In this document: piece after piece, positions 1 through 64,000 of the stretch | Numbering within the stretch: the stretch's first letter is position 1 | Layout of the letters: each line of letters begins with the position of its first letter | From: Lepidurus packardi | Lineage: Eukaryota; Arthropoda; Branchiopoda; Notostraca; Triopsidae | NCBI GenBank assembly: GCA_023053545.1 | Contig: JAKZAN010000004.1 | Location: forward strand, 6,696,001-6,760,000 | DNA: 64,000 bases | Reading direction: 5' to 3' | Notes under the pieces: generated by a model | The model's database searches: none | What the model was told of the DNA's origin: nothing | The model's input: only the letters and a program-made list of their open reading frames with translations | Made by a program: the position numbers and the translations under genes

Positions 1-425
1 TCGTACGTGGCCGGAGAAAAGTGCCTTTTCTTTCACAAGGTAGTACCAGTTCCGTTTGGGAGAAGGAAATTACGCTTGTACTAATTTGTGCCTTCGTTTG
101 TCATTTGGAGAGACTTACAAGGGAGTCTTGTGCGAGGATTTTCGTCGCTCCCGAGTTCAGCAACTATTTTAAGACGGGCAAGCAAAAAGCTCAGCATTTT
201 CTACGAATCTTAAACGTCTTCACAAGTAAATACGTTGTTTTCGTTTGCTTTTAACTTACGTAATTTAACCGTATGATCCCTGTGCGGTTTTGGCTAGGAC
301 CGTTTTTCTTGTGTTATACGGAATAGTTTCAGCAAAAGCTGTGGTTGTAACGTCGGGGAGGAGATCCCAAGTTATTGCGAGTGATTCGAGCTCTTCTCAG
401 AAGTTTTAGTGTGCCTTTTTCCATT

Positions 426-1029
426 ATGGCTGGCAAAGATCTCTATCGGAAAGATATTGATGCTGTCTATCCAGAACACCTTTCGCGTTTGCATCGAGGA
501 ACGGGTGCTTTTACGGGCGATTTGGCTCCGCAAGCCTTTCGTAGGATGCAAAAGAAAAGTATGCATCGAGGAGCGACTGGGCGTTTTCGAACTCAGCCAG
601 TCACCTTTGATGAAATTCAGGTGACGTATGAGAGTATAGGAATTGTGCATACCATCCAAACCTCTCTATATAACGGTGAACTTTCTGGGGGTTCTAGGAA
701 GTGGATGAAGACGTGTCAGAAGAAACTACGGAGCCAACAGCCGCTGCAGCAGCCACATCAGAGCAAGACTTGCAGCAGAGGTTTCAAGAATTCCGCGCTT
801 TACAATCCTCGCGACGTGCCTTCAAAGCCCGCCAGTTGTGCGAAAGCCTTCCAAGTTCCAAAGGTGAACGATCTTTTCATGACGACATGCTAGCTTTTCG
901 AGGGTTAACAAAGACTAATTTCTTTCGCTTTCTGCAGTTCCAGTTTCAGAAAGCAGTGAAGATTGCAAGCAAAACAGTGAAGTGCCTTCCAGTGCCAGTT
1001 CGGCTTCCCGACCGAGACCTTCTATATGA
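426..1029 (+). CDS. Small three-exon gene, unknown function
   Basis: Three exons can be joined cleanly: 426-620, 698-863 and 938-1029, giving 150 residues. The introns are GTGACG...TTCTAG (phase 0) and GTGAAC...CTGCAG (phase 1). The start is the first ATG in frame ([12 protein letters not shown]). The N-terminal half is basic and rich in Arg, Gly and His ([12 protein letters not shown], then [12 protein letters not shown]) and ends in a TFDEI motif. Exon 2 opens with an acidic EVDEDVSEE stretch followed by an Ala/Gln-rich segment and a charged helix-like region. Exon 3 is Ser-rich and ends SRPRPSI. There is no signal peptide or membrane segment, so a nuclear or cytosolic protein is likely. 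I do not recognise the family. The clean phase match and the patterned composition are the reasons for calling it real. Confidence 0.6.
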
Positions 1030-4000
1030 GCTTAAATTTTTGAAACTTATATGCATGGAGAGCCAGCTTGAAGTAATTTTACGTTAATTCCTTGTTATAA
1101 TCTATACCGAGGTATGTTGTTGTATTCTCTGGTTCTTTTTATGCAGAATAATTGACTGGCGTAAAAAAAATTTAGGTTTCTAGGCTAATTTGAACTTTTT
1201 TCTTTTCATGAAATTTATTTCTAATTGTATACCGAAGAGAATTGTATCAGTATACAAGCAAGTTCTCTGGTTTGCGGACTTTGGTACTATTTTGCAACCT
1301 TTGAACTACTAAAAATTGCCAGTTCCAAATGATTTTGCTACTCAGCCAAGACCTTTTCATAAACTCGATTAGGCAAATATCTTGTTGGCCAAACTACATT
1401 CGGCAAATTGTTTTCTGCAGCAACGTCGACGCCACTGTCACTGTCCTTGGCTGGAATCCAAGTTCAAGTGCAGTTCTCCCAAGTAGCTTGAGCGTCATGA
1501 CCGTCTCTGTTATCTGTACTGATTTAAACTTGCTTATTAAAACAAATCATTGGTTCCTTGACAACCATTGTTGTGCTGCAAGAAAAGCACATCGCAGGAA
1601 ATAATTTTTGTTGAATGGTCTTTTGCGTATAACCGTATGGGTAAGACCTCAATTGAAAATTGCGTAATCTCTCAGTGTATCATGTATTCACAGCGAAAGT
1701 TGAGGTAAGAATGCTCTTATTATCTTACATAATAATCACTCTTACTATCTTACTTTGTAGGGGAAAAGGTTCAAGGGCCGGTTGCACAGGTAGGATGACC
1801 CCTTAAGTGAAAGGGGAACAATCAAGGATCGTCCTGACTCGGCCTATGTCAACGAGCAATTTTTTACTGTTTTGGCAAAAATAGATTATAATAGTTGTAG
1901 TGTTATAATTTTTTAAAAGTTACTATCAACTATGATGTTTTCGATTAATAATTGTTTGATCTTGAATTGGCGGCTGAACTTAGAGAACTTAGTTCAATTC
2001 GCACGACTAAATACGACTAAATTTAAGACTAAATGGGCAGTAGCCCATTAGTATTTAAGCTTTCCGTTCTAGCTTGTTGATTTTTCTATACGATTTATGG
2101 CTAACTTTTATAGGCCTGTTGCTGCAAATTAAACCTTAGAAAGTTTATATGAGTTCCAACGGATTCGAACAGCGCGCGCTACTGAAATGGCCGCAAGAGG
2201 CACCCTAGCCAGCTTGCTGCCTTTCGTCACTTCAGTCACGCTCGCGCAGCCGAACGAGTTGGACGTTGAGATGGAAAATTGTGTAGTGATTAACTTTTGG
2301 TGCAGTTCTGTTTTTAGCTAAATTTTTATAGGGTGCTCTATTTCTAGGTACTCGAAACATTTATTTTAATTCATAGGCATTATTTTAGCTTAGTTTGTGC
2401 GTGTTTTCAGTGCGGTGTTTCATTTCAAACGTTTGGGTGTGTAGACCGTTCTGTTACGTTTGCAGCAGACGTTCAACTTAGGCAGGACAAGTCCAAACAA
2501 GATGCCGCTGGGGTTATTGTTTGTTGTCTTTTTCTGGTTGAGTTCTGAATGATTATTTTATTTTTTAGGGCAGACTTCCATGATTCTTCGCCTCATTTAA
2601 AAATTCAAAAATATGGCATGCAACGTGGCAGAGGTATTTATGGGATTGAGGAAAGATTGCTTAAAATGTATTTACTAGTTTAATATAATATAGTATTTCG
2701 GTGTAAAAACAATTAAAATAGATCTGTCTTTACGTTGCGGCTCATCATCCTTTTGACGTAATTATTAATACGGCTTAGAAATGCTTGAATCTCTGTGTGG
2801 TTAAGCAATGAACGGAGTCTTCTTCAACTCAATATCGCATAAGCTCCCGAGAAGGTTAGACACATGTTATTCTTCTGTCAAATTGCCCTTTTGTCTACGG
2901 TTAAGAATATCAAATTATAGTTATTCGATTGTACAGTTTTAACGCTGGAAGAAATTGTACTAAATATGTAATTGCGCAGACCTCTTGGTAACAAGTACTA
3001 TGCCTATATCTAATAATTTATTTCTCTTAGGTGTTGTTTAATGGACTTTTGGTGTAGGCAAGGGGTTCGTAGCGTTCGTTCCCTGGTTTAAAAAGTTACA
3101 CAGTTAAGGTATTCAGTTGTAAAGGTATGCATAAGATTATCCGCATAACTGTTTTAACTGGTTGGTCACAGTGTAAGAAGTTATAAGCGAGCGAGCCTTG
3201 TGTTTGGGCATACAGAAAGAGGAGCAGAAAATTGAACGACCCTGAATAAGAATTATTGCTGCTTTTCACGCAACCAATGGTTCTTCTGACTGTGAATTTG
3301 GTGGTGTATGTATTACGTTTCAATTATTAACCCTTCCAACTACTTTGTTGTTCGTAAGGCCAGATTGCCACATTGGAAGGGCCCCGATGTTCAGCATTGG
3401 GGTCGACTTCGTATATATTGTAATTTTTTTGTGGAATTTAGTAGAATTGTAGTGCTTATTTTCTAAAAAATTTTTTCCTTACTGGTAAGAGTGTATCCCT
3501 CCAAACATTGCTGTAGCGCTCAACTTCCAAATTTGTTGGAATTTTTCTTCTGTGTCTTTTCTTAGCTCCAAACATTGGATTCCAAAATTATGCGACAGAT
3601 ATGCTTCCCCCCCCCCCCTCCCTCCCCGAATTGCTTATTTGTTGTACCCTAAACGTTCCCCGTAAAATCTGGTTTGCACATTTTTTCTGTGTATTGTATA
3701 TTTGTAATTTTAGAAATAAAAGAGAAATTTTGACAAATTTTTGCGTGATTTTTCGGAAAACCCGCGAAAAGGGTTGTGGCCTCCAGGAAAAGGACGAATC
3801 CTATTGGTGGATTGGACCAAAAAGGGGGCGTGGTCTCTTTTCGAGCTGGAAAAGCGTTTTCTGGGCTTTTTCCCATAAGGATTCCTGCACGATCAAGGGG
3901 GTCCCCTTCACAAATTTTGAAAAATTGAAAGCCTCGCCCATTTCCCTGTTCCCATTTCCCTGTTCACAACTCCCCTGCTCGGTTTCCTGTCGATATTCGA

Positions 4001-4110
4001 GCTCGTGATGCCTAAGCTTCACAATTTCGAATATGGGTATAGGAACCTTGCCGGGAAGGCCTTAGGTACAGAGAAATCGTAGCATTTAATATTTTGTTTC
4101 TTTCGACGAA
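1030..4110. other. Intergenic, no gene recognised
   Basis: This is AT-rich sequence with only short ORFs of random composition. It holds a C-rich tract at about 3608-3629 and the downstream flank of the small gene. I see no conserved protein, RNA gene or inverted-repeat element in it. Confidence 0.5.
3608..3629 (+). repeat. C-rich low-complexity tract
   Basis: A C run broken only by two T residues (CCCC...TCCCTCCCC). Simple-sequence tract without other features. Confidence 0.8.
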
Positions 4111-4114
4111 ATAA

Positions 4115-4190
4115 AGTGATTCGACCAGGAATCGAACCGAGGACCTCTTAGTCCCCAGTCGTGCGTGTTCTCCCCGCGGTAACCGGTTTA
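4115..4190 (-). repeat. tRNA-derived sequence (SINE-head-like or tRNA pseudogene)
   Basis: Read on the minus strand, this stretch has a good B-box/T-loop (GGTTCGATTCC), an anticodon-loop-like CTAAGAG and an A-box-like segment upstream. The 5' acceptor half does not pair with the 3' half (TCGAATC), the anticodon and T stems carry mismatches, and there is no T4 terminator directly behind it. It therefore looks like a decayed tRNA or the tRNA-derived head of a SINE, not a working tRNA gene. Confidence 0.35.
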
Positions 4191-4199
4191 TGTTTAACA

Positions 4200-5872
4200 A
4201 CTGTTGAAGCATCTATAAGTGCAACGTATGAACGAAGCCGGTGCACGAGGGTAGCATTTATCTTTTGTTCGATTTATAAAAATATTACGATTCGCCTAGT
4301 CATACCTTTTTTGTCATTACTTAAGTTAGCATTACTACATTGCATTTTTTGTATTTGTTTTAAAATATAATAAAAAATCCTTCCGAAAATTTCTTTAAGA
4401 GATCAAAATCATTCACAATAAATTAGAAGGCAATGTGTTTGCTTTGAATTATTTTTTTATTAAAAACTCATATACAAGACATCACAAAATTATTCTTAGT
4501 CATTAATTTAAGCAATAAGTAAAAGACCGGCATTACTCAAGTGCGGAGAAAGGATACCACATAATAACAACGAGGATGTTACAAGTATTTATACTGATAG
4601 TTCTGGAAAAGCTTGAACCTTTAATCGAAATTTTTTTGTAAAGTTGTAAAAATACAGACAGTAGTAACGATGTTTGGATTATGCCTGTCCTTTCCATTGG
4701 TCTCAGGCAAGCAAAGGCTTACCACGGGAAGACCCAATCATTGAGTACAGACCTATAGTGCGAGAAGTTGCAAACAGGTGTACATTTTTTCTGTTGCATT
4801 CGCATGATATGGGGTATGACACCTGTATCATCTCTTGACCTAATAAATGCATACATTGGCGTCCCGGATATGCCCAGTTTGAGTTTAAATAGCGCACCAA
4901 AAACTAGTACAGAGGAAAGCACCCCATAGTATAGTGATTTCAATACGCAAAATATGTACCTTTATAAAAATGAAAAGGAGTCAAATTTGTCCATTTTCGC
5001 ACCTTTTCTAAGGGTGAAAATAAAAAGAAAACAAAGTTAGTACAACAGAATAAGTTTGACAATAAAGTCCGTAAAATGTTTGCTACCGGCTTACCGTTAG
5101 ATCTGCAGAACGTGACAGTATACTGACTGGTCAAGAAACTAGGGGCGTCTTCCTGGCTTTTGATGTCCATCTGAATACTAAAATAAAGCAGTTTTTAAAA
5201 TACAATCAATAAGCAAGTTTGTATAAACATACTTAGTCACTTCTGCGTTAGAACTTCACCTCTGGCTCGCAAGTTAATATTAAAAATTCGAAAGTTGCGA
5301 AGCCTTAGGCAGTTATAGGCACTGAAGAAGCTTAGGTCAAAAGAAGCGCAGGTCTTTCCAATCCCTAATAGGTAAAATGGGAATAATTAGCACAAAAAAT
5401 AAATAATCCTAATTTCAAATGTTGCCGTCAGTCCATAAGATCCCCCTTAAAATCCCACATCCACTAAGCTGAAATCAGGAGCTCAAGGACCATCTAAACC
5501 ACAGCCGAAGGATCGCGGAACGTGGCCACCTTCGTACATTCGAAGCGAAAATCTACCAAAACATAAATAATATTAACATAATTGTAAACAGCAACACGAC
5601 AAATAGGAGTCAGTCCTTTTCCAGGTGCTTTCTCAGAAATTTACCCTAACTGAGGCAAAATTCTCCGAAGAAGGACAAAATGGGACATGTTTGGCTGAAA
5701 ATAAAACACCCTGCCCTGAACTGCTTCATTTTTCCAATCCCAAAGCTTCGCTTGGCTAGCACAAGCGACGTTCCCTGCTCACTAAGTCAAGAAATTATCA
5801 AATTTTTAAGAAATAAAGTTGAATTGCCCCGAAAAAATGAACACAGACTAAAGCACCCTGCAGAAGTGAGTA
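4200..5872. other. Intergenic, no gene recognised
   Basis: AT-rich sequence lies between the tRNA-like stretch and the Tigger element. A 75-codon minus-strand ORF at 4719-4943 has a hydrophobic start but no in-frame ATG at its beginning and no recognisable partner exons, so it is not called as a gene. Confidence 0.45.
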
Positions 5873-5895
5873 CAGTCAAAGCTCCTTATTCGCGG
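5873..5895 (+). repeat. 5' terminal inverted repeat of Tigger element
   Basis: This 23-bp repeat starts CAGTCAAAGCTCC and is preceded by the TA target duplication. It matches 7924-7946 exactly in reverse complement. Confidence 0.95.
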
Positions 5896-6110
5896 TTCCC
5901 GTATTCGCGGATTCAGTATTCGCGGGTGAAATTTTTGTGACCGCATCTCTTTATTCGCGGCTGAAAAATTCGCTATTCGCGGGTCGCACGCACACCGATC
6001 GTTTGCAAGCAACTCGTGTAATTACGTATATGTTTTCATTTCTCAAACTGTTTACTTGCGATTCTTCTCGATTATTTTCTCCTACAAGCACATCGCATTG
6101 AAGATTCATT

Positions 6111-7770
6111 ATGGCGAGTAAAAAAGAAGGAAAGGTAACTAACAGTAGGAAAAAAGTTTTGCCACTTAAAGTGAAAGTAGAAATGCTTGATCGCTTACGT
6201 CTTGGTGACTCCTTTGCTTCTGTTGCACGTTCATTCAACGTCAATGAGTCAACAGTCAGGTTCATAAAAAAATCGGAAGACAAAATTAGGAATTCCGTAG
6301 CTTCAACCTTACTAGCTGCGAAAGTCGTGCGTGATCCCGCTATTGAAAAAATGGAAGCCGCATTGAGCGTGTGGATTGAAGAACTTAATCAAAAGCGGGT
6401 GCCTTTAACCGGTGGAATAATACGAGAGAAAGGCTAAGCGTCTCTATGAACATTTTAAGCAATCTGAAGTTGATATTCCAGGTTCTACATTTAAGGCTTC
6501 AGAAGGCTGGTTCAGTAAGTTTAAGGTGCGACAGTCGTTTCACAACATTAAAATTGTTGGAGAAGCTGCATCAGCAGATACTGCTGCGGCTGTTAGCTAT
6601 CCCGAAGAATTTCTAGAACAGATCACTCGTGAAGGATACAAGCCAGAGCAAGTTTTTAACGCGGATGAAACGGGATTATTCTGGAAAAGAATGCCGAATA
6701 GAACTTACATATCAAAGCAAGAGAAATCCGCATCTGGGTTTAAAGCAGCGAAGGACAGAGTTACGTTGCTTCTCTGTTCTAATGCATCTGGTGACTGCTT
6801 AATTAAGCCTTTGATGCTTTATAGATCGCTTAATCCTCGTGCTTTGAAAAATAAAAGGAAGGAAGATCTGCCAGTCTTTTGGCGTGCAAATAAGAAGGCT
6901 TGGGTTACATCCGCTGTTTTCACTGATTGGTTCCTTAACTGTTTCGTTCCCGAAGTCGAAGCCTACTTGAAAAAAGCTAACTTCGATTTTAAAGCGGTGC
7001 TTGTCTTGGATAATGCACCGGGGCATCCACGCGAGCTAGAATTCGCTCATCCTAATGTAAAAGTGGTGTTTTTACCGCCAAACACAACAGCTTTGCTCCA
7101 ACCCATGGATCAAGGAATAATCCAAGCCTTCAAGCTTTATTACATCAGAAGAACCTTCAAGATCATCCTCGACTCCATGGACAATGATCAGGAATTAACC
7201 GTCACTGAATGCTGGAAGAAGTTTGACATAGCAAGGTGCATTGTTTGCATTAAAGAAGCAATTCAAAAGCTAAGACAGTCCACATTGAAGGCCTGCTGGA
7301 AAAAACTGTGGCCAGCTAGCTTGACTGAAGAAATAAACAAGGAAACCGTGAATGTTCAGGAAATCACCGAGGACATTGTTCGCGTAGCAAACAGCATAGG
7401 GCGAGATGGCTTCGAAACTTTGCAATCATCTGACGTCCAGGAATTGCTAGAATCTCAAGAAGACTTGACCGAAGCTGATTTAGAACTTATGTTGAATAAG
7501 GAAGACTCGGTTGAAGAAGAGACCGGAGCTAGATCAGATCAGATAAATTGGACTTCTAAAAGCCTGACAGAAGGTTTGAAGATTGCTTATCAGCTTTGCG
7601 AATATTTTGTCAACACTGATCCTTCAGTGGAAAGAAGCTTGGTTTTTAAAAGAAAAATTGACGAAGCAATGCTTGAGTATCAGTCAGAGTTAACGCAGAT
7701 GTTAAACGTTGCAAAACAAGCGAAAATCACGAAGTTTCTTACGCCAATATGTAAAACTGGCGATAATTAA
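6111..7770 (+). pseudogene. Tigger/pogo transposase, broken by a frameshift
   Basis: This is the cut-and-paste transposase of the surrounding element. The first part (6111-6437) has a lysine-rich start and a CENP-B-type helix-turn-helix (LRLGDSFASVARSFNVNEST). The second part (6526-7770 and the codons just upstream in the same frame) has a DDE_1 catalytic core with its three acidic residues in NADETGLFW, VLVLDNAPGHP and LQPMDQGII. The two parts lie in different frames. The break is about one base near 6430, where the first frame ends at a TAA-type stop, and translation in the second frame resumes family-like sequence at once. An acidic C-terminal tail ends at 7770. As it stands no full transposase can be made without frameshifting. 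The lesion is small, so active relatives elsewhere in the genome are likely. Confidence 0.9.
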
Positions 7771-7923
7771 GCTTGCTTTGATGAACAGTGAAAATAAAAA
7801 AAATATTTTTCTGCTATAGACCGTCTTTTTTTAACTTTGGAACGTATCCCTATCTTTCAATGTAAATTTCCATTCCACATTCGCGGTTTTCCTTATTCGC
7901 GGACTTTCTCCGGAACGTATCCC

Positions 7924-7946
7924 CCGCGAATAAGGAGCTTTGACTG
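7924..7946 (-). repeat. 3' terminal inverted repeat of Tigger element
   Basis: Exact inverted copy of 5873-5895, followed by TA at 7947-7948. Confidence 0.95.
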
Positions 7947-7948
7947 TA

Positions 7949-10706
7949 ATGGAAATAAAATACTTTCCTATCAGAAAAGACTCAAATGTGTCCTTTTTCG
8001 CCGCCTCTAGACATTGCAGGGGTAGGAAAGACGAAGAATTTTCTCAAAGTCGACCAGGTGCAGTCCCCTTTTGCTTAGGGATTCGTACGACCCAAACCTA
8101 ACGCGTATGCTTCTCCTCTTTTCGCATTCTTATGAAAGGTTTAGAAAAAAAAGAAAAAAAAGAACAAGAATAACAAATTTAACTTCGAAAAACAATTAAG
8201 TTACTTAAACACTTTAAGATCAGTCTATCTTCCAAGACTGTATTACCAACATGTTCCAAACAAAGTAGTGAAACTTGACACGAATTAACTCTTTGGTTAG
8301 GGAAGAAAGCCACATTGGAACTCGGGAGAAGAGAAAGGTCCTACCTCGAACGAGTGAACACTTGGATCCCCCAGAAAACAGCAACAACCTCTGAAAGACG
8401 GCACGATCGCAGACTAAGGGACCCAAACGGAATTAAAGACTGTAAGAGAGATGGAAGTTTAGTAACTAAAAATTACCAATATTTAGTTTAAAAGAAAAGA
8501 ATTTACTCAGCCAAAAATGTCCACAGACGAAACGTCTACCCCTGCATGCGGCACCTTCGCGTTCTTCAGTCGAAGCTCCCACAACCCGTTTGACACTATG
8601 CCCCCAGAAAAGTTTTCGTTGTTTTTGCCATTAAAGACCTATTGCATAGTACACACGAAAACTTTTCTGCCCCAGTAAGTCAAAAGATGCGACACTAAAC
8701 CTAATCGGCCACAACACTTTAATCCCTGCCATGCCTTTCCTTTTGGTTCTCCTGGGGGCTCCCACAGAAGGTAAATAAGAGCTATCTCCACACAGCCCCA
8801 GCTAAGCAGACAAAAAGTTGCGTGATTTGTTTCGTTTCCAACAAGATGGCAAAAGGCAAGGGGTGAAGTTGGCCGAGCGGAACGGGAGGGAAAGGACAAC
8901 ACCACACACTTAACACGTTTTCACACTTTATAACTGTTCGTGAAATTTGTCACCACCTAATAAATACAAAAGGAACAACACTTAGTAAAACTGTTATGTT
9001 TAAGCACAACTTAATAGGGTCTTCAGCTTTAACAAGTTTAATTTGAGTCACGGAAAAAGTACGTCATCCCACCCGACTTGGTAAAGGAAAATGGTGGACC
9101 AGCGGTGTCTGGACACGCACTCCCGTTGAGCGGCGGAGGCCAAAGAAATAAGACATTTGTTCGCTGAACTCGCTTCGGTCGCGATACAGGTCATACTGGA
9201 GAATTTTTAATATAACTTTTTTTTTTCAGCCGGAAAATTGGAAAAATTTGTTTACACCGATATTTTTTTGTTCAAATACGGGATTATTCCCCGGGAGTGT
9301 ATCTTTGTTGGTGGTCATGAGGCTTGAGGAATTAAGAGAAATTTAAATATTGCTAAAATCGGACTGGAAATTTTTATGAAAATAGGAAAAAAAATCTTCG
9401 TCTGACTAGGGGAATCGAAAAGCAGTGTACGGGAACTTCACGCTAATTGTTACTTGAATTAATGGCAACATAGGTAGCCAGTGGGAGCGAACACACTTGG
9501 AAATGCTCGAAATCTAGTGACACCTCCCGGGAGTAATGTCAAAAATTGTCAATATTTCTACTTTTAATGAATACAATTTGAGAATATGCATGCTGACTGC
9601 ATAATAGTTAATTTTATTGCTTTCAATTTGATACAAGTCGGACGGGAGTCCACAAACTTGAAATAAAACGAGAGCAATTACCTGAAGTGTGGTACGCTTG
9701 GCTTCTGTTCACAATATGGATTATGGATAGCATGATTTTAATTCCGTCGTTTACGCTAAGTGGCGGCGATTGCCTACAGAGAGGGCTGTGCACATTCGCC
9801 AAAGCCATGGCAAAGACAGGCATGGCATAGCAACGAGCAACGTGGTTGGGCACTGCGTTTTGTGGTTTATTTCTTCCGTATTCTGGCATTTTGCGCTTTA
9901 ATACTACCACTCTCCACAAATTTTAAACAAAAATAGCAATGATATTTGCTAATAAAATAACCAAAAATCACTACATAAAATTTTTAAATTAAGTAACTGG
10001 GCAAAACGAAATGTGACAAAATGTGAGGAAATAGACAAGTAGTTTTGACTGTAGTTTTACAACAAAAGATCGAGATAAAGGAAAATATCACGAATGGAAG
10101 AAAACGATAAAAAAACATTCAACTTGTCTTTAGTTTGCCCATGCACAACTTCATCGCGTATTTTGTCCCGCCTAGCCAGGGTAGGCTATAATCTTTCCTC
10201 ACCTAACCTAATCGAATTTTCTAATCCCCCCCCCCGTTTCGCGGGATTTCCCTCGCGGGAGTTGAATGCTCTATGACGTCCTCTTCGCCTAATATTCGCC
10301 TAAACCTTTGAAAGAAACACAATAGGTATTTACAAACGAGAAAGTGACGATCAGGTTAATTTTGCAGAATAGTCTCTTAGAGTATGATCCCTTCCAGCTT
10401 CTGCCAATTTTAAAACGCCCAAGGTGTGCCAAGTACTTCAATACATACCCCGTAACCTAGTACTCTATTGCGCAAGATTTTACATTTTAAAAATTGTTTT
10501 CCCGTGCAGTAAAAATCCTTTCTGTAAAGACTAGAGGAAGGAATGACGTGTACAAAAAAGGCACAGCAGATTAGTTTTACCTGGGACCATCAGACATACA
10601 GACAAATCTACTAGCATACATTGGTCCACTGTTCCACTTGCTGACCACGAATAAAAGTATCAACAGATATTCTACACCGGCCACGAAGACGTTATATCAC
10701 ACACAT
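7949..10706. other. Intergenic between Tigger element and DOP1
   Basis: The stretch has no supported gene. ORFs at 8220-8426, 8639-8905 and 9623-9919 on the minus strand have no recognisable motif. The right end includes the 3' flank of the minus-strand DOP1 gene. Confidence 0.5.
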
Positions 10707-13700
10707 TTAACTCGGTACGAATTCCAAAAAATCCTTCTCAATGACTCCCTCCACCAAACTCATGTTCTCAACGTCGCTAACACTCGTAGGTTCCCAAGGT
10801 TGGCTTAAAAGGTCAAAAAACGGATACAGCTCCATCAAAGACTTGATACTAGAGTGTTCCAACAACAGAGGCTGTCCAGGCTTCATTTCGAGCTTCTTCT
10901 TGCAGCCACCCATCTTATCACCCTACAACACCACCATAAATTAGTAATTTTTGCTAATTAATACAAATCTTCTCACTTTAGCTTCCATCAGCTTGGCTAG
11001 CCTCGTAACATGTGGGATATATTCGTGACTCTGGCTGGGAAGTTCTTCCGTTTTGCCACCAACAAACGCCCAGCGATACCTACAAAGAGGATCACAATGT
11101 ACTAATGATTGGAAAACTTTAGGAATCAAGTTTACATCTGGAACTGAGGCAGTCTCGCAGCTGGTAAAGCCAGAGCAACGTCCAGGAGCTTACAGACTGA
11201 TAAATATAGTTGCAACCAGGCAGGATTGCCGTGGGCCTGGAGTCCATTGGTACTGCTCACAACCCAAGACGAATCCAGTGAAGACAGTCTTCTCAAATGA
11301 GCGCTACAATAAGTATTTCATTCAGTAAAGACGAGGGGAAAGAGGGAAAATAACAATCAAGGAAAAAGCTCAAAGCTGCCCCATGCATAGAAGCGCCTAC
11401 TATTACCTGTCAAGTCGTTTATCCCAGCTAATGTATCCGTTAACAAAGCGGACAAAAGAAAGGACCCAAAAAAACCGACAGTTAGTAAGAGAACAGGACA
11501 TGTAAGGTGAAACGAACTATTAGTCGAGAAGTCGAGTCCATAACTAATGACCGTGTATCTCTCTTCTTCTTTCTTAATTCACAAAAGTTACCTGAATTCC
11601 TCCGAGTCACGGCGCAACTGATGTTCGATTAATGAAAAAACTTGGATCATTTCCGCAATAATAGTGGGCCAAAGTGACGTCACATGGTCCGAGGACATTC
11701 GCAGCAAAATGACGCGGAAGCACAAGAAAACTTGGGCTTGCACATTAGGTGCTGGCTGAGGCAATCTAAGACTTTCTGCTAGTTTTTCTGGGAAAAAATA
11801 AAAAAAATACAATTTATTGAAAATTCCATTGGGATATTTGTATATGTTGCCTTGAATATCCGGCATGAATCGCTGATACTGGTCAACGTCACTGCAGAAT
11901 AAAACGAAAGAAAGTCGCTTCAATAATTGAGCTCGTAGATCCATTTCTTGCTCTTTGCTAGCGAATAAATTTAACGAACTGGACGGCGTTACTGATACAC
12001 GTGCTGAATAATTTAAGAAATAAGAATGTCAATGCAATTGTTACTTTACAATACAACAATTGATTTACTGAGCAGATCTCTGAAAGTTAGCTTGTCGTGG
12101 GTCATTAGATGATCCACAATCGTTTTCCAAGCTTTTAAGCTGCTTAAATCCATCTGGAATAGCGCGGGATCCAACAGGAGATCAAAGGCTTCTTTTTTCC
12201 ATGCTTTTCGACTGTACTGGAAAGTGCTAAGACCAGCCAGCAGCTCCGACGCAGCGAGAAATGCGGGTAACGTAGTTTGACTGTGGTACTTCAAGTACGG
12301 GGTCACATGGGTTAAAACTGTGCTCAGAAGTGGGAAGACTTTGTCTCTGTCTTCCGACGAATACACTAGATCTTGCAAGGTGGGAAGCAATTCTGCTAAT
12401 ACTGTCAGGGCTTGGACACTATACGGTGCTAACGACTGAAGATTTGTACTGGGAAGCGTAGAGGAAGAAGATAGGGAACTATACGATGAATCTTCCGACG
12501 AAATGTCAGGAAGTTCATGCAAATCCGGACTAAGACACTCAATGTCTTTCCTAACTGCCAGGTTTCTTCTCAGCCAAGTAGTCTGCTCCAAGCAAGAACC
12601 AGCCACTGTCGCACAGGCTTCGATCAACTGCAAAAAATCCAAATTAAACTGCAAGTTAACAACTTTAACTGAACAATACCTTAGCGGCAACTTCCTGCAA
12701 CTCTTTTTGTTCTTTCCGCTCCAGATTGCCCGACTTCTGCACTGTTTCGTGCAGCACTGCCATGAGAAGAAATAATGTAGGTGGGGAAGTAGGCATTCCT
12801 TCTTTTAGAAGTGCAATTAAGGAGCTCCAGCACTCGGACAACTGATGCTTGCTTAGATGTTGCAAGTAGGCGTAGAAGAATTGCAACAAACTCACATCCA
12901 ACGGTTGCCTCTAAGAAATATTCCTTATTACTCAGACTTTACTCAATTGAAATAAAAATATTAACTCACCTGAGTACCTCCTTCAATGGGGGGAGGTTGC
13001 TTGACCACCAATTTCACATTCTGGACCAAGTTATCAATGGGTAATGCTTTGATGGATGAAACCAGATCAACCAAGACTAGCAAATCAGGTCCAAAGTGAG
13101 GTAAAACCTTGAAAATCCCAAACATTATTATTAATCTTCTTTAAAAATAGTCTTCCATGCCTTTTTGTTATTATTCCTGCCCTTTCGATCTTGCCAAACC
13201 ACAGCCATGGCTGCTAAGAAGCTCGGGCTATGATGGTGGGCTACGGGACTGAGTAACTCCAAAACGTGATGACGTAAAACGCGAGGAACTCCACCAACAC
13301 AATTTCTCGTCTCCCTAGATCAACAGAGCTGTATAGTTTGATTCACATATAATTCAAAATAAGAAATATTTACTTGGCTGTAATTGCTTCCCATAAAGTA
13401 GCAGAGCAAGCGATTACTCGTGGTAAATGCGAAAGTAAATTCCTTCGCACTATAACATAAGGATCTTCTTCCGAGGAACTACCATCCTATACAAAAAAAT
13501 ACATGGATAAAACAATTAGTATAAGAAAAGAACATGAAAAATAAACAGAACCTTGGCAGGAGCTGTTGGAGTGAAGGCATGCACTAGATTATGTAAAATT
13601 TGGCCCGTATTAGTGCCTGTCTGGGAGCCATTTAATCCTAAATTCCCATGGAGGCTGTAAGTTGAAGGCAACATAGCTAAATGCGCCATTGCCAAGCTGC

Positions 13701-16700
13701 CATCCAAGAGGCAGTAATGACATAAAGCCGTCAAAGCTTCTAGTAACACTGCTGCATGATCCGAAGGCATTGTACCCACCACGTCTTCTCTAAAACGCAC
13801 AAAATAAACAAATTTTCAACAAATCTGATGACTGTAAAGAGTAAACCATCGAATAAAACAATTCTACAGGAATACAGTGGTCCCTCGCATAACGAACGCA
13901 ATCCGTTCCAGGACATCGTTCGTTATGCGGAAGGCCGTTTCTCATAAGTTACTATGGGAATAATTTTGATCTGTTCCTGAGGACGGTCCAAAATCGTGAA
14001 AAATCGTAATTTTGCATTAGCACAGTGGATGCCACTTTTTTTTATTAAACCTATGAAACCACCCTCTACAGGCTTTGAACATCTCTCTCTTGTTCTAAAG
14101 CTTGTGAGCTTGTTCACGAGTGGATCTTCTAAGCTCTTCATACATGACCCTAGATTCCTGCGTGGTTAGATCTTCTTTCGTTTTCCTTTCACTAATCCAA
14201 ACTAACAGCAACCTCTCCATTTCATCATTAAATGATTTTCTGTGCAATTGTGAACAAACTCTTGAGACTCCCTTGGCCACCTTAGCTTTCATGATTGATT
14301 CTCTATTGGCTAAAATCGTTCCTATGGTTGACTTGATCACTCCACATTCAGCTACAAGATCCACAATTCTAGCTCTTCAGTCTTTTTTATCTAAGATTTC
14401 TGGCTTCACTTCAATAGTAAGTGCTTTTCTACTCTTCTCATTAACCGTCTTCTTAGGTGCCATTTTGACAACACTAATAAAGCACTGAAACTTTCCACAA
14501 GTTTCAAATGTAAAAAACACAACAGAGCGCGCGTGCAGTTCGTAATGCGGGACCACGTTCGTCATGCGGAACATTTTCCAGTCCGCGCGCGTTCGTTACG
14601 TTGAACATTCGTAATGCGAGGCACCACTTTATAACCATATGAATGTATATTACCTGACTCGATAAGCTGCAGTAACTTCTTCTAAATTCAAGCAAAGCTG
14701 AGGCATTAAGGCCATAACAATGCTTGGCAAAGCTTTGTTGAAAAACGGCAAACTTGTAGTAATGAGCGTTACTAAATGTCCATGCCAGTTCCGCATACTT
14801 TTCTACAATGACAATTTAAAAAAAAAATCATTAGGAAATACTACCCAAACGAGAAGCCGATTTTTTTTTCTTTACTTGTCTGAGACCAATCAGTAAAGCA
14901 GCGAGGAACATAGGCTGCGCAGCAATGGGCAATCCAGTGTAAAACTTGAAGCTTTGGCTGTCTTTGCTTCTAATGGCATTAGCACTAAGAATCTCGTCGG
15001 AGTACTTGCAAACCTGATCTTCTAGCATGATCACAGCCCCCAACAATCTAAATAAACGCAAAGTCAAATTAACAAAAGAAATAACAAAATTTAGGTAACT
15101 TAAAGGATGCACGTACTTGAGTGTGTACATAAGCAGAGTCTCGGAATAACCGTAAGAAGACCATATATCATTATGCTCTAAAATTCGCTCGCTCAACGTT
15201 TTTCGTCCGGGATTGTTGCCCACCGTTTTCAAGGCATGAATCAATGAGGCTAGGCAATGCAACGCTACTTTCTGAAGCCGACATCTGGCAAGCATGTCCG
15301 CCACATACGAAGCGAAGCCCTTTCCACTCTCTTTTACGATATTAACCAACTCTTTGACTATCAACGTCAGAATTTCCGCTGAAAGCGCTTGCACTTCCCG
15401 ATTTCCTTTCACATCTTCGTGTTTTGCTTTAGCGTTACTAGGAGCGTAATACGTTCGCAAGTTATACAGCAAAACCGTGACAAGCGCTTCCAAATACATC
15501 GCATTCCGAAAGAAGGCCAAGTGCTCTGCACTCAAATCGCTTTCAAACCCTTGTCCCAAGATAGATTGTCGATGCCGGGCCAACAAACTGTAGATGGCGT
15601 TGGTCTTGGATGCTTGGATGGCTGTAGAGCTCAGCGTGTAGGTAGTTAAACGTGATTGGTTGCTTAGAATGGTTCTGACAATGGTTAGCACGTACAAGAG
15701 ACGGGACGAGTCGCCTACGTGAACGTAAAGCAGCAAATGCGAGTGTAACGGGAAGATATCTGGGCTCATTTTCTTTGCCACACGGATTTTGCAGGTTTGC
15801 ACAACGTCTTGCACCAAATGGTCCAAGATCCCCTTCACTATCGCCAGCGCTTCCTTCTTAGGACTTAAAGGCTCCACAGATGAGCTCGTTTGAGTGAGAG
15901 AAGGATCCAGATCCGGAAACGGGTTCACGATCAAAGACATGGGACTCAAGTTAGGCAGACTCGCTCCCTTAACTAAGGCGTGCTCCAGCGTTTGGTTACT
16001 TGTATTGTTCGCGATAGAGGTCATTGTAAGAACCCGTCGAGGTGGATTACCGGGCATATTGGCAACCACGGGTTGTTGGTTTATAAGATGGTAGGTTACT
16101 TGACCGTCTACCGAACTCACAGCTCGGATTCGGGCTTCACTGCTCTCGATTTCGTTCGAAATCAGAACGGGTCTTGGGGTAGCAAGATGCAAGTGGCGAA
16201 TGCTGACTTTGGCTGTACTGCTGTCCAGTAAAGACAGCAACAAAGGGTCCATCAAACGTACCATATCGCCTCGCAAAAGAGCTTGGCTGAGCCAATCTCG
16301 TGCTGCGCACTGGATTGCAGAAGATGGATGATCCAAAAAGTCGAAAAGTCGAAGGAGACATCGGTCGAATTGCTGGGAATTACGCCTGGGATCAATTTGC
16401 CTACTTAAATGCCAGAAGAGGATCAATTTCCTGAGGGATGTAAGGAGCTGTTCCACGGAATCGATTTGGCTGAGGTCGCTCAGTATGATTTCGGGAATAA
16501 CGTTGCCTGTAGGGCAGGACGCAATGCTGTGAAGCAGTTCTACGCAGGCTAGCTGTTGCTCGGACTTCAACTGATCCAAATACGACCACAATCTCACTCC
16601 CAAAACCTGAAAGTTTAAATTTAGCCCGTTAAATCATTTCAAAACGTTTCTAAAATATTCATTAGTAATTATATATTTCTATATTAGTTCACTAGACATT

Positions 16701-19700
16701 TTTATATTAGTTCATTAGATATTTTTAGTGAATTTTTAACTATAATTATAGAACTAATCGAATTAAAGTTTACTTGAAGAGTCCATGTATGTTTGGCGAT
16801 AGTTTGCACATGCTGACTTTCAATGAGAGGCGCAATGACAACGCTAACTGTTTGCTGGATATCGGATCCTTCCTTTAACGCAATTTGGCTAGTTTTCTTA
16901 AGAGAGAAACATAAATAAAAAACCGTTCTGACTAATTTTAAAGTCCAAATACCGATAAAGCCAATGATTGGTTTGTCGCCATAAGATCCACGAACACAGA
17001 CGCAGCTATAAATTGTACATTCGAGAGTTGAATAGGTAAAAGGCAAGCACAGCCAAGTAGGATCTGTAACCATTCAGGCAATTCTTTCCAAATCACTGAA
17101 AAGACAAAAAAATAACAAAATTAGCACGTCAGTACGAAATAGTAGAGAAAGCTTCAAACTAAAAAAGCTTACATTCTTGGACGTTGTTATTGGAAGGCAC
17201 TAGGCATTGTGCAGCCAAGGAGTAACTAGGAAAACAGGAAAGTTCTTGGAGAAAATCGCACAGTAGCTTGAAAACAGGCCCGCATTGATCTGCATGGGGT
17301 TTTCCTGACAACAAAACCACGCTGTGTCCCCCGTACTCGTGTAAATCTATTGGGACCTCTGTTTTAACTTTGAAGGAGTCACAGTCGATGCAGTTTTGCA
17401 ATAAAAGCTGCAATTTGGCACTTGAACTGGAATCATCATTGGGGTGGCAGAGACTTCTCGTAATGCTTTCCAGTACAACTTCTGGCGAGCTTCCGTCCAC
17501 AACTTCGTTAGCTATGAACTCCATGAGCAATTTTTTGGCATGTTCTGTGATGTCGCGTATGACTTCCAACTGCCTTTGTATGAAAGGTGTCGAGAGTAGG
17601 GCTTCATTGGGAGTAGTGCAAGCACTAGTGTAGTTACTGTCGGAATCCTCGGTGCTGAAATGGGAAGCACGTTCGGGTTCCGTAAACAGTGCTGGGTGAA
17701 GTAATTCCGGCTGGACTTTGCTAAGCAGAACCCGACAGACCTTCAAACTGGCCGAGAGCTCCGACAGGGATAATCGGTGTAAGGACAGATGCTCGACGAT
17801 TTGGCTGAGGAGAATGGGTAAGTGTTCTGTCGTCGTTTCACTCGTTGAATCGAGGGGAATGACATCCAGCAGGTGCTCGACAAGCCAAGCGATCTCAGTG
17901 ATTGAAGGAAGACCGCTTCCTACGGGTAATACCGTCTCATTGGAGCGGAGTTGTCTTTTGGACAGCAACTGACCACAGTAAGTCCACACATAGTAAGGTT
18001 CCAAAGTGCCAAACAGCAAATTGGCGGTTTTGATAAGCTCATTATGATGAGGTTTGGCAGGCGAATCCGGAGCAGCTGCTACGTTCTTATCTTTCACACA
18101 GGAAAAGTGCAAGGCTCTAAAAGTCAAAAGGTTTTTGTTTAAATGCAACAGGAAAAATAGGATTTACTTCTCCCTTTTTCTTTTTTTTTTACCTGAAAAC
18201 ATCGAGTAGGACGTCATCCAAGATTAGCGGACCGATTTCAGGTTTTTCAAGCAGGGAGACTAACAAACGGTATGGTTTGAGATCACAGGGAGTACTTTCA
18301 CAACTTTCTTTCAGCAGATTGCCTAACGCCTAAAAATAGAAGTTGGAGGTAAGCAAAGAAGCTGTTTTCTAGTTTCGAAAGCCAAGATACATACTTGACA
18401 TAAAATATCTCTCGCATAGAGGTCAAAGTACGGGGCATATTCCACTTCACTGCACGCACTTCCTCGGCTTTCGCTTCGTTTGACCAGTGGATGATCCACG
18501 GCAAGTCCGGTCAGATTTACTTCAGAACCCAGAAGCCAGGAATACAAACGTCTGTTAAAAACCAAATAATTTGAAAAAATTAGAAAAGCGATTATCAGAT
18601 GGAATAAAAAATATTAAAATACAGTAGTAGGAAATTATAACATAACTACCTGTTTAAAGACATGTCACGTCGTAGAATTGTGTGCAAAGCTGCAGCCAAA
18701 ACACGAGCTTTATCATCGTTCATTAAAGGACAAGAATGTAGGGGGAAAGCGCATAATAGAAGTTCCAGAGCACTGCGCTGTACCAAGAGGTTCGAATCTT
18801 GCAAAGCTGCACACAAACCATGGACCTACGATGAGATTATTAAAGATTTTTGTATGTCTTGTACAAGATTTTAAATAAATGTTTACCATTGTTTCTAAGC
18901 AAGTGCCAACAATATGGATTTGGTCGTCCAAAGACAGTTTCTTTTGGAAATGACTTAATATAAAGACCAACGCCGGTAAGCGAACAGCTGGATTGGCTTG
19001 CAAACATTGCCACATTGCTCCATAGAAATGTGCAGCTCCTACACCCCCACTAACCTTCTCCAATAACATCGTCGTTCTGGAAATATTTTTTACTTTATTA
19101 ATCTGACTGCAACAGAAAATACAAAAAATACCTCTCAAAATGATCATTTCCTTCTTCTAATCCAGGCAAAACTCCACTTAAAAAACCGCAAAGACAGGAA
19201 CGCAAGGAGGAGCCTAATGGAATGAAATGCGTTTCATATAAAGATAACAAAGCTGGACGTACATTCATTGCAGCGTGGCCAAGAAGTGGAAATATACCTA
19301 AATCATAAAGGTTCAACAAAGTGGTATATAGTGAACTTCAAACGAACCGGCTGAGTAAATAAAAAGCTCTTGGCTTAGTCTGCCAGGACCCATAGCTTTG
19401 AAAATAATGTCGTAAGTTTCCAGTGCCTTTAAATGGACTCCAGCAGGCAATGCAGGGTGAAGACATTGAGCCAAGCGTTTTCCCATGACAACACGACGAG
19501 GTACTAGTGGATATTTGGTGTGAGATAGTAGCACCTTGGGGTACAAAAATGAAATAATAATTGGAAATCTATTTCGGGGTTAGGAAATTTTACCTTGTTG
19601 AGCTTTCCTAGAGCTGAAATTAAGTCTGCCCATTCGCTTGTATACTCAAAGTTCTTCAGGGCTTTATCCACAGCCAGGATATAACTACATTAAAAATTTA

Positions 19701-19834
19701 AATTACATAAGCTTGTTAAAATAAACAAAAGCAAAAGCACCAAAACGTTAGCAATCGCAAGTTTGAAGGAAAATATACCTCCTGTATCTAGCATCCCCCA
19801 TAAGATCTAACTCCTCTGATAGTAGTCCAGCCAT
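10707..19834 (-). CDS. DOP1: DOP1 (Dopey) family protein, Golgi/endosome trafficking scaffold
   Basis: DOP1 proteins work with MON2 on Golgi and endosome membranes in cargo recycling and organelle transport. I can trace 25 coding exons (2142 residues; human DOP1A/B are 2465/2298). They are 19834-19779, 19684-19594, 19534-19348, 19297-19132, 19076-18887, 18825-18650, 18551-18395, 18329-18193, 18116-17173, 17095-16953, 16896-16774, 16606-15117, 15047-14876, 14802-14654, 13789-13552, 13486-13374, 13314-13182, 13107-12970, 12910-12680, 12627-12069, 12003-11851, 11787-11592, 11303-11136, 11079-10977 and 10922-10707. Family signatures include the N-terminal [14 protein letters not shown] and, at the C-terminus, [33 protein letters not shown] and VEKDFLE-like VIEKDFLEF. 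The protein is mostly helical repeats with no signal peptide. The exon ending at 11851 has a GC donor. The donor after 13182 is not canonical, and a GT ten codons earlier is an alternative. The start is the ATG before [10 protein letters not shown]. Confidence 0.95.
13875..14629 (-). mobile_element. Decayed Tigger-like element inside a DOP1 intron
   Basis: The element is 755 bp and lies between DOP1 coding exons 14802-14654 and 13789-13552. Its ends are imperfect inverted repeats (left CAGTGGTCCCTCGCATAACG, right end reads AGTGGTGCCTCGCATTACG on the other strand) with TA on each side (13873-13874, 14630-14631). It contains only the N-terminal part of a transposase on the minus strand and lacks the catalytic core, so it is non-autonomous. 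It is a different family from the element at 5873-7946, since their ends diverge after CAGT. Confidence 0.8.
14040..14463 (-). pseudogene. Truncated Tigger transposase, DNA-binding half only
   Basis: On the minus strand the reading starts [16 protein letters not shown] and continues, after an in-frame stop and a frame change, into a CENP-B-like helix-turn-helix ([19 protein letters not shown]) and a second DNA-binding segment. This is the usual start of a Tigger transposase, but the DDE domain is absent. It lies wholly inside a DOP1 intron and is antisense to nothing else. Confidence 0.75.
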
Positions 19835-20585
19835 CTTATATACACCAATGCGGGATGTTCGCAACTTATCACTTCATAAATCCACGATAAATTTTAACTC
19901 TTTTCAAATCACGACGGTCACTGTTTGTTGTTGAACGAAAATCTGCCATGACGATGATCAGTTAAATAGTGCAGCGCCTCTATCGGCTTGAAATCAGTTT
20001 CCCGCGCATTAGGAAATTTGCTGCATCGCTGAAGTCAAGGCGCCTCTTTGCATCCAATTACATAAAACCGAAGATTAATATTAACGTAGTCTCAGTTGTT
20101 GCATATAATCAAATAGGAATGAATAAAATGTGTGAAATTAATTCTTTGTATAAAATATCTACTGAGTAAAAAGGTTTAGTCACGATAGGTTTACGTAGTA
20201 AAATGGCAATAAATTCCTGAATAGCTAAGGAAAGGCTACAACCCTCCTTTCATTTATGTTTCGTTTCTATTAAAGTATTCACTCTAGAATAAAGTGATTA
20301 ATAAAAAGGCCCTCCTTTCTATATCCTTTCATATCGGGAGAGTGGCTTTTAGAACATCTGGCAATTCCGGGGAGGACTAATGCAAGAAGGGGCACTATAA
20401 AAGTCATTTCAACGTGAAACGTTTATTCAAAATATTTTATATTTCATTTCATTAGGTTTTAGACTCCTGTAACGAAAGCCGCAGTTTTCACTAGGCAGAG
20501 CGCTTGTCACTTCGATCAATCCAACGTTGGAACCCAAACGAAGTACGAGTGACATTTTGAAGTACTGAAAAGAGAAGGAGAAGGC
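19835..20585. other. Intergenic between divergent DOP1 and array gene A
   Basis: DOP1 starts at 19834 leftward and the first array gene starts at 20586 rightward, so the stretch must carry both promoters. From about 20120 onward it is homologous to the flank upstream of gene B (from about 23625). A TATA-like box lies at 20396-20403. Confidence 0.6.
20396..20403 (+). promoter_or_regulatory. TATA-box candidate for array gene A
   Basis: TATAAAAG lies 190 bp upstream of the gene A start codon. A matching TATAAAG sits 195 bp upstream of gene B in the duplicated flank (23913-23919). Conservation of motif and spacing supports it, although the shared ancestry of the two flanks would preserve it anyway. 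Confidence 0.4.
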
Positions 20586-22247
20586 ATGGATGTATTCCAA
20601 CGAGTAGCGTTTTTTTCTACTCTTTATTTTCTACTTCTAAGTAAGTTATTTTTACATTTTTATTGTTATAAATATTACTAAGTTAAATTAAGAGTTATTT
20701 CTAAAATTGCATTGCTATAAAGGACATGTCAATGGTGTTAGCACCAGTGGTTATCTGCTTATTACAAATGTTTGTTACCAGAACAGTGTTAGTCTAACAG
20801 CTGCGAAAACAGGTGAGTCGTTTTTAATGCACTACATAATTCAAGCTCTGACGATTTTTTTGGGAAAGAGCTTATAAATATGGATGGCTTGGAATGTCGA
20901 AGACAATGTGCTACCAGAGAAAGTTGCAAGGCGTGTCACGTATTCACACACTCTGTCACGAAGAATCAAATTTGTCATTTGTACTTTAACAATCTATGTG
21001 ACACAAACGAAGTAATGATGTACCAAAATTCGTACGTTACCAGTGGTTATATTTGGGAAAAAATCTCCGGAGAGAATATCAACAACGCAACGACCTGTAA
21101 AAACGAACAAAGCTGCGTTATTTCGAATGGATTTCCTACTACAAGCACAGCTAGTTTGCCACCCTCTTCTTTTACTAGTTTCGGTACTTCTGTTACAACT
21201 TCAGGTCAAGTGAGTGGCAGCTCAACGTACGGAAGTACTGCTGGGATTATGACTGGGGCTGCGCTTTTTAATGCTAGTACTTCTCAGACGCCTGTTATTA
21301 TTACCGTTGCTGAAACTAATAATACTGAAAGTACTTTAAGTGCGTCGCCATCGTCGGTAAAAAGCAGTCTAATAGGCAATCAAACCACAGCTACAGCTGC
21401 TGGAAATTCACCAACAGGTGAAAGTACGACGAGTTCCCCTACAACAGCCCCAATACATGCCAGTTCAACAACTGCAACTACAATCTTATCGACAGCTCAA
21501 AACACGATGTCCATTATAAGCGCCTCTACCACAGGGATTCCGACAACTACAGCGAAACCTGCGGAGCCTCGGCCCCGGACTTGTTGGGATTATTATGCAT
21601 ACAATGGAACTCTTGATGGTAAGTTTTCGCTGAAGAGAACAGTTAGGTTCATACTATTTTGTTTAGTACCTGGATATGGAGCACCAAAACCGATATGGCC
21701 CACGGGATTTTCCAACGGAACGAATATTACTGCGTATTGTCGCAACGGCTATACTGCCATTATCCTTAATCACGCCATTCTCGAAGGTTTTTGGCAACAA
21801 TACGATAACAAAAATGACGTTACTGTTTTTGGGTCAACGACTCAAAGGCTCACCAGCACTAACACCACAGGCTGGAATGATTATATTTCAAGTATAAACT
21901 TTTCAATCTTGTCGGACTTAGTCAGGGCTAGCAATCGGACTTTATACTATGAGCAGCAAGGTGATTTTTCAGACGCAGTTGGCATATATTCTGGACTGGA
22001 TATTGCACCTGACGGTACTCTTACCGTCCAAGGAAGTCTTCAAATAGTTAAAGGGTCCCCTTCGAATGGGTTTACTCCGCCTGTCATCAATAGCTCGTGG
22101 GTCAGTGGTACATGCGGATCATCCTTTTGGAAAATACCCGTCACATCAACCGATATCTGCTATCAAGCGACTAACTTCCTTCTGCCAGCTCAGTACCAGG
22201 AAGTTGGCGGAACGAATCGCCGCTTCGTTGGACTGGCTTTTGGATGA
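20586..22247 (+). CDS. Array gene A: secreted PAN-like / Ser-Thr linker / novel C-terminal domain protein
   Basis: Four exons: 20586-20640, 20723-20812, 20869-21618 and 21667-22247, all joined in phase 1; 491 residues. Exon 1 is a signal peptide (MDVFQRVAFFSTLYFLLL). Exons 2 and 3 hold a PAN/apple-like cysteine module of about residues 30-115: C36, then C58, C62, C68, C71 in CRRQCATRESCKAC, and four later cysteines. Residues about 120-275 are a Ser/Thr-rich mucin-like linker with many N-glycosylation sites. The last 205 residues start at TCWDYYAYNGTL and carry WPTGFSNGT, YCRNGYTAI, NDVTVFGS, NRTLYYEQ, YSGLDIAPDGTLTVQG and DICYQ motifs. I do not recognise this domain. There is no membrane segment or GPI tail, so the protein should be secreted. 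Intron 3 is only 48 bp and is open in frame. Confidence 0.85.
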
Positions 22248-22929
22248 AAATAATATTTTTTTTTTGGCGGTCGTCCAATAACTCGATTTATCCCAAGACT
22301 CGATTTACCTTCTTTATATGCTCTTATAACCCTATCGGCACGGATCCTTTTTGGAATATTTTCTTTATCACTGACACGCTTTCTGTAATAAAAAGGCAAT
22401 AATTCATCAGTTAAAAAGCTATAATGGTTGCAAAATTAATTAAGCCCTTTCCATTCAGTCAATCGATGTGCCCATCTAAAAACCACCCACTAAAAACAAC
22501 AATATAACATCCTTCAGTACAAAACATGGAACTTTTAGTGAACCGTCAAGCATGGCAAGTTTAAAATGTCAATATTTCCATCATTATAAAATCGCTTATT
22601 AAAAAAAATTTGACGAACTTACATTATCAACTATCAACTATGTGCATTGAAACCGCAGCCACAGAGATTTTATTGGTTTCCAAAGGCATTTGGACTTAGA
22701 ATTTCGGTCAATCCATCTTCGTCAATTTCGTCAATCCATCAGAATTAGATGTGGCACCACTATTATTAGGTTTCGATAAGTACTTGGAAAAGTACGAAAC
22801 AATCATTAACCTATTGATGAGTCAAATTACCCTATCAATTCTCTACTGCATTTTCATAGGCAAGTTGTACAACTTATCAATAAGGCGATAGAACTTCCCT
22901 AACACGTATAGCAATCTCTCTATATAGCA

Positions 22930-23560
22930 TCCGCTGGTTGAATCAATACCGGTGGTGATTTGCTGGTCATAAATACGTGTTATTGGAACCCTGTTAGTCT
23001 TTCTTCTTCGGAAATAGGTACGTCCACTACTACGGCAAGCTAATTTCTAACTATGTTCTCTGAGAAGAGCAGGTAAACGTGGACGTGCTCCAATGTCGTC
23101 GAAAATGTGTTCTTCTGGAGAATTGCAAAGCTTGTCAGATCTTTACGCATACGCACTCTCTATTTTAATATCACGTTTACAACCTGTACCTAGTCAACGT
23201 ATGCGACTAGATCAACGCAACAATTTACTGGGATTCAAACGTTATCAACGGTTCTATCTGGGAGAAAATTCCCGGTGTTGTAATCAATAATGCTACGGCC
23301 TGTCGCAGTGAAAAAAACTGTATTATAGATACACCCACTACTACGCTTTTAAGGTAAACAGCGGATCCTCGGCCTCGGCCTTGCTGGGATTACTATTTTA
23401 CAACGGCACTCTTGATGGTAAGCGTTAATAGTCTTGTAAAAGAAGCGTTGATTTTTTACAAGAAACAAACGGTTGTTGATTATGCGATTCCACGGCGAAT
23501 CTGGCCCAGGTGGTTTTCCAATGTAGCGAATATGATTGTGTATGGCGTTTCTTTATATAA
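22930..23560 (+). pseudogene. Array pseudogene P1, partner of gene A
   Basis: Remnants occur in the same order as in the intact genes. Exon 2 is at about 22935-23017 (CYWNPVSLSS). Exon 3 is at about 23072-23418, with CRRKCVLLENCKACQIF, IWEKIPGV and CWDYY but several stops and a frame break. The beginning of exon 4 is at about 23470-23550 (IPRRIWPRWFSN). There is no signal exon, almost no linker, and exon 4 is cut short. It closely resembles the broken copy C at 26760-28311, and both sit directly behind an intact gene. Confidence 0.75.
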
Positions 23561-24107
23561 AAGTCTTTATAAAGGATGATCACCATGATAATTATCTCCT
23601 ATTTGTTGTCTATAGTCAATTAAGAATTAATATAATATGCGACATTAATACTTTGCATCTAAACTCCATTGAGCAAAAAGGGTTTAGGTGTATATAGTAA
23701 AATGGTATTAAATTCCTGAATTCATGAATAGTTATGAAAAGGCTACTACGCTTCTTTTCATTTATGTTTCGTTTCTATTAATCTATTCATTTCAGAATAG
23801 AGCGACGAATAAAATCCGGCTTTCATTCTATATAACACACGGGGGGAAGCTTTTAGCACAGCGGGCGATATCGGGGTGACTTGGAGAACTAGTGTAAAAG
23901 GGGTATTCTCACTATAAAGTAATTCCAACGTGATGTGTATGCCCTGCATGTGTCGTAGTTAGTTTCTTTAGCTTTTAGACTATTGTAATGAAACCCTCAG
24001 TTTCCAAAATGGGTATTCATAGGCAAAGCGCTTGTCATTTTCGGTCAGTCCATCTTTGGAACCCAAACGAAGTACGAGTGAGATTTTGAAGTACTGAAGA
24101 AGAAGCC

Positions 24108-25849
24108 ATGAATGTATTCCAACAACTAGCGTTTTTTTCTACTCTTTACTTTCTATTTATAAGTAAGTTATTTTTACATTTGTATTGTTATAAATATTAC
24201 TAAGTTAAATTAAGAGTTATTTCTAAAATGCATTGCTGTAAAGGACATGTCAATGGTGTTAGCACCAATGGTTATCTGCTTATTACAAATGTTTGCTACC
24301 AGAACAGTGTTAGTCTAACAGCTGCGAAAACAGGTGAGTCGTTTTTAATGCACTACATAATTCAAGCTCTGACGATTTTTTTGGGAAAGAGCTTATAAAT
24401 ATGGATGGCTTGGAATGTCGAAGACAATGTGCTACCAGAGAAAGTTGCAAGGCGTGTCACGTATTCACACACTCTGTCACGAAGAATCAAATTTGTCATT
24501 TGTACTTTAACAATCTATGTGACACAAACGAAGTAATGATGTACCAAAATTCGTACGTTACCAGTGGTTCTATTTGGGAAAAAATCTCTGGAGAGAATGT
24601 CAACAACGCAACGACTTGTAAAAACGAACAAAACTGCGTTATTTCGAATGGATTTCCTACTACAAGCACAGCTAGTTTGCCACCCTATTCTTTTACTAGT
24701 TTTGGTACTTCTGGTACAACTTCAGGTCAAGTGAATGGCATCTCAACGTACGGAAGTACTGCTGGGATTATGACTGGGGCTGCGCTTTTTAATGCTAGTA
24801 CTTCTCAGACGCCTGTTATTTTTTCCGTTGCTGAAACTAATAGTACTGAAAGTACTTTAAGTGCGTCGCCATCGTCGGTACAAAGCAGTCTAATAGGCAA
24901 TCAAACCACAGCTACAGCTACTGGAAATTCACCAACAGGTGAAAGTACGACAAGTTCCCCTACAACAGCCCCAATACCTGCCAGTTCAGCAATTGCAACT
25001 ACAATCTTTTCGACAGCTCAAAACACGGAGAGTCCCACTTCTATAATCTCGACATACACCAATCCGAAAATTTCAAATACCACCTCATCAACAATTCAAA
25101 GTACGACGACATCCATTATGATCGCCTCTACCACAGGGATTCCGACAACTACATCGAAACCTGCGGAACCTCGTCCCCGGACTTGTTGGGATTATTATGC
25201 GTACAATGGAACTCTTGACGGTAAGTTTTCGCTGAAGAGAGCAGTTAGGTTCATACTATTTCGTTTAGTACCTGGATATGGAGCACCAAGACTGATATGG
25301 CCCACGGGATTTTCCAACGGACCGAATGTCACTGCGTATTGTCGTAACGGCTATACTGCCATTATCCTTAATCATGTCGTTCTTGCCGGAACTTTTTCAA
25401 CATACGATAACAAAAATGACGTTACTGTTTTTGGGTCTACGACTCAAAGGCTCACAAGCACAAACACCACTGGCTGGAATGCATATATTTCAAGTATAAA
25501 CTTTTCAATCTTGTCTGCCTTAGTCAGGGCTAGCAATCGGACGTTATACTATGAGCAGCAAGCTGATCTTTCAGACGCAGTTGGCATATATTCTGGACTG
25601 GATATTGCACCTGACGGTACTCTTACCGTCCAAGGGAGTCTTCAAATATTTAAAGGGTCCCCTTCGAATGGGTTTTCTCCGCCTGTCATCAATAGCTCGT
25701 GGGTCAGTGGTACATGCGGATCATCCTTTTGGAAAATACCAGTCACATCAACCGATATCTGCAATCAAGCGACTAATCTCGTTCTGCCAGCTCAGAACCA
25801 GAAAGTTGGCGGAACGAATCGTCGCTACGTTGGTCTGGCTTTTAGATAA
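24108..25849 (+). CDS. Array gene B: closest relative of gene A
   Basis: Four exons, all phase 1: 24108-24162, 24244-24333, 24390-25220 and 25269-25849; 518 residues. Signal peptide, PAN-like module (nine cysteines), linker and C-terminal domain are as in gene A and nearly identical to it. The main difference is 27 extra residues in the Ser/Thr linker (ESPTSIISTYTNPK and following), so the linker changes length while both folded modules stay fixed. Intron 3 is again 48 bp and readable. The product should be secreted and heavily glycosylated. Substitutions in the C-terminal domain include GTFSTY where A has GFWQQY, next to the invariant DNKNDVTVFGS. Function is unknown. Confidence 0.85.
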
Positions 25850-26759
25850 AGATAACAAGATTTATTTTGTTATGAAGTTCTCGCATTACCGCAAGACCTG
25901 ACTGCTTTCAGAATTAATTCTAAAATATAATATAATCTATTACTTATTACACGGAAAACGTTATATTAAATCCTGTCTCTCTGAGCACACTTCATTTTCG
26001 ATAGACATAATTTTTACTGTCTTTACCCCAACTATACACCTCACTAAGTATCGTATCTTCTTCACGCAAAGTTTTATCTCCCAAAACTCTTCTTTACGTT
26101 GACAATCTCCAAATGTAAAATCGAATCCCTCTTTACTATTGTATAATTATAGTTTTTTGTTTCTTTTGGAAAATACCCTCAACATCCAAATAATCTATAC
26201 GCTTTTCTAAATTAGTACAGGAATAAGGAAACACTTGTGCTTCAATACCGCATTAGGTTTCCCTTAAATCGACGGGTTATAAATATGAGATATTTCACGC
26301 TGATCCGCTTGTATACGGCCTTCGAAATTTGTATCCTCATTTTTGCAAATGTATTTGAAAGTTGCGTGTTTTCGAACTTCCTTATATTTTCTATACTTCC
26401 TTATATTTTATATATTTTCGAATTACCTTATACAGTATTTACATACTCCTTTATATGTCCTTATAACCTTACCGGCACGGATCCTTTTTGGCATATTTTT
26501 TTTATTCACTGACACGCTTTCAGTCATAAAAAGGCAATAAATCACCAGTTAAAAGCTATAATGGTTGAAAATTTAGCTAAGCCCCTTTCTTTTCTGTCAA
26601 TCGATGTTCCCATTACACCCACTGAAAACAACAATACATACAAAATTCTTCAGTACAAAACATGGAACTTTTAGTGAATCGTCAAGCATGGCAAGTTTAT
26701 AAAGAAAATACTGTACTTCCATCTGGAAAAAATCGCTTATTGACCAAAATTGGAAAAAC

Positions 26760-28311
26760 TTGTATGCCTACGTGCTATCGGAACCCTGTTAGTCTTTCTT
26801 CTTCTAAAATAGGTACTTTCACTAGTACGACAAGCTGATATTTAACGATTTTCTCTAAGAAGAGCTGGTAAACATAGACGTACTTCAATGTCGACGAAAA
26901 TGCGCTCTTCTGGAGAATTGCAAGGCTTGTCAAATCTTTACACACTCTGTATCCCAATATCACGTTTGTAACCTGTACCTAGACAACATATGCGACTACA
27001 GCAACGTAACAATGTACTCTGATTCAAACGTTATCGACGGTTCTATCTGGGAGAAAATTCCCGGTGTTGTAATCAATAATGCGACGGCCTGTCGAAGCGA
27101 AGAAAACTGTGTTATAGATGCACCCACTACTACGCTTTTAAGTGAAACAGCGGATCCTCGGCCTCGGACTTGCTGGGATTACTATTTATACAACGGCACT
27201 TTTGATGGTAGGCGTTAATAATCTTGTAAAATAAGCTTTGATCCTTTACAAGAAACAAATAGTAGTTGATTATGGGACTCCACGACCAATCTGGCGCTCG
27301 GGATTTTCGAATGGAGAGAATAAAACGAAAAGACGAAAAACGTCTAGAAACGAAACGTCTAGAAACGAAAAGACGAAAAAGTAACGAAAAGACTTTCTCT
27401 GCACGTCCTCGCAATGGCATGGCGAGAAGATCCACTTTTTTTGAATCACTTAAGTTATTAAACTTCGCATAGCGATCAAAATGCCTACACCACGCTTCCC
27501 AATCGTCACTCGTACCACTAGAAAAAAATTCTGGTGCGAATTTGGGAGTGCGAATTTCGCTAGCATTTTGTCCTACCGACTGCGCCATTGTAACGCTTTC
27601 GTGCGTAGGCTAAGACTGACTGTATTAAAGTACATGGTTGCATATTTATACCTGGTCAAGAAGGTAAAAGGTTAATTAGTCAGGTCCTGGACGCTTAGTC
27701 AACATGGTCAACGTAGGTCAACCTCTGCATTAGTCACGTAGTCACAGTGTCAAGTCTCAAAGGGAATCAAGGACATAAGGAGGTTACAACATCACATTAA
27801 TTATACTACATATTGCCGCCAAGGTTATACGGCCATCCTCCTTAATTACGCCGTTTTAAGGTTTGGTTACGCCAATCAAAACGATGTTACTGTTTTTGGA
27901 TCGTTTAAGCAAAGGATTGACAAAACCAATACCACTGGTTGGAATGATTATGTATCAAGTATCAACTTCCCCATTCTGTCTGCCTTAGTGCAAATCAGTA
28001 ACCGCACGCTATACTACGAAAACGCAGGAGACATGACGGCTGCTGCTGCTACCTATAGTGGATTAGAAATAGCATCCGATGGTACTTTGACTATCGAAGG
28101 TAGTTTTCAGGTGGTTAAAGGCGCTCCTAAGAATGGCTTTATGCCACCTCTCATCCGCAGCTCGTTTGTGAGTAGCATGTGTGACTCGTTTTGGAGAATA
28201 CCTACGAATTCGACTAACATCTGCAATCAAAAAACGAACATGCTTTTACTATCTGAGATCCAGAGAGTTGCTTCTACTAACTTTCGCTTTGTATCTTTGG
28301 CTTTCAAATGA
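26760..28311 (+). pseudogene. Array pseudogene C, interrupted by a retroelement fragment
   Basis: Exon 2 is partial (about 26763-26811, CYRNPVSLSS). Exon 3 (about 26868-27208) is fully open, from VNIDVLQCRRKCALLENC to CWDYYLYNGTFDG, but has almost no linker. Exon 4 begins near 27268 (GTPRPIWRSGFSNG), is broken at about 27320 by an insertion of about 470 bp, and resumes near 27790, staying open to the normal family end (LAFK, stop at 28311). No signal exon was found. The C-terminal half still looks well preserved, so the insertion is probably not very old. Confidence 0.8.
27320..27790 (-). mobile_element. LTR-retrotransposon gag fragment inserted in array copy C
   Basis: On the minus strand an ORF starts at 27588 with MAQSVGQNASEIRTPKF and has FDRYAKFNNLSDSKKVDLL and LRGRAEKVF. 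This is the start of a Gag polyprotein of Gypsy-like retrotransposons that act on invertebrate genomes. Only the first 65 or so codons remain. Toward lower coordinates it runs into a short tandem repeat built on GAAACGTCTA (about 27325-27395). The sequence to 27790 would be the leader upstream of gag. No LTR, protease or polymerase is present. Limits are inferred from where exon 4 homology stops and resumes. Confidence 0.65.
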
Positions 28312-29299
28312 TCATTTAATAACGTTAACGTAGTCCAGAAATGATTTCCCAAATGAGTTAATATTCAATTATTGAACTTCGTTTGCTGACTTATTCAAAT
28401 TGACTGCTCCGTATGTGGAGACGTGTGTTTCTGTAGTTTTTCGTCCCTAACAAAGACGATTATTTAAGAAGTGCTACCATACATTCTTTAGATCTATAGG
28501 TTATATATGTAATAATGTAAAAAAAAATCAATAGATTGTCGAGAAATATGCGAAAACACTTTGCAAGGGCCCTTTCAGCACGCTAAAACGCTCGTTATTT
28601 ATAATAATATACAGTAGAATAATAATATACAAAGAACCCTCTCAAAATTTTAGTATAGAGAAGCTTTTAGTCGCCAAATGGCTCGAAGGAAAATACAAAT
28701 AATGTAGTAGACACGTTTTCTCATAAAACTGGCTATTTAAGGTGATCTGCCAGAAACGCAAAGCTTTTAAGCTTGGCAAACTATAAGTTCAGACTATGAG
28801 TTGCTAACATAAGTTCAAAATATAATTATATTACAATTAGTCTGACCGATAGATTGCAATTCAATGCAAACTTGGACATATCCTTGGCATTACTACTTTA
28901 CTTTCCATGACTGCATAACTACTTTGATAAATTGTATTTCCCTTAGATATGCTATAGATTTTTAGTTAAAAGCTAATAAACTACTTGGTCCAAAAGTGCA
29001 AACGGCTACGGGCTGTTACCTTACTTAAGCCTCATTCCATTAAAATAGTCGATATTCAGAATAAACACAATAGAAATAACGACAGTACAACCTTTCAATC
29101 TTTAGTACAAATCAGACGATTTTAGCGAGCGAGAAAGGAGGAAGTTTATGGAGCAGACAGGTTACACATAAAATTCGGTCGTTTACTAAGCTGGTACGCT
29201 TTAAGGCTCCGGTTAAGAAGTTTGGTCAGTCCAACTTTGGTTGCCACAAGTAAAACTATATATCAGGTTCCGACCGAAGAGGCTATAGAAATATCAATA
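28312..29299. other. Intergenic, upstream region of gene D
   Basis: No gene is seen here. The part 28852-29180 is a diverged copy of 30882-31200, and both lie just upstream of an intact array gene (D and E). This makes it a likely shared promoter region. Confidence 0.6.
28852..29180 (+). repeat. Duplicated upstream block, copy in front of gene D
   Basis: Similar over about 330 bp to 30882-31200. The best kept stretches are ATGCTATAGATT, AGTTAAAAGCTAATAAACTA, ACACAATAGAAATAAC and, nearest the gene, CGAGCGAGAAAG followed by GTTTATGGAGCAG. The last block may be a regulatory core. Confidence 0.7.
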
Positions 29300-30648
29300 A
29301 TGAATCAGTTCCTAGGCATAGAAAGTATCATCCTTGTAATTTTTTGCTACCTATATTTAGGTGAGTCCTTTGAAACGAGTAAATTTAATTGCTAAGTACA
29401 AAATTTGAATGTTTAATTTAATTGTTAGCGGATGGCACCAGTAATAGCAACAACGGCATACTCTTGGTCACCAGCCTTTGCTATCGGAACAGCGTTGGTT
29501 TAACTGTTCCGAATATAGGTGAGTTTTTCTCTTTTAGGTGGAATTTTTATTTTTACAAAATTTTTCCTACCAGAGCTCATAAACGTGAACGAATTGCAAT
29601 GTCGAAGGCATTGCGCTGTGCGCGAGAGTTGCAAGGCTTGTCAAGTGTTTATCCACTCCACTATCCAGCAGCGTCACGTTTGCAATCTGTACCTAGGCAG
29701 CATATGTGACTACAGTACCGTAACCATGTACTATAATTCAAACGTTGCTAACGGTACCATCTGGGAGAAGATTTCCGGCAACAGCATTAACAATGCTAGA
29801 ACTTGTACTAACCAAACAATTTGCAATTTTGCAACATCACTCCCCAGTATGAGCACTTCAAATGCGCCACTGCAAACAAAACAAACTACAAGCGTTACCA
29901 CCGTTACTACTGTTACTAGCAGTTCAGTGGTTGAGACTGCAACGCAGAAACCGGCGGAATCTCGACCTAGAACTTGCTGGGATTACCATTTACTTGACAG
30001 CACTTTTGAGAGTAACTTTTTTCTGAGAGTAAGAAGAGAAGGATTTTTTTTACCTTATTCATGTTCTTTGTAGATTTGGCTGTTCCACGAACCGTATGGC
30101 CTACGGGATTTTCGAACGGGACAAGCATTACAGTATATTGCAAAAATGGATACACGGTTATCCTCTCAAATTTTGCAAAATTAATTGTTTCGTTAGACCC
30201 GTATGTAGGGAATGAAGTAACGGTTTTCGGATCCACGACTCAAACAATAAACAAAGACGATCATATTGGCTGGAACAGTTATGTATCCAACATTAATTTC
30301 CCAATATTATCCGCTTTAGTCCGAATCAGTGACCGCACACTATACTATGAACAAGTTTTGGGGTGGCCATTTGAAGCAGGTACATATTCCGGACTGGACA
30401 TTACACCCACCGGGACCCTGACTGTCGAGGGTAATATCCAAGTGGCTTCTTCGCTCAGTACTCCGCCAGATATGTTTCCGCCGCCTCTTATCAACAGCAC
30501 ATTCGTCAATAGTACCTGTGGGTCTTTCTGGAAAATACCTACAACCTCAAGCGATATTTGTACTCAAACAACTAATATGCTTTTACTTTCTGGAGATCAA
30601 AAAGTCGCCGGAAGGCCAAGGTCCTTTATCACTCTTGCTTTTAAATAA
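29300..30648 (+). CDS. Array gene D: secreted PAN-like / novel C-terminal domain protein
   Basis: Four exons, all phase 1: 29300-29360, 29429-29518, 29574-30011 and 30074-30648; 387 residues. The signal peptide is MNQFLGIESIILVIFCYLYL. The PAN-like module has CYRNSVGL in exon 2 and CRRHCAVRESCKACQVF in exon 3, with all nine cysteines. The linker is short, about 50 residues rich in Thr and Ser (TSVTTVTTVTSSS). The C-terminal domain keeps TCWDYH, WPTGFSNGT, YCKNGYTVI, NEVTVFGST, TLYYEQ and YSGLDITPTGTLTVEG. Intron 3 (62 bp) is not frame-preserving. It is a subfamily I gene, clearly diverged from A and B, and probably secreted. Confidence 0.85.
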
Positions 30649-30881
30649 GCATAACAAGTTGGCAACCCAAGTTTGACTTATATCCGCGTTGTCCTAATCC
30701 TCCATTTGACTTTTTTCCTCCAAGTTTCTAACGGCTAAGGAAATATTTTTGAGTTACAGCTTTTCATTTGAGTGTGCACATTAACTCGCCGGTTTGCAAT
30801 CTAATACATGGGTATTTTACCCAACGCAAATGTTTCAACGGCGCTTCCAAAAATAAAATTTTATTACGATTAATGTGATCG

Positions 30882-31200
30882 TACATTGCAATTCAACGCA
30901 ACCTTGTGGATACAAGCTTGGCATCACAACTTTATGTTCCATGACTACACAACTACTACGATAGATTTTATTTCCCTTGGACATGCTATAGATTGCTAGT
31001 TAAAAGCTAATAAACTATTAGTCCAAAAGTGCCAACGGTTGTTACCTTACTTACGCCTCATTCATTAAGCAAGTCGATATTTTGAAACACAATAGAAATA
31101 ACAAGAACACAACCTTTTAATCTTAGTACAAAACAGCCGTTTTCCCGAGCGAGAAAGAAGGGAGTTTATGGAGCAGGCACGTTCGACATAAAACTCGGAC
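30882..31200 (+). repeat. Duplicated upstream block, copy in front of gene E
   Basis: Partner of 28852-29180. The CGAGCGAGAAAG...GTTTATGGAGCAG core ends about 170 bp before the gene E start codon, against about 150 bp for gene D. Confidence 0.7.
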
Positions 31201-31343
31201 GTTCAGAAAGTTGGGTATCGGCTTAATGCCATTGATCAACGTTGAGTGCAATTTACTATAAAGCTTTCCATAAGACTATGTTCAGAATTCTGGTCAGTTG
31301 AACTTCGGATCTCCAACGTGGTATGAGTTTGTCAAAGTCCGTC

Positions 31344-32787
31344 ATGAAAAGAGTCAAGAGCCTATTCATAGGCCAAGTCGTTCTAGCAACTTTTTTTGGA
31401 CTGGTTTTAAGTAAATTTTCATCTAACATAAATTTTACATCTAACATATTGTTTTCTTAAAAAATTACATTAATTTCTAGCCCCCGTTCATAGTATCGAA
31501 ACAAGTGGTAACACACTGATCACCAACACGTGCTACCGGAATGCTGTGGGTCTATCTGCTCCAAAAATAGGTGAGTTTTTCCTTACAAGAAATTAAAATT
31601 CTAAGAAGAATGTACCTGAAAAGAATTCGTGAACATGGATGCATTGCAATGTCGAAGACAATGCGCTACCCGGGAGAGTTGCAAGGCCTGTCACGTCTTC
31701 ACGCACTCGGTAATCCAAAACCAAGTTTGCCATCTGTACCAAGATAATATATGTGACAACGTAACAATGTACTATAACTCAAACGTGATGGATGGTTCGA
31801 TATGGGAAAAGATTTCCGGAAATGAAACCAACAACGTGTTCACGTGTCGTAATGACGGAAACTGCGATATCTCTCCGGAAATACCAACTATTGCTGCACC
31901 CAGTTTCAGTATTTCAATAAGTGTAGGTACTTTCGGTGGTACTTGGAATGAAACAGAAGGTTTCTCATTTGAATCTACAACAAATGCTGGGATAACGTTC
32001 AATAATGAAACTAGCCCACCACTGACAACGATAAATTCGGCGAATCCGGTCACAACAGAGGTACCAGTGGAAACACGACCACGGACTTGTTGGGATTACT
32101 ATGTACTTAACGGCACTCTTGACAGTAAGTTATGTTTTTGAACAAGTTCAAGTAAGAAATGTTTTTGAACAAGTCCAAAATTTTAAAATTATAGGTGGAT
32201 ATGGAACTCCACGGCCAGTATGGCCCTCCGGATTTGCCAATGGAACGAACATTACTGTATATTGTAAGCTAGGTTATACGGCCATCCTCATTAATTATGC
32301 CGTCTTGAGTACTGCTTGGTTGAACCCTTACGACAACAAAAACGACGTTACTGTTTTTGGATCTTTGAAACAAAGAATTGACACTACTAATAAGGCTGCT
32401 TGGAATGCTTATGTATCAGGGATCAATTTCCCCGTTCTGTCCTCTTTAGTGCGAATTAGTAACCGTACATTATACTACGAGAACGCCGGCGATCTTTCAG
32501 ATGCGTCCTGCACGTTCGCCGGACTTGATATAACACCTGATGGAATACTTTCCGTCGAAGGTAGTCGTCAAACAATTAGCGGAATCCCACCATACTTTTC
32601 TGGACTGCCAGTTATCAACAGCTCATTCGTAAACAGCACGTGCGGGTCTTTTTGGAGATTACCTGCAACATCTACAGACATCTGTAACCAAGAAACGAAC
32701 ATGCTCTTGCTAACTGATTGGCAGAAAACCGGCACTTGTTACAGCACTCAATGCTTTAATCGTTTCGTCGCCTTGGCTTTTAAATAA
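31344..32787 (+). CDS. Array gene E: secreted PAN-like protein with extra C-terminal cysteines
   Basis: Four exons, all phase 1: 31344-31410, 31481-31570, 31624-32124 and 32195-32787; 416 residues. The signal peptide is MKRVKSLFIGQVVLATFFGL. The PAN-like module has CYRNAVGL in exon 2 and CRRQCATRESCKACHVF in exon 3. The linker is less Thr-rich and includes acidic and Phe residues (GGTWNETEGFSFEST). The C-terminal domain keeps WPSGFANGTN, YCKLGYTAI, NDVTVFGS and DICNQ. It has three extra cysteines: one in DASCTFAGLD and two in GTCYSTQCF, an insertion just before the conserved end. This is the most cysteine-rich intact copy in subfamily I, possibly with a different disulphide pattern. Confidence 0.85.
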
Positions 32788-34099
32788 CAACAATGAATCC
32801 AATTACCACGACACCCTCTAAGAACCTCTAAGCACCCTCCTAAGGGTTTACCTCTAAGCACAAAAACCTTCGAGTCTATCTAGTACTAACGTCTCTTGTT
32901 TTGAATTACGATTAAGGATCCCATTCAGCTTAGCTTGTCACAGCCTATAGCTACACCGAACGTATTTTGTACGGTTCTGTATAAACGCGCAAGGAACTTG
33001 TTTATGCGTATAAAATGGCATGTAGGATACCTTTATAAAGAATTAAATCAATTTCCGTTCATTTGTTTCCTTTTCAAGAATTCAGTAAAAATATTGTCCA
33101 GGGCCTGGCAGTTTCCAAATTCTCAATTTTCCTTTTTTTCGCTAAGGTGGAAATTTAAATTGCATTTTTGAAATTAAGAAAAGTGAAAGCTGACATTCTT
33201 TTAGCATTCACATTATACCTACATTATATTCAATTATTACTGTCAAAACCTTGTGTACTTCTTATGTAAGAGTGCTTCTGAATTTCTATATATGCCGGGC
33301 AGAATAAAACCATGTAAGATTGCAAACCATACAGTAAACAACCGCATCATAACTGGGTTTCTTTACTTCTAGATACTACTGTTGGTTTCAAGTGACCTTT
33401 ATCGAAGCGTTGGCCTTGACTAATTCTAGGCCCTTGTGAATTTTTGCAAGTTTGGGAAGTGGGCGGGGGTAGGGGGTCGTGGTAAAGGTCGAGGCCATGG
33501 CAATTGAAGGGCCAACGTTGTGAGGAGGCTTCTTATTTTGGATTGCAAGGTCAGCTAGTACAAAAAGGCAGGCTAAGGTAAAGAGCAAGGCAGTGAAGCC
33601 TGAGTGCAGAGCAATACAAGCATTCAACTCGAACCATCCTGCAACAATATCAATTTGGTTTGTTTTTGCCTGACTAAGGTGCATTTAGATTGCACGATCT
33701 TTTGATGTCTTCTGATTGCTGGTATATAGAATAGAATATCCATAAACCCCAGATAAAAGGTACTAAACGACAACCAGCCGTTCGTTCTCTACACTACTTT
33801 GTATATTAAGCCATTTCATACTAGCAATAAATACCAAAGAAATATGATAATAACACCTTTTAAGCTAATAATGTAAACTCGGAAGCTTTTCGTCGTAAAA
33901 CGAGTAAAGCGTCAAAGGAATAAAAGGAGACTGAATCACTTTTGCTATAAAAAAAATGCTGAATATTACAAGGCTTAACAATACAAGGCTTACTCTTCAG
34001 GTGCGTCTTCAGGATATCGGTCAGTACAACTTGGAATCTCGCCAACGCAGTACAAGAGCAAGACTTGGAAGGATTATACTGAATCAAAGCACATCAAAC
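32788..34099. other. Intergenic between genes E and F
   Basis: No supported gene. A 98-codon minus-strand ORF (33388-33684) starts with ATG and has one strongly hydrophobic stretch followed by a basic Pro-rich tail. It is noted as a finding but not called. Confidence 0.45.
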
Positions 34100-35463
34100 A
34101 TGAACCCAATCCTAGCGATCACCTGGACAATTTCCTGTCTGTTTTTAAGTAAGTTTAATTGTTAAAACTTAATTACTAAGTAGTTTATTATGTAGTACCC
34201 GCCGATGGCATTAGCACGAACGGTTTCCTCCTAATCACAAACGCCTGCTACCAGAAAAGTGTTAGACTATATTCTTCAAAAATAAGTTAGTTGGTTACTT
34301 TGCTGAATATAGTTTTCTGATTAATTTTTGCCGGAAGCTCTGCTGCATATTAATGCCTTACGCTGTCGAAGGGATTGTGCAATTCGGGAGAGTTGCAAGG
34401 CTTGCCAAGCATTCAAGCATTCCATTTGGCGCTCCCAAGTTTGCATTTTGTATCTAAATAACTTATGCGACTACGATCAAGTATCGATGTACTACGATCT
34501 AAATGTTAGCGAGGGATTCATCTGGGAAAAGGTTTCCGGTGATAATATCAACAATGCAAAGACTTGCTACAGCGAAACAAACTGTTCCATCTCTACAGCA
34601 ATACCTATCATGAACGAGATTAGTCCAACATGGTCCTATGCCCAAAACATCGTAACAGACAACCAAACAATAAACACCCCCAAAGTGACGAATGCTTTTG
34701 CTAACACATCATTAATGCAGACGACTACGTCTAGTTCAGCTAGTTCTGCCTCAATGTCAACAATTCAGACTACAACCCAAAAACCTGTGCAGACTAAGCC
34801 CCGAACATGCTGGGATTATTACGCTTACAATAGGACTAACGACAGTAAGTTTTTATTCGAAAAAAAAATTAACTTCTTTATTACTAATTTATAGCATCGT
34901 TTCCAAATGCACGGTTGATATGGCCTACGGGCTTTCCTAACGGAACAAGTATGACAGTGTATTGTCGAAATGGTTATACGATCATCTTCTCAAATTACGC
35001 CGCACTAGTAAAATGGGGGTATGACAATAAAAATTATGTTACGGTTTTTGGATCCACCACACAAGTGATCGCCACAACCAACACGACTGGCTGGAAAGCT
35101 TATGTATCCAATGTGGATTTTCCCACCCTGTCCACCTTGGTCCGGATTAGCAATCGTACCCTGTACTACGAGCAAGGCTGGGATTCTGTAGATGCAACTG
35201 GCACGTACTCTGGACTAGATATTGCGCCTGATGGAACTCTAACAGTCCAAGGGAATTTAGAAGTGGTTAGAGGCTCCCCATCAAATGGATTTTCCCCGCC
35301 TCTCATCAACAGCCCGTTTGTCAGCAGCACGTGTGGTTCTTTCTGGAAAATACCAACAACGTCAACAGACATTTGCAATCAAATTACTAACATTCTATTG
35401 CTAGCAGAGAATCAGAAAGTTGGCGGAGACAATCGCCGATTTATCACCCTTGCTTTCACATGA
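34100..35463 (+). CDS. Array gene F: secreted PAN-like / novel C-terminal domain protein
   Basis: Four exons, all phase 1: 34100-34148, 34196-34285, 34338-34844 and 34895-35463; 404 residues. The signal peptide is short (MNPILAITWTISCLFL). The PAN-like module has CYQKSVRL in exon 2 and CRRDCAIRESCKACQAF in exon 3, with nine cysteines. The linker is Ser/Thr-rich (SSSASSASMSTIQTTTQ). The C-terminal domain has TCWDYYAYNRTND, WPTGFPNGTS, YCRNGYTII, VTVFGSTT, TLYYEQGW and YSGLDIAPDGTLTVQG. Introns are very short (46 to 52 bp). The acceptor before exon 3 has a weak pyrimidine tract. An AATAAA follows six bases after the stop (35469-35474), so the 3' UTR may be very short. Confidence 0.85.
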
Positions 35464-36251
35464 ACATCAATAAATTCGTGTATAATATTACCGAAAACTT
35501 GCACGCGCAAGCATTCCCTTTACGCAAAAATAGTCCATTTAGCCTCTGTGGTGTGTACAAGCTCTCTATAGTTTCGTAATTTGGTTAAAGAGTGATGTTG
35601 TTTAAATACACGGAATCTGTCCAACTCTGCACTTCTTCTCCTTCTAATAAGGCAGAGATTTACACAGTAAAATACAACACTAAATTGGCCAAAAAAAGAA
35701 GTAACTCCTGACAATGACGAATGGAATGAATGGATGAATTGATCAAGGGTCTCTTTCCCTGCACAAAAAGTGGAGATATACGTATCTAGCTCTCAGTATT
35801 TTTATCACCTTCCTCAAGAAAAAGAACATTCGTGAGGAGCACGGCCAGGTATGCCGTACACGTGCCAGTCACAACCACATGTAATTTATGTGACCCTCAT
35901 GCAAAACAATACTTTGGTACTTGCCCTGGCGTGAATCTCTCTTGAAGAATGCGGGCAACCTGTCCTTTAATCATGCTGTTATAGCCTACTAAACACGAAT
36001 AAATACATTACTAGTTAAAAATAATGTGACTTTTATTCAGCGTCTCCTATATTGTCAACAAAAGAACCCGTGCTGACGACACTCTTCACGTCACGTACAT
36101 GATTTGAGGCATCCGCCAGCATCGCTGCGCCTTTTCTTATGCGAAAAAACAATTCTATCCGACACAGTTACTCTTGAGCCTCGTATGTAAAGGTGTGCAA
36201 GCTTCCAACCAGCGGCGATAGATTGTATTTGACTGGGCGGGATTTGCAGCA
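35464..36251. other. Intergenic between genes F and G
   Basis: Holds an early polyadenylation signal for gene F (AATAAA at 35469). No other feature is recognised. Confidence 0.5.
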
Positions 36252-37637
36252 ATGTTATCGGTTTCTCTTTTGCGGGTTAAACTTTTACTTTGTCTACCGT
36301 TCGTTACCAGTGAGCTTGGAAATTTCTTTTTGACCGGTCCTACATTTCAACCTAATGTAATCCTAGACACCACATTCCGCGGTACAAATTGCCAATACGC
36401 TCATTCCTTGATAAGAAATTTCATTTTTATAGCATTATACAACTTGAACGATGTCGACTGTAGACGGAAATGTGCGATATCAGAATCATGCCAAGCTTAC
36501 TTGTCCTTCATCAGTCTCACCACGCAATTACAAAGCTGCCATCTATTTCAAGACCGAAATTGTTACCTAAACAATAGCAACACGGTACCAGCCCAAATAG
36601 TCAGCGATCCACAAGTCCAGAATGGTATGCTTTGGCAAAAGGTACCGGGCAGCCTGGTACCCATACGTTTAGGGGAATGTTCAGTAGTAGATCCAACAAC
36701 AACGCAAACTAGTACGCTACCTACTTTGACAACCATCGTTAGTTCTGATAGTCCATCAACACCAGTCGTGTCCTCGTCCGACACATCATCAACCGTGGCC
36801 TCTACTGGGAGTACTCCTATCAATACTAGCTCTGTTAAACTCCCAACTACTGCTTCTGCTACTTTTAGTACTGTATTGCCAACAACACCTGGAGCTCTAC
36901 GTCCGAGGACTTGTCATGATTACGAAATAACAGGCTACAACGACAGTAAGTTTTAACAAGTTAATTCCTGGGATTCGAAAGAAGATGTCTTATAAAACTA
37001 TCGAAATTCTTGTACTTTTTCAGCTCTTTGGACTCTGCGACCACTTTGGCCTTGGGCGGCAATTAACTCCACTGTGATCAATTCCACATATGCGTATTGC
37101 AGATTTGGCTACACTGCTATACTGAGAAATTTCCCTTATTATTACGTCCAGGGAAAAGGCGGATACGCGGATCAGCAATACTTCTTCCCATTTCCTTCCT
37201 TGTTGCCGGATGGAGACACTGTTACTTCTACAAACCTCTCCGGATGGACTAACTCCATTCTAAAGCTAAATTTCCCGCTTTTGTCCGCGTTAGTGCAAAG
37301 TTCCGGTAGAGTATTGCTATTTGAAGGTTATGATAAAATTAATGGAGTATATAAGTCTTGCACCTATTCTGGCCTGGATATTGGACCACAAGGAGCCTTG
37401 ACAGTACAGTCGTATATTTCCAACCCACTCGCTTCATTAAACGCTCCAGATGGCCTATATCCTCCCCTGATTAACGCCCCGTTTGTAACTAGTACTACCT
37501 CATTCTGCAGTTCATTTTGGAAAATACCAGTCAATTCCACCGACATTTGCAATCAACGAACGAACCTACTTTTAATGAGTGAATTTCAGAAGTTTGGCAG
37601 CCTTAGCTATACACAAGTCACATTGGCTTTTAAATAA
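36252..37637 (+). CDS. Array gene G: subfamily II secreted protein
   Basis: Three exons, phase 1: 36252-36381, 36433-36945 and 37024-37637; 418 residues. The signal sequence (MLSVSLLRVKLLLCLPFVTS) and the small second module (GNFFLTGPTFQPNV) lie in one exon, so intron 1 of subfamily I is absent. The exon 2 cysteine is missing, and the exon 3 motif reads CRRKCAISESCQAYLSF, with Tyr in place of the fourth cysteine. The linker is Thr/Ser-rich. The C-terminal domain is the most diverged of the array: TCHDYEITGYND, LWPWAAINST, YCRFGYTAI, a different segment where others have NDVTVFGS, then SCTYSGLDIGPQG and DICNQRTN. The 51-bp intron after exon 1 is readable in frame, so an unspliced product is conceivable. 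Confidence 0.8.
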
Positions 37638-38571
37638 GACATTCACCTATGTTATATTCCTATATTATATGCAGTTTATCAGCCTATACCACATGGCAAG
37701 CTTATTCGCTTTATGTTACGATTGCGATCAATACTCGGTTGCTAACCACCACAGGTGTACCGGAAAGCAAAATACATTATATTCACACAAAAGGTGACCC
37801 GCTAATAAACCTAAGGCAACACAAAAGACCACTTTTAACACGCTTTTTCACGCACAAAAGCCGCATAAAAAGAATAGAAGTTCGGGAACACGTGACACAC
37901 ATAATCTGCCATGTACAGTACATGTAATGTACATGTACAGTACAGCCTACACCGATTTGGGAAGGAATCTGAAAAAGCTCACAAAATTTCTAGAAAACAA
38001 TTAATAAATCCTAGTGTCTCTTCCTAAATGCATTACACGTTACGTTTCATCACCTGGAAATTACTTCATTTTCTCGCCGATTTCTTACACCTCACGAATT
38101 CCTCAGATTACTAAAACAATAGACTTACTTTAGACATAAATAAAAATCAACCACAAGCCTTCTTCCAGAAATATACTCAAGAAGCATAGATTTCTTACTC
38201 GGTGAACTGAGAATAAATATTCTGTTCTGTCTCACAGTCTATAGAAAGGACGCCTAGTAGGAACGTTAATGGAGAATTTATTACACGGCAACCATTATTA
38301 GTCGCTCTTACAGAGTGAATCTAGCAGCATGTCCTTCCAACTACCCATTGTTCTTTTGGAAAGACAGACAACTACAGGAATCCTGATAAGACAAAGGTGA
38401 TAGGTATGATACCAATAGGACAAAAAGCAAAACAGACCACACCAAAGAACCAGTGTCAAGCACACATCTGTTTTAGCACATTTGTCGAAAAGCGACAATC
38501 TTTTATTATTTCGAACACCAATGCCAGTAAGACTACCTCGTCAGTACATAACTGTGCCGTAAAGGAAAAGG
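37638..38571. other. Intergenic between genes G and H
   Basis: No gene recognised. A short palindromic stretch built on GTACATGTAC lies at about 37911-37945. Confidence 0.45.
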
Positions 38572-40193
38572 ATGTCTGCGAATGCTGTTTTCGTATACGT
38601 GCTAAGTACAATACACATTTTAACTTTTCCCTTCGCAAACAGCTCATCAGTATCCGTGGTTAATTGTGAAATCTCATCGACGGGGCAATTTTTCGTGACA
38701 AATGCGTACTATCAATCTCTCGCATCGCAAACCACCAATGCAGAAGGTATAATATACAATATGTAAAGTACACAGAGGGGCTTTTTTAATGTTTTTCAAA
38801 AAAGCGGAATATTCAATTAACACTTATGCATTAAAAGGAAGTAGGTTTACGTTGAATGAAGTGGGACTAAAACGGGACCGTAAACTTTTCATTCAATTGG
38901 TCGGAATATTCAAATAACCGTTTTTCAAATAATTGGAGTCCACTGTATTCATAAAATTAACTATTATATGAAATATTGAAATACTGTATACAAGGGAGAC
39001 TAACAATTTTCATATTGTTTAAGCTTTGGTGTACGTAGATGAGCATCAATGCCGAAGACAATGTGCAATATCAGAAACGTGTCAAGCATATTTAACCTTC
39101 ACGGACGTCCTCCCAGTGCTCGGAACATGCTACCTGTACGATAGAGACGTTTGCGTAACAGACCCTAATTTGCTTGGGATAAATGCGAATGTCCTTGCGA
39201 GCAAGTTATTAAGCAAGGTACCCGGTGACCAAGAACCCCGACCTTGCAATACTTCGTCAGACGGGAGCATGACTATTGCCACTCCAGCTCAGACGGAGGC
39301 ATTAACTATGCCTTCCACAGACAATACTACTATTGCAACGACAACATTACTTACGACTGTTTTTTCAGACTTGTCGAACAACTCAGCAATCCCAGGAGTA
39401 TCTACCAGTGAAAGCGTGGGAAGTCCAAATTTAATGGAGAGTACCACGGTTGCAATGGTATTTCCTCCCAACAGTACCACCATAGTACCTCCAGAGCCTC
39501 GGCCGAGGACTTGCTGGGAATACTACACAATGCTTAACGCTACAGACAGTTAAGTTTTTAATTTACAAGCTTTGAACATTTTTTCAAGTTTTTTCGTGAT
39601 TTTACTTACCTAATTTATCATATACAGAAGGAGATTGGTACTTGAGATTGGTCTGGCCTTCTGGGTTTTCGGATGGGGCTAATATTAGCGTGTACTGCCG
39701 AAATGGCTACACACTTATCCTTTCCAACTATGCAGTTATTAGTCAAAAATACGCAAAGAAAAACGACGTGACCGTTTTTGGCTCTTTGACTAAAACAATA
39801 CGCACCAACAACAACGATATCTGGAATGATTACGTATCTAGTATCAACTTTCCAATCTTGTCCAGCTTGGTCGGTATCAGTAACCGCGAACTCTACTACG
39901 AGAGCTCTGGGGATTTAAAGAACGAATTTACCAGTTATTCCGGGCTGGATCTTGCAGCTGATGGTACTTTAACTATCCAAGGTAGTCTTCAAGGGGTCAA
40001 AGGCTACCCACCGAACGGGTTTCTAGTGCCTCTCGTTAACAGCCCGTTTGTCAGTAGTACTTGTGGATCTTTTTGGAAGATACCTGCTACATCGACTGAT
40101 ATATGTAGCCAAACGACGAACATGCTTTTGCTATCAGAGTACCAGAAAGTAAACGACAACGATCGTCGATTAGTTGCGCTGGGTTTTAAGTAA
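38572..40193 (+). CDS. Array gene H: subfamily II secreted protein
   Basis: Three exons, phase 1: 38572-38746, 39024-39548 and 39628-40193; 421 residues. Signal sequence and second module are in one exon (MSANAVFVYVLSTIHILTF, then GQFFVTNAYYQS), with Tyr where subfamily I has Cys; another Cys is nearby in VVNCEIS. Exon 3 has CRRQCAISETCQAYLTF, GTCYLYDRDVC and a Thr/Ser-rich linker. The C-terminal domain is typical: TCWEYYTMLNATD, WPSGFSDGAN, YCRNGYTLI, NDVTVFGS, YSGLDLAADGTLTIQG and DICSQ. Exon 3 ends at a GTTAAG donor, weaker than its neighbours. The first intron (277 bp) is enlarged by a probable small transposon (38771-38945). AATAAA occurs near 40231. Confidence 0.8.
38771..38945. mobile_element. 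Probable short Tigger-like MITE in gene H intron
   Basis: The right end reads CAGTGGACTCCAATTATTTG on the minus strand and is followed by TA, like the ends of pogo/Tigger elements. The left end (near 38771, after TA) is only weakly similar. Internal GGAATATTCAATTAA and GGAATATTCAAATAA blocks are repeated. About 175 bp, no coding capacity. Confidence 0.35.
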
Positions 40194-40749
40194 CCCGACA
40201 AGAAATAGTTATAAAGATCCTATTATAGGTATAATAAACGATGCTTTATGTCTTATGGTCTTGAGTTTAACCAACTTTTCAATTGTTTTTCTTTCTATCG
40301 CCACAAAGTGTTAACTTATCCACAAACCCAAGACATGAATATGCTTTTTATCTAATATTAATGCATGAACCACCATGAGCAACTACAACTCCGAGTTTGC
40401 TTTACTTACTTCGTATTTTGTTAAGTTTTTATGTGGGTGGCTCCTTTTGGAAATAAGAATAATGTCGCCCAGGTTCATTTGGACACTGAACGCTGTCCTA
40501 TGCGTATATAACTGGGACAAGACGCGTAGTGCTTTTGAGTGGGAAAAAATAAAAACAGCAATAAATGTTCACAGCTAAGACATAAAAGTAGCATTCTCTA
40601 TTCTATTAGCATCTTGCTCCTCCGAATCCTTTGAATCTGGTAGTCGACATGAATTTGGCAACTTCTGTGTTTGTCACAAATTTCCTTTTTCAGTCCAAGC
40701 TTAATACAGCTTTATTACATAGAAATAAGTATTCTAGACATTAAGAAGA

Positions 40750-41450
40750 CAGTTTGTCTTTATTTGCAGCACTGGGTTATGTAGGCCAACTCACTACCGA
40801 AGGAAATGTGCAGTTTTACAAACCTGCATTGCTTTAGTAACCTTCAAGAAGAACTTTCCATCTTACAGACCTTCAATAACGTTTGAATATTTGACAGGCC
40901 TCTTTGGGGGTCAATGTGAACATTCTGCAGAGTAAGCTCTGCGAAAAGTTACCAGGCAACCAGTTACTAAAGACTTACAACGCTACAACTGACGAGAACA
41001 TGGATACTGCCACGCAAACTGAAAGATTAGCATTTATTCCAATCATGCCCTACACTGAAAGTTTCACAAAATCAATCAGCGTCAATGAACACCATGAATA
41101 AAGGGTTTATAATTTCAGAAACAGCAACGATAGCAGTAGTCCGCCCCAGACGCTTCAATTTCAAATATTTCTGCCAAGTATTACGGTGGAGCGTAGGCCA
41201 CGGAGTAACTCAGATTATAATATGTTAAATGTTGTAGTTTATAGAAAGTATTGAAAGTGAGAGGTTTTACACGGTTTTTTGTCTAATTTAAATCCTGAAA
41301 CTCGTCACAATTGTCTTGGGCGTACGAAGGAATTGGGTCCAGTATTACCGTGTAATGCCGAAACAACTACAAGCTAATCCGAAATTATTATCTCTCTCTA
41401 GGCCAAAGTAGTGACCAAATTACGTTCCATGTGGCTCCTAGTAAAGGTAC
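40750..41450 (+). pseudogene. Array pseudogene I, decayed subfamily II copy
   Basis: Scattered remnants appear in order. An exon 2-like piece (GNVQFYKP) lies near 40800. An exon 3-like piece at 40904-41101 (VNVNILQSKLCEKLPGNQ) parallels INANVLASKLLSKVPGDQ of gene H and leads into a residual linker. An exon 4-like piece lies at about 41335-41390 (SSITV, stop, CRNNYKLI). Most of the cysteine module and nearly all of the C-terminal domain are gone. Confidence 0.6.
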
Positions 41451-41528
41451 TTAAATATTCATCCATATGCTAGTAGTGTAGAACAGTATTCCATAGATGC
41501 AAAAAGTCATTGAAGACACGCCCCACCT

Positions 41529-41596
41529 GTAGTAGACATTCATTGCCACCGAAGTGGCAATTAATGTCTACCGAAGTGGCAATTAATGTCTACTAC
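41529..41596. repeat. Short inverted repeat with internal tandem copy
   Basis: GTAGTAGACATTCATTGCCAC at 41529-41549 is mirrored with two mismatches by 41576-41596. Between them lies a tandem 22-bp repeat (CGAAGTGGCAATTAATGTCT twice). It could fold into a hairpin or be the remains of a small foldback element. Confidence 0.6.
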
Positions 41597-41858
41597 AAAA
41601 ATGCAAAAAAGGTCCGAAGCAAAATTCTGTTACATGTGGAACATATGAATGTAGTAGTAAAAGCTAGCTAAGAAAGAGAACGTGGAAGTAACAGATCGAG
41701 AGTTGGCGAACAAAATAATGTAACTAAAAAAGAAACAAGAATGGGGAGGGGAAAATTATTTATTACAGAGGTCGAATATAATAAGAATTAAGAACTTCTT
41801 TATATGCGGCAGCCTGTACTGGTTTTCTCATTGTAGAACTGTAAACCATACGAGGAGG

Positions 41859-43147
41859 ATGAACGGAAAAATTGCTCTAGCTTGTGTGATAGTGTGCATC
41901 TTATTTGAATCGTCTTTTCGACAAGCTCAGAGCAGTAGCAGTACCATCAGCTCTACAACTAAAGGACACTTCTTTGTAGTGAATCCTAATTATAATCCGA
42001 ATGGTATAATGGCGAATGCCAATTTTTCTTCACTTAAGTAGACCGAAATCCTACGAAACCAACAAGAATTTTATACATAGCTGAATCTAAATCGAATTGT
42101 TTTTTATCCGCAGTTTCAACGCATATAAATGAGCTTCAATGTCAAAGAAGATGCGCAGTATCTCAGTCATGTCAAGCCTATTTTGCGTTCACGATTGCTT
42201 TTTTAGCAAGGAAGACTACTTGTTACCTTTACATGGTTAAGAATTGCGTACCAGAACAAATTTTTATAGCACTTAATGGAAGCATCGTACTAGGCAGACT
42301 TTGGAATAAGATCAAAGGGGACCTAGTGCCACAAACTTGCCTTCAAAATCTGAACACAACTACAGCGAGCACGTTGGCTATGTCGCCAACGGCAAGCACA
42401 CATACAATTACTGCGAGTAACACTACATCTGCGACAGTAAGTATAACTTCTGAGCAGCCTGCGGAACCAAGACCACGGACTTGCTGGGACTACTATGCAT
42501 ACAATGGAACTCTTGACGGTAAGTTTTCGCTGAAGAGAGCAGTTAGGTTCATACAATTTTGTTTAGTACCTGGATACGGAGCACCAAGACCGATATGGCC
42601 CACGGGATTTTCCAATGGAACGAATATTACTGCGTATTGTCGTAACGGCTATACTGCCATTATCCTTAATCAAGCCGTTCTTGCCGGAACTATTTCAACA
42701 TACGATAACAAAAATGACGTCACTGTTTTTGGGTCAACGACTCAAAGGCTCCCCAGCACAAACACCACTGGCTGGAATGCATATATTTCAAGTATAAACT
42801 TTTCAATCTTGTCGGCCTTAGTCAGGGCTAGCAATCGCACGTTATACTATGAGCAGCAAGCTGATTATTCAGACGCAGTTGGCATTTATTCTGGACTGGA
42901 TATTGCGCCTGACGGTACTCTTACCGTCCAAGGGTATTTTCAAATAGTTAAAGGGTCCCCATCGAATGGGTTTACTCCGCCTGTCATCAATAGCTCGTGG
43001 GTCAGTGGTACCTGCGGATCATCCTTTTGGAAAATACCCGTCACATCAACCGATGTCTGCAATCAAGCGACTAACCTCCTTCTACCAGCTCATTACCAGA
43101 AAGTTGGCGGAACGAATCGCCGCTTCGTTGGTCTGGCTTTTAGATAA
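41859..43147 (+). CDS. Array gene J: chimeric secreted protein (subfamily II front, gene A/B-type back)
   Basis: Three exons, phase 1: 41859-42003, 42114-42518 and 42567-43147; 376 residues. The front is subfamily II. The signal (MNGKIALACVIVCILFESSF) shares an exon with GHFFVVNPNYNPN, there is no exon 2 cysteine, and exon 3 reads CQRRCAVSQSCQAYFAF. From about 42485 (TCWDYYAYNGTLDG) through exon 4 and the 3' flank to about 43637 it is nearly identical to gene B (25188-26343), including the same 48-bp in-frame intron. The linker is short and Thr/Ser-rich. The join lies at the conserved PRPRTCWDYY segment, as expected for gene conversion or unequal crossing over. The reading frame is open throughout, so the chimera is probably expressed as a secreted protein. 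Confidence 0.85.
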
Positions 43148-43637
43148 AGATAACAAGATTTATTTTGTTATGAAGTTCTCGCATTACCGCAAGACCTGAC
43201 TGCTTTCAGAATTAAATCTGAAATCTAACATAATATATTACTGATTACACGGAAGACGTTATACCAAAACCTGTCTCTATAAGCACACTTGATTTTCGAT
43301 TGACACAATTTTTACTGTCTCTACCCTAACTCTACACCTCACTAAACATCGTATCTTTTTCACGTGAAGTTTTATCTCCCAAGACTTTTCTCTATGTCGA
43401 CAATCTTCAAATGTAAATTCCAATCCCTTGTTACTAATGTGTAATTATAGTTTGTGTTTCTTTCGAAAAATGCCTCAACATCTAAATAATCTATACGCTT
43501 TTCTAAAGTCAGTACAGGAAAAATTAACCACTCGTGCTCCATACCGCATTAAGTTTCCGTTAAATCGACGGGTTATATATATGAGATATTTCACGCTGAT
43601 CCGCTTGTATACGGCCTTCAAAATTTGTATCCCCATT
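42485..43637 (+). repeat. Copied tract shared with 25188-26343
   Basis: A stretch of about 1.15 kb covering the end of exon 3, intron 3, exon 4 and about 490 bp of 3' flank is a near copy of the corresponding part of gene B. Similarity stops sharply after CGGCCTTC.AAATTTGTATCC. Confidence 0.85.
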
Positions 43638-44935
43638 TTACACATTCTTGATTTGACATTAAATCTTAAGTTGTGCCACAATATACTAAAATCATTATTA
43701 TACGAATATCACCAAGTTAACAATTATAGTACACAGAAAGTTAAGTATTATTGTCTCCAAGCGTTTCGTCTGTTTACCAGGTTCGTAAGCCAATGGGATT
43801 TTGATAGACAAATTAATATATATTTTGAATTGAGAGGAAGGCTCTCCGACTTGAACAGAAAGTCCCTCTAATTCTGTACGATTGAAAACGTACAATTTTT
43901 CCTTTAAAATCTTTAACTACAAAACTAAGGAAATACAAAAAAGATTGTAAATGTGATATTATTCACAGAAAATGTGTATCAAACTTAACTAGATTACTTC
44001 TAGTAGACTGGTCAAGAATTGAATTTAGGTAATATTTTTTATCTCTCCCCTCGCTCAAAGCAGTGGCACAAATTTATTACCATGGAGCATTTGGTAAGAA
44101 ATTTTATTATTATTTCATAACGCTAGGAGTGTAATGATACAAAACTTGATTGCTTTAAGGTTTAATAACTAGTTATCTAACTCTACTCTTTATTACTCTC
44201 TTTACCTTCAATTGACACCCTCAATAGCCCCTTTACCATGACAATGCACGCCTCCTTTGACATTTACTTGCCTTGGACACGCTAAGTGTAATGAAACGTT
44301 AATAAATTTCCACTCGAAAACCAGGAACTTGCTGCTACCTTGAATATGTCTCCTCCAATTAAACTAACAGATATTTTAAGATCCATAGATTCTTAAATTT
44401 CACTTCATTCCACGTAAATGCAACGCAAATAATAAGACTGCATCTTTTCGCTTACGCTTAAACTCCCTCAATTAAAACAATTCTGTCTTTACCCAAACTA
44501 TCTTATACTCAACTTTTGGACAAGCATATCCAAACAGGTTTACTGGCATCAAGTCACACCTTCGGTTGCGAATATTTGATTATAAATATGACACGGTCGT
44601 GGTAATTCATACCCAATTTTGTCAAGTCCTTTATGTATGTTACCTGTCCTATCGAAATTGTATCAAATTATTTACTGCACTCTAATTATACAGAGTAGTC
44701 GGATTATTTGCGGGGAAATACAAATTTCATCCATAAAATATGGAATCATCTTGGTATCAAATTGATCTGCTTCCACCGTTGGGCCTCGATAGTCTCCAAA
44801 ATTGCTTTCTTAAGTAGGTGGAAAGGTTTCACATGTGACGGTCGAACGAGCATATCGATCCTTACGGTATATTCCACCGCCACACTCGTTTACCGTTATG
44901 TCCATCAAGATTTGGGGGTCAAGTTCATGCGTTAA
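43638..44935. other. Intergenic after gene J, no gene seen
   Basis: AT-rich sequence with no supported coding region. An ORF at 44708-44935 has no family signature. Confidence 0.45.
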
Positions 44936-44939
44936 CCTA

Positions 44940-45300
44940 ACATTCTAACATTTAAACAAGCGTTGACATTCACGCTAACTTGCTACCTGTACAAGGACCG
45001 TATTTGCATTTGAGGCAACGTATCTATGGCAATAGATGCAACTGGTTTGCTTGTCAGACTCCTTGGATAAGATATCTGGGATGACATCTGTGATAAGAAA
45101 TCTTGGCAGACTCTGGGATGACCTATAGAACAATGAACTGTCATCAAAAGTTACACTGCAAATACGGTAAGTATGCTGACTGGTTCAACGACATTAGTAA
45201 GTTCTAGTTCGCCTGCTTGCAATGCGATAACTGCAGTTACGACAAAAAGCTTGATGTTAAGTACAAAGGGCACGACACCCTAGTTTACGGCGACACAAAA
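44940..45300 (+). pseudogene. Array relic K, last decayed copy
   Basis: A degraded exon 3: LTFTLTCYLYKDRICI parallels LTFTDVLPVLGTCYLYDRDVC of gene H. It is followed by stops and a remnant of Thr/Ser-rich linker (ITAVTTKSLML). No exon 4 was found. It marks the right-hand limit of the array. Confidence 0.5.
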
Positions 45301-45363
45301 CCCGAATTTCATTGTTGAAGGTCTACCCGATCCATACGATAGCCATACGATTCACTGTTGCGA

Positions 45364-45645
45364 CGATTGAATTTGTTTTTTCATCTGTTGCTGAAAATAT
45401 AACGACTATTAACATTCCCATGAGTAAATTTACTAAACTCCCAAGGCAGCTTTGGTCCTCGAAAACCAGTTAGTTACGTAAAGCGTTCTGAAAATAATTG
45501 GAACGTGTTTTTCTCTTTCTTTCAGTTTGTATCAAAATAGAAGAATTATCTCATTATGTTGACTATAGATTACAAGAAATATAGTAACACTGGTTAGTAT
45601 ACGCTAAGTGGAATGATGCAAATTCCGTGTTGCTACTTGCTTCTT
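45364..45645 (+). repeat. Tandem duplication, first copy
   Basis: A block of about 280 bp starting CGATTGAATTTGT is repeated at 45656-45957 with few differences. The second copy has an extra short duplication of the ACTAAACTCCCAAGG segment. Confidence 0.85.
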
Positions 45646-45655
45646 CTTGCTTCTT

Positions 45656-45957
45656 CGATTGAATTTGTATTTTCATCTACTACTGAAAATATAACGACTA
45701 TTAACATTCCCATTAGTAAATTAACTAAACTCCCAAGGATTAACTAAAACTCCCAAGGCAGCCTTGGTCCTCGAAAACCAGTTAGTTACGTAAAGCGTTC
45801 TGAAAATAATTGGAACGTGTTTTCCTCTTTCTTTCAGTTTGTATCAAAATACAAGCAGTATCTCATTATGTTGACTATAGATTATAAGAAATATAGTAAC
45901 CCTATTTAGTATACGCTAAGTGGAATGATGCAATTTCCGTGTTGCTACTTGATTCTT
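45656..45957 (+). repeat. Tandem duplication, second copy
   Basis: Direct copy of 45364-45645. Both contain CCTCGAAAACCAGTTAGTTA and a TTTCTTTCAG acceptor-like site followed by TTTGTATCAAAATA. No coding content is recognised. Confidence 0.85.
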
Positions 45958-46558
45958 TATTTTTTAAATCTCAACAGTTTGACCATGATACCTTTTTGGT
46001 GTAAATCTCGACTTTGCTTTTTGAAATTAAGTACCAGCGTGAGTACTTGCTCTTTGTTGGCCTAAAATTTGCGAAAAAAAAGAAACAACCTTTTGCATAG
46101 TAGACATGTGCTTAGCTTTGCAAAGGACTTGCAAAGAAGATCAAATGGCCCTCAACTTCTTCAAAACGTGTTAAAATGTATGGATGATTAGAGACCAGGC
46201 TTTTCAAACACTGAACGACTAACGTCAACCTAAAGCAAGAATAACATTAGTGACCTGGTTATTTGGTTACAAGTTTCGATATCTCCGCTCTTTTTTTAAT
46301 AAAGTATATTCATTAAACAAATCACCGCACTGCGTAAGACTTCTAATATAAACTAGCTTTCAATACAAGCTTGCAAGTATAAAAAATATATCAACACGCG
46401 AAAAAAACTTCACAGTAACGTCTCAATAATTCAGTGCATTTCATCATAAACTATTTTGTTTCTTTCGCCTCTTATCTTCCATAGCAAGAACGTTTGACAT
46501 TTAACCTCGCATTATTCAGCCCATTTCTGTAACCCCAAACATCACGCTTTTTAGTATA

Positions 46559-46934
46559 CAGTGAAAACCGCTAGGCACGAACAACCTGTTAACACAAAAT
46601 GGTATTCCGGTCCGGACAAAACGCTATACAATTCCATACATTTGTATCCTTTCAACACGAAGCAAAACCAGTTAACAAGAAAAAATTCACGTCGTGGAGG
46701 TACGATAAGATAATTTTGTTGCGAAAAAATAGTTTTGGAAGACAAAATAATTTTGTGTACTTAATAACCATCTCCTCTGCCAATGGGAAGGGTTGTAGAG
46801 CCTTAGCAACATCCCTGACTTCACGACAGTGTTTTTATTAACTAGGTTTTTCGTATATATCTGTTAGCACGAATTCCTTTTAACACAAAAGAATATTCCG
46901 GTCCCTTCAATTTCGTGTTAAGCGGCTTCCACTG
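46559..46934. mobile_element. Non-autonomous Tigger-like MITE, 376 bp
   Basis: Terminal inverted repeats start CAGTGAAAACCGCTAGGCAC on the left and CAGTGGAAGCCGCTTAACAC on the right (minus strand). TA lies on both sides (46557-46558, 46935-46936). A second inner inverted pair (GGTATTCCGGTCC and its counterpart GGGACCGGAATATTC) lies about 45 bp inside. No transposase is present, so it would depend on a related full-length element. Confidence 0.75.
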
Positions 46935-46936
46935 TA

Positions 46937-49382
46937 TATCAATATCAACTTTAGCCTCACGATAATACACGGAACACTATTCAATAAGTAGTTCTCATGA
47001 AGAATAAGGACGCCCCATTTCCAAGTCCCTTCCCGAAAGAAAGGTTATCACCTGCTTTACGACAAAATGTAGCAATGCAGCCTTGGAACGTTTCTGACTT
47101 ACTTTCTTCCTTTTAAATGCAGCTGAAAAGCTTTTTTAGTTCACAGTCAATAATATGCCATACGATCAATAAAAAACCCTAATTTTCCTCTCACGATGGA
47201 AGTTCCCTTTCGGTTTTCTCTAACCTTCACGAATGTCTCTTCCCCTTAACCTTGAATGTGTACTCATCATCTTGCCCTTGTGAAAATCCATGTCCTTTTC
47301 TTTTCATCAGTAGTAATACAAGGGTCTTATGACACGGCGATAAGATCAACATCGCACGAATAACTATGACTGAACTCATCCAACCCGGTTGCGAAAACTT
47401 GCCAAAGCATCCTTCTGCAAAATATTTGCGGATATTGCCTTCCAAAATTTCCAAATTACTACTAAACTCTGCACGACTCGTTTTCAAGATCGTGCAGCAT
47501 CAAAGATGTTCATCCCTGACCTTGTAATTCTTTCTCCTAACTTATAAAGACATTCGCCGTGTGTACTTGGTGGTAGATAATCGTGAATTACGCTTTATAT
47601 ATCCACAATCCCTTTTTTCGCAATACATTATCAATCCATCCTTAGCCAACGAAGGTCAACTTCTCGTAAGCAGCTCAGCAACTTCATGTCTTTTTTCAGC
47701 ATTTCATTTTTTCTTCCTTGTATTTTTATATCGGCATGAAAAACCTCATCACTTAATAGATCCGTTTATTTCCCATTGTTATACAAAGCCTTAAACTAGT
47801 TAAAAACCCACGAAACGTTGGGCAAGCCCTCAAACGTGGTCGGTAGCAATTTAACCTTTAGTCGGTCAGGGCCGTTCCATTGAGAAAAAACTTCCATTCC
47901 AACATGTGTCATGTCGTCCTCCGCCTCTCTATAAAATCTTCAGTAACACAATGTTAAAACAAAAACCCTTTTAGCGAACCGGTGCTAAATCGTGACCATG
48001 CCTTGAAAAGCTCTCAATCAGCAGCCAATATATCATTTTACCTACGGCGACAACATCTGTGCCTGTGTACATTAATTCAGGTCCTCCGTGTTACGGTTAC
48101 ACAGATTCCCTTTGCCCTACAAACGACCGAAGGGAATGAAGAAAGAAAGAAGGAAAAAAAATCGCAAGGGAAGGTGTGTCAGTATGTGTCCCGCTATTCC
48201 AAAGGCATTCCAAAGGCATTCTCTCGGGGATTAGAACCCATTTCACTCTCGCGGTCCTTTCATTCTTTTTGTTTTTGCCCAAAAGCCGGCCGATGTCATG
48301 GCCGCACCTGGGACGACACAAAAGGCCAGAGCAACAAAACCACGTTCACTCTCGCGAACATTATAAACACGAACCTCGCAGAAAGTACGATATATAGCTG
48401 CACGTCTGGCTAGGTCTACGAATTCATTCTCATTTCACTTTCCGTCGCCTCTGGTACTCTCAACCAACTCGCCAACACTTCACTTGGAAAAGCTGGTCTC
48501 CCTTGTGCTACTGTCCTGTAAGTCCAGTGTGTCACCTAAAAAAACATACACAAAAAACTGCCCTACAACCTCTGTTGACTGGCCAATGAACGCAATACGT
48601 CTCCATAAGGCTTGCGTGAAACCCTGGTCTTAATGAACCGCAGTTCCGGTCAGCTCTGGTCAATTGTAAAGTTACGAGCAACTGGGGGATTCCTCATCCC
48701 ATTTGTTTGCGATACATGCAGAAATTTCTACCTGTGCTTCTTTGGGTTCGTAAACAGTCGTAGTACCAACGTTTTTATTTGGGGATATACAGCGATAAGT
48801 GCAGTGCGGTAAGAGTACGTTTAGTTGTTTTTACTGAGATGAATCCAATGCAGTGACATTATACTCGACGCAGACGATACGATACGATACCCATCTTCTA
48901 AATTTGCGTTTTCCCTCTTGACCGCTCGAAGAAAGTTCGTTGCTCTTCCTTAGCGGGAACTTTTACTATCAAATGTAAATTTTCCACACAAGAGAAAGCC
49001 TTTCTACAGAAACTCAGAAGTTGTTTCCGACTTTCTTGGCTTTAGTGGTGAAAAGCAACACTATTGGTGCGTGATGTCGTCGTGAAACAATATATACCTC
49101 TTTAGTCGTATTTCAAACACTGGTTCGTGACCTGCTGGACTGCGTAAGTTGGGAGTTTCCCACATTGTTGCCGTAACTTTTTAGTCCAAAACCGTGGGAG
49201 AAATTGTAAAAAAACAAACAAACAACGGAACTGGTTGCTTATATAATCCATGTGGTGGTACGCGTTAGTTTGTGGGCACTAAAAGTGCCGCTGCTAAGAC
49301 AGAGACCATCTCAATCCATTCCTAACCCTCCAAAGTGCAACAGCTAAATATTTCAAAGCCAAAATACTTTGTTTTTTCAAAA
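46937..49382. other. Intergenic upstream of GPR155
   Basis: No supported gene. Two adjacent CATTCCAAAGG units lie at about 48199-48222 and a short GATAC repeat at about 48877-48896. The right end must contain the GPR155 promoter and 5' UTR. Confidence 0.45.
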
Positions 49383-52300
49383 ATGCATCACTTAACAGAA
49401 ATCACGTTACTTGACGCTGAATCAGAGGAATTCAAAGTTCACAATCACCACCACGAAAACCAGAATCAAACGGATCAGTTTGATCCTGGCGCCCAAAATT
49501 CGGAACTCGTCTTGGATAAACTGTACCCCGTTTTAGTCCAGACCTTTGTCATCATAATTGTGGGGTAAGTCTATTTCGTCTTATCTAATTGAAATAATAA
49601 ACGTATTTTTTATAATAATAAATTATATCTAATAAATTGAATTAAATGTAATAAAATAAATTATATATAATAAAATTATACTTAATACCATTTCTTATAT
49701 CTGTTCTCTTAATACAAATCTTTCCTTTCACTACATACATAAAAATAGAAAAATAAAGAAAATTAAAGGGAGACGAATATTTTCATTCCATGTCATGATC
49801 TTCATTTTAATGTTTATCGAAAGGAGATTATTTTACATGGATTATGAATTTTTGTCACTATTTTTTTCCCTAAAGCTAAAGGTTTGAATCCAATATATTT
49901 TACCCACTTTCTCCCAATTCTTCAATACTATTTACCAGTAGAAAAAAGGTTCAGAGGGAGGGAAACAGGAGAGCCTTTATATTTTTCTTTAAGTTGCAAG
50001 TCCTTCGTACACAAATTATACGGGGAATCGTGAAAGAGGTATAGGAAAGGATATAGACGGAAGTTTCAATACAACGCAAAGGTAAAGGGTCAATAGGCCA
50101 AAAGAACTAGGTGAAGGTTTTCCAAGTCTTAACGACTTGTTTACTCACACCGGCCACAAAAATGGTCAAACCCCTTCGAAAAAGAGACCACTAAGCGAAC
50201 TTAAAAACATCCTATTTTTTTCTTTATTTTTTATAATCAATACACAGGTATGCCAGCGGCCGATGGAAGATTATTGGATCCATGGAAGCCAAAGGTCTCA
50301 ACACGTTCGTGGGCACTTTCGCCTTACCTTGCCTGATATTCATCTCCTTGGCCGAACTGGACTTCCACACCGTGAATTGGAGCTTTTTACTTTCTGTATG
50401 CGTGGCCAAGACCGCCGTCTTCTTTTTGGTTCTCGTAACTACATTGATCGTCACTCGACCTACGGATTTGAGTCGTGCAGGGCTTTTTGCCATCTTCTGC
50501 ACGCAAAGCAATGATTTCGCCCTGGGATATCCTATCCGTGAGTCAATACCGTTTTAAAAGAGAAAAACCCATGCATTAATTTCTCTTTGTCTTGCTTTCT
50601 CTCTTGTACAAAAAAATCCCCGGCTAATTATCTTGGAAACTTTCTAGTTAAAGCACTCTACCAACACACGCATCCGGAGTACGCTAGCTACTTATATGTA
50701 ATAGCCCCGATTTCGTTGGTATTTCTCAACCCTATTGGCTTCCTATTCCTCGAACTCGGCAAACGCAATAAAAGTCGTCGTCCTAGTGATGAGTCTGCTA
50801 ACTCCAAAGCAGCATCTGATGAGAAACTAAACGGGCAATCGAGGAAATCATCCTGGTCGAGTCGTTGGAGCTCGAAATACTCTGTACGCACCAATTCTTC
50901 GACGGTTTCTCTGAACTCAAAGACCACTTCTCCCGCTTCATCCGGCTGGCAGGTACTATAGGTTAATTTCTCTTTTATTTTTAAAGATTTCCATTTGAGG
51001 AAGTTTGAAGAATGCTTGAATAATTCTTGGAATGCTTTTTTGTTTTGTTTTCTTGTTTAGCTTTTCATTACGGTATGGAAAAACATGCTCCTGAGCCCAG
51101 CCGTGTTCATGACAGTGCTAGGCATGTCCGCCAACTTTCTTTTCCAGCATCACATTCCACTTTTTCTCAGGAACATCTTCGAGGTAAGGAAGTGACGTGA
51201 TAATAAACTACCAAACCCAGCAGGTGAACCGGACAGGCTCTGCTGCAGTTCTCACTTTCATTCTCGTATCTACTATAATACAACCTATAACGGGTCTAAC
51301 GGGACTCCTTTACAAAACTGGCCGCTTAATGGTAATCGTCTAAGAAAAGAAAAAGACCACTTTCTCGCGTATGTCTGCGCTTCAGACCCTTACAATTTGT
51401 TCCGGGATAGCCCCAACCAGGTTTCTGGTGTGGGCTATAGAAAGAGAAACTTCCCAACAAAGCGTCCCAAGATACACATTACCCTTGTCAAAAGAACAGG
51501 TCCCAACGAAAAGCTGTCCCGCTCACACATTATTTAAATATATAATGAACAAGAAGTGAGACGATCCATTTATGCTGATTCATCTGCATTCCAGGTTTTC
51601 GGGTCAGCTTTTTCCGCCACGGCCTTATTTGCATTAGGACTCCGAATGGTGGGACAAAAACAGAGCACCATTCATCGATCCAACTTTGTTGCAGCGTCTA
51701 TCCTAATTGGAGTTAAATGGCAAGCATACAAATGACTTATTTTTACCAGAGATAAAAAACGCTAAATTTGTCTTGGATGTTTGCGCAGTCTTGTAATGCC
51801 CATCTTGACGCGCGAAGTGACTATTCATTTACAACCAAACAACGACACGCTGGACTTGGGTAACTTGGGATTCCTACTTGGGACATTCCCCACTGCCCCG
51901 GGCGTTTTCTTCTACGCAGCGCAGTACAATGTGGCAGCCGATTTGGTAAGTGCTTACACCATGCTCACATTTTATGACCATCCAGAACGACATGTGAACA
52001 TACAATCTCGAAAGGATGTATCTACACAACTCTTAATCAAAATTAGCCAATCTAAAGTTGTATCTTTAATTGAAACGGTTCCCGGTCCATGATAATCTTT
52101 ACAACGTCGTAAATCCTAGTCCAGTGCTTTTCAAGATGTAGAATTCAAAGAGTTATCGATTTACTAGACTTCGCTGATGCTTAGCTAAAGGTCATTCGTG
52201 AATATCTCGTTCGTCAGGGACACAAGTTGGCATGTTTCCACAACGCCAAAATGTTTTAAATTCGAAACTGGCTAGAAATGTACAAAACGAAAGTTGGGAA

Positions 52301-54656
52301 TTTGACTAGAAATCTGAAGTAAAAACTGTTCACCTTTCTTCTAGACTGCGACTGCTATGGTAGCGTGCACCTTTGTCTCGGCGCCTTTGATGTTTGTATC
52401 AGCCCGAATGCTTTCACTCTCGTCGCTGCATCCATCATTTTACATCGACCAGCTGCACGCGTTCCTATTACCTGTGTCGATTCTGGGTCTATTAAGCACG
52501 GTAAAATGTCCTAATAATACCAAACTGCGATCTCTCGCTTTCTTTTCTAATCCCAAAAAACGAATCTTGTATGCGTCACAACAATAGGCATGTATGCTGA
52601 TCGTGTTTGTCGTCAGCAAGAAATGGAAGAAAACTCCCCACTTCGCAACCATGGGGCTTATGCTGTCCCAGGTAATCACATCGTTGCAAAACAGGATACA
52701 TTATTTAAGCACCCACCGGTGCGGAAAATCCAATTTCGCCTTAAAAGTGCATTTTAATAAATTCGATTTCTCGGGTTTTCAGTTTATCGCTTGCGTGGGA
52801 GTTCTGCTGTGGTACACACTCGGCAGGGACGCTCCTTGGAAAATCTACTTGCAATTCATGATTTTTGCAGTGGGTGTATTCAGTTCACGGTTATGGACTG
52901 CTATATTAAGTTTCAGTTTGCTATTATTGCGAAAACAAAGTCTGTGGTTTGTACTTCGCACCAGACCTTTCTTAGCAGCCATTGGATGGGGGTAAAGATC
53001 CTTTCCTTAATGTCAATTTTGCAAAACTAAACGAACTTTGAATTTGCGTTTCTGTAGAGTGCCTATTATCATCGCCACCATACTTTCTACTGTTATCTGC
53101 AAAGAAAGTGACCTCACAGAGAATCCCAACTTCCAATACGGCAAAACTCAAGCCTTTGTTGCAACAACCATCCTCGTGTTCAGTTTTTCCAGTAAAATTC
53201 CACGCAACATGCAAAGTAGAGTTCAAAAGCATGTTATTTGATTGTTTCCTCGTTTCTTTCAGTTACTATCATCTGCCTGGTTTTACAACAAAGATATGGT
53301 AAGCAAACGCCGAACTCGATCGAAGCTCCTTCTCTCAACTGCCATCCAACTTTGACTCCCAGCGCTTCCATCATGTCGTTTCTGCCTCATCGACCTTTAT
53401 CGCAAACTTGTTCTGTGAACTCAATTGGCCAATGCAGTTTAGCAGGAAGTCTGCAAAATATAGTTATATCCAATGGTTCCAGCCCACCCACCTCTCGCAG
53501 GTTTGTGCCCCCACCGTTAAGTCGATCTTCAAGCATCTTATTGCAAGAAACTTTCCAAGTGTCCCAAGAAGGCATGTGGATGCAAATCCAACCGAAGAGT
53601 CTACAAGGTGACACAGATAGGTAAGACTTCTACATAATTCCCGAATTCTTATATCAACAAAAGTATACCCAAATAACGACGAGTCTTGGAATGCTTTTCT
53701 GTTCTTCCTACCAGTTTGTTCAGTCCTACGGAAGACGCTCCGCCCGAGTATAGCCTCGTTGCCCCAGACCATCAAGCCCCACCCCGATTAGACAAACTGA
53801 CTGATCCGGAGGAATCCTTTATTGTACGCGACCGGGATAACGAATTCCAAATCTTGCGCCACGTTCTGCTGCTGCTGTCCTTATGCTGTTCTATGTTCGT
53901 GGTAAGTACTTGCAGTTGCATTGCACGATTCCTTTTCCAAGGCACCTGACCATCCTGGTGGGTCGCGGTTTTTCTAAACCTTGAATTTTCTACGTAATTA
54001 GGGCATCGCCTTATGCGTTTGGACGCTCGTAATGGAAGACCTGACCGGTATCTACGTCATCCTGCTTTTTCTGGATGAAACCCTCAATCTGGGACAAGGC
54101 TGTTTCGTATTCGCGTTTTTTGGCTTTGATCGTCGTCTCTTGGCGTTACCTTACCAAGGGTAAGACCCCTCATTAGTAGCTTAACGTCCCTCCCTATACT
54201 AATTGCACAAACTTTCTAAAGGTTAAATCGATTACTCAGATGTAAGAAAGAGATGGAGACCCCCGAAGACGTTTCAGCACGTACGAATTCCATATGCGAT
54301 CAATTTATGACCTATCACATGGACAAATGCGTTCGCGATTTAGTGCGCGATCGAAGGTATTTATTTGAAAAGCCAATTAATGATGATGTAATTAATGATT
54401 TTAAAAAATTTTCAGGTGGCATTTAAAGCACTATAGGGGCGTGTTTTGCGGCAACGAATTAGTGGACTGGCTTCTCTTAATGGGATTGGCGAGAAGCAGA
54501 GCAGGAGCTGTCGGTTACGGCCGTCAACTAATTAACGGAGCATTGATTAAGCACGTGGACGGACAGCGTGACTTTTACGACCAGGCTTTCTTTTACTCGT
54601 TTACGATACTCGAAGGCAACGAAGTCCAGGAAACTTGTGATATTACTTTGCGATAG
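49383..54656 (+). CDS. GPR155: GPR155 / LYCHOS orthologue, lysosomal cholesterol-sensing membrane protein
   Basis: In mammals this protein sits in the lysosomal membrane, senses cholesterol and relays it to mTORC1. It combines a PIN-type transporter fold, a GPCR-like region and a C-terminal DEP domain. Fifteen exons join in frame (947 residues; human 870): 49383-49564, 50248-50537, 50648-50952, 51061-51183, 51595-51719, 51789-51945, 52345-52500, 52588-52671, 52783-52991, 53058-53191, 53263-53620, 53715-53901, 54002-54159, 54222-54356 and 54416-54656. Family motifs include FVGTFALPCLIFISLAELDF, FAIFCTQSNDFALGYPI, FLLGTFPTAPGVFFYAAQYN and, in the DEP domain, FCGNELVDWLL and YGRQLINGALIKHV. A Ser-rich cytosolic loop is encoded around 50760-50952. 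The intron after 51719 is GC-AG (ATG|GCAAGC). There is no cleaved signal peptide; the N-terminus is acidic and His-rich. It is tail to tail with TOLLIP. Confidence 0.95.
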
Positions 54657-54720
54657 TGCAATTTTTCTCCTTTTAAGAGAAGACTCGTTAAATTATATTT
54701 TATTATCTATTTATTTGTTG

Positions 54721-54726
54721 AATAAA
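54721..54726 (+). terminator. Polyadenylation signal of GPR155
   Basis: AATAAA lies 65 bp after the GPR155 stop codon, in an AT-rich 3' flank. A TTTATT at 54710-54715 could serve TOLLIP on the other strand, which would make the two convergent 3' ends overlap. Confidence 0.55.
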
Positions 54727-55021
54727 TGATTGGAATACTCTGCCAAAAGATAGATCTAATCTTGGAACATTTTTTCTGTCAAACTCAGGTAAAAAATATA
54801 TCCTTCTCAATTTTCCAGGCTAAAGAGAGTTTACTTTACAATATCACTTCCGATTCGCTGTTAGGGATGAAACAAGACTAGAGTAATAACGCTAAAACTA
54901 TACCGCATATAGAAAGGAAGCAGGAGACCTGAATCATGGGACACGAAAGCACGCAGCTACGAACCATTACGACCAAAGAACACACAATGTAAAAGAAGGA
55001 AAGCTCCATAAGGCCCAAGTT

Positions 55022-56485
55022 CTATGAGCTAGAAATGTCGAGTAAGCTATCAACAATTTGAATCCGGCGTCCTCGGCATTCTTCGATGACGCTTTGAATA
55101 ACGCCTTTATCAACGTTGGGGAACATGTCTTCAATCTGGAGACAAAAGCCAGCCATACGTTTGGCGAAATTTAGTTTTAAACTTCTTTTCGAAAAAGAAA
55201 ACGAAGAAGTGAGCTTCAAACGGAATCCTTTACCTCTTTGATTTCCTCAGCAGTCAAAGCCGGTACCGGAGCGGGGACTGGTTGCTGAGGGACCACCTGT
55301 TGAGGCGCAACCCCTGCAACAGGTGCGGGATAGATTGCTCCAGGATTGTTGGCCACTGAAACTGGGACGTTCATGACCATAACTGGGGGAACACCAGCTA
55401 CTGGAACCACGCTTGTACCCATGGGATATGGAATATTCATTGCCTGGTAGTGCATGGGATACTGAACCATGGGAAGACTGCCTGCAGCCACAGACTTAAA
55501 AAATGTAATATAATTAACAAAATTAAAATTAACTCATTTAAAGCTGAAATGATGACTGAGAAACCTACCCTATACGAAAAGACGAGGTGGATGGAGCCTT
55601 CCATTCCTTCTCCTTGTTTTCCCGTTAAAGGGAACCAATCGTCACGGGTTTCCCCTTGCAGAACTGTAGGAGGTATTGGAATATGTGCCCATGCAATCAA
55701 CTCGTCCATAGAGAGCGCGCATTCATCGAAGATTTCAACGTAGATTGTGTCCACGCCATGCGGAAGGTAACTGCGATTAGCAATAAAGTCGAGTTACACA
55801 GTTAGTTAAACGAAAGTAGAGTAAATTTACCATTGAATAGCCTTATTCCAGCGAGGCGTGCGGGCTCCATTGGGGTCAGTATGGGTTTCGTAGACAGTAT
55901 GTCCAACGCGCAAGCGAACATAAGGGTCCATACGTGTCATTCCATAGTTTTTCACCAGAGCAGCCTTAGATAAAGTAAACATACTTCATAGTTCAACTAC
56001 CTGGTAAATTTTTTTTTAAAAGCCTGACTAAACTTTACCTCGACGACCGTGATAAGAAGCTGTCCTGTCGCACTAGCAGCTTGGGCTTGCGAACCCGACC
56101 ATAACTGTTGTTGAAGCTGAATTGCAGCTTGGCGGTCAGCTTCTTCTTGTGTTAAGGGACGAGAATGCCTCAAACTTGCGTCCGGTCGTAAGAAGTCGTC
56201 CGGTAAACTACCCAAAAAGACCTACAAAACGCGATAATTAAATCAGATAAAGAGGGTCCCAATCTATATCCTTCTTTGGTCCAGACATATATTCTATGCT
56301 AAGACAGGATGACTCAGATGCACTCATGACGCAATGTTTTCCTTCTCGGTCCTCGCATTATATACATATTAGGACAGAGAGTTTGCAGGGTGAAATGGGT
56401 TTAAAACACATGGTAAACCTACCCTTTCCCTCCTATTGTCTTTTTCAGACGATGCCGATGGATTGTCACCAGAAGCTGTTGCCAT
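55022..56485 (-). CDS. TOLLIP: TOLLIP orthologue, endosomal ubiquitin-binding adaptor
   Basis: TOLLIP links ubiquitinated cargo to endosomal sorting and autophagy and dampens Toll/IL-1 receptor signalling in vertebrates. Six exons: 56485-56423, 56221-56039, 55964-55831, 55770-55569, 55494-55234 and 55135-55022; 318 residues (human 274). Domains in order: an N-terminal TOM1-binding-like segment ([12 protein letters not shown], about residues 22-33); a C2 domain of about residues 75-200 with [40 protein letters not shown] and AWAHIPIP; a Pro/Val/Met-rich spacer; and a CUE domain at about 277-318 with the MFPN ubiquitin-binding motif at 285-288 and a leucine pair near the end. The spacer is longer than in humans and accounts for most of the extra length. 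The start is the ATG of MATASGDN. Confidence 0.96.
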
Positions 56486-57305
56486 TATAATACTAAACTA
56501 TCTTGACACTTCTGTCTTGAAGCCAACAAGACGACAGGATGAACTGTCGAATAAGCTGTGCCAGGGAGTCCGTGTGAGTTGTGGATGACGTGGTGTTCTG
56601 TGGTTCTGGTAGATGGCTGTGTAGTTGAATGACGGTGGTCAAGCGTGTGTTGATGTGTGTTATTATATGTTAAGAAAATCGACACTGGTTTTGATCTGTT
56701 GTAAAAGTGTATAATTAGCTGTTTGGTAATTATTCTGTGTTGTTTTGTTTGGTAAGTTTTATTTGTTTCTGCGTAGTTTTGGTAATTTGTTTTTGTGGGT
56801 ATGAATGTTAGTGTGTAATGAGTTTCGTTATGCTTTACTAAGGAGTGTTGTGTTTAGAGAGCTGAGAGTTAAGCGATATTTGTGTATTTATTTGCAAATT
56901 TGAGTACGACGTCGTTGGCCTTAGGTGGTGTATCTGTTGTCGTTTTTGCCACTTGTCTGTTTAATGTAGTTTCATTGCATTATTTTGAGTATTCGTTTTT
57001 ATTGCTTTAGTTTTTTAATTGCTTAGTTTTTTTGTGTGACAATTTTTTTGGCATTTCGTTTTGGAACGCGTCTTGTTGTAAGATAAGAATTGGTATATTA
57101 ATAACCTTTTTTTATTGTAGACACGTTTGGTATATAGTCTTTGTTTTGCGGCTTGTGGAGCTGTTGCGGTTTTACCTGTAAGAATTGCAGTGTTATAATT
57201 AATAAACGACAGTTTAATTGGAACATTTATATTGAAATCGTCTTGGATACAGGTACATGATTACAGAAATGTCACAAAATAGTGGAGGGGATTAGTATGG
57301 GTTCT
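56486..57305. other. TOLLIP upstream region / left flank of Helentron
   Basis: The TOLLIP promoter and 5' UTR must lie here. From about 56560 to 57200 the plus strand is strongly T/G-rich, unlike both neighbours, and probably belongs to the 3' end of the mobile element. No exact element end could be fixed. Confidence 0.5.
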
Positions 57306-58349
57306 TTAAGGGTTTTGGGTAATGTTAACTACTTCTTTTTTTTGTTCATCCACAGTGTATATGATGTCCGTTGCTGTAAGAATCTTAATAACCAAGTCGG
57401 TCGTGTTGTGTGGCGTCAACTCCTGGTTTTCGGCTTTTCTGAAGATATTTTGCAGGAGTTCGCTGTTTATTGAAGCCTCCAGGATGTCGCATTCGTGTTG
57501 AAACCCAAGCGTGGCTTCAATGTTCGGGGGTGTGGTGGCGTTGAGCTGCATCCGTTTGCAACTTCCGCAGTGGAATAGAATTTCGTTGTTGTCCTCCCAT
57601 TCTGTTTTTTTCTTACAGGCCAGGCAAGTTCGGTTAATCTGCACGTTGCAGTGAGCGACTCCGCTGAAGGTTAGTTGTCTGGGTGGTTCCATTGTTGCTG
57701 GTGGTGTGGGTACAGAAAGATTTGTCGCCGATTCTTGGATGCGAGACTGCTGCGTTAGACTTATGTTGTTATAATCCTGATTGTAGACAACATCCGTAAT
57801 GTCATACACTTGGTTCAGGACTAAGTCTATGTTTTGATTTTTCCAGCAGATTAATTTGGCTTCTGAAGTTTCGTCAGCAATGATGACCTCTCTGTACATT
57901 TGGCCGGTTGCGGTCTTGTGGTCCTCCGTGATTTGCTGAATCTGGACGGTGATCAGGTAACGTTCGTTGGGATATTGCGTGCAGGTTTGAAGCGTTGCTC
58001 GCTGTTGTGGGCGAGAAGCGTACTGAAAGGGTGGACGCGGGATTGCTTCGGTCACTTGCGATGCCTGATTAATTTTGATGACGTCGTATTTTGTCTTCTT
58101 TTTAGGTGTCTGGTGTTCGCTTTGGCTGGTCAGTGATGGGCGGATGGTGATGGGTATTTTTTCGGCGAAAAAACGCTTCATTCGGTTATATGAGCCTGGG
58201 ACAAAGGAAATGCATTCCTCGTATTGCGTTGGGGACGTTTGCAGAAAAAATCTGAAGTTCTGGGACTTGGTGCCAAATTTTGAAGGACTCTGATTGTCAC
58301 GGAGCACAGAAATGTCATGGATAAACCCCGTGTTTGCGTTGGAAGCCAT
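57306..58349 (-). CDS. RPA-like single-strand DNA-binding protein of the Helentron
   Basis: A single 347-codon exon starting at MASNANTGF. Residues about 120-225 resemble an RPA70 OB fold (RYLITVQIQQITED, EAKLICWKN, VYDITDVVYNQDYNNIS). Residues about 230-300 hold a zinc-ribbon pattern (CLACKK, then HCGSCKRMQ) like the C-terminal domain of RPA1. Transposon-borne RPA proteins are thought to bind single strands during rolling-circle transposition. It lies about 3 kb behind the helicase on the same strand. There is no intron and no sign of damage. It is shorter than cellular RPA1 (about 600 residues) and is not the host gene. Confidence 0.8.
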   Translation of the reverse strand: MASNANTGFIHDISVLRDNQSPSKFGTKSQNFRFFLQTSPTQYEECISFVPGSYNRMKRFFAEKIPITIRPSLTSQSEHQTPKKKTKYDVIKINQASQVTEAIPRPPFQYASRPQQRATLQTCTQYPNERYLITVQIQQITEDHKTATGQMYREVIIADETSEAKLICWKNQNIDLVLNQVYDITDVVYNQDYNNISLTQQSRIQESATNLSVPTPPATMEPPRQLTFSGVAHCNVQINRTCLACKKKTEWEDNNEILFHCGSCKRMQLNATTPPNIEATLGFQHECDILEASINSELLQNIFRKAENQELTPHNTTDLVIKILTATDIIYTVDEQKKEVVNITQNP

Positions 58350-61300
58350 GGATTGATCTCTATAAAAGTTCGATACATTATTTTTTAAGAAAAGTAAATG
58401 TTTTTTTTTAAAGTACTTTTTTTAGAGTGAATGGTTACTTACTTTTTTCAGTGTGCCTTATAGTAGTAGGGTGCTGTTTCGAAGGTACTGTATGCGAATT
58501 GTGACTGGACTGTTCTTGGTTGTTCCTTGTCAGGTCTTTTATACTCGGATTGGATCGTAGAGTTGAGGTCTGGAAGAATAGATTCATCCTAAAGTCAGGT
58601 CCGGTCAAAAGTTCAGGTCAGTCATTAGGGAAAAAGATTCAGTCAATAATCAGGTCGTTCTCTCCCCCCTTTGTTAACGAAAAGGGTGAATTTGCAAAGA
58701 AAAAAGTTCCAAAGGGTACAACCAGTTAATGAGAGTCATGTAAAATTTTCATCCTTAGTTCGAGTGTCAAAGCACGCTCTGAAATTTCATTAGTTTGGTA
58801 GGATGGTCACGTTCTTTTGCGTACCATGTCTTGCACTTTCCACTATTAGCGGCCTAAAAGTGTTCTTTTAGAGTTGTTTCTTTCGTTTTGTTTTTTAAGG
58901 GCGTCATGTTGGGGGATGACGTAGTTAAGAAATGGCACTTGGGTTAAATGTCGACGATCGTTGCTTTGTTTGCAAAAATTTTGGATACAATTTTCCTTAA
59001 TCGATGCTTGGAGTTTTCCATTTTCACCGAAAAAACATAATCTTGCTTTGTAAGTGAGTAAGATATATGCTTGGTTTTACTTGGATCCATTTGCACTTTC
59101 TGCGGATGATGGTATAGGATTTTTTTCCCCAATAAAACGAATATAGAAACTTTCCCACCTGTAAAAAACCCTGCGTGAAAATAACACAATCCAATGACGA
59201 GAAAAGACGTAAAAAGTAAAAAAAAGAAGTAAAAGGAAACGAGAAGCTGCCGTTCAAAACTCCCAATCAACTGGAACAGAAAAAAAAAATATGGCATCTC
59301 TTAACGAATATCCTATGCTATAATCAAGGTCCCCTAGTGTGGTTATATAAAAATGGCGGAAATAACAGAAAAAACAACCAAGAAAAGCGTGGATTCAAAT
59401 GTAAAAGAGCAGGTGTCGCTCGATCGCATTGAAACGACAACGTGGAAGTTTGGATATCCGTTATACATATACGTTCGCAGATACGTTCGCTTTCCGTAGA
59501 GGATGAGCGGTAGTAGATGGTTTGTATCTTCTTTGTGGAATTGCGTGAGTACTTTACGACACAGAAAGTGTAGGTAGATGTTGCGCCTTTTTTTTCTATG
59601 GATAAGATTATGTTTAAATAATTGTTTTCTTGGAGAAGATAGGATTTTGATAGGATAAAAAGCCGGAGAGAGCATGCAAAAATTGGAGTTCGTTAACGGA
59701 GAGTGTGGCATGATACTCTTAACAAAAACTTAGGAAAGCGATTTGATTGGAAAGAAGTTATGTTAAGATTTTACGATGTAGCGCTAAGGGAGTCAAAGTT
59801 AGCATGCATTTTAGTTCGAACAGGATTTATGGAGAGAAATTACTTATCGGTGATAATTGACAGGATATAGTAGTCATTCTTTTGTAAGAGAGAATGACGG
59901 TCTCAGTTGTAGCTGCTCCAAGTGAGGATGTTGATAATGTTGGACGTTTGTTGATCTTGTTAAGTTGATATAAAATAGCACGTTTGGGTGTTGTAACGGT
60001 TTGTGTTAGCGATGCATGCTTGTAGAACTTGCGTAATGGGAAAGTGCGTAATTAGTCCTAGAGAGAAAGTAAACGTTGATTCTAATTAGAATTAAGATTT
60101 TCAGGGAGCTCGTAAAAATTTTTCAATAGAAAAGTTCTTAATGATTTTACCATAGTTTTTGTCGATAGTCTTCTCCCGTAGTTTATCAATGCTGGGCTGG
60201 GAGCTTTTCTTCACACTTTTTACATTACGAAGGAAAGTGATTTTTTTTCTCAGTTCAGCAAGTTATCTACGGTTTTCATATTTGACAGAAATATAAGCAT
60301 CGCGTATGAGAAAGAAGCGGACTTGGAGTGGTGAATGTTGATAAACTAGAAATATTCCAGTTGTCCTAAATTGTTTGTGTTCTCTCTGCACTGTTGCATT
60401 CTGTTGTGAAAGAAAGATAATGAAAAGGAATAGTCTCCTGAAAATGAGTCAATTTGTAAATTTCTTCAGAAAATAGAATTAGAAAGAATAAGAAGTCATA
60501 TATACTTACTTGTATTTATTGCAGTTTTCCAACTGCAGTAGGGTCCGGTTAAAAAGTCTTGAAATTTTTAGCGAAATGCCATTGTTGGAAAATGGGTACG
60601 AGCGTATAAGTAGCCTATAATTGTTGGGAAGGCGCGAAATGTACTGAATGTAATTGCGGGGTTATTGATTCCTGTGTTTCGAATTTGTATTGTATACTAT
60701 GTCAGGAAGTGTTATGTATGGTATATACAGGGAGCATTTATTGAATGGTATTTGGGCAAACTACGATGAAAAGCATTTCACTTGACAGATTAAATGTCAA
60801 TAAGTGTAATACTGTACTGGATAGAAATATTATTATGAATTTAGATATTTTGAGAGATGTTCTCTTGTCGTGTGTTCTTATTTCGTGTTATGTGTACGTA
60901 CAGATACGTCACATATTTTTGTGTGGGGACGGCGATGGAGGAGTTTCGAGTTGGGGGGGGGGGGGGATTGGTCCTTTTTGTACTGTTTTCTGGTGGTGGT
61001 TAGTTGGAAAAAGAGAGGGTCAGTCAGAAAGAGTTAATAAGAGAAGGTGGAAAGCGATAGTCGGTTGAGTTGGAGCTGAGTTGAGTTGTCAATGTGCTGG
61101 AGAAAGAAGTTAAGCGGCAGTATAGTTATAGCGCCGAGTTATATAGAGGAGTGATTAAGCAACTGTTTATTTGTGGGAATGAAATACAGCTGATCGTTTA
61201 TTTTGTTCTAAAACGTTTTCGTGTGCTTGCATAACATTCGTTTACATAAAATATATTTATATTTAAACTTATTATTTTATAAATTAAATTTGTACGTCCA

Positions 61301-61356
61301 TGTTTCATCTTCTTATATGATTGATAATGCATGTGTAAGTCCTTGGCAGTTTGAGG
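58350..61356. other. Helentron interior between RPA-like and helicase genes
   Basis: About 3 kb without a recognisable protein. Minus-strand ORFs at 58944-59297 and 59343-59711 have hydrophobic or random composition and no known motif. A run of 14 G lies at 60953-60966. It is presumably internal element sequence, but a second nested insertion cannot be excluded. Confidence 0.5.
60953..60966 (+). repeat. Poly-G tract (14 bases)
   Basis: Uninterrupted G run in TGG-rich surroundings. It could form a quadruplex and is a likely site of sequencing or assembly length error. Confidence 0.9.
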
Positions 61357-64000
61357 TTAAGTATCAGGTAATTGAATGTGAATAATTTTGTGATCTGAAT
61401 AGTATGTTTCATACACACCAGTTTTAGGATTGTGTAAGTTAGAGTAAATATGATCCAACGTTGATGAATAGTCGGTTGTATAGGAAGTAATATGCTGTCT
61501 TAGAGTCAGGGGTTTGAGTATGTCGGCAATTTTGGCAGCGTATGTAGTGTGAGTATGCATATTGACATTAAAATCGCCCATAAGTATAATTCTTTCAAAG
61601 GAGCTGTCAACGTCTCGTACGAGTTGCTCCAGTGCGTCGTACAACTTTTCTATATTGTGCCCATGATGTCTATATAATACGTATACTGCTAATCGTAATT
61701 CCTTAACATGATAGGTAGCTACTTCAAGGTATTTGTTGGAACACAGACGAGTAAAAATTCCAGTAAGTTTGGAATAAATAACGATTCCATAAGGTGAATT
61801 ACCCTGGTGAGTTGTAGCGAAATCCATACGGTGTAACTGGAAGTCTGGTAAGTTATAGTCGTTGTCTCTATCAGTTGTGCATAAACGAGTTTCACACATG
61901 GCAAATATAGCGGTCATTGCGATGAAAGGATCACATAGAATGTCGGGAATGTGTTTTCGTAATGAGACGACGTTTAGGAACGCCACGATTTTTGTTTCAG
62001 ATAGAACAACAGATCTTACGTCCTCCAGTGTGAGTTTTTGAGGATTGCTTCGGAGACGATCCACTTCATTTTTTATGTCGGAAGACACTTTAATACCGGA
62101 TTCATTAAGATCTTCAATGTAAAGGCCATCAAGTCGTTTGGCTCTGCTGATCGCTACGTAATGCATGTTGCATGTTGCGTGAGCCAAGTTAACAACCACC
62201 TGCTCCATCGTTTGTCCTTGAGCACGATGAATTGTTTTTGAGCTATTAGGTCTTAACGGGTACTGGAGTCGCTCGAATTCTGTTCTAAGGAACGTGTATC
62301 TACAAGTTACAGGGAATACAGGTGTCCATTGTTTTGAAACTGTGCAGTCTTGTTGGTATAATTGTAGATATTTGTCACGGCAATGCTTACCCACAGAACT
62401 GTCTTTAAATTCTACCCAAATGGGAGCCTGTTTCGAACAATGTAATATAGGACACGTGTGCTTAAAATTCGCGTCAACATTGTCTTTACCTAGAGGTGGT
62501 AAATTTTGTGGTAATCTTCTAATTGTACATTCGGATCCATTCGCCATACCATCACTAACGTCAGAGTTAATATTATACTCAAAAGGCAAATCAATTGCTA
62601 TGAATAAATAACGAATACTGTTACTACTAGTAGTTTTATTAGGTAACTTCTTTAATAAAGAATTTGTATCGATACCCTTACAGCCTTTTATGGGCATATC
62701 ATTACTAACTATTAAAATTTTATCATTTTGCGCATTTTCCCATTCTTTTTGGTTGTAGCAGTCAACGTCGTTATTTCGGTAACTAATCCGTTGTATATGT
62801 GGAGGGGGCTTCGGAGAAATTCGGCTACGCAATAAGGAAGTATCTTCCTTTGTATGTTTTCCTTCACGTAGACGGTTCAGTAGCTCGGCGAACTTTAAGT
62901 CTTCTTTTTGTCGCATAATTTGTTGTAGTTCATAAATTTTAAAGTTGTCTATCCACAGATGTTGGGCTAAGCAACGTGCCCCTGTATTTGAATATTTGAA
63001 AATAGGCTGGGCCTTTGTAGGTGGTAGCTGAAAGAGATCACCGACACATAATATTGATTTGCCTCCAAATATTCGGGAACAGCCAAATATTTCTTTCAAA
63101 CGGAAATCAATATAATAAAGCATATTTATTCCAACCATGGAAACTTCGTCTATTATAAAAAGCTGTACGTCACGGAATAATATGGCTAATTGGGAGCGAA
63201 CTTGTGAATTTAGGGACAAAAAAGAATTGTTAGCATCAAACATTTTGCCAGCTGGAATATGAAACGTGCTGTGTATTGTTGATCCGCCTACACTGAATGC
63301 TGCTTTGCCTGTGTAAGCTACTATTACAACTTTCTTTGTATCAGGATTCGAGTTAGGAGCCTTATTATAGTACCGTGTTAAGCACGCGTTAATAGCTCGA
63401 ACAACCACACTTTTTCCAGTCCCCGCTCCACCGCTTAGGTATCTGCAATAGCTTCCAGTTTTTGTTTTATGCATAAATAACAGATCTAAAACAAATAATC
63501 GTTGTTCTACATTAAGACTACGCATTAAACTGTAATACTCTTCGTCTTGTAATCCGTAATGTTCTATTACCCTTACTGCCTTCCCTAGTCCCGCATCATC
63601 AACGCTGCAAGTCGGTAAGTCTCTTCCTATATCTGGAATTGGCATACAGTTATACTCTGGATCGTACATTTGATTAGGGGCATTTTCTTGCTCTTGCGTT
63701 ACTTCTTCGTCTTCCGAGTCTATATGGCTGAAATAGTTACGATCAAAAAACTCGTGGAGAGGTTTCTCTAAAATATCGTCAACAGTAGAACTGTAAGGTT
63801 CATAGATGTCGCGCTCTTTTAGTACACGACGGAACACGTTATTCTGAAAATACTTCGCTTCGTAGGTTTTTTGGTCTTTCAGTTCTTTGTGGTCTCGCCA
63901 TGGCCAATATAACATCAGTTTCGTGTGGTAATATTTCTCGGGGTTACCCTCACGACGATAATTCATAAAGCGTAGGATGCGTTGTTTCGTTCTAACTGTG
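61357..64000 (-). CDS. Helentron helicase-endonuclease polyprotein, partial at the N-terminus
   Basis: The reading frame is open from the right edge of the window to the stop at 61357; the first internal Met is at 63966. Counting from it, Walker A is GGAGTGKS at 179-186, Walker B is IIDEVSM near 271-277, and GDLFQLPP is at 309-316. Later come HRAQGQTMEQV and YVAISRAKR, all PIF1-family helicase motifs. The upstream part (YYHTKLMLYWPWR) is the Helitron-specific segment between Rep and helicase. The last 220 residues form an endonuclease/exonuclease/phosphatase domain with its catalytic markers NVVSLRKHI, CETRL, GDFNVN and SDHKI. The protein would unwind and nick DNA during rolling-circle transposition. 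No stop or frameshift is seen. Confidence 0.9.
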   Translation of the reverse strand, partial: TVRTKQRILRFMNYRREGNPEKYYHTKLMLYWPWRDHKELKDQKTYEAKYFQNNVFRRVLKERDIYEPYSSTVDDILEKPLHEFFDRNYFSHIDSEDEEVTQEQENAPNQMYDPEYNCMPIPDIGRDLPTCSVDDAGLGKAVRVIEHYGLQDEEYYSLMRSLNVEQRLFVLDLLFMHKTKTGSYCRYLSGGAGTGKSVVVRAINACLTRYYNKAPNSNPDTKKVVIVAYTGKAAFSVGGSTIHSTFHIPAGKMFDANNSFLSLNSQVRSQLAILFRDVQLFIIDEVSMVGINMLYYIDFRLKEIFGCSRIFGGKSILCVGDLFQLPPTKAQPIFKYSNTGARCLAQHLWIDNFKIYELQQIMRQKEDLKFAELLNRLREGKHTKEDTSLLRSRISPKPPPHIQRISYRNNDVDCYNQKEWENAQNDKILIVSNDMPIKGCKGIDTNSLLKKLPNKTTSSNSIRYLFIAIDLPFEYNINSDVSDGMANGSECTIRRLPQNLPPLGKDNVDANFKHTCPILHCSKQAPIWVEFKDSSVGKHCRDKYLQLYQQDCTVSKQWTPVFPVTCRYTFLRTEFERLQYPLRPNSSKTIHRAQGQTMEQVVVNLAHATCNMHYVAISRAKRLDGLYIEDLNESGIKVSSDIKNEVDRLRSNPQKLTLEDVRSVVLSETKIVAFLNVVSLRKHIPDILCDPFIAMTAIFAMCETRLCTTDRDNDYNLPDFQLHRMDFATTHQGNSPYGIVIYSKLTGIFTRLCSNKYLEVATYHVKELRLAVYVLYRHHGHNIEKLYDALEQLVRDVDSSFERIILMGDFNVNMHTHTTYAAKIADILKPLTLRQHITSYTTDYSSTLDHIYSNLHNPKTGVYETYYSDHKIIHIQLPDT

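Follow-up and report, generated by a model that had tools for sequence, protein, structure and literature searches.

The window, by which we mean the whole 64,000-nucleotide stretch of Lepidurus packardi DNA that was analysed, contains an array of eight intact genes of one family between positions 20586 and 43147. All eight could be built as spliced models, in agreement with the first-pass annotation, and the array starts (start codon of gene A, 20586) and ends (stop codon of gene I, 43147) exactly at the limits that it gave. A tblastn search for relics (E <= 0.01, outside the gene models in the window) recovered only three, where at least four had been claimed. A DOP1 gene neighbours the array. 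The genes (spliced models, in the case of gene A also alignments) and the relics (tblastn) are:

20586..22247, forward strand: gene A, 491 aa; exons 20586-20640, 20723-20812, 20869-21618 and 21667-22247, with the PAN-like module in exons 2-3, the Ser/Thr linker in exon 3 and the putatively FReD-like C-terminal domain in exons 3-4
22918..23567, forward strand: relic 1, E 6.5e-27
24108..25849, forward strand: gene B, 518 aa; exons 24108-24162, 24244-24333, 24390-25220 and 25269-25849
26796..28308, forward strand: relic 2, one copy in two pieces, 26796-27339 (PAN and the start of the C-terminal domain) and 27799-28308 (the remainder of that domain), separated by about 460 bp dissimilar to the family
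29300..30648, forward strand: gene D, 387 aa; exons 29300-29360, 29429-29518, 29574-30011 and 30074-30648
31344..32787, forward strand: gene E, 416 aa; exons 31344-31410, 31481-31570, 31624-32124 and 32195-32787
34100..35463, forward strand: gene F, 404 aa; exons 34100-34148, 34196-34285, 34338-34844 and 34895-35463
36252..37637, forward strand: gene G, divergent, 418 aa; exons 36252-36381, 36433-36945 and 37024-37637
38572..40193, forward strand: gene H, 421 aa; exons 38572-38746, 39024-39548 and 39628-40193
40798..41029, forward strand: relic 3, H-like and heavily decayed, E 5e-8
41859..43147, forward strand: gene I, a chimera, 376 aa; exons 41859-42003, 42114-42518 and 42567-43147

Uninterrupted frames run through all eight models, which consist of three or four exons and encode products of 376-518 aa; the 21 introns all have GT...AG ends and, judged by exon length, are all in phase 1. 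In each protein a signal peptide is followed by a PAN-like module, a linker rich in Ser/Thr (50-193 aa, 36-57% S/T/P) and a C-terminal domain, or head, of about 205 residues, with 5-11 N-glycosylation sequons per protein. No hydrophobic stretch follows the signal peptide in any of the eight (highest 19-residue mean 1.38), which bears out the earlier claim of secreted proteins without a membrane anchor. In the alignment of the eight C-terminal domains, identity to gene A is 44-90%, and the motifs reported earlier as shared (TCWDYY, WPTGFSNGT, YCRNGYTAI, NDVTVFGS, DICNQ) are present.

The PAN/apple-like nature of the N-terminal module, also claimed at first pass, holds in a weaker form. Among the seven window modules scanned (gene B was omitted as near-identical to A), five match PAN_1 (PF00024, best E 3.9e-4) and three match PAN_2 (PF08276, best E 8.2e-4). 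Just one of five N-terminal pieces from family loci outside the window matches PAN. As far as sequence matching can tell, the resemblance is weak but recurrent: the module is cysteine-rich, as are the PAN/apple domains of Pfam, but among the matches listed none exceeds the curated cut-off (21.4 and 21.1 bits).

The array is real, but the loci of its family, about 39 in all, are spread over six large contigs of the genome, and the array first described is one cluster among them. The segment 35979-38531, with gene G, has two further copies on contig C2 at 96.4-96.5% identity. Gene I shows that array members have exchanged halves. Its 5' half carries a PAN module nearest to those of G and H (40-41% identity, against 31% to those of A and B); its 3' half and 3' flank are B-like, with 91.5% identity to gene B over 1185 bp, of which about 490 bp are 3' flank. 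It offers a clean example of a domain swap at the linker, and the best reading of the family's evolution is tandem duplication combined with domain swapping. dS is saturated in many family pairs. In PAN and head, dN/dS was computable for 21 of 56 pairs and lies below 1 in all of them (0.11-0.43), only four of these 21 having a dS below 1. For the A-B linker the ratio is 1.5 on a dS of just 0.036, which we do not claim as positive selection.

The C-terminal domain had been described as not recognised and without a match to a known family. As far as libraries are concerned this stands: no meaningful match to it was found in Pfam, the PDB or a protein collection, and a strong match to a well-described family was absent from the Pfam profile search. 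No Pfam family is common to 18 family members, and the listings at E <= 10 contain Fibrinogen_C (PF00147) neither for them nor for four sequences of the branch that we call C4/C5. DUF281 (E 0.0036 and 0.004) appeared in a single member, and VP1_protrusion (E 0.0066), Gp10A-like, Ion_trans_N, CoV_S1_C and other Pfam names in isolated members, all below cut-off and unshared; they were dropped. Against the protein collection, the gene E domain gave no match at E <= 0.01 (432 candidates) and the 18-row family alignment none at E <= 0.1 (962 candidates). We place little weight on this absence, because the collection gave only two relatives of the DOP1 gene and was therefore taken to be poor in animals. 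Eight pattern matches in viral contigs included no relative of the family. A PDB profile search gave no match with alignment A1 and, with alignment A5, four weak matches (E 0.18-0.69, to microtubule-associated proteins and T-cell-receptor chains) that we take as chance. AlphaFold models of the domain were poor (mean pLDDT 42.3 and 32.0).

The domain probably does have relatives, however, being linked to the fibrinogen-type domain (FReD) through the C4/C5 paralogues, which lie at other places in this genome. In hhalign comparisons with FReD, the C4/C5 branch scored 43.0 (four against five sequences), 39.6 (eight against five) and 39.2 (eight against 11), where column-shuffled decoys reached at most 21.2 (n = 100), 18.0 (n = 60) and 24.6 (n = 60); reversed decoys were also well below. 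Removal of any one of the eight sequences left scores of 37.6-42.0. Taken singly, FReD sequences scored 17.1-29.8 against this branch; nine of the 11 exceeded 18.8, the highest score among 71 single natural decoys, and the columns of the branch on which the 11 landed overlap in every case. The likeness amounts to one local core block of 47-63 columns. Over an overlapping core, the window branch in turn matches the C4/C5 branch at 97.2% (P 3.3e-11; hhalign, a pair run without decoys). Compared directly with FReD it scores 14.3, within the decoy range, and the same is true of the other sets without C4/C5, namely the C6 branch (16.1 and 13.8) and the singles (12.1 and 14.0), and of all three non-C4/C5 sets combined (16.3 and 13.4). 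In an unfiltered hmmsearch with the FReD profile, three C4 sequences occupy the top four rows (one of them appears twice; E 0.0047-0.062), above all shuffled sequences; the best 30 rows include neither the fourth C4 sequence nor any window gene. As judged from such profiles, the core of the C4/C5 branch is similar to FReD and that of the window branch to the C4/C5 branch.

The spacing of cysteines bears on the same question. Between cysteines 2 and 3, the window branch has 122-126 residues in seven of eight genes and 136 in gene G, compared with 122-124 in five FReD sequences and 131 in L081. Between cysteines 3 and 4 it has 14-15, against 13 in FReD (the distance from Cys206 to Cys219 in tachylectin-5A, as given in part of PMC1242226), so that all eight genes are within 2 residues. 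The C6 branch also fits FReD in its cysteine spacing. In the C4/C5 branch, the corresponding distances are 99-114 and 12-26, which is not FReD spacing; this branch matches the FReD core without the FReD distances between cysteines, and the two lines of evidence therefore stem from different branches. The calcium loop and the GGWW..C acetyl pocket are patterns of FReD, present in 10 of 11 and 11 of 11 FReD controls respectively, but in none of 28 family sequences. A pattern search for GGGW, FWxG, NCA and GGWW was equally negative in all 28, and GFG occurred in one.

These observations might be accounted for in other ways. The C-terminal domain could be an independent, beta-rich extracellular domain so far missing from the libraries, with a FReD likeness in the core block that is convergent or due to a shared local motif. 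Such a domain would explain why the alignment is limited to that block, why the FReD hallmark motifs are gone, why sets without the C4/C5 branch fail to reach FReD and why cysteines in the C4/C5 branch are not spaced as in FReD, and why the 18 members have no Pfam family. It would leave unexplained the C4/C5 scores far beyond shuffled and reversed decoys, the single FReD sequences that outscore every natural decoy and converge on the same columns, and the fitting cysteines of the window and C6 branches; we consider it possible, if doubtful. An identity with the GON domain (PF08685; ADAMTS9/gon-1 type), which is similar in its first 40 residues with their 'TC.DY...G.LDG' opening, is highly improbable. 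GON matches in the genome are confined to one gene at 5.948 Mb on contig C4 (best E 4.2e-22), and this GON sequence, a single one joined from exon pieces, scores 12.1-16.8 against the family sets, in the range of decoys, on which ground the identity was rejected.

A structural role, in eggshell, cyst wall, cuticle or an adhesive, is compatible with FReD homology or its absence, the Ser/Thr linkers then serving hydration or cross-linking. The signal peptide, the lack of an anchor, the linker composition, the sequons and the many copies would all suit it. The wide divergence of the heads among copies suits recognition paralogues better than copies kept for dosage; this is not decisive, and we rate a structural role as unlikely rather than negligible.

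The reading that we prefer, and to which we give about an even chance, is that the array encodes secreted proteins made of a signal peptide, a PAN/apple-like module, a Ser/Thr-rich linker and a strongly diverged FReD-like head, as part of a recognition family of about 39 loci in a pancrustacean. The C-terminal domain is probably a very distant relative of the fibrinogen-type domain, and a FReD fold of the window domains is supported, though not proven, by the comparisons above. Recognition or defence is the favoured guess as to function, given the probable link of the C-terminal domain to FReD and the role in recognition that is described for FReD families of invertebrates (in parts of PMC5877582, PMC1242226 and PMC7858579); by this analogy the array proteins may have such a role. 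In these proteins the head would bind the ligand, the linker would form a glycosylated stalk, and the PAN module may bind a partner or a glycan. Their mode of action would resemble that of other invertebrate fibrinogen-related lectins, minus the canonical calcium/acetyl site, and the array may diversify because the proteins recognise variable surfaces, most likely those of microbes.

Like FREPs and FReDs (ficolins, tachylectin-5A, PmFREP, mosquito FREPs), the proteins are secreted, end in a domain of about 200 residues and are encoded in tandem clusters, an arrangement that part of PMC1242226 describes for Anopheles fibrinogen-related genes; they also share four cysteines at fitting spacing (window branch) and, via the C4/C5 branch, a similar core block. 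Unlike them, the family lacks the hallmark motifs and a Pfam match, and the window branch lacks direct significant similarity. In molluscs, PAN and fibrinogen domains occur together in one protein, for example in Biomphalaria FREP1 and some Lottia FReDs (according to passages of PMC7588048), a pairing that the present proteins would parallel. Biomphalaria FREP1, as presented in those passages, has an Ig domain, whereas in the family a linker rich in Ser/Thr or Cys joins PAN to a diverged head, with no Ig domain matched. A literature search for crustacean proteins that pair PAN with a fibrinogen-related part returned no paper. The same genome has canonical FReD genes at about eight other loci, on contigs C2, C3 and C4, whose strong Pfam match (Fibrinogen_C, best E 3.1e-31) sets them apart from the family; both would belong to one superfamily if the homology holds.

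The family thus seems to be an unusual offshoot of a known recognition kit and not something wholly new. A bolder proposal, rather unlikely in its entirety, is that a branch of the FReD superfamily, found in no library searched, lost the calcium/acetyl motifs, gained PAN and a mucin-like or Cys-rich linker and spread to about 39 loci, with recombination at the linker swapping PAN and head and inverted-repeat elements carrying intact copies to another chromosome, so as to form a diversifying recognition repertoire on a re-purposed lectin fold. Should the FReD link fail, the C-terminal domain would define a new family of extracellular domains, present in about 39 copies in a single genome, and this would be at least as interesting. 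If the link is true, a large family invisible to Pfam would obtain a place in a known recognition superfamily, the C4/C5 branch would supply a profile for finding it in other pancrustaceans, and the case would reveal to what extent the FReD fold may drift from its calcium-associated acetyl pocket while being kept as a secreted multigene family.

The array of eight intact genes (A, B, D, E, F, G, H and I) proposed in the first-pass annotation is real and was well described: all eight were modelled within window positions 20586-43147, + strand, as spliced genes with complete reading frames, four exons long in A, B, D, E and F and three in G, H and I, with GT...AG borders at 21/21 introns. Exon lengths place every intron in phase 1, so that modules could be exchanged with the frame kept. 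The last intron of A, B and I is 48 bases long and open in frame, so that a plain ORF list runs across it; the corresponding intron of gene E contains a stop. Three family relics lie between the genes, instead of the four or more counted initially.

A secreted layout without membrane anchor had also been claimed, and is borne out by a hydrophobic N-terminus in 8/8 array proteins, with no second hydrophobic stretch (later 19-residue means all at most 1.38). For the PAN/apple-like N-terminal module the Pfam matches agree but are weak, although repeated: PAN_1 in 5/7 and PAN_2 in 3/7 window modules, with a best E of 3.9e-4. The linker spans 50-193 residues, 36-57% of them Ser/Thr/Pro, and the C-terminal domain 204-219 residues, with 44-90% identity to that of gene A.

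The assembly (108.56 Mb, 344 contigs) contains the window on contig C3, at 6,696,001-6,760,000. Searching it with the gene E domain, a C6 member and a C4 member returned 31, 38 and 28 matches, many of which repeat a locus or represent a second exon. With the count restricted to near-complete domains, the family comprises 39 loci, the weakest of which (E 0.006-0.5) were admitted on inspection of their translations; at least five further fragments exist.

Family loci by location
Window: the eight genes and one relic
Contig C2: 2 loci
C6:10.097-10.133 Mb: cluster of 13 loci, 2 with an internal stop
C4:6.994-7.011 Mb: cluster of 6 loci
Singles: 6 loci, one on C1, three on C3 and two on C4
C4 near 13.2 Mb: two loci
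C5: one locus

Outside the window, the loci whose upstream sequence was inspected carry a cysteine-rich N-terminal module, with a PAN match in 1/5 scanned pieces. By eye, the linker of the C6 and C4 clusters is seemingly short and cysteine-rich, not Ser/Thr-rich.

Genes A and B are near-duplicates, upstream sequence included. Gene I is a chimera resulting from one clear swap: positions 42458-43639, which run from the end of the linker through the final intron and exon into some 490 bp of 3' flanking sequence, are 91.5% identical to B, whereas its PAN module shares 31% identity with A and B and 40-41% with G and H. The gene G segment 35979-38531 has two copies elsewhere (96.4-96.5% identity), both retaining a 417-residue reading frame, in loci 99.4% identical to each other:

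C2:7294348-7297947 (L016)
C2:7535212-7538808 (L018)

Inverted repeats of about 150 bp enclose each copy; among 23 near-complete genome matches of this repeat, 6 lie at these two loci and 17 elsewhere. The arrangement suggests that a MITE-like or composite element captured the gene. In PAN and head (C-terminal) domains, dN/dS is 0.11-0.43 for the 21 of 56 pairs that were computable, with dS below 1 in only 4 of the 21 (dN/dS 0.24-0.43).

The window also contains the following features, the last being perhaps a Helitron:

6691-7770, + strand: 359 aa ORF, full-length DDE_1 transposase match (E 8.8e-43)
14831-16264, - strand: ORF with a DOP1 TPR domain match (E 8.6e-70), from a conserved gene lying upstream of the array
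57306-63966, - strand: ORF for a PIF1-like helicase that has an endonuclease-like tail; an adjoining ORF has no Pfam match and is single-strand-binding-like by eye

Elsewhere in the genome, mitochondrial cox1 has many nuclear copies or pieces (for example C6:697216-698557, C4:0.79-1.53 Mb and C38); COX1 gives 41 matches overall. In some of these copies the adjacent genes and tRNAs are also preserved in order. One nuclear copy of mitochondrial DNA, L041, reads trnI, trnQ, trnM, nad2, trnW, trnC, trnY, cox1, trnL(UUR), cox2, trnK, trnD, atp8, atp6 (tRNAs by ARAGORN in mitochondrial mode, protein genes by eye from translations; a Val call within cox1 was taken as spurious). A tRNA-Leu between cox1 and cox2 is a mark of Pancrustacea. 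COX1 frames without internal stops on the small contigs C52, C214 and C43 probably derive from animal-associated bacteria.

The C-terminal domain had been left unmatched, and direct searches agree: the Pfam scan gave no family common to the members, PDB no convincing relative, and a large protein collection, which seemingly contains few animal sequences, no match. A GON domain was tested and rejected; GON matches occur in the genome only at C4:5947761-5948565, presumably one ADAMTS9/gon-1-like gene. Profile comparison nevertheless suggests that the domain probably belongs to the fibrinogen-domain (FReD) superfamily as a diverged branch, in a PAN-linker setting.

The signal comes from the C4/C5 branch of the family, whose block, roughly L.IEL...TATYSGF...LSLG.F..GTAGDGL, resembles the FReD block LRVEL.D...A.Y.SF...Y.L..G.Y.GNAGDSL. 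Against FReD profiles (the genome's own FReD genes with ficolin, FGL1 and angiopoietin segments), hhalign scored this branch at 43.0 (4 versus 5 sequences), 39.6 (8 versus 5) and 39.2 (8 versus 11), where column-shuffled controls reached at most 21.2 (n=100), 18.0 (n=60) and 24.6 (n=60), respectively, and a reversed profile 13.1. Leaving out each of the eight sequences in turn kept the score at 37.6-42.0, and mixed family sets containing the branch scored 28.1-30.8 (decoy maxima 18.0-20.5). Single FReD sequences scored 17.1-29.8, with overlapping columns in 11/11; 9/11 exceeded every one of 71 unrelated single translation chunks (top 18.8), the exceptions being locus L081 (17.1) and angiopoietin-1 (18.3).

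Compared directly with FReD, the window branch scores 14.3, within its decoys (up to 19.0), and the C6 branch, the singles, and these with the window branch jointly score 12.1-16.3, also within decoy range. Any case for FReD homology in the window genes thus depends on the C4/C5 intermediates. In profile alignments without decoys, the window branch matches the C4/C5 branch at 97.2% (P 3.3e-11), with an overlapping core, and the C6 branch at 99.7%. Cysteine spacing follows another distribution. From second to third cysteine, the window branch has 122-126 residues in 7/8 genes (136 in G), and FReD 122-124 in L079, L088, L082 (the latter two assembled from exon pieces) and two ficolins, and 131 in L081. 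From third to fourth there are 14-15 versus 13, and from first to second 34-36 versus 24 (L079) or no more than 32 (L081). For the second-to-third and third-to-fourth intervals the C6 branch agrees with FReD (118-124 and 12-16), whereas the C4/C5 branch departs (99-114 and 12-26). Core similarity and cysteine spacing thus point to FReD from different branches of the family, a weakness of the argument. Should the FReD link fail, the C-terminal domain would be a new domain.

A canonical FReD is ruled out by missing motifs. Among 28 family sequences (of about 39 loci), a pattern search found none with GGGW, FWxG, the calcium loop, NCA or GGWW (0/28 for each) and one with GFG (1/28); these FReD hallmarks, written as patterns, occur in 8-11/11 FReD controls. 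Acetyl-group binding via a calcium-associated pocket should not be expected from such sequences.

Established features are a secretion signal, the lack of an anchor, a variable linker between two conserved modules, an expanded family and one clear swap. The array proteins may be structural components of eggshell, cuticle or an adhesive. Passages in PMC5877582, PMC1242226 and PMC7858579 describe invertebrate FReD families as recognition and agglutination proteins, and one in PMC7588048 reports PAN together with fibrinogen domains in molluscs. The shrimp lectin PmFREP, in the relevant passage of PMC7858579, binds N-acetyl sugars independently of calcium with its site conserved, so that the missing site is compatible with sugar binding. 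We favour, as a proposal, a role in recognition after secretion, in which the FReD-like head and the PAN module would bind surface glycans or proteins.
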